From: Tribonema minus
Lineage: Eukaryota > Sar > Xanthophyceae > Tribonematales > Tribonemataceae
DNA: 64,000 nucleotides
Reading direction: 5' to 3'
NCBI GenBank assembly: GCA_017506865.1
Contig: JAFCMP010000312.1
Coordinates: 744,001-808,000 of the forward strand
Part shown: one piece after another, positions 1-64,000 of the stretch
How the letters are laid out: each line of letters begins with the position of its first letter
Position numbering within the stretch: the stretch's first letter is position 1
Position numbers and translations under genes: made by a program
Notes under the pieces: model-generated
Databases searched by the model: none
What the model was told of the DNA's origin: nothing
Seen by the model: the letters and a program-made list of their open reading frames with translations, nothing else

Positions 1-507
1 AAGAGGCCAGGCCTCCGCGCGGACACGGTCATCGACCCTAGCTGCCTTCACTTCGCCGGAGACGCATACAGGGGCAAAGGCGTTGTCCTCGACACGACTG
101 TGCGCGCCGCGACAGCCTGCGAATACCTCACGGGCAAGTCCAACGCGGCCACTCAGGACGGGCACACAGCGGAAGTGGGGGAGAAAGAAAAGGTGGATCA
201 CCACGATGGCGTGCTGAGCTCATCGTGGGTGTTTGTCCCCTTCGTACAGGAGTCGTGTGGGCGGTGGGGGGCTCAGGCGGGCCGTTTCATCACGGACCTA
301 GCAATGCACTCAGCACTGTGCACAGGGGGTAGGGAGGCGCAAGTGAAGCGCAGGGCTGCAGCCAACAAGAAGCAGATAATGGCGGCGCTGAACAGGTCGC
401 TAGCGCAGGAGCTCGCAGAGCGCGTCATTGCGTACGTGCTCGGTGCAGCGATGCTTGGCTGCGCAGCGCGCCCGGTGTCAGAGCTGCTCGGACACGGCTC
501 TGCCTAA
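1..507 (+). CDS. Retroelement polyprotein, C-terminal fragment
   Basis: The frame is open from base 1 to the TAG-free end at TAA 505-507, giving about 168 residues with no start in the window. It contains a segment reading FVPFVQESCGRWGAQAGRF near residues 79-97, followed by a helical Arg/Lys/Ala-rich tail. A (F/W)VPF..E..G.WG block followed by small-residue helices is what I would expect after the reverse transcriptase in many algal and plant non-LTR retrotransposons; that family match is from memory and not searched. Degraded copies of the same tail (ANKKQI.AAL.RSLA) occur at 12.0 and 15.75 kb, supporting a mobile origin rather than a host gene. No catalytic motif is visible here, so the assignment rests on repeat behaviour and this block. 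Confidence 0.5.
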   Translation, partial: KRPGLRADTVIDPSCLHFAGDAYRGKGVVLDTTVRAATACEYLTGKSNAATQDGHTAEVGEKEKVDHHDGVLSSSWVFVPFVQESCGRWGAQAGRFITDLAMHSALCTGGREAQVKRRAAANKKQIMAALNRSLAQELAERVIAYVLGAAMLGCAARPVSELLGHGSA

Positions 508-830
508 AAAGAGCCACACGCAGATCTCGCATGTTGCCCACACAGGCAACCGGCCTCCCTCGCGGCCCTCTTGAATACTTTTATTATTATGTGCTTAGGA
601 GCACAACTCCATGCATGTGCCCAACTGCAGCCGTTGGCTGTGTATGATCCGATGGTGGCGCTCAAACACACGCACGTGTTTCACTCCAACTACTTCTATA
701 AGCTAAGCTACCCCCCTGTGTCTCCGACTGTTGCACCACTGACGACCCCCTGCGCCTCCCCTGCTGCTGCCGCAAATGCGTCCTTCACTCGCGCTGCCAG
801 ATACTGCCTCACCCTGGCTAATACGAGAAC
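1..830 (+). mobile_element. 3' end of a non-LTR-retrotransposon-like element
   Basis: An open frame enters from the left edge and stops at 507, followed by about 320 bp of non-coding tail. The tail words (TCGCGGCCCT, GGAGCACAACTCC, then a CT-rich block near 710-780) recur near 12.2, 15.4, 15.9 and 17.65-17.85 kb and inverted near 9.95 and 17.25 kb. Copies that share a 3' end but have variable, truncated 5' ends are typical of LINE-like elements. The right boundary is set by the last similarity to the 17.7-17.85 kb copy. The reverse transcriptase, if present, lies outside the window. Confidence 0.55.
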
Positions 831-917
831 ATGAGTACGTATCAATATACATATCTGTATCAGCAAACACCCTTAGATACTTCCAAGGCTGCAACGCCGC
901 GAAAAGCGCTCGTGGCG

Positions 918-967
918 GCAGCACTGCAGCAGCAGCAGCAGCGCAGCAGGCAGCAGCAGCAGCAGCA
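918..967. repeat. CAG microsatellite
   Basis: Imperfect (CAG)n run interrupted by GCG. Further CAG tracts occur at 1251-1310 and beyond. The poly-Ala/Gln frames they create have no flanking coding signal. Confidence 0.9.
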
Positions 968-968
968 C

Positions 969-1480
969 GCATCTGGGTGCCCCTGAGTCGGGGTCTGGGT
1001 GTAGAGTGTGGGTTCGGGTCTTCCAGGTTCGGGTGTCAGGGTTCGGGTTGGGTGCCAGCAGGAGTCTCGGAGTCCTGGGTCGCGGGGCCTGGGGTAATGT
1101 AGAAGCACAGGGTGGACCCGCTGCGGCAGCAGCAACGGGGGTGTTGGGGTGTGGCGTCAGTGTCTGGCGTCATGCGTCATGGTCCATGGGTCAGGCTTGG
1201 GTCTGGACACTCTGGGTTCGGGCTTTGGGTGTCTGGGCTCCGGGTCTCAGTAGCAACAGCAGCAGCACCAGCACCAGCAGCAGCAGCAGCAGCAGCACAG
1301 CAGCGCAGCATCAGTCACAAGCGCAGGCATCTGGGTGTCCTGGGTCGGGGCCTGGGTGTGAGCGTGGGTTCGGGTTTTCGGGGTTCGGGTGTCAGGTTCG
1401 GGGTGTCAGGGTTCGGTGGGTTCTGGGTTCGGGTGTGGGCGTTCGACCGTCTGGGTTAGGGTGTCGGGGTTCGATTTGAC
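969..1480. repeat. GGGTTCGGGTGTC-type minisatellite
   Basis: Dozens of imperfect units built on GGGTTCGGG, GGGTCTGGG and GGGTGTC, with a CAG tract embedded at 1251-1310. The strand is G-rich throughout and resembles degenerate telomeric (TTAGGG) repeats with C inserted. Open frames across it differ in every phase and are treated as chance. Confidence 0.8.
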
Positions 1481-1496
1481 TGTCCGGGCCGGACCC

Positions 1497-1925
1497 CAGC
1501 AGCAGCAGCAGCAAGCAGCAGCAGCAGCGCAAGCAGCAGCAGGTCCCCCAGCCGTGAAGACGAAGCTCCCAGTATTCGCTCCTGGAAACGCAGAAGGTAG
1601 CAACGAAGATCTTGCCCTGAGACTCAGTGCTGGTGCACGCGCAGTAGCGACAAAGGTGCCTGGCACACATACCACTGATCTGGGCCGGAGCTGCGCAGCC
1701 GCCGCAGCAGGTGCTCAGCAGCAGCGAAATTGGCGGGAAATTTGTTGACTGGAAAAAGAGTGCCTCCAACCACTTGAGCTGGCGGTGGTGGGTTTGCCGG
1801 TGGCTTCGCCTGTGTGTCGGTGGATCGCCATTGAATTTGCTGGCGTCGGCAGAAGAGCAGCAGCAGCAGCGTGGCAGGGAGCAGCAAGCAGCAGAAGCAG
1901 GAGCGGCGGCAGCAGCAGCAGCAGG
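1497..1925. repeat. Cluster of CAG tracts
   Basis: CAG tracts at about 1497-1541 and 1857-1925, with unremarkable sequence between. No gene is supported here. Confidence 0.8.
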
Positions 1926-2616
1926 GAAGCAGCGCGGTCAGCACAGCTGGTTGCGTAGGTGAGGGTCCATTTCATTTTCATGTTGCTGTTCCTGTCATCT
2001 CGCTCCACCTCTTCGTTGCTTTATGTGCGACCTGAGCAAACCGGGCGATTGTTGCGTGGAGCTGCCCCTGCTTCGTTGATGCTCTCCGCAGTGTGCAGCT
2101 GTGCTTTGATGAGCTGTCAGGCGGCGTTCGTTGTCGTGGCAGCTGCAGCAGCACCAGCAAATCTATGCGCATGAGAGAGGGCAGGGTATGCCATTCGTGT
2201 TTGTCCTGAGAGCCGTGTTTTCACCTCCCTTGCGTGCCGCGCCGCCTGCCCCTGTGACCTCACCAAACACTTTCCCCTGCCTCTGCGTTTTGTACCCAGC
2301 TTGTGCTGACCGCAATGGCACTGGACGACCGGGTTGACGGTATACATTTTTAGATGGGGCCACCGCCGCGAGGGAGAGCCTGCACCCCGCGGCGCAGAAG
2401 CCGCTCCCCCTTCCTGTGCCTCAGGTCGGCGGAGTGCCCGCATCAGCGGGGGCCTGCAGAGCACAAGGACCAGACAATTATCGGTAAGCACTTATGTTCT
2501 CAATCGCACCAAGGTCTGATGTGTACAATTTGAGAAAGTGGTCGCCCAGAGTTGGTGAGTGCATGTTGCTGCTGACCCGTGCACGTGTCCCGCTCATTTG
2601 TCTGTTGCTATTGCAG

Positions 2617-3261
2617 AGCGATCCAGTGGATGATATAGGCGCCAGCACCGCGCGAGGGCAAGCGGCGCATCACACGCAGAAGCGGCACGCCGAGGAGTCG
2701 ACCACAGATGACGATGGCGGCTACACCACAGCAAGCACCGAGGACAGCCGCACTGCCAACAGCTCCTGCAAGACAGCGCGATGCAGTGCGCTGGAGACTG
2801 TGGAGGAGGAGGAGGAGAAGGACGGTAGCTGCAGCGACACTGGGGAGCAGCTGTTGGACGCTGAGGGGGAGGGGAACGGCGGCGCCGGCGAGGTAGACGA
2901 CCCTGACGTGCAAGTGAGTCTCAGCAGCAGTATTCTCTTGCTGGTGCAGTCGCATTCCTGGGCGGTGTGATGTCTCACTCAAGCCTGGTCGCAAAGCGCA
3001 TTTGGCCTAGGCACCTTATGTTCACTGACGTTTACACGGACTGGAGAGTCTGCCTTTTTTGTGTTACTTCAACTGACTTTTTCCAAAACACAACTCTTTC
3101 ATGCCTCATTCAAAGACAACTCACAGGTGAGTTGGCAAACTGCCCCACACCCAATTGTGGAGGACACACAGGCCTGTGCTTGCCCACGTGTCTATGATAT
3201 TTTCTGATTTTAGAAAGAACTGTTGGGTTGCACACACCGTGCAGAGCAACAGAAGGAATGA
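2617..3261 (+). CDS. Hypothetical acidic protein, 3' exons
   Basis: A well-formed exon runs 2617-2913, with acceptor TTGCTATTGCAG before it and donor CAA|GTGAGT after it. It encodes 99 residues rich in Asp, Glu, Ser and Thr, including a VEEEEEKDGSCSDTGE stretch. A phase-matched terminal exon 3214-3261, after acceptor TTTCTGATTTTAG, adds about 15 residues and ends in TGA. Coding sequence probably continues upstream: at 2515-2554 a short stretch reading SDVYNLRKWSPRV lies in the same frame and is followed by a good donor, GTGAGT at 2555. Joining at that donor breaks the frame, however, so the 5' structure is unresolved. No domain is recognised. The acidic composition suggests a nuclear or linker segment, but that is only inference. 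Confidence 0.45.
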
Positions 3262-3429
3262 GTCCGCCAGGCAGCCCGGAGGCGCCAGCGGTAGTGCAGC
3301 GCAGCACCAGAACGAACAGTAGTATTAGAGTAGAACCAAGAAGATTGTAACCGTCAGTAACGACAATCTTCAACTAAAGACGCTAAGTACCAACATCAAG
3401 CAGCCAGTGTTTCTGGGTCTGGGAGTCTG

Positions 3430-3737
3430 TGGTCTGGCGGAGCAGCAGCAGGCACAGCAAGCAGTAGAAGCGCAGTGTACAAGCACACGATGGACGGGTC
3501 GCACGCGGCTCCGGATGCCGTCGTGATGTAGGGAGCAGCAGTTGAAGCTGCCGCAGTAACATCGCAGTGTAGACAGCAGCAGCACAGCAGCACCAGCACC
3601 AGCACCAGCAGTAGATCTCAGCGGCACAAACCGCAGCACACAGCACACAGTGCAGCACACACAGCAGCACGCACACACACACACAGCACACACAGTAGCA
3701 CAGCAGCACACAGCAGCAGCAGCAGCAGCAGCACAGT
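3430..3737. repeat. CAG/CA compound microsatellite
   Basis: Mixed CAGCAGCAC and CACACA units. The Cys-rich minus-strand frames through it are repeat translations. Confidence 0.8.
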
Positions 3738-4989
3738 AATATATGTATGCAAAACTTGGAGGCTTAAGGTCCTACCAGACCCCCCTACCAGCTGCCTGTG
3801 GTCGATGCATCCCCTGCAAAACCATAGGCAGATGTCCCGGCACGAGCTGAGCAGGTGCCTTGAGAGCAGACATCATCAAAACTTGGGCAGACAGGTCAGT
3901 CCACACTGGTTCTGCATGTTAGAAGGAAGCACACCGGGCAGCGCATCTGACTGTACTTAATTGTTGCCTTGCGCACCCTTTCGCTGTCTTTGCGCACCGT
4001 TTCTGCTATGGACGCGTTGCTCATGGTAGAGGTAGAGATTCCGTTTCAGCCTCGCGCATGCGCTGTCGTTACTATACAGGCATGGCGCGCACAGTTCACT
4101 TGACGCAAGTTGCAGGCGTCTGATGAATGTTTCATGTTCTTTCGGCTGCGCCAGTGATGTGGACGGCTTCAAGTTGGGGCATGGAGAGCCCAGGTGATAC
4201 GGGGAATCGCATCGGAACCGCGCCGCCGACCGTGCCTCAGAGGAGTTTTGAACACCGCTGCCTTATGCGGGTTGAAATGGAGCACTACTTGCTGACGGCG
4301 ATGGCGCCCCGCAGGCGAGCTTTCAAGGTGCCTCCACTTGTTCATCAATGAGTTGGAGGCAGGTAGGAGCTGTGCCTCGGTGACTTTGTGCCTCGGTGAA
4401 CGGTGAACTTTGCTGCATTGTGTTGATTAACATGAAGCGCTACTTGCCGAGGGCTATGGCACTGCAGGCGAGCTCTCATGTCGCCGCCAATTGCTTCTCG
4501 CTGGATTGATCCGAGCTGATGAGTTGCCTCGCTAAGGTTTCGATGACAAAATGCTTCCGTAATTGGACTTATGGTGTTCATCCGCATGATGCCAAGTAGC
4601 CTACCTGTTTAAATCTGAGAGCAGTTGAAGATTACCCTACAATTGAGTACTCACCATGTGCATCCACATGAGTAGCCTACATGTGTATGGTTCAAGTGCT
4701 CACAACAGTATTCAAGTCATGTGGCCGCTATATCAGTGAGGGATGGTCACTGACCAGTCACTGCCGCTAAGTGTGTCAGCGGGCACCATTGCCAACATTG
4801 CGTGCAATATCATCATTCTCAATATGTGTGCCATACGCAGCGCATGGGGCGGCGCCATGTCGTTAGCGGCAGTGAATGAAGACACTACGCCCAAGCGTCC
4901 AGCAGCACCCTGCTGAAGACTTAGCGTTAAGCGCCAAAATAAGGAGAATCTCATCCCACATCAGCAGGATGCGCGAAATTGCTGGCACC
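3738..4989. other. Gene-free stretch, no feature seen
   Basis: Base composition is closer to balanced than in the flanks. All frames are short. I see no exon with matching splice sites and no clear repeat until about 4990. Confidence 0.5.
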
Positions 4990-5760
4990 TTACACAGGTA
5001 GGCTACTCTACACTGTACGGCTGAACATGGTGAGTACTCATGAAGGGGAAGGTTGAAGATTGAACCTCTCTGAGCCTGTTCTCGACCTGCTGTTTCGATT
5101 TTGCTACAATAGTGATTGCATATTACGAAAATCTAGCGATTGTTGTGCCACCCCATGCATGGTCAGCCTCTGAAAAGTACTTTTTTGGCAGGCACAGACT
5201 CAGGAACTTCAGTATACATGGAAGTTCAACTTGCGCACAGTACAGCTGAACAAAGTGACCACTCATGTAGGGGGACGTTGAACCTGCATCAACTGCATCA
5301 GCGCTACTAGTTAGTTTGAGCAGACACATCACCTCAAGCTCTCTCAAAATACTTGCACAATACACAGGTACGCTAGTGTACACTGTATAGCTCCACTTGG
5401 TGATACTCATGTAGGGAAAGCTTGAAACTCTCTCAGGTTGGTCTCAGCCTATTTGTTCGATTTCTACAATCATAATTGATTACAAGTAGCAAATGTCGTA
5501 CAGGACCGATTTAGGGTCAGCCTCTGAAACACACTCGACAAGCACAGACTCATGGACTTCAAGTATGCGTGAACGTTCAACTATGTACAGTAAGGCTGAA
5601 CAGGATGCCTGAAAGTGCTCGCACGTTAAACAGACAGATTACCTCTCACAGTAAGGTTGAACATGGTGAGTTCTCATGTAGGTTACTTTACACAGTACGC
5701 TGAACATGGTGAGTACTCGTTTAGGGAAAGCTTGAACCTCTCTCAGGCTGCAGTAGTCCT
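4990..5760. repeat. Short interspersed unit with TAGGCTACT / GAACATGGTGAGTACTC words
   Basis: A 60-100 bp unit with the words ACACAGGTAGGCTACT, AGGCTGAACATGGTGAGTA and GGGGAAGCTTGAACCTCTC recurs near 4998, 5350-5430, 5640-5740 and again at 7205-7430. The copies are degenerate and non-coding. Each contains a GGTGAGTA word that resembles a splice donor. Confidence 0.65.
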
Positions 5761-5762
5761 AC

Positions 5763-7160
5763 TAATCGCTAGACCTAGCCAGGTTCAAATGTAAGGGGGC
5801 AAGTGTGCACTAAACTTGCGCCTAGTCGTTAGGAGCAGTAGGTGCCAGGTGAACTGTGATGGTGATGGTGGCAGCTGAAAGTGGTATTGCTAGCCAGGTT
5901 TAGATGTATGGTGGCAATTGCGCTCTAATCTTGCGCCTAGTGGCTAGGCACAGTAGGCGTAGAAGTTGAACTTTCATGCCTATTGAAGTAGGTGCGACTT
6001 TCTCAGCCTGTGTGTCTGCCAGAACATTACTTCTCAGAGGCTCTCCCTACAAGGGGCAGGTACGACGTTCGCTAGATTTTCGTAACTTGTAATTAATTAT
6101 TGCAGAAAACTACATGAAGGCGAGATCAGACTAAGAGAGGTAGAAGCTTCCCCTACATGGTTCGATTTCAATGTTTTTGTTGTTCGAATCGAGGTTTCAT
6201 GTGAACTGTGCAATGTGAATCAATCACTGCAGAATCACAAGAACGAGACCAGCTGAGAGTCAAGCTTCCTCTATGTGAGTACTCATCACGTACTGGCTTT
6301 CTATCTTTTTTATATTCAAGGGGGCGAGTGTGTGCGAAACTTGCGCCTAATCGTCAGGCAGGTGATATGCAACAGTGATGATGTTGGCAGGTGGAAGTGT
6401 TAGGCCATAGCCGCTATAAGATGTAGAAGGGATCGTTAAGTGCAGGATGTGTTAGGTGATATGTGATGGCAGCTGAAAGTGTTAGGCCTAGCCAGGTTAA
6501 GATGTAAGGGAGTGATTGTGCACTAAACTTGTGCCTGGTTAGGCGCAGTGGGTTTTAGGTGATATGCGACAGTGATGGTGTTTGGCTGCTAAGAGTGTTA
6601 GACCTAGCCAGGTTCAGCTGACAGGGGGAGGGTGTGCACTAAACTTGCGCCTAGTCGTTAGGCGGAGTAGGTGCCAGGTGAATTGTGATAGTGATGGTGT
6701 TGGCAGCTGAAAGTGGTATTCCTAGCCGGGTTCAGATATACGGTGGCAAGTGCGCACCAATCTTGCGCCTAGTGGCTAGGCACAGTAGGCCTGGAAGTTG
6801 AACTCTCTGTCCTATTGAAGAAGGCACGGCGCCACTTTCTCAGCTGTGTGTCTGCCAGAAAAAGTATTTTTCAGAGGCTGACCCTAAATGGGGCAGGTGC
6901 GACGCTCGCTAGATTTTTATGACTTGTAATTGATTGTTGCAGAAAACTACATGAGGAAGGCGAGATCAGACTAAGAGAGGTAGAAGCTTCCCCTACATGA
7001 TTCGATTTCAATGTTTTGTTGTTGTTCAAATCGAGGTTTCATGTGACCTGTGCAAACTTTGCAACCATTTATTGCAGAGATCACAAGACCGAGAACTGTT
7101 GCAGCTGAGAGTCGGGCTTCCCCTATGTGAGTACTGGCTTTGTATCTTGATTCACAATCA
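5763..7160. repeat. Direct repeat, two units of about 830 bp
   Basis: The segment starting CTAGCCAGGTTCA at about 5776 restarts at about 6606. The second part of each unit (AGAAAACTACATGA..GGCGAGATCAGACTAAGAGAGG, near 6105 and 6942) matches closely. Within each unit a smaller motif, ACTTGCGCCTAGT with GTGATGGTG, repeats several times. The sequence is AT-richer than its surroundings and has no long open frame. It looks like satellite or transposon-derived DNA; no terminal repeats could be defined. Confidence 0.7.
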
Positions 7161-7754
7161 AGGGGGTGAATTTGTGCGAAACTGAATAGCATGCGTGAAA
7201 GTGCTACTTACACAGGTAGGCTACTTTTACACAGTGAGGCTGAAACATGGTGAGTACACATGTAGGGGAAGCTTGGACCTTTCTCAGGCTGCATGAGTCC
7301 TACTAATTTGAGTGAGCACATGGCTTCAAACTCAAGACACTTGCACCTTACACAAGTAGGCTACTTTACACAGAAAGGCTGAGCATGGTGAGTGCGCATG
7401 TAGGGGAAGTCACGTCTACCATGGAAGCCCCACATGGCCTATGAGGTGTTCATGAACCACTAACAGAGGAGTGCAGGCGACCGCCGATTACAGGGCTCCC
7501 GCGTGCCTGCGAGGAGCACAGAGACCGGATCCTCAGTCCGAGTCCGACCGCACAGCTGCGCGCTGCGCACATACGCAAGCGCGCTCTCCGCCTCCTCCCG
7601 CGCAAGCGCTGCCAGAGGGCGACTAACATGCGCCGCCGTTTATTGCCGCACCGCTGCTACTCCGCCCGATCATCGCAGCGCGTTCGCACGGCCGTGTGAT
7701 GGTGGAACACGATGCCAAGGCAGAGAGCAGTGATGTCTCTCTCGAGGCCTACTG

Positions 7755-8279
7755 TTGCAGACAAGTGCAACAAGAAACCAATCTGCAGTTCATCTCTTTG
7801 CTGCTGAGGCTGCCACCGCTGTGCTGTTGACGCAATGGCAGGGGCATACGCTCAGTAGCGGGGCATGGCAAGAAGGCAAAACCATTGCAGACACTCACAA
7901 CTTTGCGACACAAGAGCAGCAGGCTTTGCAGGGAAATACCGTGTCCGCGTGCGGTAGAAACTACTCTGCCCTTTGGTACATGTTGCATTGCTGGAGAAAG
8001 AAAAAGCGTTCGAGCGAGCGGTCGACGGCCCGCATCTGATACTCTACGCTGCAGCGAAGACGATTTCAGAAGCTGCAGTGGCTTGCAGCAAACGATGTTA
8101 CCCTGCTGAGCATGCTGCACGACCTGTCAAACTCCTTTCCTCCATTAGATCATGGTACAATTGCCGCAGTGCGTAGCTTTGAGGCCGCCAGCAGCGCTGC
8201 AGTGTGCGGGCGAGCCTCTGCGGCACTACTGAATATTGTGAAAAGACTGCGGCGCACAGTGGGCCGAAGCAAGGGCTAG
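7755..8279 (+). pseudogene. Possible degraded or spliced coding fragment
   Basis: The final 240 bp (8040-8279) read in one frame as coding-like sequence, QKLQWLAANDVTLLSMLHDL onward, with regular helix-like spacing, and end in TAG at 8277-8279. The same frame is open at 7755-8036 but is interrupted by TGA at 8037. A second frame carries a plausible helix (LLEKEKAFERAVDGP) at about 7982-8026. Either the segment is a gene with small introns I could not place, or it is a decayed copy. It converges on the secreted-protein gene that ends at 8513. No family is recognised. Confidence 0.3.
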
Positions 8280-8375
8280 CTTAGGTGCTAATCTCATGCG
8301 CAACAGCGCACGCTTTGCAGCCGTCGGCACACTGCTTGTAGTAGGTAGAGAACTTTGTCAAGGCAACACGGCCTG

Positions 8376-8512
8376 CTGCTGCACCTGCTGCTGCTGCTGA
8401 GCACTTCACTGCTTGCTGAGCAGTACTGCTGCTGCTGCTACCGCTGCTGCTGCTGCTGAGAACACTTCTGCGGTGTTGCTGAGCGCTGCTGCTGCTGCTG
8501 CTGCTGCTGAGC
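8376..8512. repeat. CTG microsatellite abutting the stop codon of the secreted-protein gene
   Basis: Interrupted (CTG)n. The last pure run ends directly before the TGA (minus strand) at 8515-8513, so a CAG tract forms the start of the 3' UTR of that gene. Confidence 0.85.
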
Positions 8513-11500
8513 TCAGTAGAACGTGAGTTCGTACGTGACAGGGCCCACGTAGAAAGTGTTGGCTCCAAATGGCACCTTCGCCTGCAGCTTTACCGTCAGC
8601 GTGCCCGGGCTGGTCACCTCTATCATGTAGGCATCGGCCACCGAGCAGGCAAAGTAGGGGGTAGCCAGTTCCCCCTTGGGGCTGTCAGGATACACCACAT
8701 CGGACCTCACGTTCTCGTCCACAAAGGTCAGCAGATAGGCATCCGCGGTAATGGTGATGGACTTCTGTATGCCTTGGCCGTTGACGCTGGACGTAATGGC
8801 GCCCTGAGTGCTGAGCGCGGCCTTGGCGACGGAGATGGAGGAGGACGGATCGGTGTCATCGAAACACACTTGCTGTGGCAGAGTCGCGGAAAGCAGGCAG
8901 GCAAGCATGCAGGTAGAAGAAAACTCCAGTTAGGGTTTAGGGTCAGGGTTAGGGCTAGGGTTAGGGTAAGGATTAGGGTCAGGTATTAGGGTAAGGCTAG
9001 TGATGGCGCCGGCAGTGCTGAGCGCGGCCTCGGCGACAGAGATGAAGGAGGACGGATTGGTGTCGTCAAAGCCTGTGGCAGAGTCACGGAAAGCAGGCAG
9101 GCGCTTTAGGTTAGGTCTAACCCTAAACCCTGACCATAACCCTATCTCGGTGTCATCGAGCATACCCCTGTGGGAGTGTCGCAGAAGCAGGCGGGCAGAC
9201 AGGAAAGCAGCCATGCATGCGTCAAAAGCTGCTGAGTTCAAACACAAAGAAAGAGAGCTGAAACGGACAGAGCAGGCCGTGCTGGCGAAGCAGGCAACTG
9301 CGTGTCGCTTGTCAGAGGGGTCATCGAAGCACACTCCCTGTGGAGCGTGGCAGGAGGCAGGCGGGCAGGCAGGCACACTGACAGGTAAGCAGTGCTTAGT
9401 CGTTCGCGCATTTGTCGAATGTTCCCTGACGTCAAACAAAAAACAAGCAAGGTAAGTACACAACGGACTGTTATGGTTCATGTGAAGTTGCTAAACATAT
9501 TGCACATGTTGTACTTGTGGTAGCAGGTGGCCGCGTATGCGTCGAGCGCTTGCTGAGTTCAAAAACGAATGGGTCGTTCCTGTTGATTCCATTCTGTTGG
9601 ACGGTGAGCCCCCTTACACGCACGGCGAGTTTGTCGAGTAAAGGCCCCGTGCTGCTTCTGCCAACTGCAACTACAACTTCAACTGAATTTTTGACAAGTA
9701 CGGTGGTGCGGAAACATATGTGGAAGTGCCAAATACGCCGTAAATACTGACGTTTTGTACCAGTGAAACGCACGTTGACGAACATTCAACTTCTGCACAC
9801 ACTGCAGAGAGGGCGTCTATAAGAGGTTTGTGGAGGGGAAGTGGGCCTTTCCGGTGTGCAGTCAGCGACAACAGCTCCATTCGAAGTCGAAAGTTACTTC
9901 AAAATCGCTTTGGCACCATATTCTCATATTTAAAAGGGCCGCGAGGGGGGCGGTTGTTTTGTGAGCGCCACGTGGAGGAGCTATCGGCGGCTCTGCCGGG
10001 GCAGAGTCGTATATGTGCTTTGGCACAATCCTATTCTAACCACTCGATGTGCGGCAAGAGGCTCACCAGAAGCAGGTTCTTGCACTCCGTAGGGTCCAAG
10101 CTGATGGACTCGCAGAACGCAGTGTCAGCAATGGGGCCGGCGTTGAAGAGGGGCACGTACAGGTACTGTGAAGGAACAGAGAGAAAAAGATAGAAAAAGT
10201 GAGCGGTGGCACACTCATATTCTCGTATTAAAAAGGGCCGCAAGGAAGTGCAGGGCTAGAAAAGAAGAAATCGGGCATCGCTAGAAAAGGAAAAGGAATT
10301 GGGCATCGAAGTACATGTGGGGTCAACGAGAACCAGGGCACGTGCACTGCCTGCGTATGGTGAAATACGAAGAAAGAAAAAAAAGAGGATTCAGGGAACG
10401 ATTGGGTATCCACCATCACTTTTGTTGTCAAGCCTTGGGTAGCGCGCCACGCAAGGTAATAGGCGCGAACATACAGTGTGGGATTTCAAGGCTCTGGTGA
10501 GTGGACTTGTGCAAAAAGTATTTGGAAATGCCCAATACGCCCCACATGCTGACGTTTTCGGCCAGTTACGGCGGAAATCCAACTGCTCCAAACGCCGCAG
10601 TGAGGGTGTACGAGTGGTTTTGTGGAGGGCAGATGTGACTTTTTTTCTTTGCGCAGTCAGAGACAGACATTGTCGAATCATTCTTGAGTTCCGAGTTTTG
10701 AGCCAAGTCATAAACCAAGTATTAGTCGGTACTCGGTGTTGTAGACACCCCGAGTATACTCGGTCAGTACTCACTCGGTCTGCAACAGAGGCAGCCAACT
10801 AATCAGTCGGTCTAGCACTGACTGGCGAGCTTCTTTCAGCTGCCCGTCGGATGGTGCGGTGGCTGTCGGTGCTCTGTGGCGCAGCCTCAATGCTTCCCAT
10901 CATTGAGCACCGACAGGTGATGCTCGTGGGTACACTGGCGAAGGAGCAGAAGTTATGACTGAACCGGCCAACATGTGCTCAAAATCGGTCAACACTCGTC
11001 TAAAATCGGTAAATACTCGCCTGATGACAACATTGCAAAGTACTCGGGGTCCGAGTAAAAACTCGACCTGGTTGCGGGCTGAGCCACATTACTCGTGACT
11101 CGGTGCTCTGGCCATTGACATTGCTCGGTCATGAGTCCACTCGGTTTTGGCAAGACATCCCCATAATCGCACTCGGGGGTCACACCTTGAGATTCAGCAA
11201 TGTCTGGTCATTGACGATAGCTCCGTTTGAGGTTGAAGATATACTTCAACATAGGCTTTGGCACAATTCTACGCATGTAACAGCACGGCATCTGTCATCC
11301 CAGGGGTAATTGCACGTGAACATTGACAGTGGGGGTCTGAGGAGTGGCGGACATAAGTTCAAGTTTAAAGTTCAGAGTCAACAGCTACTTCCTGAGCAGG
11401 CCAATAGCAAGCGCGTTGAAGCGGACATGCTCGATTTCAAGCTGAAAATTGAGGTTGAATTGTCTATTGATCCTGCACTTTAAAATGTGTGTCAGCGCGT

Positions 11501-14500
11501 TGCCAAAGGCTCTGGGCCAAGCACGTGAGGTCGAGCAGCAGCAGTCCTCATGGTTCTGCCTCATCTACAGCCAGACCAGTGCCAGTATTCTACAGGGATG
11601 CCCGTCAAAATGCTGAAGGAAACAGTGTCTCATATGTGTATGAGTTCACGTACCTTGTACTACTCAACCACTTAAGAGGCATATGGTCTAGCAGTACAAG
11701 AAATATGTTCGCGTTCGCCTGGCAACGACCTGTGGTTAGCATTATGTTCAGGTTTGCCTGGCAACGACCTATGATTAGCGATGGTGAGAGCGAGCTTGCA
11801 CGCCTGTGTAAGAGATAAATGAGAGCCTCCCGTACACCTTGTTCGTTCTATCTACAATCAATAGTCCTGAGGCACGTTCTAGCCCTTTTTCTAGTAAGAA
11901 GAATGCCTGTAATTATGGGTGGGGTACAGAGCAAGGCTGGGACTCTGGGCTCAGATGCATGCGCACATTATTTTTCTCCCTAATGCTGATCTGCTTCGCG
12001 CAAATCACGCGCAGGGCCGCAGCCAACAAGAAGCAGATAGTTGCGGCGCTGAGCAGGTCGTTGGCGCTGGAGATCGCAGAGCACGTCATAGGGTACGTGC
12101 GCGGCGCAGGATGCTGGGCTGCGTAGCGCGCCCGGTGTTGGCGCTGCTCAGACATGACTCTGCCTAAGCAGAGCCCCCGATAGCTCCTCCACGTGGTGCA
12201 CACAAAAACAACCGGCCCCTCTCGCGGCCCTTATCAATCCGAGACTATGAGTCCTCATGGTGTAATATCATGTACAGCCAAACCAGTGCAGTGTTCTGCA
12301 GAAATGTCCGTCAAAATGATGAAGCAAACAGTGTTTCATACGTGTATGAGTTCACGTACCTTGTACACAACGTAAACACTTCAGAAGCATATAACAGTAC
12401 GTAAAATATGACCGCATTCGCCTGGCAAAGACCTATGATTAGCGTTATGTTTGGGGTCAGCATTATGTTCGGGTTTGCCTGGCAGCGACCTATGATTTGC
12501 GATGGTAAGAAGGACCTTGCGCCTGTGTAAAAAGCACTACTACTTCAGAAGTAACTGAGAGCCTTAAGTACTTCTTGTACTACTCGTAATACGTATCTAC
12601 AAACGATTGATAATGATGAGGAAAATTCTAGAACTCTTTCTACTAAGAAGAGTGTCCATAATCATGGGTGGGGTGAAGAGCAAGGCTGGGGCTCTGGGCT
12701 CAATGTATACGCACGTTACCTTGTCGTCCTTAAGGCTGATTTTTGTTTTGGTAAGCGGGTGATCGATGTAGGTACTGCACCAGTGCAGTTCTCGGGAGCT
12801 TTAGGAGCACAGCTCCATATGTTTCTCAGCGACTGTTGTGCGTGTGTGGCCTCTGATTAACGCTACATAATGATGTCTCTAACTATAAAGAAATCCGCAA
12901 ATACTTATTCCGTACGAGCTTTAGGAGCACAACTCCATGGCAAGCGCTTCACAGCTCTGCGATATGTCTAGAAGAGGCCGTTTTCACTCTTGGTCCCTTG
13001 CAGAGCTAGAAGCAAACGCTGACAGCACGCAAGAACCACAAATGCCTGTGTCTTGGCGATGCAGAAAATGCTGACAGCATGCGATAACCACAAGTACGAA
13101 AGTATGAGTACCTTCTTCTCCTGGAGGCTGATCCTCTTCGTGCGGGTGATGGACGCAGAAATTGCTCCACTGCACTTCTTGGGCGCATCAGTCAGCTCCT
13201 TCTCCGTGCAGAACAGGCCCCCCAGCAGTATCACGCGCTCGGGCATGTTGACATCCAGGTATTGCTCTGCCTTGGCCGTGTTGAGCTGATAGGCCAGCCT
13301 GGCAAACGTCAAGCATCAATTCTCAGATTTTGCCCAAAGACACGAATGTGTGTGCATGAATGCCCCCCAGCAGTATCACGCGTTCCGGCATGTTGACATC
13401 CAGGTTTTGCTCTGCCTTGGCCGTGTTGAGCTGATAGGCCAGCCTGGCAAACGTCAAGCGTCATTTCTCAGATTTTGCCCAAATACATGAATGTATGCAA
13501 GTTCGAAGGAGTTGTAGGCGAGGGACCCTTCAGGGCGCGAGCCTTCTTCAATCACGTAGCGCGCGCGGCTCTGCACTAGGGATGCATCTGCGTTCGCAAA
13601 AATTAGCATGCTGATTTTTGCGGAATGTTGCGCAACGCCACCAATCAGCACTGGCGTTTTGTTGCTGAAGCAGCTCGGCACGACCGTTTACCAATCAGCG
13701 TGCAGGGGTTCAGTTGCCCAAGTTTTCGTTGCCTCTTGCATCGGGCAACACCAGGAAGCTGCGAGCTTATTCTTGCGCTGGCTCTCCAGCTCGCGAGGTG
13801 TTGCTGCACAGGCGGCGCTGACCGCATGCAGCGGTGCGGCGCTTAGCACATATCGTACTGCAGCCGCAAGCCCGCGGCCACGGTTCGCGGCCTGCAGAGC
13901 TCTCGAGGGCCAGAGTCTCCTACTTTCTCTACTTCAAAGCCGTTACGCGCAACTTCACTTCCGAGGCCATAACCCTAACTTAGGGCCAGAAACCAGAGTG
14001 GTGGTGTGTCGATGTGCTGAGCGTGGCAGCAAGGCTTAATGGCAATGCAGGTGTAATCCCGCAGCATGCCCAGATGTAATCCCGCAGCATGCCACATACC
14101 ATGACCTCAATGCAACAGAAAATGTGAGGTGGTGATGCACATGTTTCATATTCAAGCACATGTTGAGGTAATGGTCTCTGACTTGCTTTAAGTGCAACTT
14201 ACCAAAGAGGCTGTCTGTATTGTGTCGCTCACCCCTTATTCCTTTAGGAGGGGGGGGGTTTCTTGTACATGAATTCTAAGCAATTTGATCATGTGCACAA
14301 TTTGCTCTTCAGATATTGCTCTGCCTTGGCCGTGTTGAGCTGATAGGCCAGCCTGGCGAAGAAAACAGGCAGCATTTTCCTCAGACCTCGCTACATGCAC
14401 TCATGCGTATATGCGAACTTGACACAATTTGATCACTTACACAATTTGCTGGTAGGCGTGCCTGGCACACAGCGGCACAGCTGCACCACTTCTCAACTCC

Positions 14501-16382
14501 GCCCACGCACAAGCGCTTGAAGTAAAGTAGTAGTGAACTAGTTGTACATGATTATGTCTCCTATGCAAAAGCAACAAAGCGGTAGTATCTACTACTGAGT
14601 CGGTAGTAGTTTTTACTGGTACTACTATGATAGGTTGTGTACTGATCCGCCTGGTCAGAGTTGAGCTGATAGGTCAGCCTGGCAGAACAAAAGGCGGTGC
14701 CTTGCGCCGCGGGCTGAAGGCTTGCGAAGTACAGCAGTGTGCCAATACAGTTTACTCGGGTTTGCTCACTTGCGCGAATTTGTACTTCTCTGCCTTGTCC
14801 GAGTGGAGCTGGTAGGTCTGGGAGTGGTAGGTCTTGAAGTACTTCTAGTACTTTCTAGTAGGCTCACCCTACATGTTTCAAAGCAGAGCACTTGCTGGAC
14901 TATGAGAACTATGATGAGTGTGAAATTATAGACTCTCATGAGTGTGTGAACTCAGTGGACCAGCTGCTAAGCATCCAACCGGTGACTGTGGCCTTGTGAT
15001 AAGATTGCACTGGCATTCAGGGCGTGTTGCTGAGCAGGGCTGCTGAGCAGGCAGTCATAAACACGCCCGGTGGTAGGCTTAGGGTCACAGTCAGCTAAGG
15101 GGAGAATCAAGGTTCAGAGTTAGGGTGGACCTCAGCGAGTCGCCATGTAAGGGTTAGCGTTAGGGTTTAGTTTTGCAACGCTGCAGCCAATAAGAGACAG
15201 GTAGCTGTAGCGACAGTACACAAAAGTACAGTGCAACCGATGGTACGCAAGAGTACAGAACGCAGGAGATCGCAGAGCGCGTCGTTGCGTGCGGGCGCGG
15301 CGCAGGGATGCTGGGCTGCGTAGTGGGTGTCGGCACTGCTCAGACACAACTCCGCCTAAGCAGAGCTGCCGATAGCTCCTCCACGTGGTGCACACCTCCA
15401 CGTGGTGCACACAAAACAACCGGCCCCCCTCGCGGCCCTTTTCAATACGAGAATATGAGTACAGAGCGCGGCGCTGGCACAGGCCCCCTGAACGGGGGTC
15501 TAGCGGGCACCGTGACAGAGGAGCTGACAGCAGTAGCTGCTGGGCTGCGGTGGCGCTCTAGGTTTTAAGGGTTAGACTTAGGGTTAGGGTTAGGGTTAGT
15601 TTAGGGTTAGGGTCCAGTGCACATGGCCTACTCAATGTTGAGCAGCGCACTCCCTCCCATGATGACGGCGCAGCAAAAGACTGCAAGGTTTGTCGAGTAT
15701 CTAGCCATGCGCTCAGCGCTGTGCTCAAGGGGTAGAGGGCACACGCAAAGTGACGCGCAGAAGTGCAGCCAACAAGAAACAGATGGTTGCGTCAAACTTG
15801 AAGTGAAAGTCGTGAGAGCGTGCGCCCAATGTCGCGGTTACTCATACCCTAACCCTGTGTGACCAGAGCCGCTCACAAATTGTAGACGTTTCATAACACA
15901 AGTGATTGGCCTCCCTTGCGGCCCTTCTTGATGCAAGATGCTTCGAAGTAGCAGCTTCAGCAATGGTGCCTAGTGATAGAGCCACAGCAAGACTACTTGG
16001 GGATAGGCTCTTCATGAAGCCATTACCGCAAGTGCCCCTTTCAATTGCCTAGTCACGCAGAACGCCGGTGTTCACATTGCTCAGACATGGCGCTGTCCAA
16101 GCAGCGCCGCCCACAGATTGTCGCATTGCTGCCAACGAACAAGTAACTTAACTCCAGCGGTTGCGCTCACTCCCCTTCTCAGTACAAGAACAACTTGAGT
16201 GTGACGTCCATTGTATGTATGCTAGCGTCGTGCACGTTCGCGAACCTTCCATTAAAATACAGATACTTCAGTATGTCGTTACGCCGCGTGTTGATGCCGT
16301 TAAGCACAGCCCTCCACAAGCATTGCTCTTGCCGATGGCAACGCACGGTTTCGCACAACCGAGCTGGTTGCTGCTGTTGCTG

Positions 16383-16471
<89 letters not shown>

Positions 16472-18123
16472 TGTATGAGGTCGAGTCAGAGCCTGCACCA
16501 GGAGTCAGATAAGTCACAGCGTGCTGACAGTTTGTGTGAGGCAGGCACAAGCAAAGGCGCGCACTTGAGCGCCTTTTACTTCACAAACCGGGACTTGCTG
16601 GCGCATGCTTCTCGCTCACTTTGTGTTGTCGGTGCCCGCCACGTACGCCCAGAACGCGCTGCCGTACTCCGCAAGAGTCTTCCCCTTGACCTTCTCGTTG
16701 CAAGGCACAATTCTGCTCACAGTAGACAGACAATGCGGCAGAGCAAAAGTCACAACATGCACTGCAGCCATGGTCGCATGCGCAAGGCTCGCTTGGCTTG
16801 CCTTACACTCTCATAATGGTACTACTTAGCCTAGAGGAAGGGGGTATATTTTGGCGAGATTCTCTCCGTTGACCTTCTCGTTGCAGGGCTCTTCTGCAAA
16901 CCTTGCGAATAGCCCGCACGCAACAAGTGATCAGTGTCAAGTTGGCGAAGAGGTGCTGGACTGACACACCTTGAAACTTCAGGTTGAATCTGCAGGCGGC
17001 CCGAGCTACTTGGTAGTAGTAGTGGGCTTCTGAGCACGTCAGATACGCGACCTTCTCATCACAACACAACACTCCGAGCGTACAGCAACACAGTGATGCT
17101 TGGTGCCATGCAGAGACCTGGCTTTAAAATTTATCAAGATGCCTTCAGGAGCACAGCTCCGAGCTCAATTGTTAAGAACAGTTTGGCTTGCAGGCCGGTT
17201 CACAGTTTACGCGCACGTACCCCTGGTCGTGTGCTCATATTCTCGCATTAGAAGGGCCGCGACGGGGGCCGATTATGTTTTGTGGACAATGTGAAGAATT
17301 TGTGGGCTGCTCTGTCACCACGACATCTTAGGCAGAGCCATGCGCGAGCAGGTCGAGCGCCGACACCGGCGCGCGCTACGCAGCTAAGCATCGCTGCACC
17401 CATCATGTACCATGCAGTGCAACCCGTCGGCCGCTGCTGCCAGCCTGGTAGCAACACGACAGTATAGTACGGAGGCAGAGATGCTCGCTTGCGCCACACA
17501 CCCTGTGTCGGCGTCACTTGCACATGGGTTACCGAACTGTTTGAACAGAACTGCCCGGTGCATCTCCACATTTAATCAACTAGTATACTGTAGCCGCACA
17601 ACCACAAGCAACACGGTGTCGCCTCGCTCGTGGTCCCTTCTGATACTTTGATTATTTCACCATGAGCTTCAGGAGCACAACTTTATGTGCAACAGCCGTA
17701 ACAGTTGAACGTGTGGCCCGCTGCCATGGTTGATGCTACACTGGACGGCGCTACTAGCCATAATCAAAGATCGCTCTTTATCACATTGTCCCCCTCTGGG
17801 TCTCCTACTGCTGCACCGCTGACAACCCCTCGGTCTCCCCTGCAGCTGCCGCCGATGTGCTCGTTGGTACTGTTATCATTGGCTGCCGCAGCTTCATGAG
17901 CAGTAAGTTTACTGATAGGAGCAGAATACAGGATCACACGAGGAGATGAGACTATCACTTGCAGTATTTATTGGACCTACCTCCAAGACGCTTTGTTGGT
18001 GAGGCCACGGTCGGGCCTGGCGGCAATGTCAGCCTCCTGAGCAAGCACCAAGCTCCCCCCATTAAAACAAAGACTCGCAAACTTTAAGGCCAGGAACACC
18101 ATCATGGCGGCGGAGGTCGTCAT
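8513..18123 (-). CDS. Secreted protein of unknown family, 293 aa, five exons
   Basis: Exons on the minus strand: 18123-17981 (ATG start, donor GTAGGT), 16712-16620 (GTGAGC), 13298-13112 (GTACTC), 10165-10067 (GTGAGC) and 8872-8513 (TGA). The junction phases (2, 2, 0, 0) agree at every join and the total is 882 nt. The first 28 residues form a hydrophobic segment ending LVLA before QEAD, a convincing signal peptide. The mature part has several Cys (PCNEKVKGK, GLFCTEKE, AFCES, DPTECK, VCFDD, YFACS) that could pair in disulfides. Its C-terminal half is rich in Thr, Val and aromatic residues in an alternating pattern, suggesting beta structure. I do not recognise the family. Exons 2, 3 and 5, and weakly 4, have tandem decoy copies of their 5' edges in the preceding intron. 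The main uncertainty is whether exons were missed. Confidence 0.7.
8931..9146. repeat. Interstitial telomere-like arrays flanking a duplicated exon edge
   Basis: Degenerate TTAGGG/AGGGTT units lie at 8931-8999, and a shorter block with both TTAGGT and CCCTAA words at 9104-9146. They bracket the exon-5 decoy copy at 9000-9095, inside intron 4 of the secreted-protein gene. Confidence 0.75.
8997..9370 (-). repeat. Decoy copies of secreted-protein exon 5 and its acceptor
   Basis: The exon-5 start (about 8790-8872) recurs in degenerate form at 9000-9095, about 9146-9190 and about 9308-9366. The first copy still reads FDDTNPSSFISVAEAALSTA, close to the real FDDTDPSSSISVAKAALSTQ. All copies lie upstream of the real exon in the gene's orientation. 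Confidence 0.8.
9930..10000 (-). mobile_element. Inverted fragment of the retroelement 3' end
   Basis: GGGCCGCGAGGGG.. followed by CACGTGGAGGAGCTATCGG is the reverse complement of the tail at 12165-12235 and 15360-15440. The words AGGGCCGCAAGG at 10234 suggest a second, shorter piece. Confidence 0.6.
10330..10390 (-). repeat. Weak decoy copy of secreted-protein exon 4 acceptor region
   Basis: GGGCACGTGCACTGCCTGCG followed by an A/G-rich run resembles GGGCACGTACAGGTACTGTG plus its A/G-rich run at 10152-10200. Similarity is limited to about 50 bp. Confidence 0.35.
10695..11130. repeat. ACTCGGT-rich degenerate repeat
   Basis: The words ACTCGGT, TACTCGG and CTCGTCTAAAATCGGT recur irregularly. 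The segment is non-coding and lies in intron 3 of the secreted-protein gene. Confidence 0.6.
11560..12700. repeat. Diverged direct duplication, two units of about 650-720 bp
   Basis: The words TACAGCCA.ACCAGTGC, GTCAAAATG.TGAAG.AAACAGTGT and TATGAGTTCACGTACCTTGTAC occur at about 11567-11660 and again at about 12272-12365. A second block, TTCGCCTGGCAA.GACCT, occurs at 11712-11780 and 12419-12520. The final block (AATTATGGGTGGGGTACAGAGCAAGGCTGGG) has a counterpart at about 12660-12695. Retroelement debris is embedded at 11996-12240. The unit 1 frame SVSYVYEFTYLVLL is coding-like but is broken in unit 2. Confidence 0.65.
11996..12240 (+). mobile_element. Retroelement 3' fragment (copy 2)
   Basis: Reads RRAAANKKQIVAALSRSLA, as in the element at the left edge, then loses frame, and continues into the shared tail ending TCTCGCGGCCCTTATCAAT. 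Confidence 0.7.
13358..14830 (-). repeat. Decoy copies of secreted-protein exon 3 and its acceptor
   Basis: The exon-3 start and upstream intron are duplicated with a 145-bp period. The block CCCCCCAGCAG at 13218 reappears at 13363 with few differences through about 13475. More decayed copies with the word GTTGAGCTGATAGG.CAGCCTGGC lie at about 14308-14365 and 14650-14690, and a remnant at about 14786-14825. Four decoys therefore precede the real exon on the minus strand. Confidence 0.85.
15170..15450 (+). mobile_element. Retroelement 3' fragment (copy 3)
   Basis: Contains GCAGCCAATAAGAGACAG, GAGATCGCAGAGCGCGTCGTT and the shared tail CCTCCACGTGGTGCACAC, here with an internal tandem duplication of about 20 bp, ending at the C/G-rich CCTCGCGGCCC word. 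Preceded by a degenerate TTAGGG block at 15116-15165. Confidence 0.7.
15563..15612. repeat. Interstitial TTAGGG array
   Basis: AGGGTTAGACTTAGGGTTAG and further units, four to six copies. A similar weaker block lies at 15116-15165. Confidence 0.9.
15655..15945 (+). mobile_element. Retroelement 3' fragment (copy 4)
   Basis: Matches the ORF segment LAMHSALCTGG (here LAMRSALCSRG) and AANKKQ, then the tail CCTCCCTTGCGGCCCTTC. A further partial piece (TGCTCAGACATGGC..TAAGCAG-like) lies near 16055-16140. Confidence 0.65.
16386..16466. repeat. Perfect (CTG)27
   Basis: 27 uninterrupted CTG units, with imperfect units just upstream from about 16370. It lies in intron 2 of the secreted-protein gene. 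Poly-Leu, poly-Cys and poly-Ser frames across it are artefacts. Confidence 0.95.
16855..17075 (-). repeat. Decoy copies of secreted-protein exon 2 and its acceptor
   Basis: The real exon begins IVPCNEKVKGKTLAE. A copy at about 16855-16903 reads EPCNEKVNGENLA after a CAG, and a shorter one at about 17046-17075 reads CCDEKVAYL. Both lie in the upstream intron. Confidence 0.75.
17222..17290 (-). mobile_element. Inverted retroelement tail fragment
   Basis: CTCATATTCTCGCATTAGAA then GGGCCGCGACGGGGGCCG and TTTTGTGGAC: reverse complement of the shared retroelement tail. Confidence 0.6.
17640..17850 (+). mobile_element. Retroelement 3' tail (distal part)
   Basis: Matches 585-775: AGGAGCACAACT.., then a GTTG..GTGTG.. 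block, and CCCTCTGGGTCTCCTACTGC / GACAACCCCTCGGTCTCCCC against CTGTGTCTCCGACTGTTGC / GACGACCCCCTGCGCCTCCC. The isolated short words TTTAGGAGCACAGCTCCAT (12800) and TTTAGGAGCACAACTCCAT (12923) belong to the same family. Confidence 0.6.
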
Positions 18124-20314
18124 TTCTCGGCTGGGCTTCAGACCTGCCAAGACAAGCGAGCAAGCAAGCAGGAGCAATGAGCTCAAGGGAGAAGCTGCGA
18201 CTTGCATCGCAACTGTAGGGAAAGCGCGCGTTGCTTTACTGCTGCTGTTGCTCGCCAAGGCGCTGCTGCTGCCTGTATGAAGGCAATATGAAGGCAAGCG
18301 CATGCAACTTGAAGAAGTGCCATAAGACTTTAGTTACCAGTCAAGTAAACAGCAGATGGCAAGTGTGGTGTGGAGAGGGGGGCTGCTTCACTTGGGCGTT
18401 GTCTTCTTCGTCTCGCACCTAGATTCGGGCGTCCCTCTTAAGTCACCAGCAAAAGGTGTGTGAGATCGGACTTTTGCGGGTAATTCCTGCAAAGGGTGTG
18501 TGTTAGATCGGACTTTTACGGTGATTTTCGGATTCCGGACATTGCCTATGTATGCTGCTGCCGTGCCTGGCCGAGGTATCCTGTATTGCGCATGAATGGA
18601 AAAACTCTACATGGTGCTCTGATGCTGTTTGCATTTCAGTCTTCTGGTGCGTTTTGTTCAAAGCGCATTAGGCGTTTGCATTGCATGTTCACACACATTG
18701 GCTGCGGCTTCAGATGACTAGACACTTGCGACGTGCATGAGGGCATGAATATACAGCGCCACGAGTGGCTTATTGTGTGCATGATTCATTGTCTAAGCAT
18801 GCAAATGACACAGCGGTCACGTTTTTTGAGGTCGTACATGTGTTCTGAATGCGGGCCTACGTCCAGTGTATTGAGCAAAATTGCAGGTATGATCAAGCCA
18901 GTGTGCTGATGTATGTAAGTGCACACTCACAAATGTTGTGTTTGGGTGCCTACAGTATGAATCTTGTGTTGCGTGTTGGTGCTTGTGAGTGGCCCAGACT
19001 ACGCAGGCTCTATGTGCTGCATGCACTTGCGTGTCCACACAATACCATGCTGCGCATTCCCCAGAGATTGCATACCAATATTGCTTGGCTTGGAAACAAG
19101 TGGCAATGCAAGGACAGCCACTGGCGGCATGTATTAATGTCCATCAGAAGCACTTCGCACACAGCCGACACCTCAAGGTAAGGTACATTGCAATGGTGTC
19201 ATCTCGGGATGCGCAAGGTTTAGGATCAGTCAGGCAAACAAGAAGGTCCGAATGGCACAGAGCGCGCAGCATAACACATCTCATTGTCTTGGCAGCAGAT
19301 TGTAAGAGCGCAGTGAGTGCATGCTGCCTTCAAGTTACGGTGATGTACAACCATGTGGCCTGGTGGGCCGTACATAGCTACATGAACACACTTTCTTGAT
19401 CAAATCGCCACTTTGTTGTTGGGCGACAGGCGTGTAGCGCTGTGCCTGGAATGTGCGTCTTGCCTGCGCGTATACTATCAAGTGCTGCCGTGCTGTGCGT
19501 CGTTGAATCATTCCATCAGATGGAGGTGCGCCACGTTAATCAGTCCCATCTTAATGCGGCGAGTGCGTGTAGCGCGCTTGCCTGCTAAAAAAAAACCGAC
19601 TTGGTCACCCCCCCCCCCCCCCCCCCTCTCCATGCTTCGTTACAACTCATTGTGCCCATTCCACGTCTTGTGGGGATGGGGGGGAGGCAGGGGCTGTGTT
19701 TACTCCGAGCGCCATTGTATAAAGTGAACAGGCCTGAACTGCGGGCGCTGTTGTGCACTGCCGTCGAAAGACTGGAGCAGCGCTGCTCAGCAAGTGCCGT
19801 AGCTCACTTTCCCCCAGCTTGACGCCCCCCACGTTGCCTCCCCCGACAATTCACCATAGACGCACCCTGACGCTCAGCTGATAATTATTGAAATGGCAGC
19901 AATTTGCAAGCCTGCAACCACATGTCGCTACTGTGCCTTGTCTGGGTGTCGGCAGCGGCAGCTCGTGTTCGCGCGTGCAATTTTGGGGCCACCCCAGATG
20001 CGCAGCATCTAGAGGCGACTCTCCTCTGCACCTCCTGTCATCGCAGCCAATGCCCTTACTACACTTAACTTGCTTGGGTCACCCCGGCTAGCGCTTGGCA
20101 GATGCACGCTTGCACTCGCTGCTTGGACGCTGATGCTACCAGCTTCGGACTGTGCTTCAGCTACTACGTCCGAAAGTGCAAAGCGCAGTCACCCCCCCCA
20201 TCTCTTCTCGTCTGAGCTTGCTAAATCCATCATGCCGCCTTGCCGGCATTCTAGTCTGTCTTGGGCGCCCACTGCCCCGCAGTGCCCCCCATCTCTCTGA
20301 GGTGCAAGCCTGTC
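18124..20314. other. Intergenic region between kinase 3' end and secreted-protein 5' end
   Basis: Both genes run on the minus strand, so this region should hold the kinase terminator and the promoter of the secreted-protein gene. A C19 homopolymer lies at 19608-19626. The plus-strand open frames near 18849-19399 lack coding signals. No TATA box, repeat or RNA gene was recognised. Confidence 0.5.
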
Positions 20315-23300
20315 TCACTCGTAGGAGGCGCCGTACGGTGAGCACTGAAGCTCCGAGATGCAGTACGCGTTCGTCCTGATGTACTGCAGCACCTCCCCCA
20401 CAGTCCAGCGGCACTCCGGGCGCGGGTGGAGCATGCAGTCTAAAACCCTGCACACACATGAGAGACACAACGTGTACATGAGTACTTGTAGACTTGAAGT
20501 GGTATGTAGCGGCACTGAGACTGCTCGCGGCGACTGGCCGGCGTGTGATGTGCAGGCATACAATGCAGAGCAATAGCTACTAAACAGACAATTGACTTGC
20601 CAAACAGTCGGTGTTACTGTATGTACAAGGTCAACCGTTCTCGGCGCTGTTCTCACCAAGAGGTCCACTTGTTTTTTTGTTGATCACACGCACGCACGCG
20701 TCTCGGCGAGGTACAAGGTGTAGCTTTCAAACGAGCCCATAGATGCGCTGTGAGCGCGTTCATTGCACAAGCGTAAGAGCTGCCTACAATCTTGCATACT
20801 TCGAAGTATTTCATACGGTTCCGCCCATGAAGTCAAGATAGAGGCATGCACGTTTGCCACTGCAAAGCACCCGTATAGCGTAGTACATGGCGTTTGGGTG
20901 GGGTTTGTTGGGGTTGGGTTGGACTCTTCGTAGCAACAGCATTGATACCCTTAGCACCAGTGCCTGGTGCCCAGTGATCATTTTGCCTAGAGGCGTGATT
21001 CAGACGTGTCAGCATGGTCCTCAGTTCTGGGCGCTGTCAAAGGCGACCCAGGCCCGCATAAATCTTTTTCAAGACGGGACAAGTGTGCCTCACGGCTGGG
21101 CAACCCTAAGTAGGGTTTGGTTGTGGGGTGTTGGTGGTAGTGTGAAGAGGGGGAAGCCTGTTTGCGGTTGAGTCTCTCTTCGGAGAAGGAATGTTGCATT
21201 GAGTGCACATCCAAAGAGAGGGCTTTTCGCGCCCCTTGCGAAGCGAAATTAATAAAAGTACATGGCGTCTTCATCGAGGATCAGCAATGAGTATATCAGC
21301 GGCCCGAGATACATCTAACATACGAGGCAATGAGCTGTTCACGGCAGTTTCACGGCAGCTGTAGCGATCAGTGACATCGCTTCAAACTGCGCATGAGCCA
21401 TCAACAGTGATGTTGCGCAGTTCTGCAAGCATACTGCGGATTGCACGACGATTGAGACCTTTGTTCAAAACCAAAACACACAACACGGTGAAAAACACGG
21501 TGAAAACGGTCAAAACACGGCAGAAAACACGGCACAAAACACGCAAAACACGATGCAAAACACACGCGCCTTTTGCCCGCCATCGTGCCGAAAAGGCACT
21601 TTTTCATGGATGGTGGGGATGGCTTGCCACCTGTCAGACGCGATGAAAGCGAGTGCCGAGCAAAGAAACTCATCAACTGCTGTGTTGTCTAAGGAGTACA
21701 GCAGGCCGCGCGCCTTCAAACGACCCGCAGCGCGTGTTTTTCAAGAAGCACGAGATGCAGCAATTCGCTCTCTTCAACTCTCTCTTTGCTGACGCCGCCG
21801 CCCTTGTAGGCGGCACCATTGCGTCAAGAAATGTTCTGATGACAATCTGATGTCCTTGATTGCTGCAGATGTGCTGCGGTGGTGCTGTTCAGCGTGCATG
21901 CGCTTGACCGCGGCTTCATGCCTTTCATGAATGCGGTGATTATTCACGAGGAAATGAGCAATGCTGCGTGTTTTCTTGCGTGTTTTGTGCCGTGTTTTTA
22001 CCCGTGTTCTGACCGTTTTCACCGTGTTTTTCACCCTGTTGTGTGTTTTGGTTTTGAACAAAGGTCTCAATCGTCGTGCAATCCGCAGTAGCATAGAGAG
22101 AGATCAAGTCCTAACCCTAACCCTGACCCTAGCCCTAGAACGCTGCACAAACTTCGAACGACATGCATGAATCTGCGGTACTCGACAACAGTGGCCATTT
22201 TCCTTTCATCACCTTCTGAGATCCTGGGGCACATTGAGCCCGTATGCCGCCCAGTGGCGCCAGAACAGCTTCTGAGAGCAGCCAGCAGGCCCCCAGTTCA
22301 GCAGCCCAAACAGCCGCTCCCCTGGGGCCTCCTGACGTGACATCAGCAGGAATAACAGGGCAGGAGCCGGTGAGTGTGCAACTACTCCAATGCAGAATGC
22401 AGTGGAATGATGTCATTTGAGCACAACTTGCATTTTCACCTACAACGCCAAGCAGCAAATGATCAATACCGCGCTTGCTACTGGACGAGTAACCATCTTG
22501 TCACGGAATGACATAATGCTCAACACACTTGAGAACATGATGGGAGTGGGGCTAGGGCTGTGTGTGTGTCATTGCTCGGCATCCGGTCAGCGCTGCGCAT
22601 GCTTCTTGCCCCTCTGCAAATGATAACAACCTAAAGACATGTTGTCACGACCCGCTGAGATGGCACAAGAAAATGTGTGTTTCACGGGCAGGAGAAGCAG
22701 GCCTGGGCTTTGCAATTGCGCCACTCTGCTGGCAGCAGCCTCTTTGCTACAAACATCAGATTTGAAGTTCGGTTGTCTATCGCTTTGAACGCCAGGACGT
22801 TTGCTGTGAACTACCGTGCTTAAGTATATTGAACCCTCTAAATGCTGGTATGCCAGGACCGTCACTGCAGTAGACGCTCTCTTGAACTTGCATCTTTGCA
22901 ACACCAAGGCAGACCAACAGCAGCAGCAGCAGCAGCCATCTGATGCCCTTACAAGCAGTACGACGGCACCATACCTGGAACAGGTTCAGCGTGTGGATGC
23001 GGTTCGTGTACTTCCCCAGCAGCCCCTCCGGGTCCTCCTCCTCCTCTTGAGCATCACCATCACCGTCATCCCCCCAGTCATCAATCGCCACTGCCACGCC
23101 CCCCTCGAACCGCGCGCCGCGCCGGTCAAGGATGGCCTCTATCGCCAGCGTGAAGAACGCCGAGATGCCCAGCGAAAATATGTCACCAGCGCTCAGCAGC
23201 TGCAGGTCCTCGGGTGCCCGTTCTATTGCGCGGTACTCGCGCAGCTTCTCCGCGCAGCGCTGCTCCAACGCGGACCAGCGCTCGGGGGGCTGGTAGCACG

Positions 23301-26300
23301 TGGCTGCGTGCATACATACATACATACCGGTGGATGAGACGAGACAGTGGCGAATGAGCTTGGCTGCTGCTAAGCATCAGGCGGTAGGGTTTCGGTCAAA
23401 GTTGAAGTGTTCCGACGCGGACCAGCGATCGGGCTGGTAGCACGTGGCTGCGTGCATACATACATACCAGTGGATGAGGCGAGAGAGTGGTGAATAAACT
23501 TGGCTGCTGCTAAGCATCAGGGGGTAGGGTTTCGGTGAGAGTTGAAGTGCTCTGACGCAGACCAGCGCTCGGGGGGCTGGTAACACGTGGCTGCATACAT
23601 ACATACATACATACATACATACATACGTACGTACATACATACCGGTGGATGACGCAAGACATTGGTGAATGAGCTTGGGTGCTGCCAGGCATCAGGGGTT
23701 AGGCTGTCGGGAAGAGCTGAGAAAAGGTCAGAGTTGAATATGTCTGCGTGCCAGGCGCCTTGTGCTGCAAGATTTCTGCACAGAGGCATCTCTGGAAGCG
23801 CCGCTGAGAGAACAAACATACGGCCCGGTGGCTGCGCCGCGGTTTTGATGTTGTGAGTAAGTGTCATGCGTGTCAGAATCGTGGCGGCAATTTAAATGTT
23901 ACACAGTTGAACTGGGTGTGCCTGCAGGCGTTTTCTGCGGCGTCAGAAGGGCGTCATGCAGCGCTTAAGTGATGTTAGCCCCTGCCTATGCAAATGGAAG
24001 GCAGGTGGCAGAAGCTCTGAGCTACCACCAGGTGCCCGCTAGGCGGATAACCCACAGACAGGCCAAAGAGTTCTGCAGGGGTTCAACCAGTATGTAAGTA
24101 GGTGCATTGCATGTCTGTGGTCACGTGTCAGGTGCACACTAATTCTGCAGGCCCTACACAATTGCGCCCTGTAGCTTTTGAGCACTGGGCGTTGGCTGGG
24201 CTGCCACATGCCGCGCAACTGCGGCGCGGCCCTTACATCTCATGTCAATATATTTAGGACGCCTATGGTAGGTATGCCTTAACGTAGGTTTGTGCAACTG
24301 CGTTGTACCTGCCTCGTGTACCTTGAAGTGTACGAGACTTAGTGTAGGATGTCCGCTTCATATGCACGATGCTACATTTCAAACACCCACATGGCGCTCA
24401 AGCATGGGCTAAGCATTGCACGCTTGGGTTATCCTGCAGCTTCTCTGTCTTGAGCCCATTAGGCGCTGTGCAGATCGCTGACGTTGCTGACTGCAATGCG
24501 TACGCCTTAAAGCAACCCCCCCACCCGTGAACACAACGTATTTGGCGGTACTAGTACCGTGCACACTCCTGTCCCCAACTCTGGAAACTGCCACTCGGTC
24601 ATTCCATGACGCGCCATTAACTGACTTCAACTTGAAGTTTGGTTTGAGCGCTGCTCACTTGGGTCGTCGCTCAGGTCCTCCGTGGTCAGCCCGCTCAGCT
24701 TCTTGGCAAACCCGAAGTCGCTGAGCTTGAGGCACATGCCGCGCAGCGGCGGCCGGGCGCTGTGCGCGTACCTGCCGCCAGGGGGTCCCTCCTTGGGCGG
24801 CATCAGCAGAAAGTTCTCAGGCTTCACGTCCCTGTCAAAGAAAAGCGTCGTGATGCTCTGTAAGAGTCAATGTTACGAACGTAATGTGGGCTCATGGACG
24901 CGCATGCGCTGAAGTTGGGATTCCTGTGAATGGTGATGTGAGAGCGAATCTCATCAAATCGAACATTCCGCAAAGGAGAAGCAGACATCACCTTCAAATA
25001 TGCGCACGTATTAGCAGGATGTTGTTGATGGTGCATTGTCGTGCAGCTGATGGTCAATTCAGTAGCTTTGATTGATCTCTTAAAACTGTGTAAAGCATAC
25101 TTTTACTTACATGCACCACAACCAGTTTCAAGGACCAAATTGTGTAACGTAACAAACGTGTTTCAAGTGCACCAAGATAGCAAGCTACAGTGTGCTGTGT
25201 GAAAATCTGTACTTGAAGTTTACCAAAACAGAGCCGAGAGCAGCAAGGTTTGTCAGCGCCTAAGGTGGTTGAAGCTCGGGCAGTGATCACCTTAGGCCGG
25301 TCCGTACAGTAATATGTCTCTTTGAACGATATAGCGGCACATTCACCTTCCTCATGCACAAGGGCTACGTCTCTGCAATCATAATCAGTTATACCATGTG
25401 TATATCATGATGTGGTTAGCCACAAGCCTCAGCCCGATTCATAGCCCTAGCTTCACACATGGTCTGGAAGGACTGTTATGCATTTGAATGCTGTTTGCAC
25501 CGCTTACACAGTCACCGGTCATGTGATGAGCTCAATTTTATGCCAGCGCTTTCAGCATGCGCGCACTGCCAGTGCAATGTCAGTGCTCAGAAATTCAAGT
25601 TTGGGCACCTTCGACATGATGACAGCTCCCCAGCAGTTGACCGACGTGTAATTTGTTATTGGGGTCCAGGCAAACTTTGAACTCATGGCTAGCACATATT
25701 GACCGGTTGTCAAAAGCCTGTGGCGCCTGGATATTCAGATACGGCTACATGCACACACGGCTCCGCAATGGTATGCACGACCATCTTGGCTCACACTTGA
25801 GGAGGATCATGGAGTTTGCAGTGGTGCTGAATTGTTGGGAGTTTGTCACCCTGAATGTGGAAAGCTGGCGTTGAAACAGACCCACAGGAAAAGTCATGTA
25901 AGCAACATGAGGAACGGATGCGTAGTTGCAGTAGCAGCTTGAGAGGCGGAAATGGTTGTCATAACGTAGAGCCAAGAGCTGAGCAGCGCACAAGTCACAG
26001 AGAAAGGTGCAGGAGGGGGGGGAGAGGGGGGCAAACGGGCGTTGGACTTATGCGTACCTTATACTCTCAACATGTACGAGTGGGCAAAGTAGACTAAGCC
26101 CGAGCTTAGTTCCTGCAGACAACATGCGCAGTGACCTCAGCCGAATATTGTGCGCAGCTGGTTCGTTATTACAGTACCACATTCTCAAGTTCTTTAGGAC
26201 TGAGCGCTGCCTCGCCTGTGTACAATGCCACGGTTGTGAAGGCACTGCAGCGCCAGACCCCCCTGCACATGGCATCCAAACACGAGAGCAAGGGTTATCG

Positions 26301-29300
26301 CCTGCTGCTTCAGCACGCATGAGCAGGTTGACTTTGAGCAATCTGCAAAGGATGGGCATCGGTGTGCTGTCAGAGTATGTGTCAGCAGTTCCGCAGTCTG
26401 TACCCACACCTTGAATGGCACTTGCAAGAACATGTAACAGCATCAGCATGTATTGACTTACAACAGCGTCAGCATATATAGACCCAAGTGACGCTGGCAG
26501 CACAGGCGCATTGAAAGCCTCTGAGTGCTCACATGCAGTGCACGAGCCTTGCTCAAAGCTGCTGAGCGCTGCTATAACTAGTGGACCTTTCACACACAAA
26601 AGGCGGGCGCTCAGTGTAAAGCGCGACCTGTATGCAGTATGCTAGGGTATGTGTAACATGCAACAGGCAGTTACAAAGGGCCCTGTGAACACCGCACAAG
26701 TGAGATCAGCTGCGTTGGCGTGTGGTAGTAGCTGAGCTGATTGCAGTGCCAAGCACTCTGCGTCGCTGTGCACGGTGCAACTGTGACAACGCTTAACCGC
26801 AGAATCTCCACGTCATGTGTCGTTTTTCGTGGGAAACAGTCAGCCTCTGACGACCTCAACTTAATAACCGCAACAGCATAAGGACGACATTACCGTCCAC
26901 TGTGTGTACGTTGCAACTTGCCTGGAGCAGCACTGCGAGCGCGTCCCTGGGCGTGCCCGCATGCCTGTCGTTGACAAACTGGTGAAGGTCGCCCCCGTCT
27001 GCCCAGTCCAGCACCAGCGCATTGGCGAAGTACTTGGTCGGCGTCCCGGACTCCCCCCCCGCAAACACCTGCGAGGGGGGCGGGGATGGGGGGGGGGGGG
27101 GTCAAGGCAGTGCAGCGCAACTGGTGGGTGAAGTGCACAATGCGACCATTTGCTGCATGGAGGCATACAATGTGAATGTGTTGAAGTATATCAGCTGATG
27201 CTACATGATAGTATATCAGTTGATGCTACATGAACCTGCCCTCCTGTCCTTGAAGCAGCAGGCATTGCAGACCTAGTTGTTATGTGGCGCTAAGACGATA
27301 GTTCCATATGCATTCGATGTTCGCCCACGGCCATGTCCAATGCAGACAACAAGACGTGAATGCATCTCAATGTGTGCAGGAATGTGCTCAGGGAATGAGT
27401 GCCGTGTTGGTGTCCCCACTTCTCCTCCGGTGTTCTGCTGGAGAAGCAAGCTGTGTATTGCATGTATGCAGTATGCTGCAAGCACAAACACGCCGTGAAC
27501 GTGCCCTTGTGAAGTGGTGACATCAAACCGCATCCCACCTGCGCTCTGCAGAGCACCTCGCGTACGCGCAGGATGTGCTGCAGGCCCGCGCTGTCATCGT
27601 CCGCTGCGCCCATGGCCCCTCCAGCACCACCAGCAGTAGCAGCAACAGCGGCGCTGCGGTCTGGCGTGGCCCAAGCTGCTGTGCCTACGGCGTTACGTCT
27701 GCCGCCGCTGCTGCTGCTGCCGCTGCCGCCGCTGCTGCTGCCGCCACCGCCGCCACCGCCGCCGTCCCTGCCCCCGCTCGCAATACTATCCAGAGCCCCG
27801 ATGCCAATGGCCCGTCTGCCATGCGCCCCCAGTGGCTTGATGAGCGCGTTTGCGGCGGCGACGGCGGCGGCGCCGCAGGACGCGGTGGGAGTCCTGAGCG
27901 ATGCTGCAGTGCTGGGGCGGGGCGTGGGGGGCGTTTTGACGGCGCCGACGCCCGCTGTGGCGGCAGCGGGGCTGAAGTAGGGGCTCGCGTGCAGCGGCTG
28001 GTGCATGAGGAGCGACGTCTTCAACTCCTTGAGGCAGTAGCGGTCCTCCGCGCGGTCCTCGGCGCGCGTGAAGAACTTGACGCCGACGGTCTCACCCGTG
28101 CGCACCGAGAGCGCCTTGACGATGAACCCCATGCCGCCCGTCACCTGCGCGCAGAACCGTGAGGGGATAGGGTATGTAAGCATGTGCGTGTTGGCTCCGT
28201 GACGGATATTCTGGGCTGTCTGCACGCAGTTGAACATGTGCGTGCGCACTGCTGCTCAGCTGTAGCAATATGCCGCCCATTTTAACATCATGAAGCGCTC
28301 CCAGTTCACATGCGCATCATCTTTACTGCATGCCAGGCGCCGAAGTGGCAGCTGATATGCACAAGAAACTTTTTTGGATGATCAAATTCTTGACAATTCA
28401 ACGCGGATGCGCATGTGAACAACTGAGAACCCTGTTGGCAGTAGAAGATATGCAAACAGGTATGCAGCCTCGGTGAACCGGTTCAGTGATGGGTAAGCCA
28501 AGCAATTGTGTACTTCAAAGTATACAACGGCGCGTTATTCGAGCTGTGATAGCAGTGACCTGGCGCGTTGATACCCTTGAGACCTCCAGTATGCATGCAC
28601 TACGCAAGAGTCGCATTTGACACACACAACGCCCCTCGCGTCAAGTAGTGTTACTTATTCCTCCACAATCCCATATATTCTTGAGTTCCCTCTACCATGC
28701 TTGGGAGGCCCGGTCTCAAGCGTATGCGCGCAAATTACCGCTCATGGCTAGTGTTACGCTAAGCTTAGGCTAACCCTAACCCTAACCCTAACCCTAACCC
28801 TGACCTCACCCCACGCCTCAACTATTCCCAAGCTCGCAATTACAGGCATTGTATACATCACCTGTCCCTTCGGGTCTGGCAGGCAGCGGTAGCGCTCCAT
28901 CAGTCCAAACGGCGTCGGCGGCGGCAGAGCAGCGTCGGCGTAGCTGTTGACTTGCACTCCGAATATGCCGGGGTCCTCGCTGCGCGCCTTCATCACGCGG
29001 TGGCGCTCGCGGTCATCACGGCTGATTGCCAGGATGGTCCTGCAATAAATCAGCCGAGCAGAACAAGGACAGATGTCAGCAGCGCACGGTGACGAAAAGT
29101 GTTGTGATCATCAACGAGCCAGGTAGAGACGGCGAGTACAGGCAGACGTCCGCAGTGGCCGTGTTGACTGTGAACTTCATTCATCAGAGGCATCAACCCG
29201 CATTTGAAGCAAACAAGCAATCTTGTGGGGTCGATGCGGCCCGACCGTGGAGTTACATGCATAACACAGGCGCACGAAGCCGCGTGATAAGTATGGCTGG

Positions 29301-31765
29301 CTGTTGATGATAGCGCTGAAATATTGCGCATAACTTAGCCTTGAGCACTGCAGTGGCTAGCATTACACGCCTGAGCTGTCCATTTGCACTCCTGCTCTAC
29401 ATATCTACTGTGGGATTGCACCAAAGGCCTGCGGCGTGCGCTTGACAGCAAAATAGCTTGCCAAACGTGGCCTGCAACACACAGTGGCACAAACCTTCTC
29501 AATGCCACAGCATCCAGCACTTGCGTCGTGTTGGTTTTCAAAAGATGCAATCGCAGCAGTTGCATGGTGTCATCGTACAAGTATTGGAGGCATCGTGTGA
29601 AGAGGAACAGTGCTCAAGACCTGGCTGATTGAGGTCATACAGCGAGCAAAGCGCTAGTCTGAACCACGCCTGCACCCTGCATGCGCGTGACGCTCCTAAT
29701 CTGTCCATGTTGATGGACACCTGAGCGCTGCCAAGTAACTTCATCTCTCGGCTGATCCTGGCAGACACAGTGCTCAACATCATGCACACTGGCAGCATTG
29801 GCCAGTTGCGTGCCGCCTGAATCACCATCATCCACGCGTTTTGTGGGTGTTGTGCCCCTGGCTTCACCACTGACCTGAACAGCTTGTGCACACTGAGCAG
29901 GGCAGCCGTCCTCTTTTGGGGTGCCATCAGGACGTCATGAGGGGGGGGGGATAGGGGGTGGGGGGTAGGGTGCGCTTACCTCTCCTCGCCGCCCTTCAAC
30001 TTGACGACCAGAGCCGTGGGCTGGTCTGCCAGCAGCTTCTTCTGCTCCGTCAGCGCCTCGAACATCTTGAGCTGGAGCGGGGTCTCTATGTGGGTGTGCA
30101 AGCGGTCACGGAAGAGCGTCTCCGCCAGCGGCTGCTGCTCGAGCACGTCGTCATCGCTGACGGAGCTCCTGAGCGGCAGCAACGGATCAGCAGCATCTCA
30201 GATCGCCTGACACGGGCAACAAACCTCAGTTGTAGGCGCGCACCAGAGTCCAACAATATAATAGAAAGGTGGGCGGCAAGGTTGTTTTTGTGAGACGTAT
30301 GCAATAAACAGTGAGACGTATGCATGAAACAAGCTGACACGGTGTTCATGAATGTTGAGAAGCAGTTCATTTCTTAAATGTGCATGCACTGAGAATCAGC
30401 TCAACTTCAGGTTGGCAGTTGTCATGTAAGCGGGATGGGGGGGGGGTCTGCAATGGGCACCTGCGGCAGCAACTCACGGTTAAGGTTACGAATAGGGAAT
30501 GTTCACGGTGTTGAGTGCCAGGTCGCAAAGTCCCTGCATGACAACACGGCCAGCGTCGCGGTTGCTGAGCAGATGGACATAATAAGAATTAGCTGAGCAC
30601 AAGTGCAAGGCGGGTGGCCGTGCTGCCGAAAGACAGCAATGTCATATGGCGCAAATGCCAAGCGACTTCTCTGGCAAAGACGTTTCACCGCCGGCAGTGC
30701 CCCTGCACGACGATGGCGCGAGCCAGGAGTTTAAAGACCATACCAATTGCTTAAGCTGCAAGAATGATGGCGACAATGCTCAAAGGATGTCATTGTTTGA
30801 AGCACTGACCATGACCAACATCAAAAAAACACAAATAGATGGAGCAACGACTGCAGCGTGCCATGTCCATATGCTTTTCTGCAACCAACTGCGGCACTTG
30901 TGTGTGCTTCGCGATGATGACCGACTGGCACCATTGCGGGCATGAATGAGGTATACATCGTGCTGGTGCAACACGTGCAGCCATGCGATGACGGGAACCA
31001 TTTGCATGGTGCATCTGAGCAATGACATTTTTTTAGCAAGTATGAGCACCAGCTTTGCGAAACTCTGGTGACACGCATCGGTGCGCTCTGGCACACCAAT
31101 GCGCACCAACTTATCTGTGGCACCCAGACTGCACATGAGGGCTGTGCAGGATGACACACAAATGCAATCGCCTCCCACGCGCTGCAGATGCATATTTGTA
31201 GCGGAGAGCGTAGGCAATGATGTTGCTCCAAGTTTGCAAGCCTGTGTCTGCATCCATGTTTGACACTCGTGTGCCGAGAGGAGAAACGCAAAACGCGCCG
31301 ATTGCACCTGTGAGTGTTCTGAAGCTCCAAATGTTCACATTTAACACAAAACTGTAAGATCGAAATGACTGAAAGATCGCATTGGAACCATTGAGAGCGT
31401 GTGGAAAATGAAGCCGTTCAGGGAGCAGCGACATGGTGAAGCAGGCACCAGAGGTGCGCGGATGCACGCATGGTTGAAGTTGAAGAGACCCATGCTCACC
31501 TGATCTTGATGTGGCCTTCATCGCTTGCAGCCGCCTGACGAGCAGGTGTCTGGAAGTCGAGCCGTCTCTTGTTCTTCCTGTTTTCCGAACCAGACGCATC
31601 GCCGGGGCTGGGCAGCCGCTTTACTGTCGCCCTTAGTGGGCTTGACTCGTCATGCAAAGATTGTCCACAAGATGTGGCGAGGACCCCAGCCTCGCGCTTA
31701 GGCTGTGCAGCAGGCGTGCCAGCTGCGGCAAGCTCAGACAAATTGCTGAATCGGAGTCGTGGCAT
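20315..31765 (-). CDS. Protein kinase with long low-complexity inserts
   Basis: Minus-strand exons: 31765-31500 (ATG), 30168-29980, 29039-28862, 28144-27539, 27068-26922, 26262-26216, 24831-24659, 23303-22975, 20447-20315 (TGA). Phases agree through exon 8 (645 codons). The last exon needs two bases from upstream, so a small exon is missing; alternatively, donor GTAAGG near 22953 plus a TTTTAG acceptor keeps frame but reads less like a kinase. Visible motifs: glycine-rich TGGMGFIVKAL, ATP-site Lys234 in VGVKFF, hinge VLDWADGGDLHQF, catalytic IVHRDVKPEN (the HR/D split across an intron), LSDFGFAKK (Asp516), activation end TCYQPPERW (536-544), DIFSLGISAFFTLA and a C-lobe CMLHPRPECRWT. About 130 residues of Ala/Gly/Ser sit after helix C and an acidic insert follows subdomain IX. 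Two introns start with GC. All catalytic residues are present, so activity is likely; the kinase family and substrate are unknown. Confidence 0.8.
21433..22089. mobile_element. Foldback DNA transposon with long TIRs
   Basis: Left arm (21433 to about 21552) begins ACTGCGGATTGCACGACG. The right arm (about 21963-22089) is its near-perfect reverse complement, ending CGTCGTGCAATCCGCAGT. Arms are filled with AACACGG-type repeats. The element is bounded by AGCAT at 21428-21432 and again at 22090-22094, a 5-bp target-site duplication. The core of about 400 bp includes a short coding-like piece (KKHEMQQFALFNSLFADAAA) but no transposase, so the element is non-autonomous. It lies in the last kinase intron. 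Confidence 0.85.
22107..22137. repeat. Interstitial CCCTAA array
   Basis: CTAACCCTAACCCTGACCCTAGCCCTAG, directly after the foldback element. Confidence 0.85.
23410..23650 (-). repeat. Two decoy copies of kinase exon 8 start and acceptor
   Basis: The real exon edge (23262-23303, reading TCYQPPERWSALE) is copied in the upstream intron with periods of about 147 and 140 bp. Diagnostic word GGACCAGCG lies at 23272 and 23419, with GACCAGCG at 23560. Each copy keeps the GCAG acceptor, the GTATGTATG microsatellite in front of it, and GTTGAAGTG. The third copy's CATA tract has expanded to about 50 bp. Confidence 0.9.
28767..28803. repeat. Interstitial (CCCTAA)5-like array
   Basis: Near-perfect CTAACC units in kinase intron 3, about 60 bp past the donor of exon 3. 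Confidence 0.9.
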
Positions 31766-32272
31766 GCTCTATGCTCTGCGTGTGTGAGCAGTGGTGGCTT
31801 GCAGATATATCTTTTCAGATTTTTGCGTTGAAGAATGGATCCGGGATTTTGGATTCTGCGTTTCTGCTCAGCAGCCCACGAGTCTGCTTACTGCCACTGC
31901 AGCAAATCTCCACTGCCAACCCCGCAGCTCCTGCCCCACGGCGGGCGTCTCAGCAAACAAGTGCAACGTTCTCCGTTGTGCAGACGCAAAATAGGCTGAG
32001 CATCACCGAAAACAAAATTCGCGCCTCGAAGATGTCAAAAACGAGTGAGGACCTGCAGCCAGAGGCTGAACGCCAGTGTCTGAACGCGCCAGAGTACCAC
32101 GGAGCTGAATTTGTCGGCAGCAGCCGATCGCAACACTGCTGTCCTGGAAGGAGCGAAATTCTCATGCCCTGGCAAATATAGGTTCAATTTCATAGCTCGC
32201 TCTGGGCAGATTGCCTGCGGCCTCAGGCTGCAGGCACAGCAAGCAGGCATCGTCTAGGTTCCACGAGCTCAT
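31766..32272. promoter_or_regulatory. Divergent intergenic region (kinase / SUMO protease)
   Basis: 507 bp separate two head-to-head start codons, so both promoters, possibly shared, should lie here. No TATA box was recognised. A plus-strand frame at 31900-32181 (ending in TAG) looks weakly coding around NRLSITENKIRASKMSKTSE; it may be an upstream exon of the protease gene or a 5' leader. The 5' ends of both genes are therefore provisional. Confidence 0.4.
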
Positions 32273-35200
32273 ATGGTGAAAGCCTTTAACAAGCATTGGG
32301 CCGCCGAAGACGATGGCAACATTTCGTTTACGGCACCTCGCCTGGAATCCGGTGTAGCCAAAAGTGTCAATGGCGTCGCAACTCCACCAGATGACCAGCC
32401 AGCCAAGAAGTCAAGGGCTAAGGCTGCAACGATAAATGGCTTCAAGGTCCCCAGGAGTGCTTATGGTAAGAGCAGTAACGAAACAAGCGCTGGGCCAAAA
32501 AAAGCGCAGCAGCAGCGGCGCGGCGGCGGCGGCGGCGGAGGCAGCAGCGCCGCGGAGTGGAGGCGCGGGTCAAAAAGCCTCGACCTCAAGCCTTGCCACG
32601 GGCAGGAAGGCCGCACCGGTAGCTTGAGAAAACAAGCCTCAACTGCCGCGAACTCCGCCCCCCACCTGCCGCTGCCGGAGCGCCCGCGCCAGCCCGACAC
32701 TCAACAGCTTCAAAAAATCAAGTACTACGATGAAAGTGCCCCTGCCGATCGGCAGCCTGCCGCGAATGTCGTCAGAAGACCTCAGAGCGAGAGCGGCAGC
32801 AATGACAGCGCCGCCGCAGCATCGGCACCTGCGCCGCGGCCCAATGCGGCGACGCAAGCAGCGCGATCCAGGGCGGCCGCCAAGAAGGCAGCAGCAGCAG
32901 CAGCAGCACCAGCCGCAGCCGCAGCGCCGAACAGCGGCAGCAGCGGCGGCGACAGAGTGCGTTTGCGCTCAAGTAGCGCTGGCAGCGCGAGCGGCGCCAG
33001 CGGCAGCAGCGGCGCTGCTGCGCGCGTGGCGGCGGCAGCAGGGGCAGGGTCGGCGACACGCAACGCAGCGGCGGCGCAGGCGCGGGCCACAGCGGCGGCA
33101 GCAGCGGCAGCGCCTCAGACACGGCCGCCGCAGCGGCAGCAGCGCAAAACGGCGGCGGCGTGCGAGGCGCGTCTCGCGGCGCACGTCGCAGGCGACGAGG
33201 AAGCCGAGTTTGAGGGGGGGGAGCACGATGGCGCACAGGCGGCGGCGGCGCCGGCGCCGGTGCCGGCAAAGCGCAACAGGTCGGGCGGCCGGAAACGGCA
33301 GCGGAGTGCTGGCGCAGTGGATGTGGTGGATCTCAATGAGGAGTCGCCGGCAGGCACGCCCACGAAGCGGCGGGCGAGCGGGGGGCCGCGGCGGAAGGGG
33401 GTGCGGTCACCTGACCTCAAGGGGTCCACCGCGTCGCAGGCGCTGGAGATCGATGACTCGTCGTCTGATGACGATGATGACGACGACGGCGGCATGTCCC
33501 AGGTAGAGCGCACTGGCGATTTGCTGGACTTCTGATGTCATGCGGTTGTCTTGCAAAGCTGGTGGATTTAATTGCTTTTAGCCTGCTGTGCACAGGTTTG
33601 TTTTCTGATGACATGATAATATTGCCAAGTACAGTACTGTTTTGATTCAGACGGGGGCTTTTGTTGGGTCTGAGCTGTATTAAAAATAGGGCATGGAAGA
33701 TCACTGTGTCATTCCCATGTCATAGGCAAACGTGTGCTGATGCATTGGTCAAACGTTTCAGGAAGTTAAATACAGTAAGCAAGTGCTTCATGCGCTGTGG
33801 CACGTGCTGTGAAATGTGGCACGAATGCTTCCCAATTTTGGTGTTCTTTCCATCATTGAAGTTTTTCTCCTCATGGTTAGGGTCACTTATCTTCAGATGC
33901 GTCGTCAGTGCAGTTTGCTCCAGTTGCAAATCTGCTTTCCACCTGCCTACCCTCATTTCGCAATGCTCACGTGCGGTGTCATCACTCTCGTCCGTTTCGT
34001 GCTGTAACTGTAGGATGAGCTTGCAGCCCCAGACGGCGACGACACGATGGCTGAAGCTGAGCCGTTGCCTCCTGCTGAACCGGAAGACCCGCGCAGCATC
34101 CGTCTGGACGCCGTTACCATTGGAACTTTGGTCCTACAAACGGTGAGACAACTTCATCTCGCACGAGCTCCGCATTGTCATGTCGCATAGACCCAGCAAA
34201 GTCACAGAGCAGTGCTGTCGCGCAACAAAACACGTATGATTTTGCGAGTTCCAGACTCAGGCAGCCGCTCCAGCCACCACTAAGGCTTTCACCTCCACGC
34301 TGCGGCGTCCCGCTGCAGCCCCGTGCATAGCCAACCCACATCGTGCCCTTTGCTGCTGCCGCGCCGCCGTCCGCCGCAGCCGTGCACGCTGACGCCCGGC
34401 CCCAAGGACGACCAGATCACCATCGCCGGGCCCACGCTGAAGCCGCCCGTCACCCTCGACCTGGCCTCCGACGTCTGCACGTACACGACCGACGTCGACT
34501 CCGCCGCCGCCGACGACGCCGCCAGCGGCGCCTCCGCTTTCGCGGCGCTCGAGCTGTTCCGCGACAGCGCCGTCGTGACGCGCTTCGCCGAGCACCTGCA
34601 CGCGTGGGTCGCGCCGCACACGCTGTCGGACCGGCCGCAGGCCATCGGGCGGCCGCGCGAGGGCCTGAGCATCAGCAGCGGCAGCGGCAGCGGCGCCGGC
34701 GCCGGCGCGGCGGCGCAGCACATCCGCACGGGCCGCACGTTCGTCGTGCTCTACGTGAGCGCCGCGCATGCGCGCAGGTTCCGCGGGGAGGGGGAGGGGG
34801 CGGCGTGGGGGGGCGGCGGCGGCGGCGGCGGCGCGCACGCGCTGCTGGAGCGCGCAGCGGCGCGCTTTGCGCAAAAGGCAGGGGTGCGGCCTGCCACGTC
34901 CAAGGGCCCGGAGGAGCGACGGCGCCGCTGCTGCGCGGCGCTGCTCAACCACAAGGCGCAGGCGGAGACGGGAGCAGCGCCGGCGGCGGCGGCAGCAGCG
35001 GCGCTGCCCGCGGCGGAGGAGGGGCCGCGGCGCAGCAAGCGGCAGCGTGTAACGGCGGCGGCGGCGGCGGCGGTGGACGTGGATGCGGAAGAGGATGGGT
35101 TTGTGGTGGGGGGGGACAGGGTGCAGCTCGTGTACCCCACGGACAGGGGGGCGCAGGACGCGATCACGATCACGCGCGGCGACATGGCGCGCCTGGACGA

Positions 35201-38200
35201 GGGCGAGTTCATGAACGACAACCTGGTGGACTTCTACATGAAGGTGCGCGTTCTTATGGCGTTCGCTCTGGTGGCTGTCGACGCCGTGCAGTTGAGTCAT
35301 CGCTCCACTCGGAGCAAGTACCCTGGCTGTGGTTTATCGCGCCCTTCAACTCGACACAGCGGTGTAGTCGCAGGCACGCAGAGCGGCACGCACACGGGCG
35401 CAGTGCTACCGCATGCACACACCGCCGCCGGGACCTGCATGTGTTCTCTCTACTCTAAAAAAGTCTGCGCCATCGCGGCTGCCATGGCGCTTGCCGTCAT
35501 CAACGCAGATGCTGCTGCAGCCAAATGCCACGTGTTCTCGACCCCTTACAAAAGAGGCTGTCATTTTCCGGGTCGCTCGCCCCCCCATCTCTTCAGGAGT
35601 GGGGTGCTTTCTTGTAGCTCACGTTGTTCAGATTGCTCGGCCATCACAATTGATGCCGTCATTGCTGGCGCTGCTGCCGCCGAATGCCGCGTGTTCCCGC
35701 CCTTGCGCGCGCTCTTCACATCGTGGCCATCGTACGCCGCCGCCGCCGCCGCCGCTGCCGCTGCTGTCGCCGAATGTTGCGTGTTCTCAACCCCTTGCAG
35801 TTCACGCCGTTCACATCGCGCGCCCATTGCACTCAGTTCCATCATTGCTGGCGCTGCTGTTACCAAATGCCGTGCGTCTCTCGCTGCCGTGTGTTCTCAT
35901 CGCTGCTGCCGCCGAAATGCCGTGCGCTCCCGACCGCTCATAGCTCACGACATTCACGCCCTGTGGCCATCGTACTCGCCGCCGCCGCTACCGTCAATGC
36001 TACGCATTCCTGGCCGCTCATAGCTCACAGCGTTCACGTTGCACGGCCATCATACTGGCCGCCGCTGCCGCTGCTATGCATTCCCCACCGTTCATAGCTC
36101 ACAAAATTCACATCGCGCACCCATCGTGCTCACCTCCGCCGCCGCCGCCGCTGCCGCCGCCGCTGCCGCCGCGGCCGCAGGCGCTGCTGCGCGAGGAGGA
36201 GGGCGCGGCGGCGCCGTGGGCGCGCAGCAGCGCGACGCGCGCGGACGCGGCGGCGCGGCGCGCGCAGTGCCACGCCTTCTCCTCGCACTTCTTCACCAAG
36301 CTGCGCGAGGCGCCGCTGGCGCGCTTCGAGGAGGCGTACAGGAACGTGGCGCGCTGGGGGTGCGGGCGCGCGCTGTTTGAGACGCGCTTCGCGTTCGTTC
36401 CCGTCGCCGAGCGGCTGCACTGGAGCCTGGGTGAGCGCTGCTGGTGAAGTGCAGTTCCATGCGTTGTCAGGGGGGGTGTGGGGGGGGCAGGGGGTGGGTA
36501 GGGTTTGTGGCGCGGGGGGGGGGGGGGAGGGAAGGGGGGGGGGGGTAGCATTGCCTAGGGAATCATGTTATCTTGAAATTATTTGTCTGGCGCTGCAATG
36601 GCCGCCATGGTGAAGCCTTACTTGAGGTGCAGCTGGTGGCACTCTGTAGATCAACTGCCATCTGCTTAAGACGCGACTCAATGACTTGAATCGATGCGGC
36701 TTCTCAACCAGCATAGCCTCGCGCCGAGCGCCACTGCGCTTCATGGGAGCATGCAAGCCGATATGACGTGACTACTGCTCTGTGTGGATCATGGTGCGCT
36801 CAGGCTGACGGGGGGGGGGGGGGGGGGGGGGGGGAGGGGTTTGGGAAGGGGGGAGGGGGGAGGGGGTGCCCTTTGGTGCGCTCACGATGAAGAAGCGGGG
36901 GGGGGGGGGCAAGGGGGAGGGTGGAGGTCCTTGGCGGAAAGTGCAGGTTCTGGTGTCCTGCAGAACAGCCTTCACAGCACCGCTTGTTTGCCGCATTAGC
37001 ATGCAATGGCGAGGTTGACCATTGCCCCACCTAAGTGCAGCTGCCACACTATACAGTAATTGTCCCACTCACGAGGCTGCTCGTCTCTCAATGAATTCCG
37101 CGCACACGCCATTGCCGCTGCTGCCTCAGTCGCATATCAAGTCATCTCATTCGCGTCACTTCATCTCATTCAACCTCTGCTGCCTCTTTCGCGCAGTAAA
37201 TGAGTATCTTGTTCATGTGAATTCATCTCATTCACGTTGATTCACGCCAGTTCATCTCGTTTTGTGCGCGCAGCCGTCATCGTCAACCTGCGCGCCCTCC
37301 GCCCGGAACGCACGCAAGCGGCCGCGCTGACTGGCGCCGCCGCATCTGAAGCCGCCACCGCTGCCGTCGCAGACAGCGCAAGTACTGCCGCCGCTGCTGA
37401 TACAGCGAATCCCGCGCGCCCTGCACCCGGAACCGCTGCTGCTGCTGCTGCTGGTGGTAGTGGTGCGAGTTCGGCTGATGCTTCTGTGGCGGCGAGCGAG
37501 GCCGCTGCAGCAGCTGGCGATGGCGCTGCCGCTGCTGCTGCCACTTGCGGCGCAGGCAAGACGGCGTCCGCTGCAGCTGCGGATGGGTCGGACCTGTCAG
37601 GCGAGGAGAAATGGTGTGTAGACGATAATGACTCGCAGTCCGACACGCAACCTCAACTTCCACTTGAGGTAGCAGCGCGGGGGGCGGCGGTGCGTGAGGA
37701 GGAGTCCACCGTCGGCAGCGATTGCGATCCGGAGGAGCGGGCGCAGGTGGAGGCTGCGAAGCGGGCGTCGATGGTGGACATGGCGATGCAGCCGTGCGGT
37801 GTGGACGTGATCAAGGTCAGTGCTCAGGCGTGTGTCTGTGAGGGTGCGTCACACGTTGAAGTACGCTCGCCAGAGGGCGCACGCCTCGTTGCCGTTCCAT
37901 GTGCGCACGTCACATCTGCAGAGTGGCATTGCGCGAAGGAAAGCGCTTGCTGAAGTGCCTGTGCGAAGGAGGACGGGCTTGTTGTGCGACTTCCGGCTGA
38001 CACTGTCACGCAAATTGTTGTTCAAGTACATGGTGAGATACTCGCAGACCTCAGGCAGAAAAGCACTGACTGAGTTGAGCGATGCAAGTAATGAAGTGCA
38101 GTTTACTTGGTGCACCCTTTTGCGTGCCATACTGATACATTCACCGCACTTATCAGCTACAAAGGGTGTACGTTGTGGCCAGAAAAAGTGACATGTTTGT

Positions 38201-41200
38201 CGAGCTATGCCACTTTGGAAGACACTCAACCTCGACCACATAAAAGCCAGTCAAACCGGGTGGTCATACACACTAAGGAATCAGTAGCCAGTGCTAAGCA
38301 ATATAAAGCAGGCTATACAGCGGTCGCGCAGACTGCAGCTGGACGCCATCTGTATGTCAAAGTTTACCAGGAAGCACGCTGTTGGCCAAGTTTCACACGC
38401 TGCAACGGTCGCTGGTGCACATACATAAGCCAGTGCCATGCGCCAGACAAGCAACGGCACGGCCGATACAGTAGCACGCAGCAGCGGCAGCAGTGACGGT
38501 ACGTCAGCGTGTTCAGACAGTGGTGTTCCTCTCATTGCATAGGCTCCCTTGAGACCAGCTTCTGAAAGCAGACGCATTTTCTGGCAAAACAGAACTTCAG
38601 ATGGCCCCTTGTATGAGGCTGAAACGGACCCTCTCAACCTCCTTCTCATTCAATGGTTCAGGCATCTGGAGCTGCGGCGGCCGCAGGCACAGACAAGCCA
38701 GCAGCTGTTGCTCAGCAGGGGGGGTCGAAACGGGTGAAGAAGAGGCGCGCATCGGCAGCGGCGGCGGCGGCGGCGGCGGCTGCGGCGGCGTGGCCCGATG
38801 ATCAACCGCGGCCGTGCATTGTATTTCTGGACTCGCTGTCGATGCACCAGGAGCAGCGGATCGCGGGCTACCTGCGGCACTACGTGCAGGTGCGCGGTTG
38901 AAGTGATCAATCAAAGTTGAAGATCATGTTGAAGTTTGTGGCACGGCGGTGGACGTGCCACTACGAGGGCATGCGTGGCATGGTTGAAGTAAATTGGCAG
39001 TGCTGTGAATGCGCCAATGCAATGGCGCAGCAGTGCACCATGCGCTGCTGAGCACGCCAAGTTCCGGCACTGCGAAAACTCAGTCAGCGCATCCTACTAG
39101 TAGTAAGCAGAAACCTGAGGTGCAACTCAGCACGCCAACAGCGTGCTTTCGTGCCTGCAGCCGTCTCTTTGGAGAGGATCGCGAGTGTGCCTCGCGCGAA
39201 ACGGTCATGGCACGTGGCTTGCGTTAGTTGTGCGTGTTATTGCATCCCCTGTCCACGTCCAAGCGAGGGCATTGGCAGCGGCGCGTAGATCAGTGCGCGA
39301 AACGATTGGTGCAGCGGCATACCACTTCCCCACTGCACCTTGATGAAACAGTCGCAGGCGCTGCCGCCAAGCAAGCTTATTATGCGCCACAGCAGTGCGT
39401 TGCTGCTGGGTTTCGAGCGCGCTGCACATCACGCAGCAGCGCTCAGCGCATCCGGCCATGCTGCGCTATGCGGTCTGCGCGGGGGGCGCAGTGCGTGGCG
39501 CTCTCCCGTTCGGCATGCTGATGAGCGAGCGCTGCTGCATACAGACCACAGACAAGCAATCGTAATTACACATGATCACTTGATAGCAGCAAGGCGCTCT
39601 CAACATCAACTGCGGCAATTGTCACCTCAATAATCTGCTCACCGAGCGCTGACACGCGCCCCTGCGCGTTGCCTCAGCCGGAGTTGTGAAAGACGGCGCA
39701 TGCCGCCGCGCCGCCGCCTGCCGTCAGCGCGCACGCTGCTGCTATCGTGCCGCGCACCCCGTACCCATTTGTCAAATGTTGACCACAGTGCGCGCCACGC
39801 AGCAGCATCGCTTCGGACCTGGACGTGAGCACTGACGCCCCCCCGCCCCCCCTTACCTCCTTGCCCTTGCCCTGATCCCGGCTCTAAACCTAACTCAGCC
39901 TCCTCATCCGCACCATGCAGCGTCGCTCCGCACGGTCCTTCGCTGACACACACACACACTCACACACACACCCCACGAAGTGCTGTTGCAGGCAAAGTGG
40001 ATGGCAGCGCACCAGGGGGCGCCGCCGCTCGCCGTGAACGCGTGCAAGCCGCCCTTGTCCACAGCCGCGCGCGCCGCCGCAGCGTGTCGAAGTCTGAGCA
40101 ATGCGCGCGCATCATGCAACAGCGTCGCTGCGCACACGTGCGCGTGCTGTATCAGGGATGCTCGGTGTCAACACCCCCCTCCCCTTGCGTTGACTCTGCC
40201 CCCCCACTCTAAATCTACCCTGACCACACCACTGCATGCGACGCAACAGTTGATGATGATGCTCGTGTACACAGGGCGGTGCCGAGCATGCTGTCGCCAC
40301 ACCTGCTGAGCCAGCATCATCATCCGTCACGTCGCAACCTGAAGCCCCCCGCGCACGCATGCAGCGTTGCTCAGCACGTTCCGTCGCTGCCCCCCCCCCC
40401 CTCCCCGCGCCCCCGCCGCCGCAGGCGGAGTGGAAGGCGGCGTACCCGGAGGCGCCGCCGCTGACGCTCAGCGTGCGCGACCTGCCGCTCGTCAAGCCGC
40501 GCGCGCCGCAGCAGTCCAACGGCTGCGACTGCGGCGTGTACGTGCTGCAGTACGCGGAGACGCTGCTGCGCGCGTGGCCGGAGGTGACGGCCGCGGAGGT
40601 GGGGGACGCGCTGGGGGGCTGCCTGGGGCCGCGCGCGTTCGGGGAGGGCGACGTCTCGGCGAAGCGCGTCGCGATGCGCGCGCTGCTGCTGCAGCACAGG
40701 TGGGCAGACGCAGCAGTCGCGGAATTGAGGTGGTACGTACGTGGTGCTTCTGTGTGGCCATGTTGACTGCGCCACTTGGGTGCGGGTAGCAGCAGATGCG
40801 CTGGCTAAGACCCTGGGGCCGCGCGCATTCGGGGAGGGCAACGTCTCGGCGAAACGCGTCGCGATGCGCGCGCTGCTGTTGCAACACAGGTGGGCCGTCG
40901 CAGCAGTCGCGCACTTGAAGTAGTTCATTCGTACACGCTGCTCCCGTGTGGGGCGGGTGGCGTCAGATGCGCTGGCTGAGACCCTGGGGCCGCGCGCGTT
41001 CGGGGAGAGCGATGTCTCGGCGAAGTGCGTCGCGATGCGCGTGCTGCTGCTGCAGCACAGGTGGGCCGTCGCAGCAGTCGCAGACTCGAAGTAGTTCATT
41101 CGTACACGATGCTCTTGTATGATGGCGCATGCGTCTGAAAGAGACTCCAACGCGCAGTCACCGCTGCACACTGGTTCACACTTGCCAATCGCCCTCGGCA

Positions 41201-42837
41201 TCACGAATTCGAGCCGCTGCGTGAGATCAGCATGACTGACAGCGCACGCGCTGCGGCGTCGCATGCGTGCAGGGAGGCGTACCAGCGGCGCATGGCGGAG
41301 GAGGCTGCCGAAAAGCGTGCGCGCAAGGAGCAGCGGCGGGCGTTGAAGGCGCAGCGCGGGGGGCAGGTATGTATGGTGGGGGGGGCATACATACCCATAC
41401 CAGCGTGAAAACCGTACGCAACCTTGCTCTTCGGTCTCACGTGTCTGCCAGTGAGCACGTGAGTGTGTCCTGCACCAACAGCTACGGCCTGCAGCCTCCA
41501 CAGTTTGCCCGACCTGTTGTGAATACTCTTACAAACGACGATTACACACGCGGTGCATCGAAGCAATGTTGTTGCCGCATGCAATGAGCAGCATGCCGCG
41601 CCGAACACATGATGTGGTGCGCCGAAAATCTGCCGCAGGCAGCAAAAACCTACCACCGCTTTGTGGCATGGGGACGATGCGCATGCGCTGCCCTAACCCT
41701 AACCCTAACCCATGCCCAAAACATGTCAGTTGCTTGTATAGGTGGTTCTGTATGGTACGCACGCACACACATTGTGTAGTATGCGTGCTGTGCAAGGCGC
41801 TGCGGAGAACCGTCAAGGCGCAGAGCTCGCAGCGTGTGGCGCTTGTAGGCAGTGATGGGCCCCACAAACATACATACCATCCCATACAGAAACTCTCGTT
41901 AAAATTCGCATTGTGTGTGTTTCCTAGGATCTACTTTACCCCTCCCGTTGCCGCGCCTACTTCTGTGCTAGAAGTACACCAGACCGCCAGACACAATGGC
42001 AATGATGCTCATGCCTACACTACAGGTTCTGTGAACCATGCCAGCATAAACATGCATACATCCTCCTCAATGTCACGATCCCGTGTACCGCAACTTTGCT
42101 CGCCAACGTTGACCCTTGCCAGCACAAACATGCATCCTTGCCAGCACAAACATGCATACACCCTCCTCAACGTCACGATCCCGTGTACCGCAAACTCTGC
42201 ACGCCAACGTTGACCCTTGCAGGCTGCGGCACCGCAAGCCAGCGCCACCACCAACGGCACCGCAAACAACAATGCCGACCCTTCAGCAGCACCGGGCCCA
42301 GCAACAGCTGCCGCATCTGCCACGCCTGCCGCTGCAATACCAAGTTCAACAAAGTCTTCAACTACGGCAGCGCCAGTGCCGCCCAACCTCACTTCCGCCG
42401 TTCTTGACCCATTCGCGGCAATGGCGCCGGACCCAGCGCGTGCCGCGGAATCCGCGACCGCGCCTCAGTCCTTTACAGCCGACGAAGCGGCGCAAGTGCA
42501 AGTGGCACTGGCGGAGGCGCAGGCGTCAATCGATGCTGCGAAAGCCGTAACGACGCCGCGTGCGTCTCCAGCGCGGCCAGCGGCAGCGGCAGCAGCAGCG
42601 GCGGCGGCGGCAGCGGCGGCGCCGCAGACGGCACGCATCGGCGTATCCCGCACCATCGAAACCGACTCAGACGCTGCCTCCAGCGCGGCGGAGGACGCTG
42701 ACACTGACGTGGACGCGGCGCCAGGCGTGCGCAGCGGCGGCGGCAGCAGTTGCAGCGGCGGCAGCGGCCGCAGTGGCAGCGACGCGGACAGCGGCAGTGA
42801 CCGCAGCAGCCGCAGCAGCAGCGATGCGGACAGCAGC

Positions 42838-42891
<54 letters not shown>

Positions 42892-44637
42892 AGTAGCGGC
42901 GGCGGCGCCATGGCGGGTCATGCTCTGAAAGGCGCTACCACCATCGTCGATTTGGACTCGCACGACGGCAGCGACGGCGGCGCTGGGGACGGCAGCAACG
43001 CGGCGTTGAGCGCCGATGAGCAGGGCGGCAGCAGCGGCAGCAGCAGCCCAGCAGCATCGCCGCACCGCCACGCGCATGTGCCGCACAGTCCCAGCAACAG
43101 TCGCGGCAGTGGCGGCGGTCAGCGCCTGCACCGCCGCCGCGGCGCAGCTGAGAATCACAGCGGCTCGAGCGCGGCGCAGCGGCCCAATGGCATTGCTGAC
43201 GTGGCAAACGGCAGCAGCGGCGACGATGCGTGGCTGGACGGCAGTGCCGTCCATGCGGCGGATGCCAGCGACGCCGCTGCTGCCGCCGCTGCTGCCACAG
43301 CCCAACATTCCTGTGCTCGTGGCGCGCCGTTGGCGGATGCCGCCGCCGCGCAGGCGCCGCCCGTGAGCCGTCTCAATATGCTGAGTGGCGCTGCACATGC
43401 TATCCTCGCCGCTGCCGCCGAGCCTGTGGCCGCACAGAGCCTGCACGCGTTCTCGCAGCAGAGCCCGCGGGCGCCGCTGCCGCTGCCGCTGCCGCCGCGG
43501 CGCCTCGTGCCGGCGGCGGCAGCGGCGACGGCAGCACCTCCGTCGCCTTCTAGTGCAGAAGGCGCTGTGGTCATACACTCGGATGACGATTGCGTAGGCA
43601 CGCCGCCTGCAACGTCCATGGCTGCTGTCGACCACTCAGCCAGGAGGATCGCGCGCGCGGCCGTTCGCAAGCGAGTTGACCCACCGTGGTATGCCTCTGG
43701 CATCGATATGCTTGATGGCGAGTGTGCAAATGACTGTGGCGCTGCTCAGGAGGAGCGCAACGGACACGCGCCGTCGCCGCGGCAGCGACACCCCCAGGTG
43801 CACGCGCGAGTCGCGCACTTCGCGTGGACGCCGCAGCAGCACGAGAGCACGGCCGCAGTTGACGCAGGTGCGGACGCGCTTGCGCCCTTCGAGGTGCCGC
43901 GACAAGAAGCGGCGTGGGCGCAGGACGCGGTAGCTGCGGCAGACACCGAGCGACAGCGCTCGGAATCCGACCATGACGTCGAGATGGTGGCCGCGACGGC
44001 GCCTGAGGGTGCGATGCCGGCTTGGGAGCAGCAGCAGGACCATGAAGCGCGGAGGAAGCGGCAGCGCACGTATGGCGCCTCCTGTAGTGCGGACGGTCAG
44101 AGAAGCGAGGCAGGTGTCAGGGCGCATGCGGCAGCAGAGGCGAAGGCGGCGGCTGCCAAGGAGGCGGCGGACGCGTACGAGGCTTCACTTCTCGCCAAGC
44201 AGCAGCGCTCAGCATCAGAAGATGACGACGGCGACGTTGAGATAGTGGACGGAACGCCGGCGCACGGCGCGCCGCCGCCGGCCAAAGACGTGAACGGCAA
44301 GGCTGCGCTGCAATTTGCTATTGTGCGCGGCAAGGCTGGCCGCGAGCGCCGCGGCAAGCACTTGCAGCAGTCGGCGGTGGCAAAGGCGGCGGCGGCGGCG
44401 CCGCGCGCAGGCTGCGGCGCCAACGGCAACGGCGGCAGCGGCGAAGGCGGCAGCGGTGGTGGCGGCGGCGGCAGCGCACATCCGGGTCAGTTGGGCTTGC
44501 AGCAACCCCAGTGGCAGCATCAGCAGCAGAATGGCAGCGCCGCGGCGATCAATTCGTGCTCGCCATCAGCAAGCACAGCTCGTGGTAATGCCGCGTTGTC
44601 AAATGAGTGGCGCGCGGCGGGGGAAGTGACAATGTGA
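32273..44637 (+). CDS. Ulp1/SENP-type SUMO protease (peptidase family C48), about 2008 aa
   Basis: Nine exons, phases matching at every join: 32273-33502, 34014-34142, 34380-35243, 36181-36430, 37274-37815, 38662-38889, 40425-40699, 41273-41366, 42223-44637 (TGA). The catalytic core begins LVYPTDRGAQDAITITRGDM, then LDEGEFMNDNLVDFYMK (exon 3), CHAFSSHFFTKL, and His821 in LHWSLAVIVNL. Asp1062 (CIVFLDSLS), Gln1111 and Cys1117 (QSNGCDCGVYVLQ) follow. The full His-Asp-Cys set is present, so it should cleave SUMO or a related ubiquitin-like protein. An insert of over 200 residues between His and Asp recalls SENP6/7, whose catalytic domain is split by an insert. The N-terminal 450 and C-terminal 800 residues are Ala/Gly/Ser/Gln-rich with acidic SSSDDDDDDDGG and basic patches, probably disordered and nuclear. 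Exon 9 joins in phase but shows no domain, so its membership is less certain. Confidence 0.85.
35460..36140 (+). repeat. Tandem minisatellite in protease intron 3
   Basis: About seven degenerate units of roughly 80-100 bp built from GCTGCTGCCGCCGAATGCCG, GTGTTC, CTCATAGCTCACA.C.TTCAC and GGCCATCGT. The last unit runs into the polypyrimidine tract and acceptor of exon 4 (36180). The array is therefore a repeated copy of the intron's 3' end. Long open frames across it arise from the GCC repeats. Confidence 0.75.
36810..36834. repeat. G25 homopolymer in a G-rich intron
   Basis: 25 consecutive G, with further G runs at about 36512-36545 and 36897-36910, all in protease intron 4. On the plus strand this RNA could form G-quadruplexes. 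Confidence 0.9.
39665..40100 (+). repeat. Decoy copies of protease exon 7 start and acceptor
   Basis: Real exon: CAG|GCGGAGTGGAAGGCGGCG. Copy at about 39988: CAG|GCAAAGTGGATGGCAGCG, reading AKWMAAHQGAPPLAV like AEWKAAYPEAPPLTL, then diverging. A more decayed copy begins CAGCCGGAGTTGTGAAAG near 39672. Confidence 0.85.
40795..41075 (+). repeat. Decoy copies of protease exon 7 end and donor
   Basis: The last 90 bp of exon 7 plus donor are repeated. The word CTGGGGCCGCGCGC lies at 40623 (real), 40813 and 40984, periods 190 and 171. Both copies keep the CACAG|GTGGGC donor. Copy 2 still encodes PRAFGEGNVSAKRVAMRALL, almost identical to the real GPRAFGEGDVSAKRVAMRAL. Confidence 0.95.
41692..41712. 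repeat. Short CCCTAA array
   Basis: Three CCCTAA units in protease intron 8. Similar short arrays lie at 49446-49463 and, degenerate, at 56760-56778. Confidence 0.85.
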
Positions 44638-46769
44638 TGCGTGATAGGTTTTGATAGGGTATGGTCAGGCGTGCTTTAGTTGAGCCGCGTGACGGCGTTG
44701 CGGCAGCAGCGGCGCAAGCTGCACGTCTTTTGCATGGGTTTACGGTGTGAGTGCTGCATGCGCGCACAGCGCAAGCGTACTTGGTTATAAAGGCAAAGAC
44801 TGGAGGGTTACGCTGCAGTGTCTGTGTTTGTGTGCTTGGTGCATTGTGCCACCGTGCTTGCCAGCCAGTTGTGTGCTGCCTTGTGCGCTCTGCCTCTGCA
44901 GCACCGTCCTTTGTCCGCATGCGCGCTGTACCGGCAGATAGCTTCTGTCTACCTTGCGGCCTGGTCTTGTCAAATGCTGAAAGTCTGCGCAGCACAGCGT
45001 GTGCACGCGCAGCCATCTCAGTGCCCACCGCATGCTTTCATGCTCGTTGTATCATATATGTATACGTATTATGTTATGTATGCATCAGATGTTACGTCAG
45101 GGCCTGTCCTTGGCACAATCAGGAACAGTGTGTGTGCCGTACACAGTGCTCAACGTATGGTTACTCATGGACTTTCGATGCGTGCCAGGCTTCGGCACAT
45201 GGGGAGCTGTTTTTGAGCTCATATGTCTATGACACTTGCACACTCTTGCAGCTTCTTCTTCGGGTGCACTTCGCACTCTTCTCAATCCCAGTCAACGCTC
45301 AATGAAGTGCTGATCAGGGGTAGTGGAAGTTCATACACTGAGGCCGGCAATGTTCGTTTGAGGGGTTGTCATTGAGACACTTTCAGACTGTCACACAATA
45401 TGTAGATTCCGTACAGCAAGCTTGATACCATTCATTTGGCTTTTGTGCGCCCTGAGCAAGAACTTCAATTAACTTAAAAAGTACACATGCAGTGGAGCAC
45501 CGCTTGCTTCAGTGCTTGTTGCTGTGAACTTGGTGCTTGCCCATACACCTCCATATGCTCAGGACGTGCATCTATCAAGGATAGATCTTGTCATGGTGTG
45601 CAGTAGTCGCAAGGATGAACCGAAGCTGCTTAGTAAGTTTCACTCTGTGCCATCATAGAACACCATGGACTACGCATTGTGCACGCATGCTGAGCTGCAC
45701 TCGTCTGCTCTTTGAAGTATTTCAGAATCATATCCATGCTCTGGATGCAATGATGTGCAGGAAACCTTGCCGAGAGAAACCATTGGCTTGTTGTCAAGCG
45801 TGTCATCGTGGTGTCGACATGCTTGTATATGCACCATTTCTAGGCATCAGCACGAGATCTACCACAACTCATGCGCGCACTTGCCAAACAAATGGGTAGG
45901 GTTGTGCATGTGATGTCAGGCTACCTCGATTGCTGGCACCTGCAACACAGTGTTGCGTCGATACATCTCAATGAAGTTCAAGAAACGCAGTACGTGATGT
46001 CAATCAGCCCAAACAGGTCCCTGGCAGCAAGCTCCTCCAAATTTGAAGGCGAACTGCCCATACAATGCACACGTGCAAACGAATTCATGCATGAGTAACC
46101 TGCATAAGCAGTGTGCGCTGCTGTGCGAAAGCTACATGGATGCAGCGCCGCTCAGCGAGGCAGATCAAGTGCAACATCAACATCAGCAGTACTGTGCGCA
46201 TCAAGCAGCAAACGCACACAAACTCAGAGCCCACACAGGAATCGTTGGCGAAAGAGTAATGTATTTCTTACTTGCATTGCTGCATGCAGCCCAATGTTGA
46301 CAACAGTGCTCACCAGTAGGCAGCAAACGCAATGAAGGCACACACACTACGTTGCCGACCGTGGACGAGCATGCACGGGGGAGCCCCTACTGCTCAAACC
46401 CTACCTACTTAGATGGCTGTTAGCACGGGCCAGGCATACTCCAAGTCTGGATGACAAAAGAGTCTCTGATGCTGGCTTACAGTCTGTCACTGGCTTGAAG
46501 TTTGTCGTCATCACACCATTCATCGCGCGTGTACTCCAGCGCCAATTGCCCCATTCCTGTCAGCAGTCGGACAACGTCTCGAGGGGCAAGGGGGTACAAT
46601 CTTTGAAATCATGAGTTAGTGTGAAGGTAGGCTTGCGCCGCACTCCAAGGGCAGGTGTCTCATCAGAAAGGTGGTGTTCAGAGGCAGCAAGGTCAGAGCG
46701 AGGTTTCTATTGTATGCACTTCGTCGCCACTGCCGAATGACAAACACTGCTTGCCTTTCCTTTTAATAC
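44638..46769. other. Intergenic region after the protease gene
   Basis: No exon with supporting splice sites was found. The frame at 44751-45305 is open but Cys-rich and repeat-like. The interval holds the protease 3' UTR and one dispersed repeat copy (45345-45440). Confidence 0.5.
45345..45440 (-). repeat. Inverted copy of the 58.4-kb dispersed repeat
   Basis: AGATTCCGTACAGCAAGCTTG (45404 onward) is the exact reverse complement of CAAGCTT..TCT at about 58481-58502 apart from ends, and GTTGTCATTGAGACACTTTC matches inverted GAAAGTGTCTC-type words there. Confidence 0.75.
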
Positions 46770-46851
46770 AGCAGCAGCAGCGGCGGAAGCAGCAGCAGCA
46801 GCAGCAGCAGCGGAAGCAGCAGCAGCAGCAGCAGCAGCTGCTGCAGCAGGG
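46770..46851. repeat. Interrupted CAG tract
   Basis: (CAG)n with GGAAG interruptions. Confidence 0.9.
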
Positions 46852-46859
46852 GCAGTACC

Positions 46860-48488
46860 TACCTACCTGGGTCTCCGTTGGTACGGCAGCAGGCTTGCCC
46901 AAGGCCCGCCGCCAAGCCCCCGCACCGCGGCAAGGTCGAGACCGTAGCGGGGGAGACTACACTAGCCAACGACAAGTACCCTAGGGTTGACTCAATGGCT
47001 TGCATCGGGCGTAGGAGCGGCCCGGGAAGGTGGGGGGCGGGCGGTGGCGCCCCCCCAAAAACCCCCAGAGGAGGGGCGGAAGTGGACCGCCCTCCCGCGA
47101 ATGGCGCGCTGCCTTCTTCACCATCGCTCGACCGCTGCTGCTGGGGGCACGCTCCATGTTACTTGAAGCAGGGACGTGCCTTATCCCTCGACCCCTCTGC
47201 GAGAGCAGCGACCCACTCACGCGCGCAGGTGGTTCCACGCTGCAGGGGTCGGGCCGGCGGCGCGTTGTTGCCGCCGGTGTCGCCTACGCCCGGTGCAAGC
47301 CTTGAAGCCGTTGGCACTACTCCTTACCTTACAGGCCCAGGCCAGGGTGCCCCCTATTTAGCAACTGACGGCAAGAAGGGTACGATTTGACTCTGCGTCT
47401 ATTAGTTGTGGGGCACATGGTTCCTCCGGGCCCTACTGCCGCCGTGTAAGCTGAGAGCACAGAGAGCACCAAGGCCCAGGCAGCAGTGGGCGAGAAGGAG
47501 CAGCAGAACTGCCGCAGAGGAAGGGCGCCATGGCCACTCCCTCCCCAACGCCCCAGTCTACCAACGCGTTCGTCTTCCTCCCGCCGCTCGCCCTTGGTCG
47601 TGCGCTTTCGCGCTTCACCTGCATTCGATTTTTTTTTTCCGCTTCCTTTTGCAGACTTTTTGTCTGCTCTTTTGCGGGCGTTTCCTTTGCCCTTCATCCG
47701 CTTTTGCGGAAGTCCTTCGCTTCCCGTCCGCTTTGTCTTGACTTGTGTAGAACGACCCCGTTCAAGCTCGCAGGGGGGTCGCGGAGCATGGCCTGCGCCT
47801 GAGGGTTGGCCATGTCCGCCTGCTGCCCTTCGCATGGTGTTCTCTGTGCTCTCTAGTATGTGTTTGTATAGCTCACCTTGCCGACACTACTGTCCCCGCT
47901 CTGTAGCAAAATAAAGAGCAACAGTGCAAGCTTCAGTCCCACGCTCCTGAATCGTTCAACAGCACGCCAGAATACCTCAGGTTTCCAATGTGGTGCTTGA
48001 GGAGCAGCATTCAGTATGTTTGCCACCAACATCACTTGCCTGCTGTCGGTGAACGATGGCTCCTTCCACGTCGCTGCCTCCCTTGTCCTTGATGCTCTTG
48101 GGCTATCGGCGGGGCTATCGGCGGCGAAGCAATCACGTCAGCTTCGTCAAGACTCCATCCACACCCCCTCGCTTGATGCATTGCTGTCTCCGTCTGTCCC
48201 AGCTAGCATTCAATGAAGGTTGTTGACGCGTGACCCCAACAAGAAGTCCGTTCCTGACTCCCAACTGCAGCTACTTGCGCCTAGAGATGGCACAAAACCG
48301 CACCATGTTCAAGATGCTCGCAGATGCGCTATATGGCTAGTCGGACTAGTCGCTGTGCCTGAACTCTGTGCAGTGGCGAATACTTTCAGGCGAAAAAAAT
48401 AAACACACACACCTTCGCCCGGAAGGATTTCGCCCGGACTTCAATAACTTGAAGTTCGACTCAAGAGAGGAGCTGCTCTAGAGCTAGG
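46860..48488. other. GC-rich segment with inverted repeat; no confident gene
   Basis: GGCTTGCATCGGGCGTAGG at about 46998-47016 has an inverted partner (CCTACGCCCGGTGCAAGCC) at about 47283-47301, one mismatch apart, which could be a hairpin or the ends of a 305-bp element. Overlapping frames occur on both strands: a plus-strand frame at 46878-47390 and a basic Lys/Arg-rich minus-strand frame at 47329-47835 (168 codons, KRMKGKGNARKRADKKSAKG). Neither has splice support or a recognisable domain. The segment contains a T9 run near 47630. Confidence 0.35.
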
Positions 48489-51400
48489 ATGGAGAGGGTG
48501 AAATCATCAGCTACGCTCTGCGTAGTAATTTTTCTGCTCTTTGCGGTGAGTGCGATGGCCTTTGTGGCTGCAGCTACGCATGGACTCGGAGGCGGTGTCA
48601 AGCTTCATGCTGCTGCTGCGGACTCTTTCGACTCTTTCGACAGCTTGCAGGTACGTCCTGACCTCACTTTTCGACTGCTTGGCGAACCTTTCGTGTACCT
48701 GTTGTAAAATCTCAACTTGCCTGCTTGTCGCTGGTTCAACAGCTGACGAGTCGTCAGAGCCTCGATCTGCTGCGCCCCGTATACTGTATTCAGATTGACG
48801 TGAGCCCATGCTTGACCTGCTGGTACTGCATGTAATTTCGCGTAGGACATGGTGTGACACTGCCTCATGCTTCAGTACCTGATGGCTTAACCTGCCGCTG
48901 CACAAAACGCAAGTTCACCGGCGTAATAGGCGATGCTGTTATCGTGAGGCATGCCTGAGTCATCAAACCTCAACACGCACCTGTGATCAGGAGGTCAACA
49001 GTGGTTGCTATACATTGTGTAGTGTACCAATGAACCGCTCGTGCATTGAACGCAGCGCTGCTGCCATCTCGCTCCGTTGGCTGAAAATACTGCGTCCCAG
49101 TGACACATATGCGCGATGATGCCATCGACAGTTGGCGGCTGCAATCAGTGAGCGATTTGACCTGGATGTTAGAACATAGAGAGATGAGTAGCCCCCCCCG
49201 GCTCGCAAAGCCACCTTTTCGCATGCTTTCAACTAGGTGTGAGGGAAACACTGTTTTCTGTGCATGGTCAATGCCACTGCAGCCTGTTTCTGTAGCATCT
49301 AGGCGTGCTCAACCACAGCTACAGTCTTTGTAGAGCGCAGGAACCTCCATCAAACAAGTTGTGCAGAGTGATGTCTGTCCCGCATCATCATGCTTTGTCG
49401 TCGAATCGTTCAAGTCATTCACCTGTGACCAACTGCTCCCGCTCATCCCTAACCCTAACCCTGTCGTCGTAGCCGTCGCGCAGGCCTTCTAACCTACCCT
49501 ACGCAGAGCTGCACGCGCCTCACAGCATCACCTACGTTTGCCGCCGCCACCGTTACGCAGGCCTTTGTGCCCGCGCTGCTTTGGCGGAGCTGTCTGCGTA
49601 CACCCATCTATGCGGCTGCTCGTTCTCTTCTTCATAACCCAAGCCCTGACCCTGCTCAGACCGCCTTACGCGTCACCACAGGCACACTGGCTTACCACCT
49701 CAGCCCCCCCCCCCCCGCCCTCCCCCCCCGCGAGCACCGCCCTCCGCCGCCGTCGTCGTGCAGGCTCACTACCCAAGGCGTCTCGCTTGTCTGCGCCGCT
49801 GCTAAACATAGCCACAACCCTAGCCCTGATCCCACTAAGACCCCCATCACGCGTCACCGCATGCGCGCTGGCTCACCAGCCCCCCCCCTTCCCCCCCCCC
49901 CCCCCCTTACCCCCTCCCCCTGCAGGCCTTTGCGCGCGCGCTGCCCAAGGCGGAGCTTCACGCCCACCTGCATGGCTCAGTAAGGCCCGCCACCCTCGCG
50001 CAGCTCACGCGCGAGAGGGGGCTGCCCCCTGTGCCCTTGCTAGCGCGCCTCATGGCCGCACCCGGCGGCGTCAGTGGCAGCAGCAGCGGCAGCGGCAGCA
50101 GCGGCGGCGGCGGAGGCGGCGGCGACAGCGGCAGAAGTGCCGGCGGCAGCGGCGGCGACGGTGGCGGCTGCGGCAGCGGCGGCGGCGGAGCGTGGCTGCC
50201 CTCACTGGAGGAGGTGTTCACGATATTCGACGCGGTGCACGCGGTGGTGAGTGAGCGCACGCGTGCCGTGTGAAGACTGCTCGCTGATCGCGAGGGCTTG
50301 GTGCAGAAGCTTTCACTGCGAGTGCTTGGTGCCAAAACCGCTGTGCGCGAGGGTGTTGCCAGGTTCGGGGTGGCGCGCGCGGCAGTGAGCACAGCGCGCG
50401 TCACCTATGTGCGGAGGCTTTGGTTGCCAGGGCCTTGCAACGGTCAACGCGGCGCACACAGTGGCGGGCGAGCAAGCGCATAGTGTCCGGGCAAATCTTG
50501 ATTCGCGTTTTTTTTTGTGTGTATTTGCCTTTGCGTGGTGTCTGGCAGCAAACCGGAGAGCACGGTCACCAGCCCATCCGTGTGGAACTGGAACCCCGAC
50601 CCCCTTTTCTTCGCTGCTTGCTCAGGATCAACACACACCGATCAGCCATGCCTTATTCGGTACTTGACAACAACTGCTTTCAAAGTGTGTACACATGTGT
50701 ACACGTGCGTAGGTTGCATCTTACATGACGACAAGGCTGCCTCGCGCAGTTGCTTGACATTGACATAATGATGATGAATGCTGTCCTGGCTGGTATATTA
50801 TTAGGGTTGCCAAAACGGTATTATTGAAAAAATACGGTCAACGGTATTTGTAGCGTACACCATGCTGATCTTGACCACAGCTTCGGGTGCCCTGAGGTTT
50901 ATCTTCGGGCTTACTGTGCCAGACGCAAGAATGGTATCGAAGTTCTCCAAAACCTCAATAGGCAGGAGTTTACGGTCAAATAGGTACGATTTACGGAGTA
51001 TATATGTAAAAAAGGTACGGTTCTGGCAACCCTATAGTGATATTGCACACGCCATGACACAATGGCGACTTTAAATGCTATACCAGCAGGTGCTGAAAAT
51101 GAACAGGGCGCGGCGCATCGCGCGCGAAGTCCTGGGTCAATTTGGAGTTCAAGTTACCTTACTTCAAAAATGCTCAGCCAACTGAATACACAAGAATAGC
51201 AATGCTTGCCCTCGCAGGTGCTGGACAGTGATACGGTGCGGCGCATTGTGACGCGCTTGACACTTTCGAGTTGAAGTTACATCTCCCCGAAAATGTCACA
51301 CACTGCTCAGCACATACTTCAGGCATCATGCGTGCTTCCTGCTGGCACTCCATGATGATGACAGATATTCTTGTGGCAGGCATTGGACAAGTTGTGCTTT

Positions 51401-54400
51401 TTGAAACGACAGTGTCTCATGGAAACACTGGCACTTGCAGGTGCTGGACATGGACACCGTGCGGCGCAATCGCGCGCGCGGTGCTTTACTTGAAGTTGAA
51501 GTTTTTCATTTGTGAACATAAAAAATACTCCAACCTGACACCTGAGAACGGCTGCCCCTGCAGGCGTATCACGGGCGATAGGTGCCATCCTGGCAGGTGC
51601 TGGACACGATATACTTGTAGTTAACGTTCATCAAAGCCATGGACACAGTGCGGCGCATCGCGCGCTTGAGGCCCTGGGCCAACTTGAAGTTCAAGTTACC
51701 TTGCCTCCTTAACAAAGCTCAAGCATAGAAAACACAAGAAATGCTGCCCTCGCAGGTGCTGGACATGGAGACAGTGCGGCGCATTTGCGCGCGCAGCCCT
51801 GGCCGATTACAAGTTGAAGTTATATCGCTTTCGCACACATAACAGAGCGTGCTCAACACATACCACAGGCATCACTTGTGCTTCTCACTGGCACCCCACA
51901 ATGATGAAAAATGGGCTTGTGGCAGGTGCTGGACAAATTGTGGTTTAACACAGTGTCACATGTGAATGCTGTCCTCGCAGGTGCTGGACATGGACACAGT
52001 GCGGCGCATTGCGCGCGAAGCCCTGGCCGACTTTGCCGCCGATGGCGTTGTGTACGCGGAGCTGCGCACGACGCCGAGACCGCTGCGCGACGGCACGACG
52101 CTCGAGGGGTACGCCCGCCAACTTCTTGAGGTGACTCTCCCCCCCCCTCCCCTTATTAACTTCATTCACTGTCTTTATTGTACCGCACAAGTGGGCATGA
52201 CGTGCGAGGGGTACGCCCGTCAACCTCTTGAGGTGACTCTCCCCCTCACCACCGCTAGTAATATCACTGTCCTTAATGTACCGCACAAGTAGGTGCGCTT
52301 CAGCACGATGCACGAGGGGGTACGCACGCGAGCTTCTACGCGCGTCGACTTCTTGAGGTTGCTCTCCCCCCCCCCCCCAACCCCTAGCAGTTTTATGTCG
52401 CTGTCTTCTTAAAATGTACCGCATAAGTCTATGCGCTACAGCACGACGCGCGAGGGGGTATGCACACGAACTTCTCAAGGCGACTCTCCCTGCTGTAGAC
52501 TAACACTAAACGCTGAGCACTGACTAGGCGAACAATGCGCGCCCGCAAAACCACAACAAACTACAGGTTCTCGCGGAGTGCGAAGCGGAAGCGCAGGTGC
52601 TGCGGCGCCGAGCGCTGATGCACGTTGCGAGGCATAGCACTTCGCCACTCCGAGCGATCGCTCACCAACAACTGACAATCCTCCATTGGCGGCTGCTCAT
52701 ATGTGCGCAATCAAATCCTGCTGCGCATTGCTGAGAGGCGACTCATGTTGTAACGTTGTTCAACCGCAAAAAACAAACACAGGTTTTTGCGGAGTGCGAC
52801 GCGGAAGCGCAGGTGCTGGCGGCGCTGAGCGCTGACACATGTCGAAATAGTGGCGACTTGACGGGCGCGCTGCCATGTGAGCACGGGCTCATACCTAGAC
52901 TGCTGCTGAGCGTTGACAGGGGGAAGTCCGTGGACGCCGCATGGGAGGTGAGTTCAAGTTGAAGTTGGGGGTTTGAAAGTGTCTGTCCCGCGCAGCGCCT
53001 GCAATACCTAGCATGAGTGGAAGCTTCAACACCTCGACAGCAGAGCACTTTGCTTCGTTGCTGAGGGCGAATGAGCACCTGACGGCCCTCCTTGCGTGTG
53101 ACGAAGCGTCTGTTGGTGAGCATCGCAAGGCTGCCGGCAGAGAGACGGTTTGATGAACTGACCTTCAGCTTACTCGAGCCTGCTGCTGACATTGGCAGGG
53201 AAGAGGCAGCAAGGAATCACGTTGCAGCGATCACCTGTTGCAGCTGCTTTAACTCATGCAACCACACTGCAGACGACTGTTGGTCCACTTAGCGCTGGCG
53301 TTGTAGCACTATGCTGATGCTCAGAGATGCTTCCCTGCGCCCAAATCCACAGGTGGTCAACCTTGCAGTGGATCTGTTGAAAGATGCGCAATACGTCAAG
53401 TACCTGGTTGGGATCGACCTGAGTGGCAACCCTGCAAAAGGACGGTTTGAAGACTTCGCCGGGCCTCTACAGCACGCACGTGCAGCCGGCCTGAAGGTGA
53501 GCATACCCTACATACTGTATGGTAGCCTGAGCAAAACTTTGCGGGGCCCGTGCAGCTGGTCTGAAGGTGAGCATGCCCTACATACTGTAAAGAGGCTTGA
53601 GCGATTATCCCAATCCTGCCAAGTGGCGCTTTCATGACCGTGCGGGGTCTGCTAAGGCTTACCTGTGCCGCTGGCCTGAAGGCGAGCATACCCTACATCT
53701 GTACAGTGACCTGAACGGCAACCGTAACCGTCCGAAAGGACACATGTAGGGCAGCATCATCTCTCCAAATACTGCAAATGCGGTGTTTGAGACAACGCCG
53801 CTCTTGCCACTGCGCAACGTGCTGCGTTCGCTGTCTGTCGCAGGTTTCCGTGCACTGCGCCAGACATGCGGACCATACTGGATTTCATATGAATGTTTCA
53901 CGCAGGGGTATCTCCAGGCCTAACAGCACACCCCTGTGCGCGCAAACGCGAGTTCACTCGCTACTGATACAAGACGAAAAACCCTTGACCGAGCCGTTTA
54001 CCACTGCGTGCTGCACCTGTACCCGTGTGCCTGCGGTCTCGCAGGTTTCCGTGCACTGCGCTATACTTCAACACAGCATCATCTCGCCAAATACAAATGC
54101 GGCGTTTGGGTCAACACTGCTCTCGCCACTGCTAACATGAAATGTGCGCTGGCTGTCACAGGTATCCGTGCACTGCGCCGAGGTTTACAACCCCCCAGAC
54201 ACGCAGGCCATACTGGACTTCAGCCCGGACAGGCTCGGGCACGCGCTGCACCTCACCAGGTGAGTCACCGCGGAACGGGAACTTGAAGTTGTAGTGGTGG
54301 TTCACCATGGCTGGGGGGAGATTGGACAGGGGAACTAGAAGTTGACAAGTCACGATGCTGGGGGGAGATTGAAGCAGCTGCGGCAGCGTGAGGATTTGAA

Positions 54401-57400
54401 GTTTCTGCGGCGAGTTGCTGCGGTTGCAGAGATTGAAGTAGCTCTCGGCGGTCGTGAAAGGACCCGTGAACAGTCAGCGAGTGTCACATGCGGAGGTACC
54501 GCTGATTGCTGCCCTGCTGTTGCGCAGCTACTGCATGTCCTTCAAACTACCATCGATTGCATGTTTCCTGGCATCAGCCGGGTCGGCTTCGCGGTGCTAG
54601 ATGCTCAGCGCGGTGCCCAGTGCTCAGCGCGGTGACCAGTGCCCAGCAAACGGCTGCATCTGCCTCACGGTACTGTGAGATGCTCGCAGCATAACATGTA
54701 GCAGCCTGCAACCCTTCCGCAGGCCTGCTGCTGGCTCCACTCTGCGACAGCTAAAGCAAGACCAGTCACAAATCAGTTATAACCAAACTACTCTGCAATA
54801 TCCTATAAGTTCGAGCCACCTTGGGTGAAGACTTTTGGCGCGTTCTGGCTCAGACTTTCCTCAAGAGAGGCTGAGAGCTGCCCAGTATGCGCTCGGAGCC
54901 AGAGGGGCTTCAATGGATGCAAACTGACAGTAGCTTTGCATGTAGAATCTTATGCTTATCATGTGTGCACACTAGGGTAGCACGAAAATGTATTTGGCCA
55001 CACAAATACGGCGCATTTGGGGCGTATTTGGCAACCAGGAATACGTCTTGAGCAAACCTCAACACGATAACATGCTGCGCAAAGGGCGTATTTGAGGGGC
55101 ATGTGGTGAGTCTGCTCAACTCCGAGCATACAGCCCTCCACAAAAGGGACACTTGAACTAAGACATAAACTTCAAAACGCTTTTTTGCAACCCTAGTGCA
55201 CACCCATTGCGGTGACTGCGCCACTGATCTTCATGCCCTCAGTTCCTTGCCACGCCTGCGTATCAACGCCGCTTCAACAGTTGTTCGGATGAACTTACCC
55301 AACCCTGGGCAGTGCGTGCTGCACTGGCTGCTCTCCCTTCATGCCTTAATGTCCATGCGTTGACTGCGCCGCGACACTTCAAAGCAGGTGCTCACTCACC
55401 TTGTGTGGGCAGCGCGCAATGCACTCCGTGCCAATCTCCTCTGTACCGACTTTTCTTGCGTTGTTTGTGCAGCGACACTTCAACACTTGCTCACTCAACC
55501 TTCAACTTGTGTGGGCAGCGTGCGCTGCACACGGTGCTAATCTTCTATGTACATACTTGCCTTGCGTTGTTTGCGCAGCGACGCTTCAACAGTCGCTCAC
55601 TCAAACTTCGACTTGTGTGGGCAGCGTGCGCTGCACTGGATGTTGACCTTCTATGTACGGGCTTTCCTTGCGTCGTTTGTGCAGCGACGCGCTAGACCGC
55701 GTGTTGCGCAATCGCGTGCCGGTGGAGGTGTGCCCTACAAGCAACGTCATCACACTGGGGCTTAACGGTCACCACGAACACCCCACAGCCGCCACGTGGC
55801 TGGCTCACGAGCACCCTGTCAGGTCAGTTCAACTGCCGAAATCTGATTTTGTGACATTCTGTTATACTGTAAACTAGTGCAATGTAGTACTTCAAGAGCT
55901 TAGAAGTACCTTGATGACGTCAATTTGTTGAGCTTCCACGAGCACCCTACGGCCGCCACGTGGCTGGCCCAAGGGCACACCATCAGGTCAGTTCAACTTG
56001 ACCCAAGTGTATCATGAGTTCTATACCTGTGTGGCAATCTGTGATACTGTCTGTTTTGAAGTTTATTACTTCAAAGCACATAATGAGTTTGATGACGTCA
56101 TCACGCTGGGGATCAGTAGGCATCATGAGCATCCCACGGCTGCCACAGCCGCCACGTGGCTTGCCCAGGGTCACCCGGTCAGGTTAGTTCGACTTAAACT
56201 TTGAAATCAGACATTTGGTTTGCACTCAGGCGTCTCCAGCAAGTGAAAGATCATGGAGCTCGAAGATCTTCATGAAGACACTATATGTATAGGCTCAGGG
56301 GACTCAATTATGTCTGTTAAATCAGCAGAGCAACAGTACAAAGCGCATTCTCCACGGTGCGCCTCGCTTATTGTCTGAATAGTGAAGGGCCCAAAGCAAA
56401 GCAGAAGTTGAAGTTGCACTTGAGGTAGCAAGCCCGGTTACGCGTCAAACGTCTTCACCAGCACGCCGCACAGGAGTCATGGCCAGCCTGTCAGGACGCC
56501 AGTGCTATGTTAATAACAGCCCTACATTATCAAGTAAAAGTTTTGACTCAGAACACCAGGACATCCTGTGTATACGCATGGCGGCACCGCGTGATCGCAG
56601 CCAGTGACGATCATGTGGTTCGGCCGTTAGCCATACGACACCCGAACTGCAAGCGCTGCGGTGGTGATGCTACGGCTTTCAGTGACTCATTGGGCCCTCA
56701 CCTGTATCTCTCTGCCCGAACAACTTCACCATGGCAATGCGCGCAAAGTGCGGCCGCACCCTAGCGTTAGGGTTAGAGTGGGTATGAGGGTTTCGAGCTG
56801 CGCATTTACTGCTCACGTTGAGAGACGATGCGGTGTGAAACTGTTCTGTGGATGGAAACATCTTTATCCAAATCAAGCAGCACTTACTGGATGACCCCAC
56901 TCGCCAGTAGACTGCATGATGTTGTCACCCTGAACCACTACCATCATGACCTCAGCAAGTGAAACCTGCCTTGTTGGAGTGCTGGCACAAACTTCAACGT
57001 CAGGTGCTACTGCGTTGTCTGCCTGTCCTGTGTGGACCGACTTTTCGCATGAGCTCTTTAATAAGAGCAGGTGTAGCTAACCTAACACTTTCGCCAGGTG
57101 TCGTCTTGTTCCGCGATCCAGTGCAGCCAAGTCGCGCCACTTCTGACGCGCGACTTCCCCCCGTTCTCTTCTGCCACCTGCGCACCACTGCGGCAGCATC
57201 AACACGGACGACGCAGGGGTATTCTCTACATGCCTGTCGCGAGAGTACGCGTCCGTGGCGGCCGCCTTTGACCTGGACCTGTCACAGTGCTCAGCGCTGG
57301 CAGTAGCGGCGTTCTCTCAGGCCTTCGATGCGCGCACCAGCGCCGCGCTGCTGCCCCTCGTGCGCCGCCGCTGCGACGCGCTGCTCGCTGCGCACGCTGG

Positions 57401-57464
57401 CAGCGGCGCGAAGAGCGAGGGTACGGTGAGCGTGGGCGCTGCGGCCGCTGCGGTCAACCGATAG
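48489..57464 (+). CDS. Adenosine deaminase-like hydrolase (N6-methyl-AMP deaminase type), 500 aa
   Basis: Exons: 48489-48650, 48743-48799, 49926-50246, 51981-52130, 52783-52947, 53353-53496, 54162-54259, 55685-55822, 57197-57464 (TAG). All phases agree. Deaminase motifs appear in order: PKAELHAHLHGSVRPATL (His85, His87), DFAADGVVYAELRTTPRPL, LLLSVDRGKS, VGIDLSGNPAKG, VHCAEVYNPP (His337, Glu340), PDRLGHALHL (His360), PVEVCPTSNVITL and VSINTDDAGVFSTCLSREY (Asp416, Asp417). These are the zinc ligands and catalytic residues of the adenosine/AMP deaminase superfamily. The PDRLGHA context and DLSGNP resemble the ADAL/MAPDA branch, which removes the N6-methylamino group from methylated AMP. A Gly/Ser insert of about 50 residues interrupts the N-terminal part. 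Exons 1-2 add a hydrophobic leader (VVIFLLFAVSAMAF) suggesting secretory or plastid entry; their link is phase-consistent but unproved. Confidence 0.8.
49445..49800 (+). repeat. Decoy copies of deaminase exon 3 start
   Basis: Real edge: GCAG|GCCTTTGCGCGCGCGCTG. Copies: GCAGGCCTTTGTGCCCGCGCTGC at about 49556, GCAGGCCTTCTAACC..GCAGAGCTGCACGCGCC at about 49478, and a weak one at about 49768. The upstream intron context (CTGACCCTGCTCAGACCGCC / CTGATCCCACTAAGACCCCC, then GCGTCACC and a C-run) is duplicated with them. Confidence 0.8.
51085..51945 (+). repeat. Array of decoy copies of deaminase exon 4 start
   Basis: Real edge: CAG|GTGCTGGACATGGACACAGTGC. Copies start at about 51088, 51217, 51439, 51594/51639, 51755 and 51924. 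Several keep GCGGCGCAT.GCGCGCG and CCCTGG; the one at 51755 continues to GGCCGATTAC. Spacing is about 100-220 bp, often with TTGAAGTT between. Confidence 0.9.
52190..52495 (+). repeat. Decoy copies of deaminase exon 4 end and donor
   Basis: Real: GAGGGGTACGCCCGCCAACT then CTTGAG|GTGACTCTCC. Copies at about 52199-52245 (nearly identical), 52298-52368 and 52438-52492, each followed by a C-run and TGTACCGCA.AAGT. Confidence 0.9.
52566..52640 (+). repeat. Decoy copy of deaminase exon 5 start
   Basis: CAG|GTTCTCGCGGAGTGCGAAGCG parallels the real CAG|GTTTTTGCGGAGTGCGACGCG at 52783, and GGAAGCGCAGGTGCTG is shared. Period about 217 bp. Confidence 0.9.
53540..53690 (+). repeat. Decoy copies of deaminase exon 6 end and donor
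   Basis: GGTCTGAAGGTGAGCATGCC (about 53559) and GGCCTGAAGGCGAGCATACC (about 53673) copy the real GGCCTGAAG|GTGAGCATACC at 53488. The first keeps GTGAGC; the second has mutated it to GCGAGC. Confidence 0.9.
53840..54065 (+). repeat. Decoy copies of deaminase exon 7 start
   Basis: CAGGTTTCCGTGCACTGCGC occurs at about 53842 and 54042; the real exon edge is CAGGTATCCGTGCACTGCGC at 54159. The first copy continues CAGACATGCGGACCATACTGG like the real CAGACACGCAGGCCATACTGG. Confidence 0.9.
55330..55684 (+). repeat. Decoy copies of deaminase exon 8 acceptor
   Basis: A unit of about 110-120 bp (GTGTGGGCAGCGTGCGCTGCA .. CTTGCGTTGTTTGTGCAGCGAC) is repeated about four times; the last copy leads into the true exon at 55685. 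Each copy keeps a usable GCAG. Confidence 0.9.
55930..56195 (+). repeat. Decoy copies of deaminase exon 8 end and donor
   Basis: Real end: GCCGCCACGTGGCTGGCTCA then CACCCTGTCAG|GTCAGTTC. Copies end at about 55985 (CACACCATCAGGTCAGTTC) and 56183 (CACCCGGTCAGGTTAGTTC). The last copy still reads VITLGISRHHEHPTAAT, close to the real VITLGLNGHHEHPTAAT, and could be an alternative exon. Confidence 0.9.
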
Positions 57465-58429
57465 CACGAGCACCGGACTTGCAGCTTCCCACACAGAGCT
57501 GCTGTGAAACGACGGGTGCCTCTGATGCAGTAGAACCTTGTTCGGCGTGACGTCGATCGAGCTGCTGCTCTCCATTACCAGGGATTTGTGTGCGACCGAA
57601 CACAGCTAGCGGTTGTCACACACACATCAGTGTTTGTGCCGCCAACACCAAGTACAGGGCTTGGTGTTCTGCCCAGTGAGTGCTCCCACTTTAGCCTCCA
57701 TATGGGTGGCGCTGGCGCTGCCGCTGCTGCTGATGGCAGCGATGCGCGCGCTACGCATTGCCGCTCCCGACGCCGCAACCATCAGGTGACGCGTTGGGCA
57801 TCCCACACCTGTGATGGGTGTTGTGCTTGAATTCGAGATTGGGCGATGACTGCGCGTGCCCCGCAACTGCAATGGTCAACGGCGTGCGCCAGTGCACCCT
57901 GCCGCTGCCGGTAGAGCTGCTGGTCACGACCAGCGGCCAACGATGGATGCCGCCACCACACGCGCAACCAGCGCCTGGCCGAAATACTTTGCAGCATTTG
58001 CGTCAGTGATGGTTTTCGTGGCGGCGAACGCGTGCTGTCTTCCCTGAGCACTGCAGCATGTGGTGCTTGTCGGCGTTGAGCGGTGATGGCAGCGAGAGAT
58101 GCAATTTGAAGTGACCACTGGATACAGCCATTTGTGGCTGTTGTACGTATGTGTACATAGGTCTTGTACATAACATGCCTGCAGGTGTAAATACGATGAT
58201 GGCGTCAAGCACATGTAGTCCGCCTCTGTCAACACAGCTGTTGACACTCTTGAACCTGTACCTTTGCAGTGCCTGTTGCTTGGAAGACTGCAATGCATGC
58301 ATTATAATGAAGTGCGCACTTGAAAATACCATGCCTCGCAAGACTCTGTGGCGTGCGTGCATGACTGGCACACCAGCTTTATTGCAAGTGCACACAGCTG
58401 GGCACTCCTGATCAAGTGTGGTACTTGTT

Positions 58430-58775
58430 ATCAATTCTCGCTCAGGGCGCGAAAAAGCCCAGATGAATGGCATCTAACTTGAAGCTTGCTGTACGGAATC
58501 TATACATGTCGTGTGACAGTCTCAAAGTGTCTCAACGACAACCACTCAAACGCCGCCGCCGCCAAATGGCACTTGGGTCAACACACATGGTGCCAAGTGC
58601 AGTTTGATTCAGCAGGCACTTGGTGTACTTTTTATTAATTCTCGCTCAGGGCGCGAAAAAGCCCAGATGATTGGCATCTAGCTGTAAAGAATCTACATGT
58701 CGTATGACAGTCTGAAAGTGTCGCAACGACAACCACTCAAACGCCGCCGCCGCCAAATGGCATCTCGGGGTGTAC
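58430..58775. repeat. Tandem duplication, period about 200 bp
   Basis: ATTCTCGCTCAGGGCGCGAA begins at about 58434 and again at 58637. Both units continue through TGACAGTCT.AAAGTGTC and CAACCACTCAAACGCCGCCG. A third, inverted copy lies at 45345-45440, so the unit is a dispersed element. Confidence 0.9.
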
Positions 58776-60105
58776 TATAGTAAAGGACATGAGATGTGAA
58801 ATGCAGATTGCCAGCCTTTTAGTGCTGCATACTCTGCAGGAAATTAGCAATGCTACCATCATGCGAGACGTACGTCACGGTGTTTCTCAAGAACAACGCA
58901 CACATGTGAACATCATGCCGCGCGGCGCTTTGCTTACCTTGGCCACGGTATCCTAGCTCTGGAGTGCAATCTCATCACACATCACACTCTAATGAACCAA
59001 CGACCACCTGTAGATGGGTGATTGATTGGAGGCAGTGCGCACAACGAGAGCACTGAGAGAAGGGTGGGCATGAGAGTAGGAATGAAACAAGGAGTGGTGA
59101 TGCAAGTGGTCAGTGAGTGACTGGTTGGCAAGTGCAATCGAGGAAAGGCATAGGGGTGGTTGGCAGGGGGGAACGGGGGATAGAGAGGAAAGGCACAGAC
59201 AGGTGTGCAAGGTGGTTGACACTACATCGTTGAGGTTGACCAGGAGGTGTGTGTGCCATGTATGCATGGTGATGGAATGGAGGATGGTGGAAGGGGGTAG
59301 GTAGTGGAGTGTAGGGGGATGTTGGATGAGTCGGGTGCCGGTAGCGCAAGCGCTAACCAGCCGGCAAAAAATTGTGTGTGAGAGATACAGACGAGCTGCA
59401 TTCTATCTGCTTTACAGCACCGTATCGCCGAAGCGAAGTGGACTGGCCTGCTCCACAGATGGGCAGTGTTCTGCTTGATCAACACCAGCGCCCACACCAG
59501 GTAAGTATGATCGTCGTTGGTGTGTGGAGGTCAGGGTGACCTCGAAAGCATAACCACTCGCAAAACAAGAGCCACTCTGCGTCCGCGCGCCGCGCGCAAC
59601 ATCTGAAGCCCAGCTATGCATGCATGCATGCGTGCCTTGCTCTGCGGTGTTCACCTCTCATCCTTCATGATCTCACAAGAGATCTCTCTGCCTGCACTGC
59701 ACGCCTCTTTCAGACTCCTTGGGCGATGTCTTTCGGCAACTTGCCTGGGTTTTTTCAAGGATCTGCGTGTTCGTTGGCATGACCTGTCGTATACACAAGC
59801 TGCCAATTGAATGTTGCACACTTGCTTGCATTTATGATAATGCAGACACAGCCAGCTTCTCAGCGTCGACATACCGAGAACACACAGAATCTGGAGTACA
59901 GCCAGCAAAACACACGCAGGGAAAAGCTGACTGTAACGGATTGATGTCAGCAAAGTGGTCACGCACGAGCAAACGAGCAGAAGCGTTAATCGGTCGGCTG
60001 TAGAGGCCAGACACAGCACGCGCGCACACAGCCACACACATTTCTATCGGTGGGGGGTTGAAGTTGAAGTTCAAGGCAACGCGAGAGAAAGCGAAGTGAA
60101 AGCGA

Positions 60106-60615
60106 ATGTGTGAAGAAGCCCGCCATGCAGTGAACGAGGCGATGGCTGCGAAGACTCATCCACAGACCACGGCGTTCCGCAAAAGGTCCTTCGACTCTGT
60201 CAGTAACTTTCATTACATGAGCTCGACAAATCGTATCGCGGCTGTTGAGGACGAATATTTGCGGATCGTATCATTGAGGTGCATGAGCGTCTTGTTCGGA
60301 AGTCGCACTCTTTCCATTCATACGTCCATCCATACGACCAGCTTAGCAAACGCCCCTTGGAGCGAACATTCATGTCCAACAGCAACGAGAAGGAGTCCGC
60401 GCGAGAGCAAAGAAGCTCATTTGTGCCATGTTCATTTATGCTTTCGGAGACACTGGCAGGATGGCAGATCGGTACGTAAGAGGTTTCTGCCAAAGTGGCA
60501 GCTGGATACTTATGAATTTGTTGACACGCACACGGCAGTGCTGGAGACTGACGCGCCTGCTACAGACGACGCCACACAACACAAAGATGACGTAGAGGGA
60601 TGTGGCACGCACTGA
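60106..60615 (+). CDS. Hypothetical open frame, 169 codons
   Basis: A single uninterrupted frame with a start Met, ending in TGA, and a mixed, non-repetitive composition; the C-terminus is acidic (DDATQHKDDVEG). No domain, splice context or homologue is recognised, and other frames of the same stretch also look plausible (KSHSFHSYVHPYDQL). It may be chance or decayed transposon sequence. Confidence 0.2.
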   Translation: MCEEARHAVNEAMAAKTHPQTTAFRKRSFDSVSNFHYMSSTNRIAAVEDEYLRIVSLRCMSVLFGSRTLSIHTSIHTTSLANAPWSEHSCPTATRRSPRESKEAHLCHVHLCFRRHWQDGRSVRKRFLPKWQLDTYEFVDTHTAVLETDAPATDDATQHKDDVEGCGTH

Positions 60616-61096
60616 AGCATATGCTGATCGACGGAAAGCGCAGCTCTCCGTGAGACCTTGTGTACTATGACGCTCTCAATAGCCACGCGCGCTACGGCAT
60701 ACTCAGGGAACACATCGCATGATTTGACACATACACGAATGGGCCGGTTCTGGCACTGCTCTCTCAGCCAGCAGCGAGCAGCCCCCCCACAGAGTGCAGC
60801 AAGTACAAGAACTTGAGTTCGGACAGCCCTGCTGCCCTCTAGAGCAACTCCGCCTGCTCTCTGGCGCCCTTGTCAGCACCCAACCATAGGGGGATGTGTA
60901 GCCTTCCGCTGCAGCTGCCCATCACACTGCAGACACCTGCTGCCATATCTTCGTCGCGACGCTCAACCTCCGAGCACTGCTCTTACAGACCGGTTTCTGC
61001 GTGGGGGACAGTGTGCACTGGCAGCCACGCAGGCCCTGCTGCTGCTGGTGCAGGACAAGGAGTGGCCGCACAACACACTTCCGTCTACTTCAAGTC

Positions 61097-64000
61097 TCAT
61101 GTGAACTTGTAGTCAACGATCTTGCCGGCGTTGACACGGCCATCGCCGTAGCGTGCGTCTGTGCCGTGCCTGCCGATGTCGTCGGCAGTGTCCTGCAGGA
61201 GGGCAGGTATGCAGACACAAAACATAAAGTTGGTATGTGCTTCGTGTCCACCCGCATGGGGGTGCAGAACCCCTATGAAGAAGTCGTAACTTCAGGTAAA
61301 AGTGAATTGAGTTTTGGGCTCAGCGAAAAGCTCAGCAGCAGAAGTGGTGGTCAACGCGCTTGTTGCATCATGAGTGAGTGCCACTGCTGGGCGCGACGCA
61401 TCAGGCTAGGCTAGCGACATCTCAATCACATACGCTATGAAGAAAACAGCGCACGGGGCCGCAGTGCTTGATTGAGCGCTGCCTCTAGAGTACTCAAGAA
61501 GTGCTTTTCGCAGGTGCGCAACAAGTTTTTGCGCCCGCTTCATGTACTAGTAGAGCCCAATCACAAGTTCGACAATAAACAGCATTAGTATCGTGGTGCG
61601 CAGTCAGCACATTGCTGTTGGTGCCCGTGTCAACCGCCAAGTATCTCAGCGTGGCGCCTGCGCACTGCTGCACCCGTTGCAGCGCTCACCTCAGTGCGAT
61701 GCCTGCGCAGTACTTATTCACGCGCGTGGGGTAGATGCGGTGCCCTTGCCTTCACTATCGTAACCCTCTTCCTGACCGTCAGACTACGTACACGGTATAT
61801 TTTCTAAAAGTAATACCCTAACCAAAAAAGTTATCTCGACAATGGACGCCTTGAAAGTCCTGTAGCTGTAGCGCACTTCTAGCATCACTCACCTTACCTG
61901 TGGCGCTTCTAGTATGCTCGCGGGGGAGTGGCGGCGTGCGGCCCTCAACATATCACCTTTAACGAACCACTATCACGTAAACAAACGAACAGTTCACACC
62001 GCCTACCCACAGCGCTTCTAGCACGAAGCTGAAATTAACCATCATGGCCCAACCTATAGCAATTTAAGCATGCAATGCCATGCATGCAGACAAGCAACGT
62101 CACGACTTCAACATCTCAAATCCAAACCCCACACCAAACCCGTACCATCATTTAGCTACCTCAAAGTATCGTTGAGAGTGCGCAATGGTCGAGGTGTCCC
62201 CACCTGCAACGCCTCTAGCACACGCGCGGGAGACAGGCGGCGCCCCGCCTTGGACATCATGAGCGCGACGACACCGGTCGCGTACGGCGCCGACGCGCTA
62301 GTGCCGGCGGACCAGGAGTAGTAGTAGCCCAGCCCGTCTGCGTAACAGCACGCGCCTGCACAGATTCGTTGAATGAGCAGGGGTCGGACGTTAGTCACAA
62401 TGAGAACAGAGCGCGACAAGGAGGGCTGCTGTGGCGCTCCTGCCTGCACGCCATGCGCTAGTGCTGGCTCAGGGGTGCAGCATTTGGGGCGGAGTGTCAC
62501 TTTGAGAATGTCGTGGCAAGAACAGGCACTGTTGCGCTAGTGCCAGTGGACCACCAGTAGTAGTAGCCCAGCCCGTCCGCGTAACAGCATGCTTCTGCAC
62601 AGGCGCAGATGCATTGAATGAGCAGAGGTGAAATGTTAGAAGGTCACGATGAGGAGTAACAAGGAGGGCTGCTGTTGCGCTCGTGCCTGCACCCCATGCT
62701 CTACATAGCAGTAGCTCAGGGGCGCAGCAAAGGGGGAGTGTCACTCTGAAACTGCCGAGGCAAGAAAAGGCGCTGTTGTACTAGTGCCGGCGGACTAGGA
62801 GTAGTAGCCCAGCCCGTCCGCGTAATTGCACGCGCCTGCACAGGCGCAGATGCGCCAGATGAGCAGGGGTGGAATGTTAGAGAGTCACGATGAGGAGTGA
62901 CAAGGAGGGCCGCTGTAGCGCTCGTGCCTGCACGTCATGCGCCAAAGGTAGCCCAGGGGTGCAACATAGGGGCGGGCTGAGTGTCTTTTTTTAGCGCAGC
63001 GCGACAAGAAAATACGCTGATGCACTAGTGCCAGCGGAACAGGAGTAGAGTAGCAGCCCAGCCTGTCCGCGTAACAGCAGGCGACTGCGCAGGCGTGGAT
63101 GCATCGAATGGGCGAATGTGGGGGTATTAGGACCGCAGTCATTGCAATGAGTGAACAAAGGGGGGGGGGGGGGGGTTGACTAGGGGGGATGCTGATGTAC
63201 TTGTGCCTACGCACCATGAGTTGTTGATTGCGTAGCCCAGCAATCAGCATAGGGGCACAGAAGCAAGCTCCACTTGAAGTACCACGTCAGCACGCCTCAC
63301 CGAACACCCAGTCGAGGACGGCGCAGGACACGGTCAGCGGCGGCTGGCCGGGCTCTGAGCACTGTGCCGTATTGTGCACTTCAAGTACATATTTACTTGA
63401 AGTTCGCATCAGCACCCCTCACCGAACACCCAGTCGAGGATGGCGCAGGATACGCCTGGCCGGGCGCTGAGCACTGCGCCGTATTGTGCACTTCAAGTAC
63501 ACCTTCACTTGAAGTACCACATCACTTCAAGTACATCTTTACTTGAAGTACCGCGTCAGCACGCCTCACCCAACACCCAGTCGAAGACACGGTCAGCGCC
63601 GGCTGGCCGGGAGCTGAGCACTGCGCAGCATGTGCACGTCAAGTACATATTTACTTGAATTATCGCATCAGCGCGCCTCACCGAACACCCAGTCAAGGAC
63701 GGCGCACGACACAGTCAGCGCTGGCTGGCCGGGAGCTGAGCACTGCGCCGTGTTGTGCTCGAGCGCCGCCCTGGTGTTGCCGCCGGGGGCCGCAAAGTTG
63801 ATGACGGACGAGCCGTAGTTGGAGTACGGCGCGAAGCGGTCGAAGGCGGTGTGGTCGGGGTCCTCGCCCCACAGGTACGGGCCGGTGGCGCTGCGCGGCA
63901 GCGGGTGAGTGCGAGTAGAGTCAAAGTCAGAGGGGAGTCCGCAAGGGCTCTGACGGCGCTGTGATAGACAACAACCTGAAGTCCCAATGCATCAAGACCT
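61097..64000 (-). CDS. Subtilisin-like serine protease (peptidase S8), C-terminal exons, partial
   Basis: Minus-strand exons: 63890-63682, 62355-62204 and 61192-61097 (TGA). Phases (1, then 0) agree. The first exon visible reads YSNYGSSVINFAAPGGNTR, the beta-strand region before the active site in subtilases. The second carries the catalytic Ser motif SWSAGTSASAPYATGVVALM, with GTSxxAP as in family S8, followed by a helix (LSPARVLEALQ). The last reads DARYGDGRVNAGKIVDYKFT, the usual GxGxxNA end. The Asp and His residues and any signal or propeptide lie beyond the right edge; 63891-64000 is intron. Cys residues before the Ser (QCSAPG, VSCAVL, ACCYADG) suggest a disulfide-bonded, secreted enzyme. 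Both larger exons carry decoy arrays. Confidence 0.85.
62515..63095 (-). repeat. Three decoy copies of the subtilase Ser-exon start and acceptor
   Basis: On the plus strand the real edge contains GTAGTAGTAGCCCAGCCCGT then GCGCCTGCACAG. Copies occur at about 62525-62605, 62770-62845 and 63015-63090, spacing about 245 bp. They stop within the exon before the catalytic motif is complete, so they cannot encode active sites. Confidence 0.9.
63285..63640 (-). repeat. Three decoy copies of the subtilase upstream exon end and donor
   Basis: GCCTCACCGAACACCCAGTC (plus strand) marks the real donor at 63676-63695. Copies lie at about 63294, 63416 and 63565. Each unit also carries GGCTGGCCGGG..TGAGCACTG and a pair of inverted words ACTTCAAGTA / TACTTGAAGT. 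Confidence 0.95.

Follow-up and report, generated by a model that had tools for sequence, protein, structure and literature searches.

Small tandem duplications are already known. In the excerpt of PMC8355091 at hand they are traced to breaks with complementary 3' overhangs, which are filled in by Pol alpha-primase and CST and joined by NHEJ. The arrays described here share with them short direct tandem units, and two young borders here are blunt; the insertions of that excerpt are under 100 bp and have no tie to exon edges, whereas here the median period is 166 bp and the units mostly straddle a splice junction. In potato, an intron gain for which a part of the account was available (PMC4974935) came from a duplication that copied the upstream intron-exon structure, i.e. 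from the same kind of event as here, but there the new intron and exon arose in one event, while here many events per gene left copies within existing introns. The AGGT signature of intron gain by tandem duplication was seen in 0 of 69 introns. Introners, in the accessible portion of PMC9860276, place repeated sequence in the introns of many genes, as is the case here. No family of sequences common to our introns was seen in the sampled loci, however, and the units match their own exon edge. Tandem exon duplication is a local, direct duplication of gene pieces. The present arrays are equally local and direct, but whole-exon copies number 0 over 111 exon entries.

A paper on Ectocarpus transposons treats intron length and tandem repeats and, in the part at hand, not junction arrays (PMC12477816). 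In the open literature, as covered by titles and abstract openings and with subscription papers mostly outside the scope, we found no description of junction-centred duplication arrays or of an exon-edge bias. In other words, the small tandem duplications are known, and it is their bias to exon edges for which the open literature gave us no description.

Exon-edge copies in the window

The window, i.e. the whole stretch of 64,000 nucleotides that was analysed (C312:744001-808000), belongs to a genome of 158 Mb in 554 contigs. It was compared with itself by BLAST, and 21 exons from five genes were compared with 2.5 kb of flank on each side; low-complexity matches were removed from the BLAST comparisons via an entropy filter. 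Nineteen of the exons are the output of a home-made gene predictor (four of these were forced on it), and the boundaries of the other two, 52790-52947 and 53354-53496, were read by eye. As the predictor also produced spurious tiny exons in the window, only selected exons were used. An Rfam scan of the window found nothing.

The self-comparison returned many local direct duplications, and a base-by-base reading of the deaminase gene shows the pattern claimed in an earlier note on this DNA, namely copies of exon edges next to exons in all five genes. Such copies lie near 12 of the 21 exons, spread over all five genes (three of the 12 cases are weak), and at none of the other nine; the exon numbers given earlier matched in part. 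A copy number of two to seven had been stated, and our count of one to six per edge, plus a seventh of 20 nt at 50775, agrees with it. The nearest-copy periods are about 100-260 bp, with one of 433.

The gene names fared unevenly. Peptidase_C48 is above the Pfam cut-off in one of the two frames given for the protease gene, A_deaminase and Peptidase_S8 match slightly under theirs, and the kinase-region frames given to Pfam had no match; we assume the name 'kinase' from the earlier reading and from motifs recognised in the predicted gene product. The exons and their copies are as follows.

8513..8872, minus strand: secreted-protein gene exon, acceptor edge copied upstream (forced gene model, BLAST)
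9000..9097, minus strand: copy of the acceptor and start of exon 8513-8872, 82 % (BLAST)
9317..9361, minus strand: second, more diverged copy of the same edge, 78 % (BLAST)
13112..13285, minus strand: secreted-protein gene exon with acceptor-side array (gene model)
13362..13497, minus strand: young copy of the edge of exon 13112-13285, 94 %, period 145 bp, 69 nt of exon plus intron
14310..14360, minus strand: copy of the edge of exon 13112-13285, 96 %, 51 nt (BLAST)
14639..14684, minus strand: copy of the edge of exon 13112-13285, 83 % (BLAST)
22975..23289, minus strand: kinase exon (name of the earlier reading) with acceptor-side array (gene model, BLAST)
23408..23601, minus strand: two acceptor-side copies of the kinase exon, 23408-23458 and 23548-23601, 89 % each
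39988..40082, plus strand: diverged acceptor-side copy of the protease exon, 76 % (BLAST)
40425..40743, plus strand: ULP1-type protease exon (Peptidase_C48) with copies on both sides (Pfam, gene model, BLAST)
40812..41103, plus strand: two donor-side copies of the protease exon, 40812-40951 and 40983-41103, 85-88 %
49926-50246: deaminase exon with a weak edge copy of 35 nt (BLAST)
51074..51806, plus strand: six acceptor-side copies of deaminase exon 51981-52130, starting at 51074, 51201, 51434, 51588 (19 nt), 51638 and 51740
51981..52130, plus strand: adenosine-deaminase-type exon with copies on both sides
52194..52490, plus strand: three donor-side copies of exon 51981-52130, 52194-52245, 52337-52378 and 52432-52490
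52544..52618, plus strand: acceptor-side copy of deaminase exon 52790-52947, 87 %
52790..52947, plus strand: deaminase exon with edge copy, boundaries by eye
53354..53496, plus strand: deaminase exon with edge copies, boundaries by eye
53546..53703, plus strand: two donor-side copies of exon 53354-53496, 53546-53589 and 53665-53703, 90-91 %
54207-54259: deaminase exon with a weak edge copy of 28 nt (BLAST)
55450..55584, plus strand: two short, weak acceptor-side copies (27-29 nt) of predicted deaminase exon 55685-55727
62204..62355, minus strand: subtilase exon (Peptidase_S8, just under the Pfam cut-off) with acceptor-side array
62534..63092, minus strand: three acceptor-side copies of exon 62204-62355, 62534-62625, 62781-62843 and 63015-63092, period about 240
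63276..63626, minus strand: three donor-side copies of exon 63682-63890, 63276-63377, 63404-63489 and 63545-63626
63682..63890, minus strand: subtilase exon with donor-side array (gene model, BLAST)

Among the exon-edge copies of the window, the one at 13362-13497 comes closest to being a complete tandem unit. Two other kinds of repeat were seen. A dispersed repeat of about 130-150 bp occurs in both orientations (45355-45486, 58421-58571 and 58625-58771 in the window, and loci L015, L022 and L052 on C51, C279 and C7) and is probably a mobile element unrelated to the arrays. Triplet runs of the CAG/TGC or GCA/GCG type lie at 16369-16466, 32888-32944, 42731-42907 and 46769-46849 and in some frames translate into stretches of S, A, G or C.

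Geometry and placement of the duplications

Exons elsewhere in the genome were identified by Pfam searches for adenosine deaminase, chaperonin and kinesin, which gave 67 exons, each with 1.5 kb of flank; L010, itself a copy, was removed from the exon counts. The pattern recurs in these other genes, which lie on many contigs: 21 of the 67 Pfam-defined exons have a copy of one or both edges, i.e. 4/7 deaminase, 12/30 chaperonin and 5/30 kinesin exons, the kinesin sample consisting of the strongest matches, many with long exons. A 37-nt match 710 bp away at L032 is not counted among the 21. The arrays meet Pfam exons more often than expected by chance: 41 of the 76 do so, circular shifting gives 27.1 +/- 3.6, and 0 of 1000 shifts reach the observed number.

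The geometry was examined over 111 exon entries, a set unusable for frequency since nine window exons in it were picked for having copies. The exon start is present in 60 copies lying upstream and the exon end in 66 lying downstream, so that all 126 edge-bearing copies lie on the side expected of units straddling a splice junction, as had been claimed; whole-exon and wrong-side copies both number 0. Another 34 partial copies extend to neither exon end. At the 51 of 62 junctions whose period is up to 260, the nearest copy is at a median distance of 166 bp, and the exonic part of the unit has a median of 55 nt. Around 156 exon edges, 98 copies are direct and 2 inverted. Of the 20-mers just inside exon edges, a fraction of 0.25-0.33 has a same-strand copy within 700 bp, and opposite-strand copies amount to 0-0.04 over all offsets. 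A few copies register as partial Pfam matches, upstream at C530:453478 and C51:21979 and downstream at C5:353415 and C548:210919. The copies are mostly 2-25 % off their exon and single arrays hold copies of differing divergence, which agrees with the range from near-identical to decayed noted before and is not what one sequence assembled repeatedly, i.e. an assembly artefact, would give.

We interpret the arrays as the product of a recurrent small tandem duplication whose breakpoints bracket exon-intron junctions, and put the probability of this reading at about 0.5. One break would lie some 20-120 nt within the exon and the other in the intron, and the 90-260 bp or so between them (median 166) would be duplicated as a direct repeat. 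Such a unit spans a single splice site, and the site of the intact exon still yields a normal mRNA; the duplication would therefore be tolerated and the extra copy would turn into intron. The copies would then decay near the neutral rate, and further duplications would build the arrays; at least one duplication apparently began inside an existing copy (read by eye).

A possible alternative, to which we give clearly less than an even chance, is that only survival is biased: duplications of about 166 bp would fall uniformly, those inside exons would be purged, intronic ones would decay unseen, and those crossing a junction would stay visible through their conserved exon arm. Uniform placement in simulated genes with short introns already puts about 0.36-0.38 of the tolerated events across a junction. 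Moreover, the junction-adjacent intron parts of copies show an all-column identity of 0.58-0.61 versus 0.79-0.89 for the exon-derived parts of the same copies (random, 0.48). Since the intron parts decay faster, purely intronic arrays drop from view sooner, and much of the apparent centring could therefore be better preservation. When exons were masked so that only intron parts could match, 12 of 61 arrays abut an exon versus 198 of 1187 simulated, hardly above the null. The same masking gave a mixed outcome for pairs with an identity of 80 % or more, of which 25 out of 42 derive from an exon or abut one. In five arrays, by our own reading, the identity reaches 90 % or more and the match falls short of the period by 12 bp at most; three are junction-anchored or exon-derived (window 13217, L050 and L063) and two intronic (L073 and L062), a number too small for power. 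The matched length over period is 97/97 in L073, 98/101 in L062 and 133-136/145 at window 13217, and most other pairs of at least 90 % match far less.

Three results speak against survival as the sole cause. The first comes from annotated genes that were curated by hand: predicted exons that were short, lay off the expected protein or copied an adjacent exon were deleted, and the ends of a few others corrected (the intron set was treated alike). Of the 50 arrays in six affected genes, 45 are junction-anchored in that they touch an exon edge or derive from one (C279 6/8, C530 5/5, C135 7/7, C4 7/9, C445 10/10, C235:145-155k 10/11), i.e. 18/20 in C279, C530 and C135 and 27/30 in the tRNA-synthetase regions L073, L075 and L076. 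As C279, C530 and C135 had been annotated in the knowledge that they are affected, the fairer set is that of the four tRNA-synthetase regions, which were fetched before any look for copies and give 28/33. Four free or nearly free genes give 1/6, and all ten genes 46/56. Simulated uniform duplication with purifying selection gives 0.36, 0.47 and 0.60 at intron decay of 1, 1.75 and 2.5 times the copy rate; the highest of these stands against 0.90 in the affected genes and 0.85 in the tRNA-synthetase regions. The binomial tail is 2.7e-6 for 45/50 and 0.002 for 28/33 at p = 0.60, and 0.0007 and 0.04, respectively, at p = 0.70. A uniform null with purifying selection falls short of the observed pattern at the simulated rates of intron decay, in support of the earlier interpretation.

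The second result concerns the array ends, from which L002, one array spanning an exon, was left out. Ends inside the exon, up to 120 bp outside it and farther away number 11:4:6 on the 5' side and 17:1:6 on the 3' side, against simulated 68:85:173 and 80:76:151 (older events, 62:61:152 and 54:56:125). Ends just outside exons are therefore far rarer than ends just inside (5 vs 28), while the uniform simulation has them about equal. Third, the exonic share of the unit is 0.367 (SD 0.142, 51 junctions), smaller and narrower than the 0.540 (SD 0.235) of uniform straddling, and 0 of 4000 simulations are as extreme on either count; this test is independent of the detection of intronic arrays, and alignment trimming or later deletion may shorten the measured exon part and so lower the share.

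Part of the apparent junction centring comes from selection and part from the faster decay of intron than of exon-derived sequence. If introns decay about five times faster, beyond the simulated rates, most of the junction excess could vanish. On balance a true bias to exon edges is the likelier case, but it is not proven.

Decay of the copies and other proposed origins

The copies decay at about the neutral rate. Copy and exon differ by 0.097, 0.064 and 0.160 at the three codon positions, copies among themselves by 0.196, 0.096 and 0.188. At the first and third positions the values are as expected of neutral copies next to an exon whose changes are mainly synonymous; neutrality does not account for the smaller difference between copies at the second position.

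It is improbable that selection keeps the copies for a function in splicing, be it as decoys, as recursive-splicing steps or as enhancer reservoirs. The copied AG is intact in 37/40 and the GT or GC in 38/42 copies of at least 85 % identity, and the exon-derived parts are better conserved than the adjoining intron, also when copy is compared with copy. The splice dinucleotides, however, are retained only about as well as neighbouring exon bases, third positions show no bias between copies, and the examined exons of sister chaperonin subunits lack copies except for one weak match. The coding constraint expected of functional alternative exons was not seen either, since gaps break the frame in 36 of 95 copies, though differences are fewer at second positions. 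The suggestion that the process manufactures decoy splice sites thus fits the outcome, but no function is shown. As to splice sites in general, many exons begin with GT after the AG, and a conserved CCT exon ending at C279 806026 (minus strand) appears to use a donor of the GC-AG type (AAG|GCGAGT), which is kept in the copies below.

The earlier note had also considered insertion of processed junction fragments. An origin from RNA or cDNA, or by template switching from processed transcripts, would account for units that hold exon edges and straddle splice sites, but is very improbable: spliced exon-exon joins occur in 0 of 69 introns, inverted copies number 2 against 98 direct ones, and the copies found lie near their own source. 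Furthermore, intron-side homology past the splice consensus is clear (z > 3) in 25/40 acceptor and 23/42 donor copies, i.e. in 48 of 82, and undetectable (z < 2) in 5/40 and 13/42. An origin from spliced RNA is largely refuted, and the interpretation of the earlier note as a whole is partly supported.

A mobile intron-type element (introner) carrying or duplicating splice sites would explain several units per intron in genes on many contigs, but has hardly any probability left, as no family common to units of different genes appeared in 245 cross-locus BLAST rows (72 loci and the window, a sample of the genome), which consist mainly of paralogous exons, with a few intron matches among C530, C5 and C516, low complexity and one dispersed repeat. 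Intron gain by tandem duplication of an AGGT-bearing exonic stretch (the Rogers model) is just as remote, in spite of the exons that start with GT after AG and of the potato intron newly made by duplication across an intron-exon border (PMC4974935, in the part at hand), because the intron start resembles the next exon start in 0/69 cases and the intron end the previous exon end in 0/69 (introns of up to 150 bp counted, not compared), and the nearest copies lie a median 166 bp from the junction while the 69 introns have a median of 659 bp.

Differences between genes and the possible source of breaks

The genes differ conspicuously in their load of copies. In five chaperonin genes (C5, C51, C135, C279:802-811k and C544) 12 of 14 exons have copies, and in four others (two on C235, C279:41-47k and C511:165-169k) 0 of 16 do, the weak L032 match apart; none of 20000 label shufflings among chaperonin exons reaches this clustering by gene. 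Edge copies also occur in three of the tRNA-synthetase genes and almost not at all in the fourth. Among the laden chaperonin genes we recognise what we take to be CCT delta and theta, among the free ones eta and epsilon; alpha, also free, was named by database match. Among the at least 120 matches to the CCT-alpha stretch, the closest that are listed with an organism name are those to two brown algae, Hapterophycus canaliculatus (89 % at a query coverage of 82 %) and Choristocarpus tenellus (84 % at 76 %), so that the genome is probably that of a brown alga or of a near relative.

The subunits of one complex are expected to be similarly expressed. As CCT subunits differ in their copies, expression alone is unlikely to cause the heterogeneity, and the same holds for essentiality. 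C279, C235 and C511 each hold laden and free genes, which might point to chromosome domains. The duplication model leaves the copy-free genes unaccounted for.

Several candidate signatures were rejected. Telomere-like hexamers, pooled, number 65 in 50 kb of laden genes versus 22 shuffled, and 13 in 43 kb of free genes versus 20; but a single gene contributes 33 of the 65, two laden genes lack them, and the counts in the three laden tRNA-synthetase regions are 8, 3 and 2 versus about 4-5 shuffled, so that they form no signature. That one gene, of the adenosine-deaminase type (C530:451699-460721), has its 33 hexamers in 9 kb versus 4.4 shuffled, and most other affected genes show no such excess. 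CTTCAA/TTGAAG motifs occur in the introns of laden and free genes without clear position. Poly-C is commoner in the laden chaperonin, kinesin and deaminase loci and is not a mark of the tRNA-synthetase regions, and GC content (by eye) does not separate laden from free genes.

Two deaminase-like paralogues on C479 (251524-251703 and 276806-276985) lie in opposite orientation about 25 kb apart and are 85 % alike over 2.1 kb; no junction arrays were found at the one exon examined in each. The searches also showed four long open frames of 1560-1572 aa with near-equal SNF2-type helicase scores (G000, C21:82070-83428, C90:803646-804998, C179:191725-193077 and C359:4278-5630), perhaps a mobile or viral gene family.

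To return to recurrent tandem duplication at junctions, the events could, by analogy with the known small duplications, start from staggered breaks (offset nicks) that are filled in and joined end to end. Among the near-complete young units, blunt borders without microhomology are found only in L073 and L062, both intronic. The breaks may truly be commoner at exon edges, rather than only better preserved there, and junction chromatin, paused polymerase and R-loop edges are candidates for placing them. More tentatively, splice junctions themselves may be break sites: nicks tied to transcription or splicing would hit the two strands on either side of the exon edge, spaced by roughly a nucleosome length, at a paused polymerase, an R-loop edge or a positioned junction nucleosome, and fill-in would then duplicate the stretch in some genes or domains, feeding intron growth and supplying material for new splice sites.

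If breaks do focus on exon edges, this would be a mutational process guided by gene structure. Introns would grow longer through it, dead splice sites would be scattered in them and material for intron gain provided; the process itself could be counted by comparing strains. The exon-like fragments in the introns of this genome would then be debris, which is of consequence for gene prediction. Even if survival alone were at work, exon edges would be a long-lived record of local duplications that are erased elsewhere by intron decay, and the rate of these duplications would become measurable.
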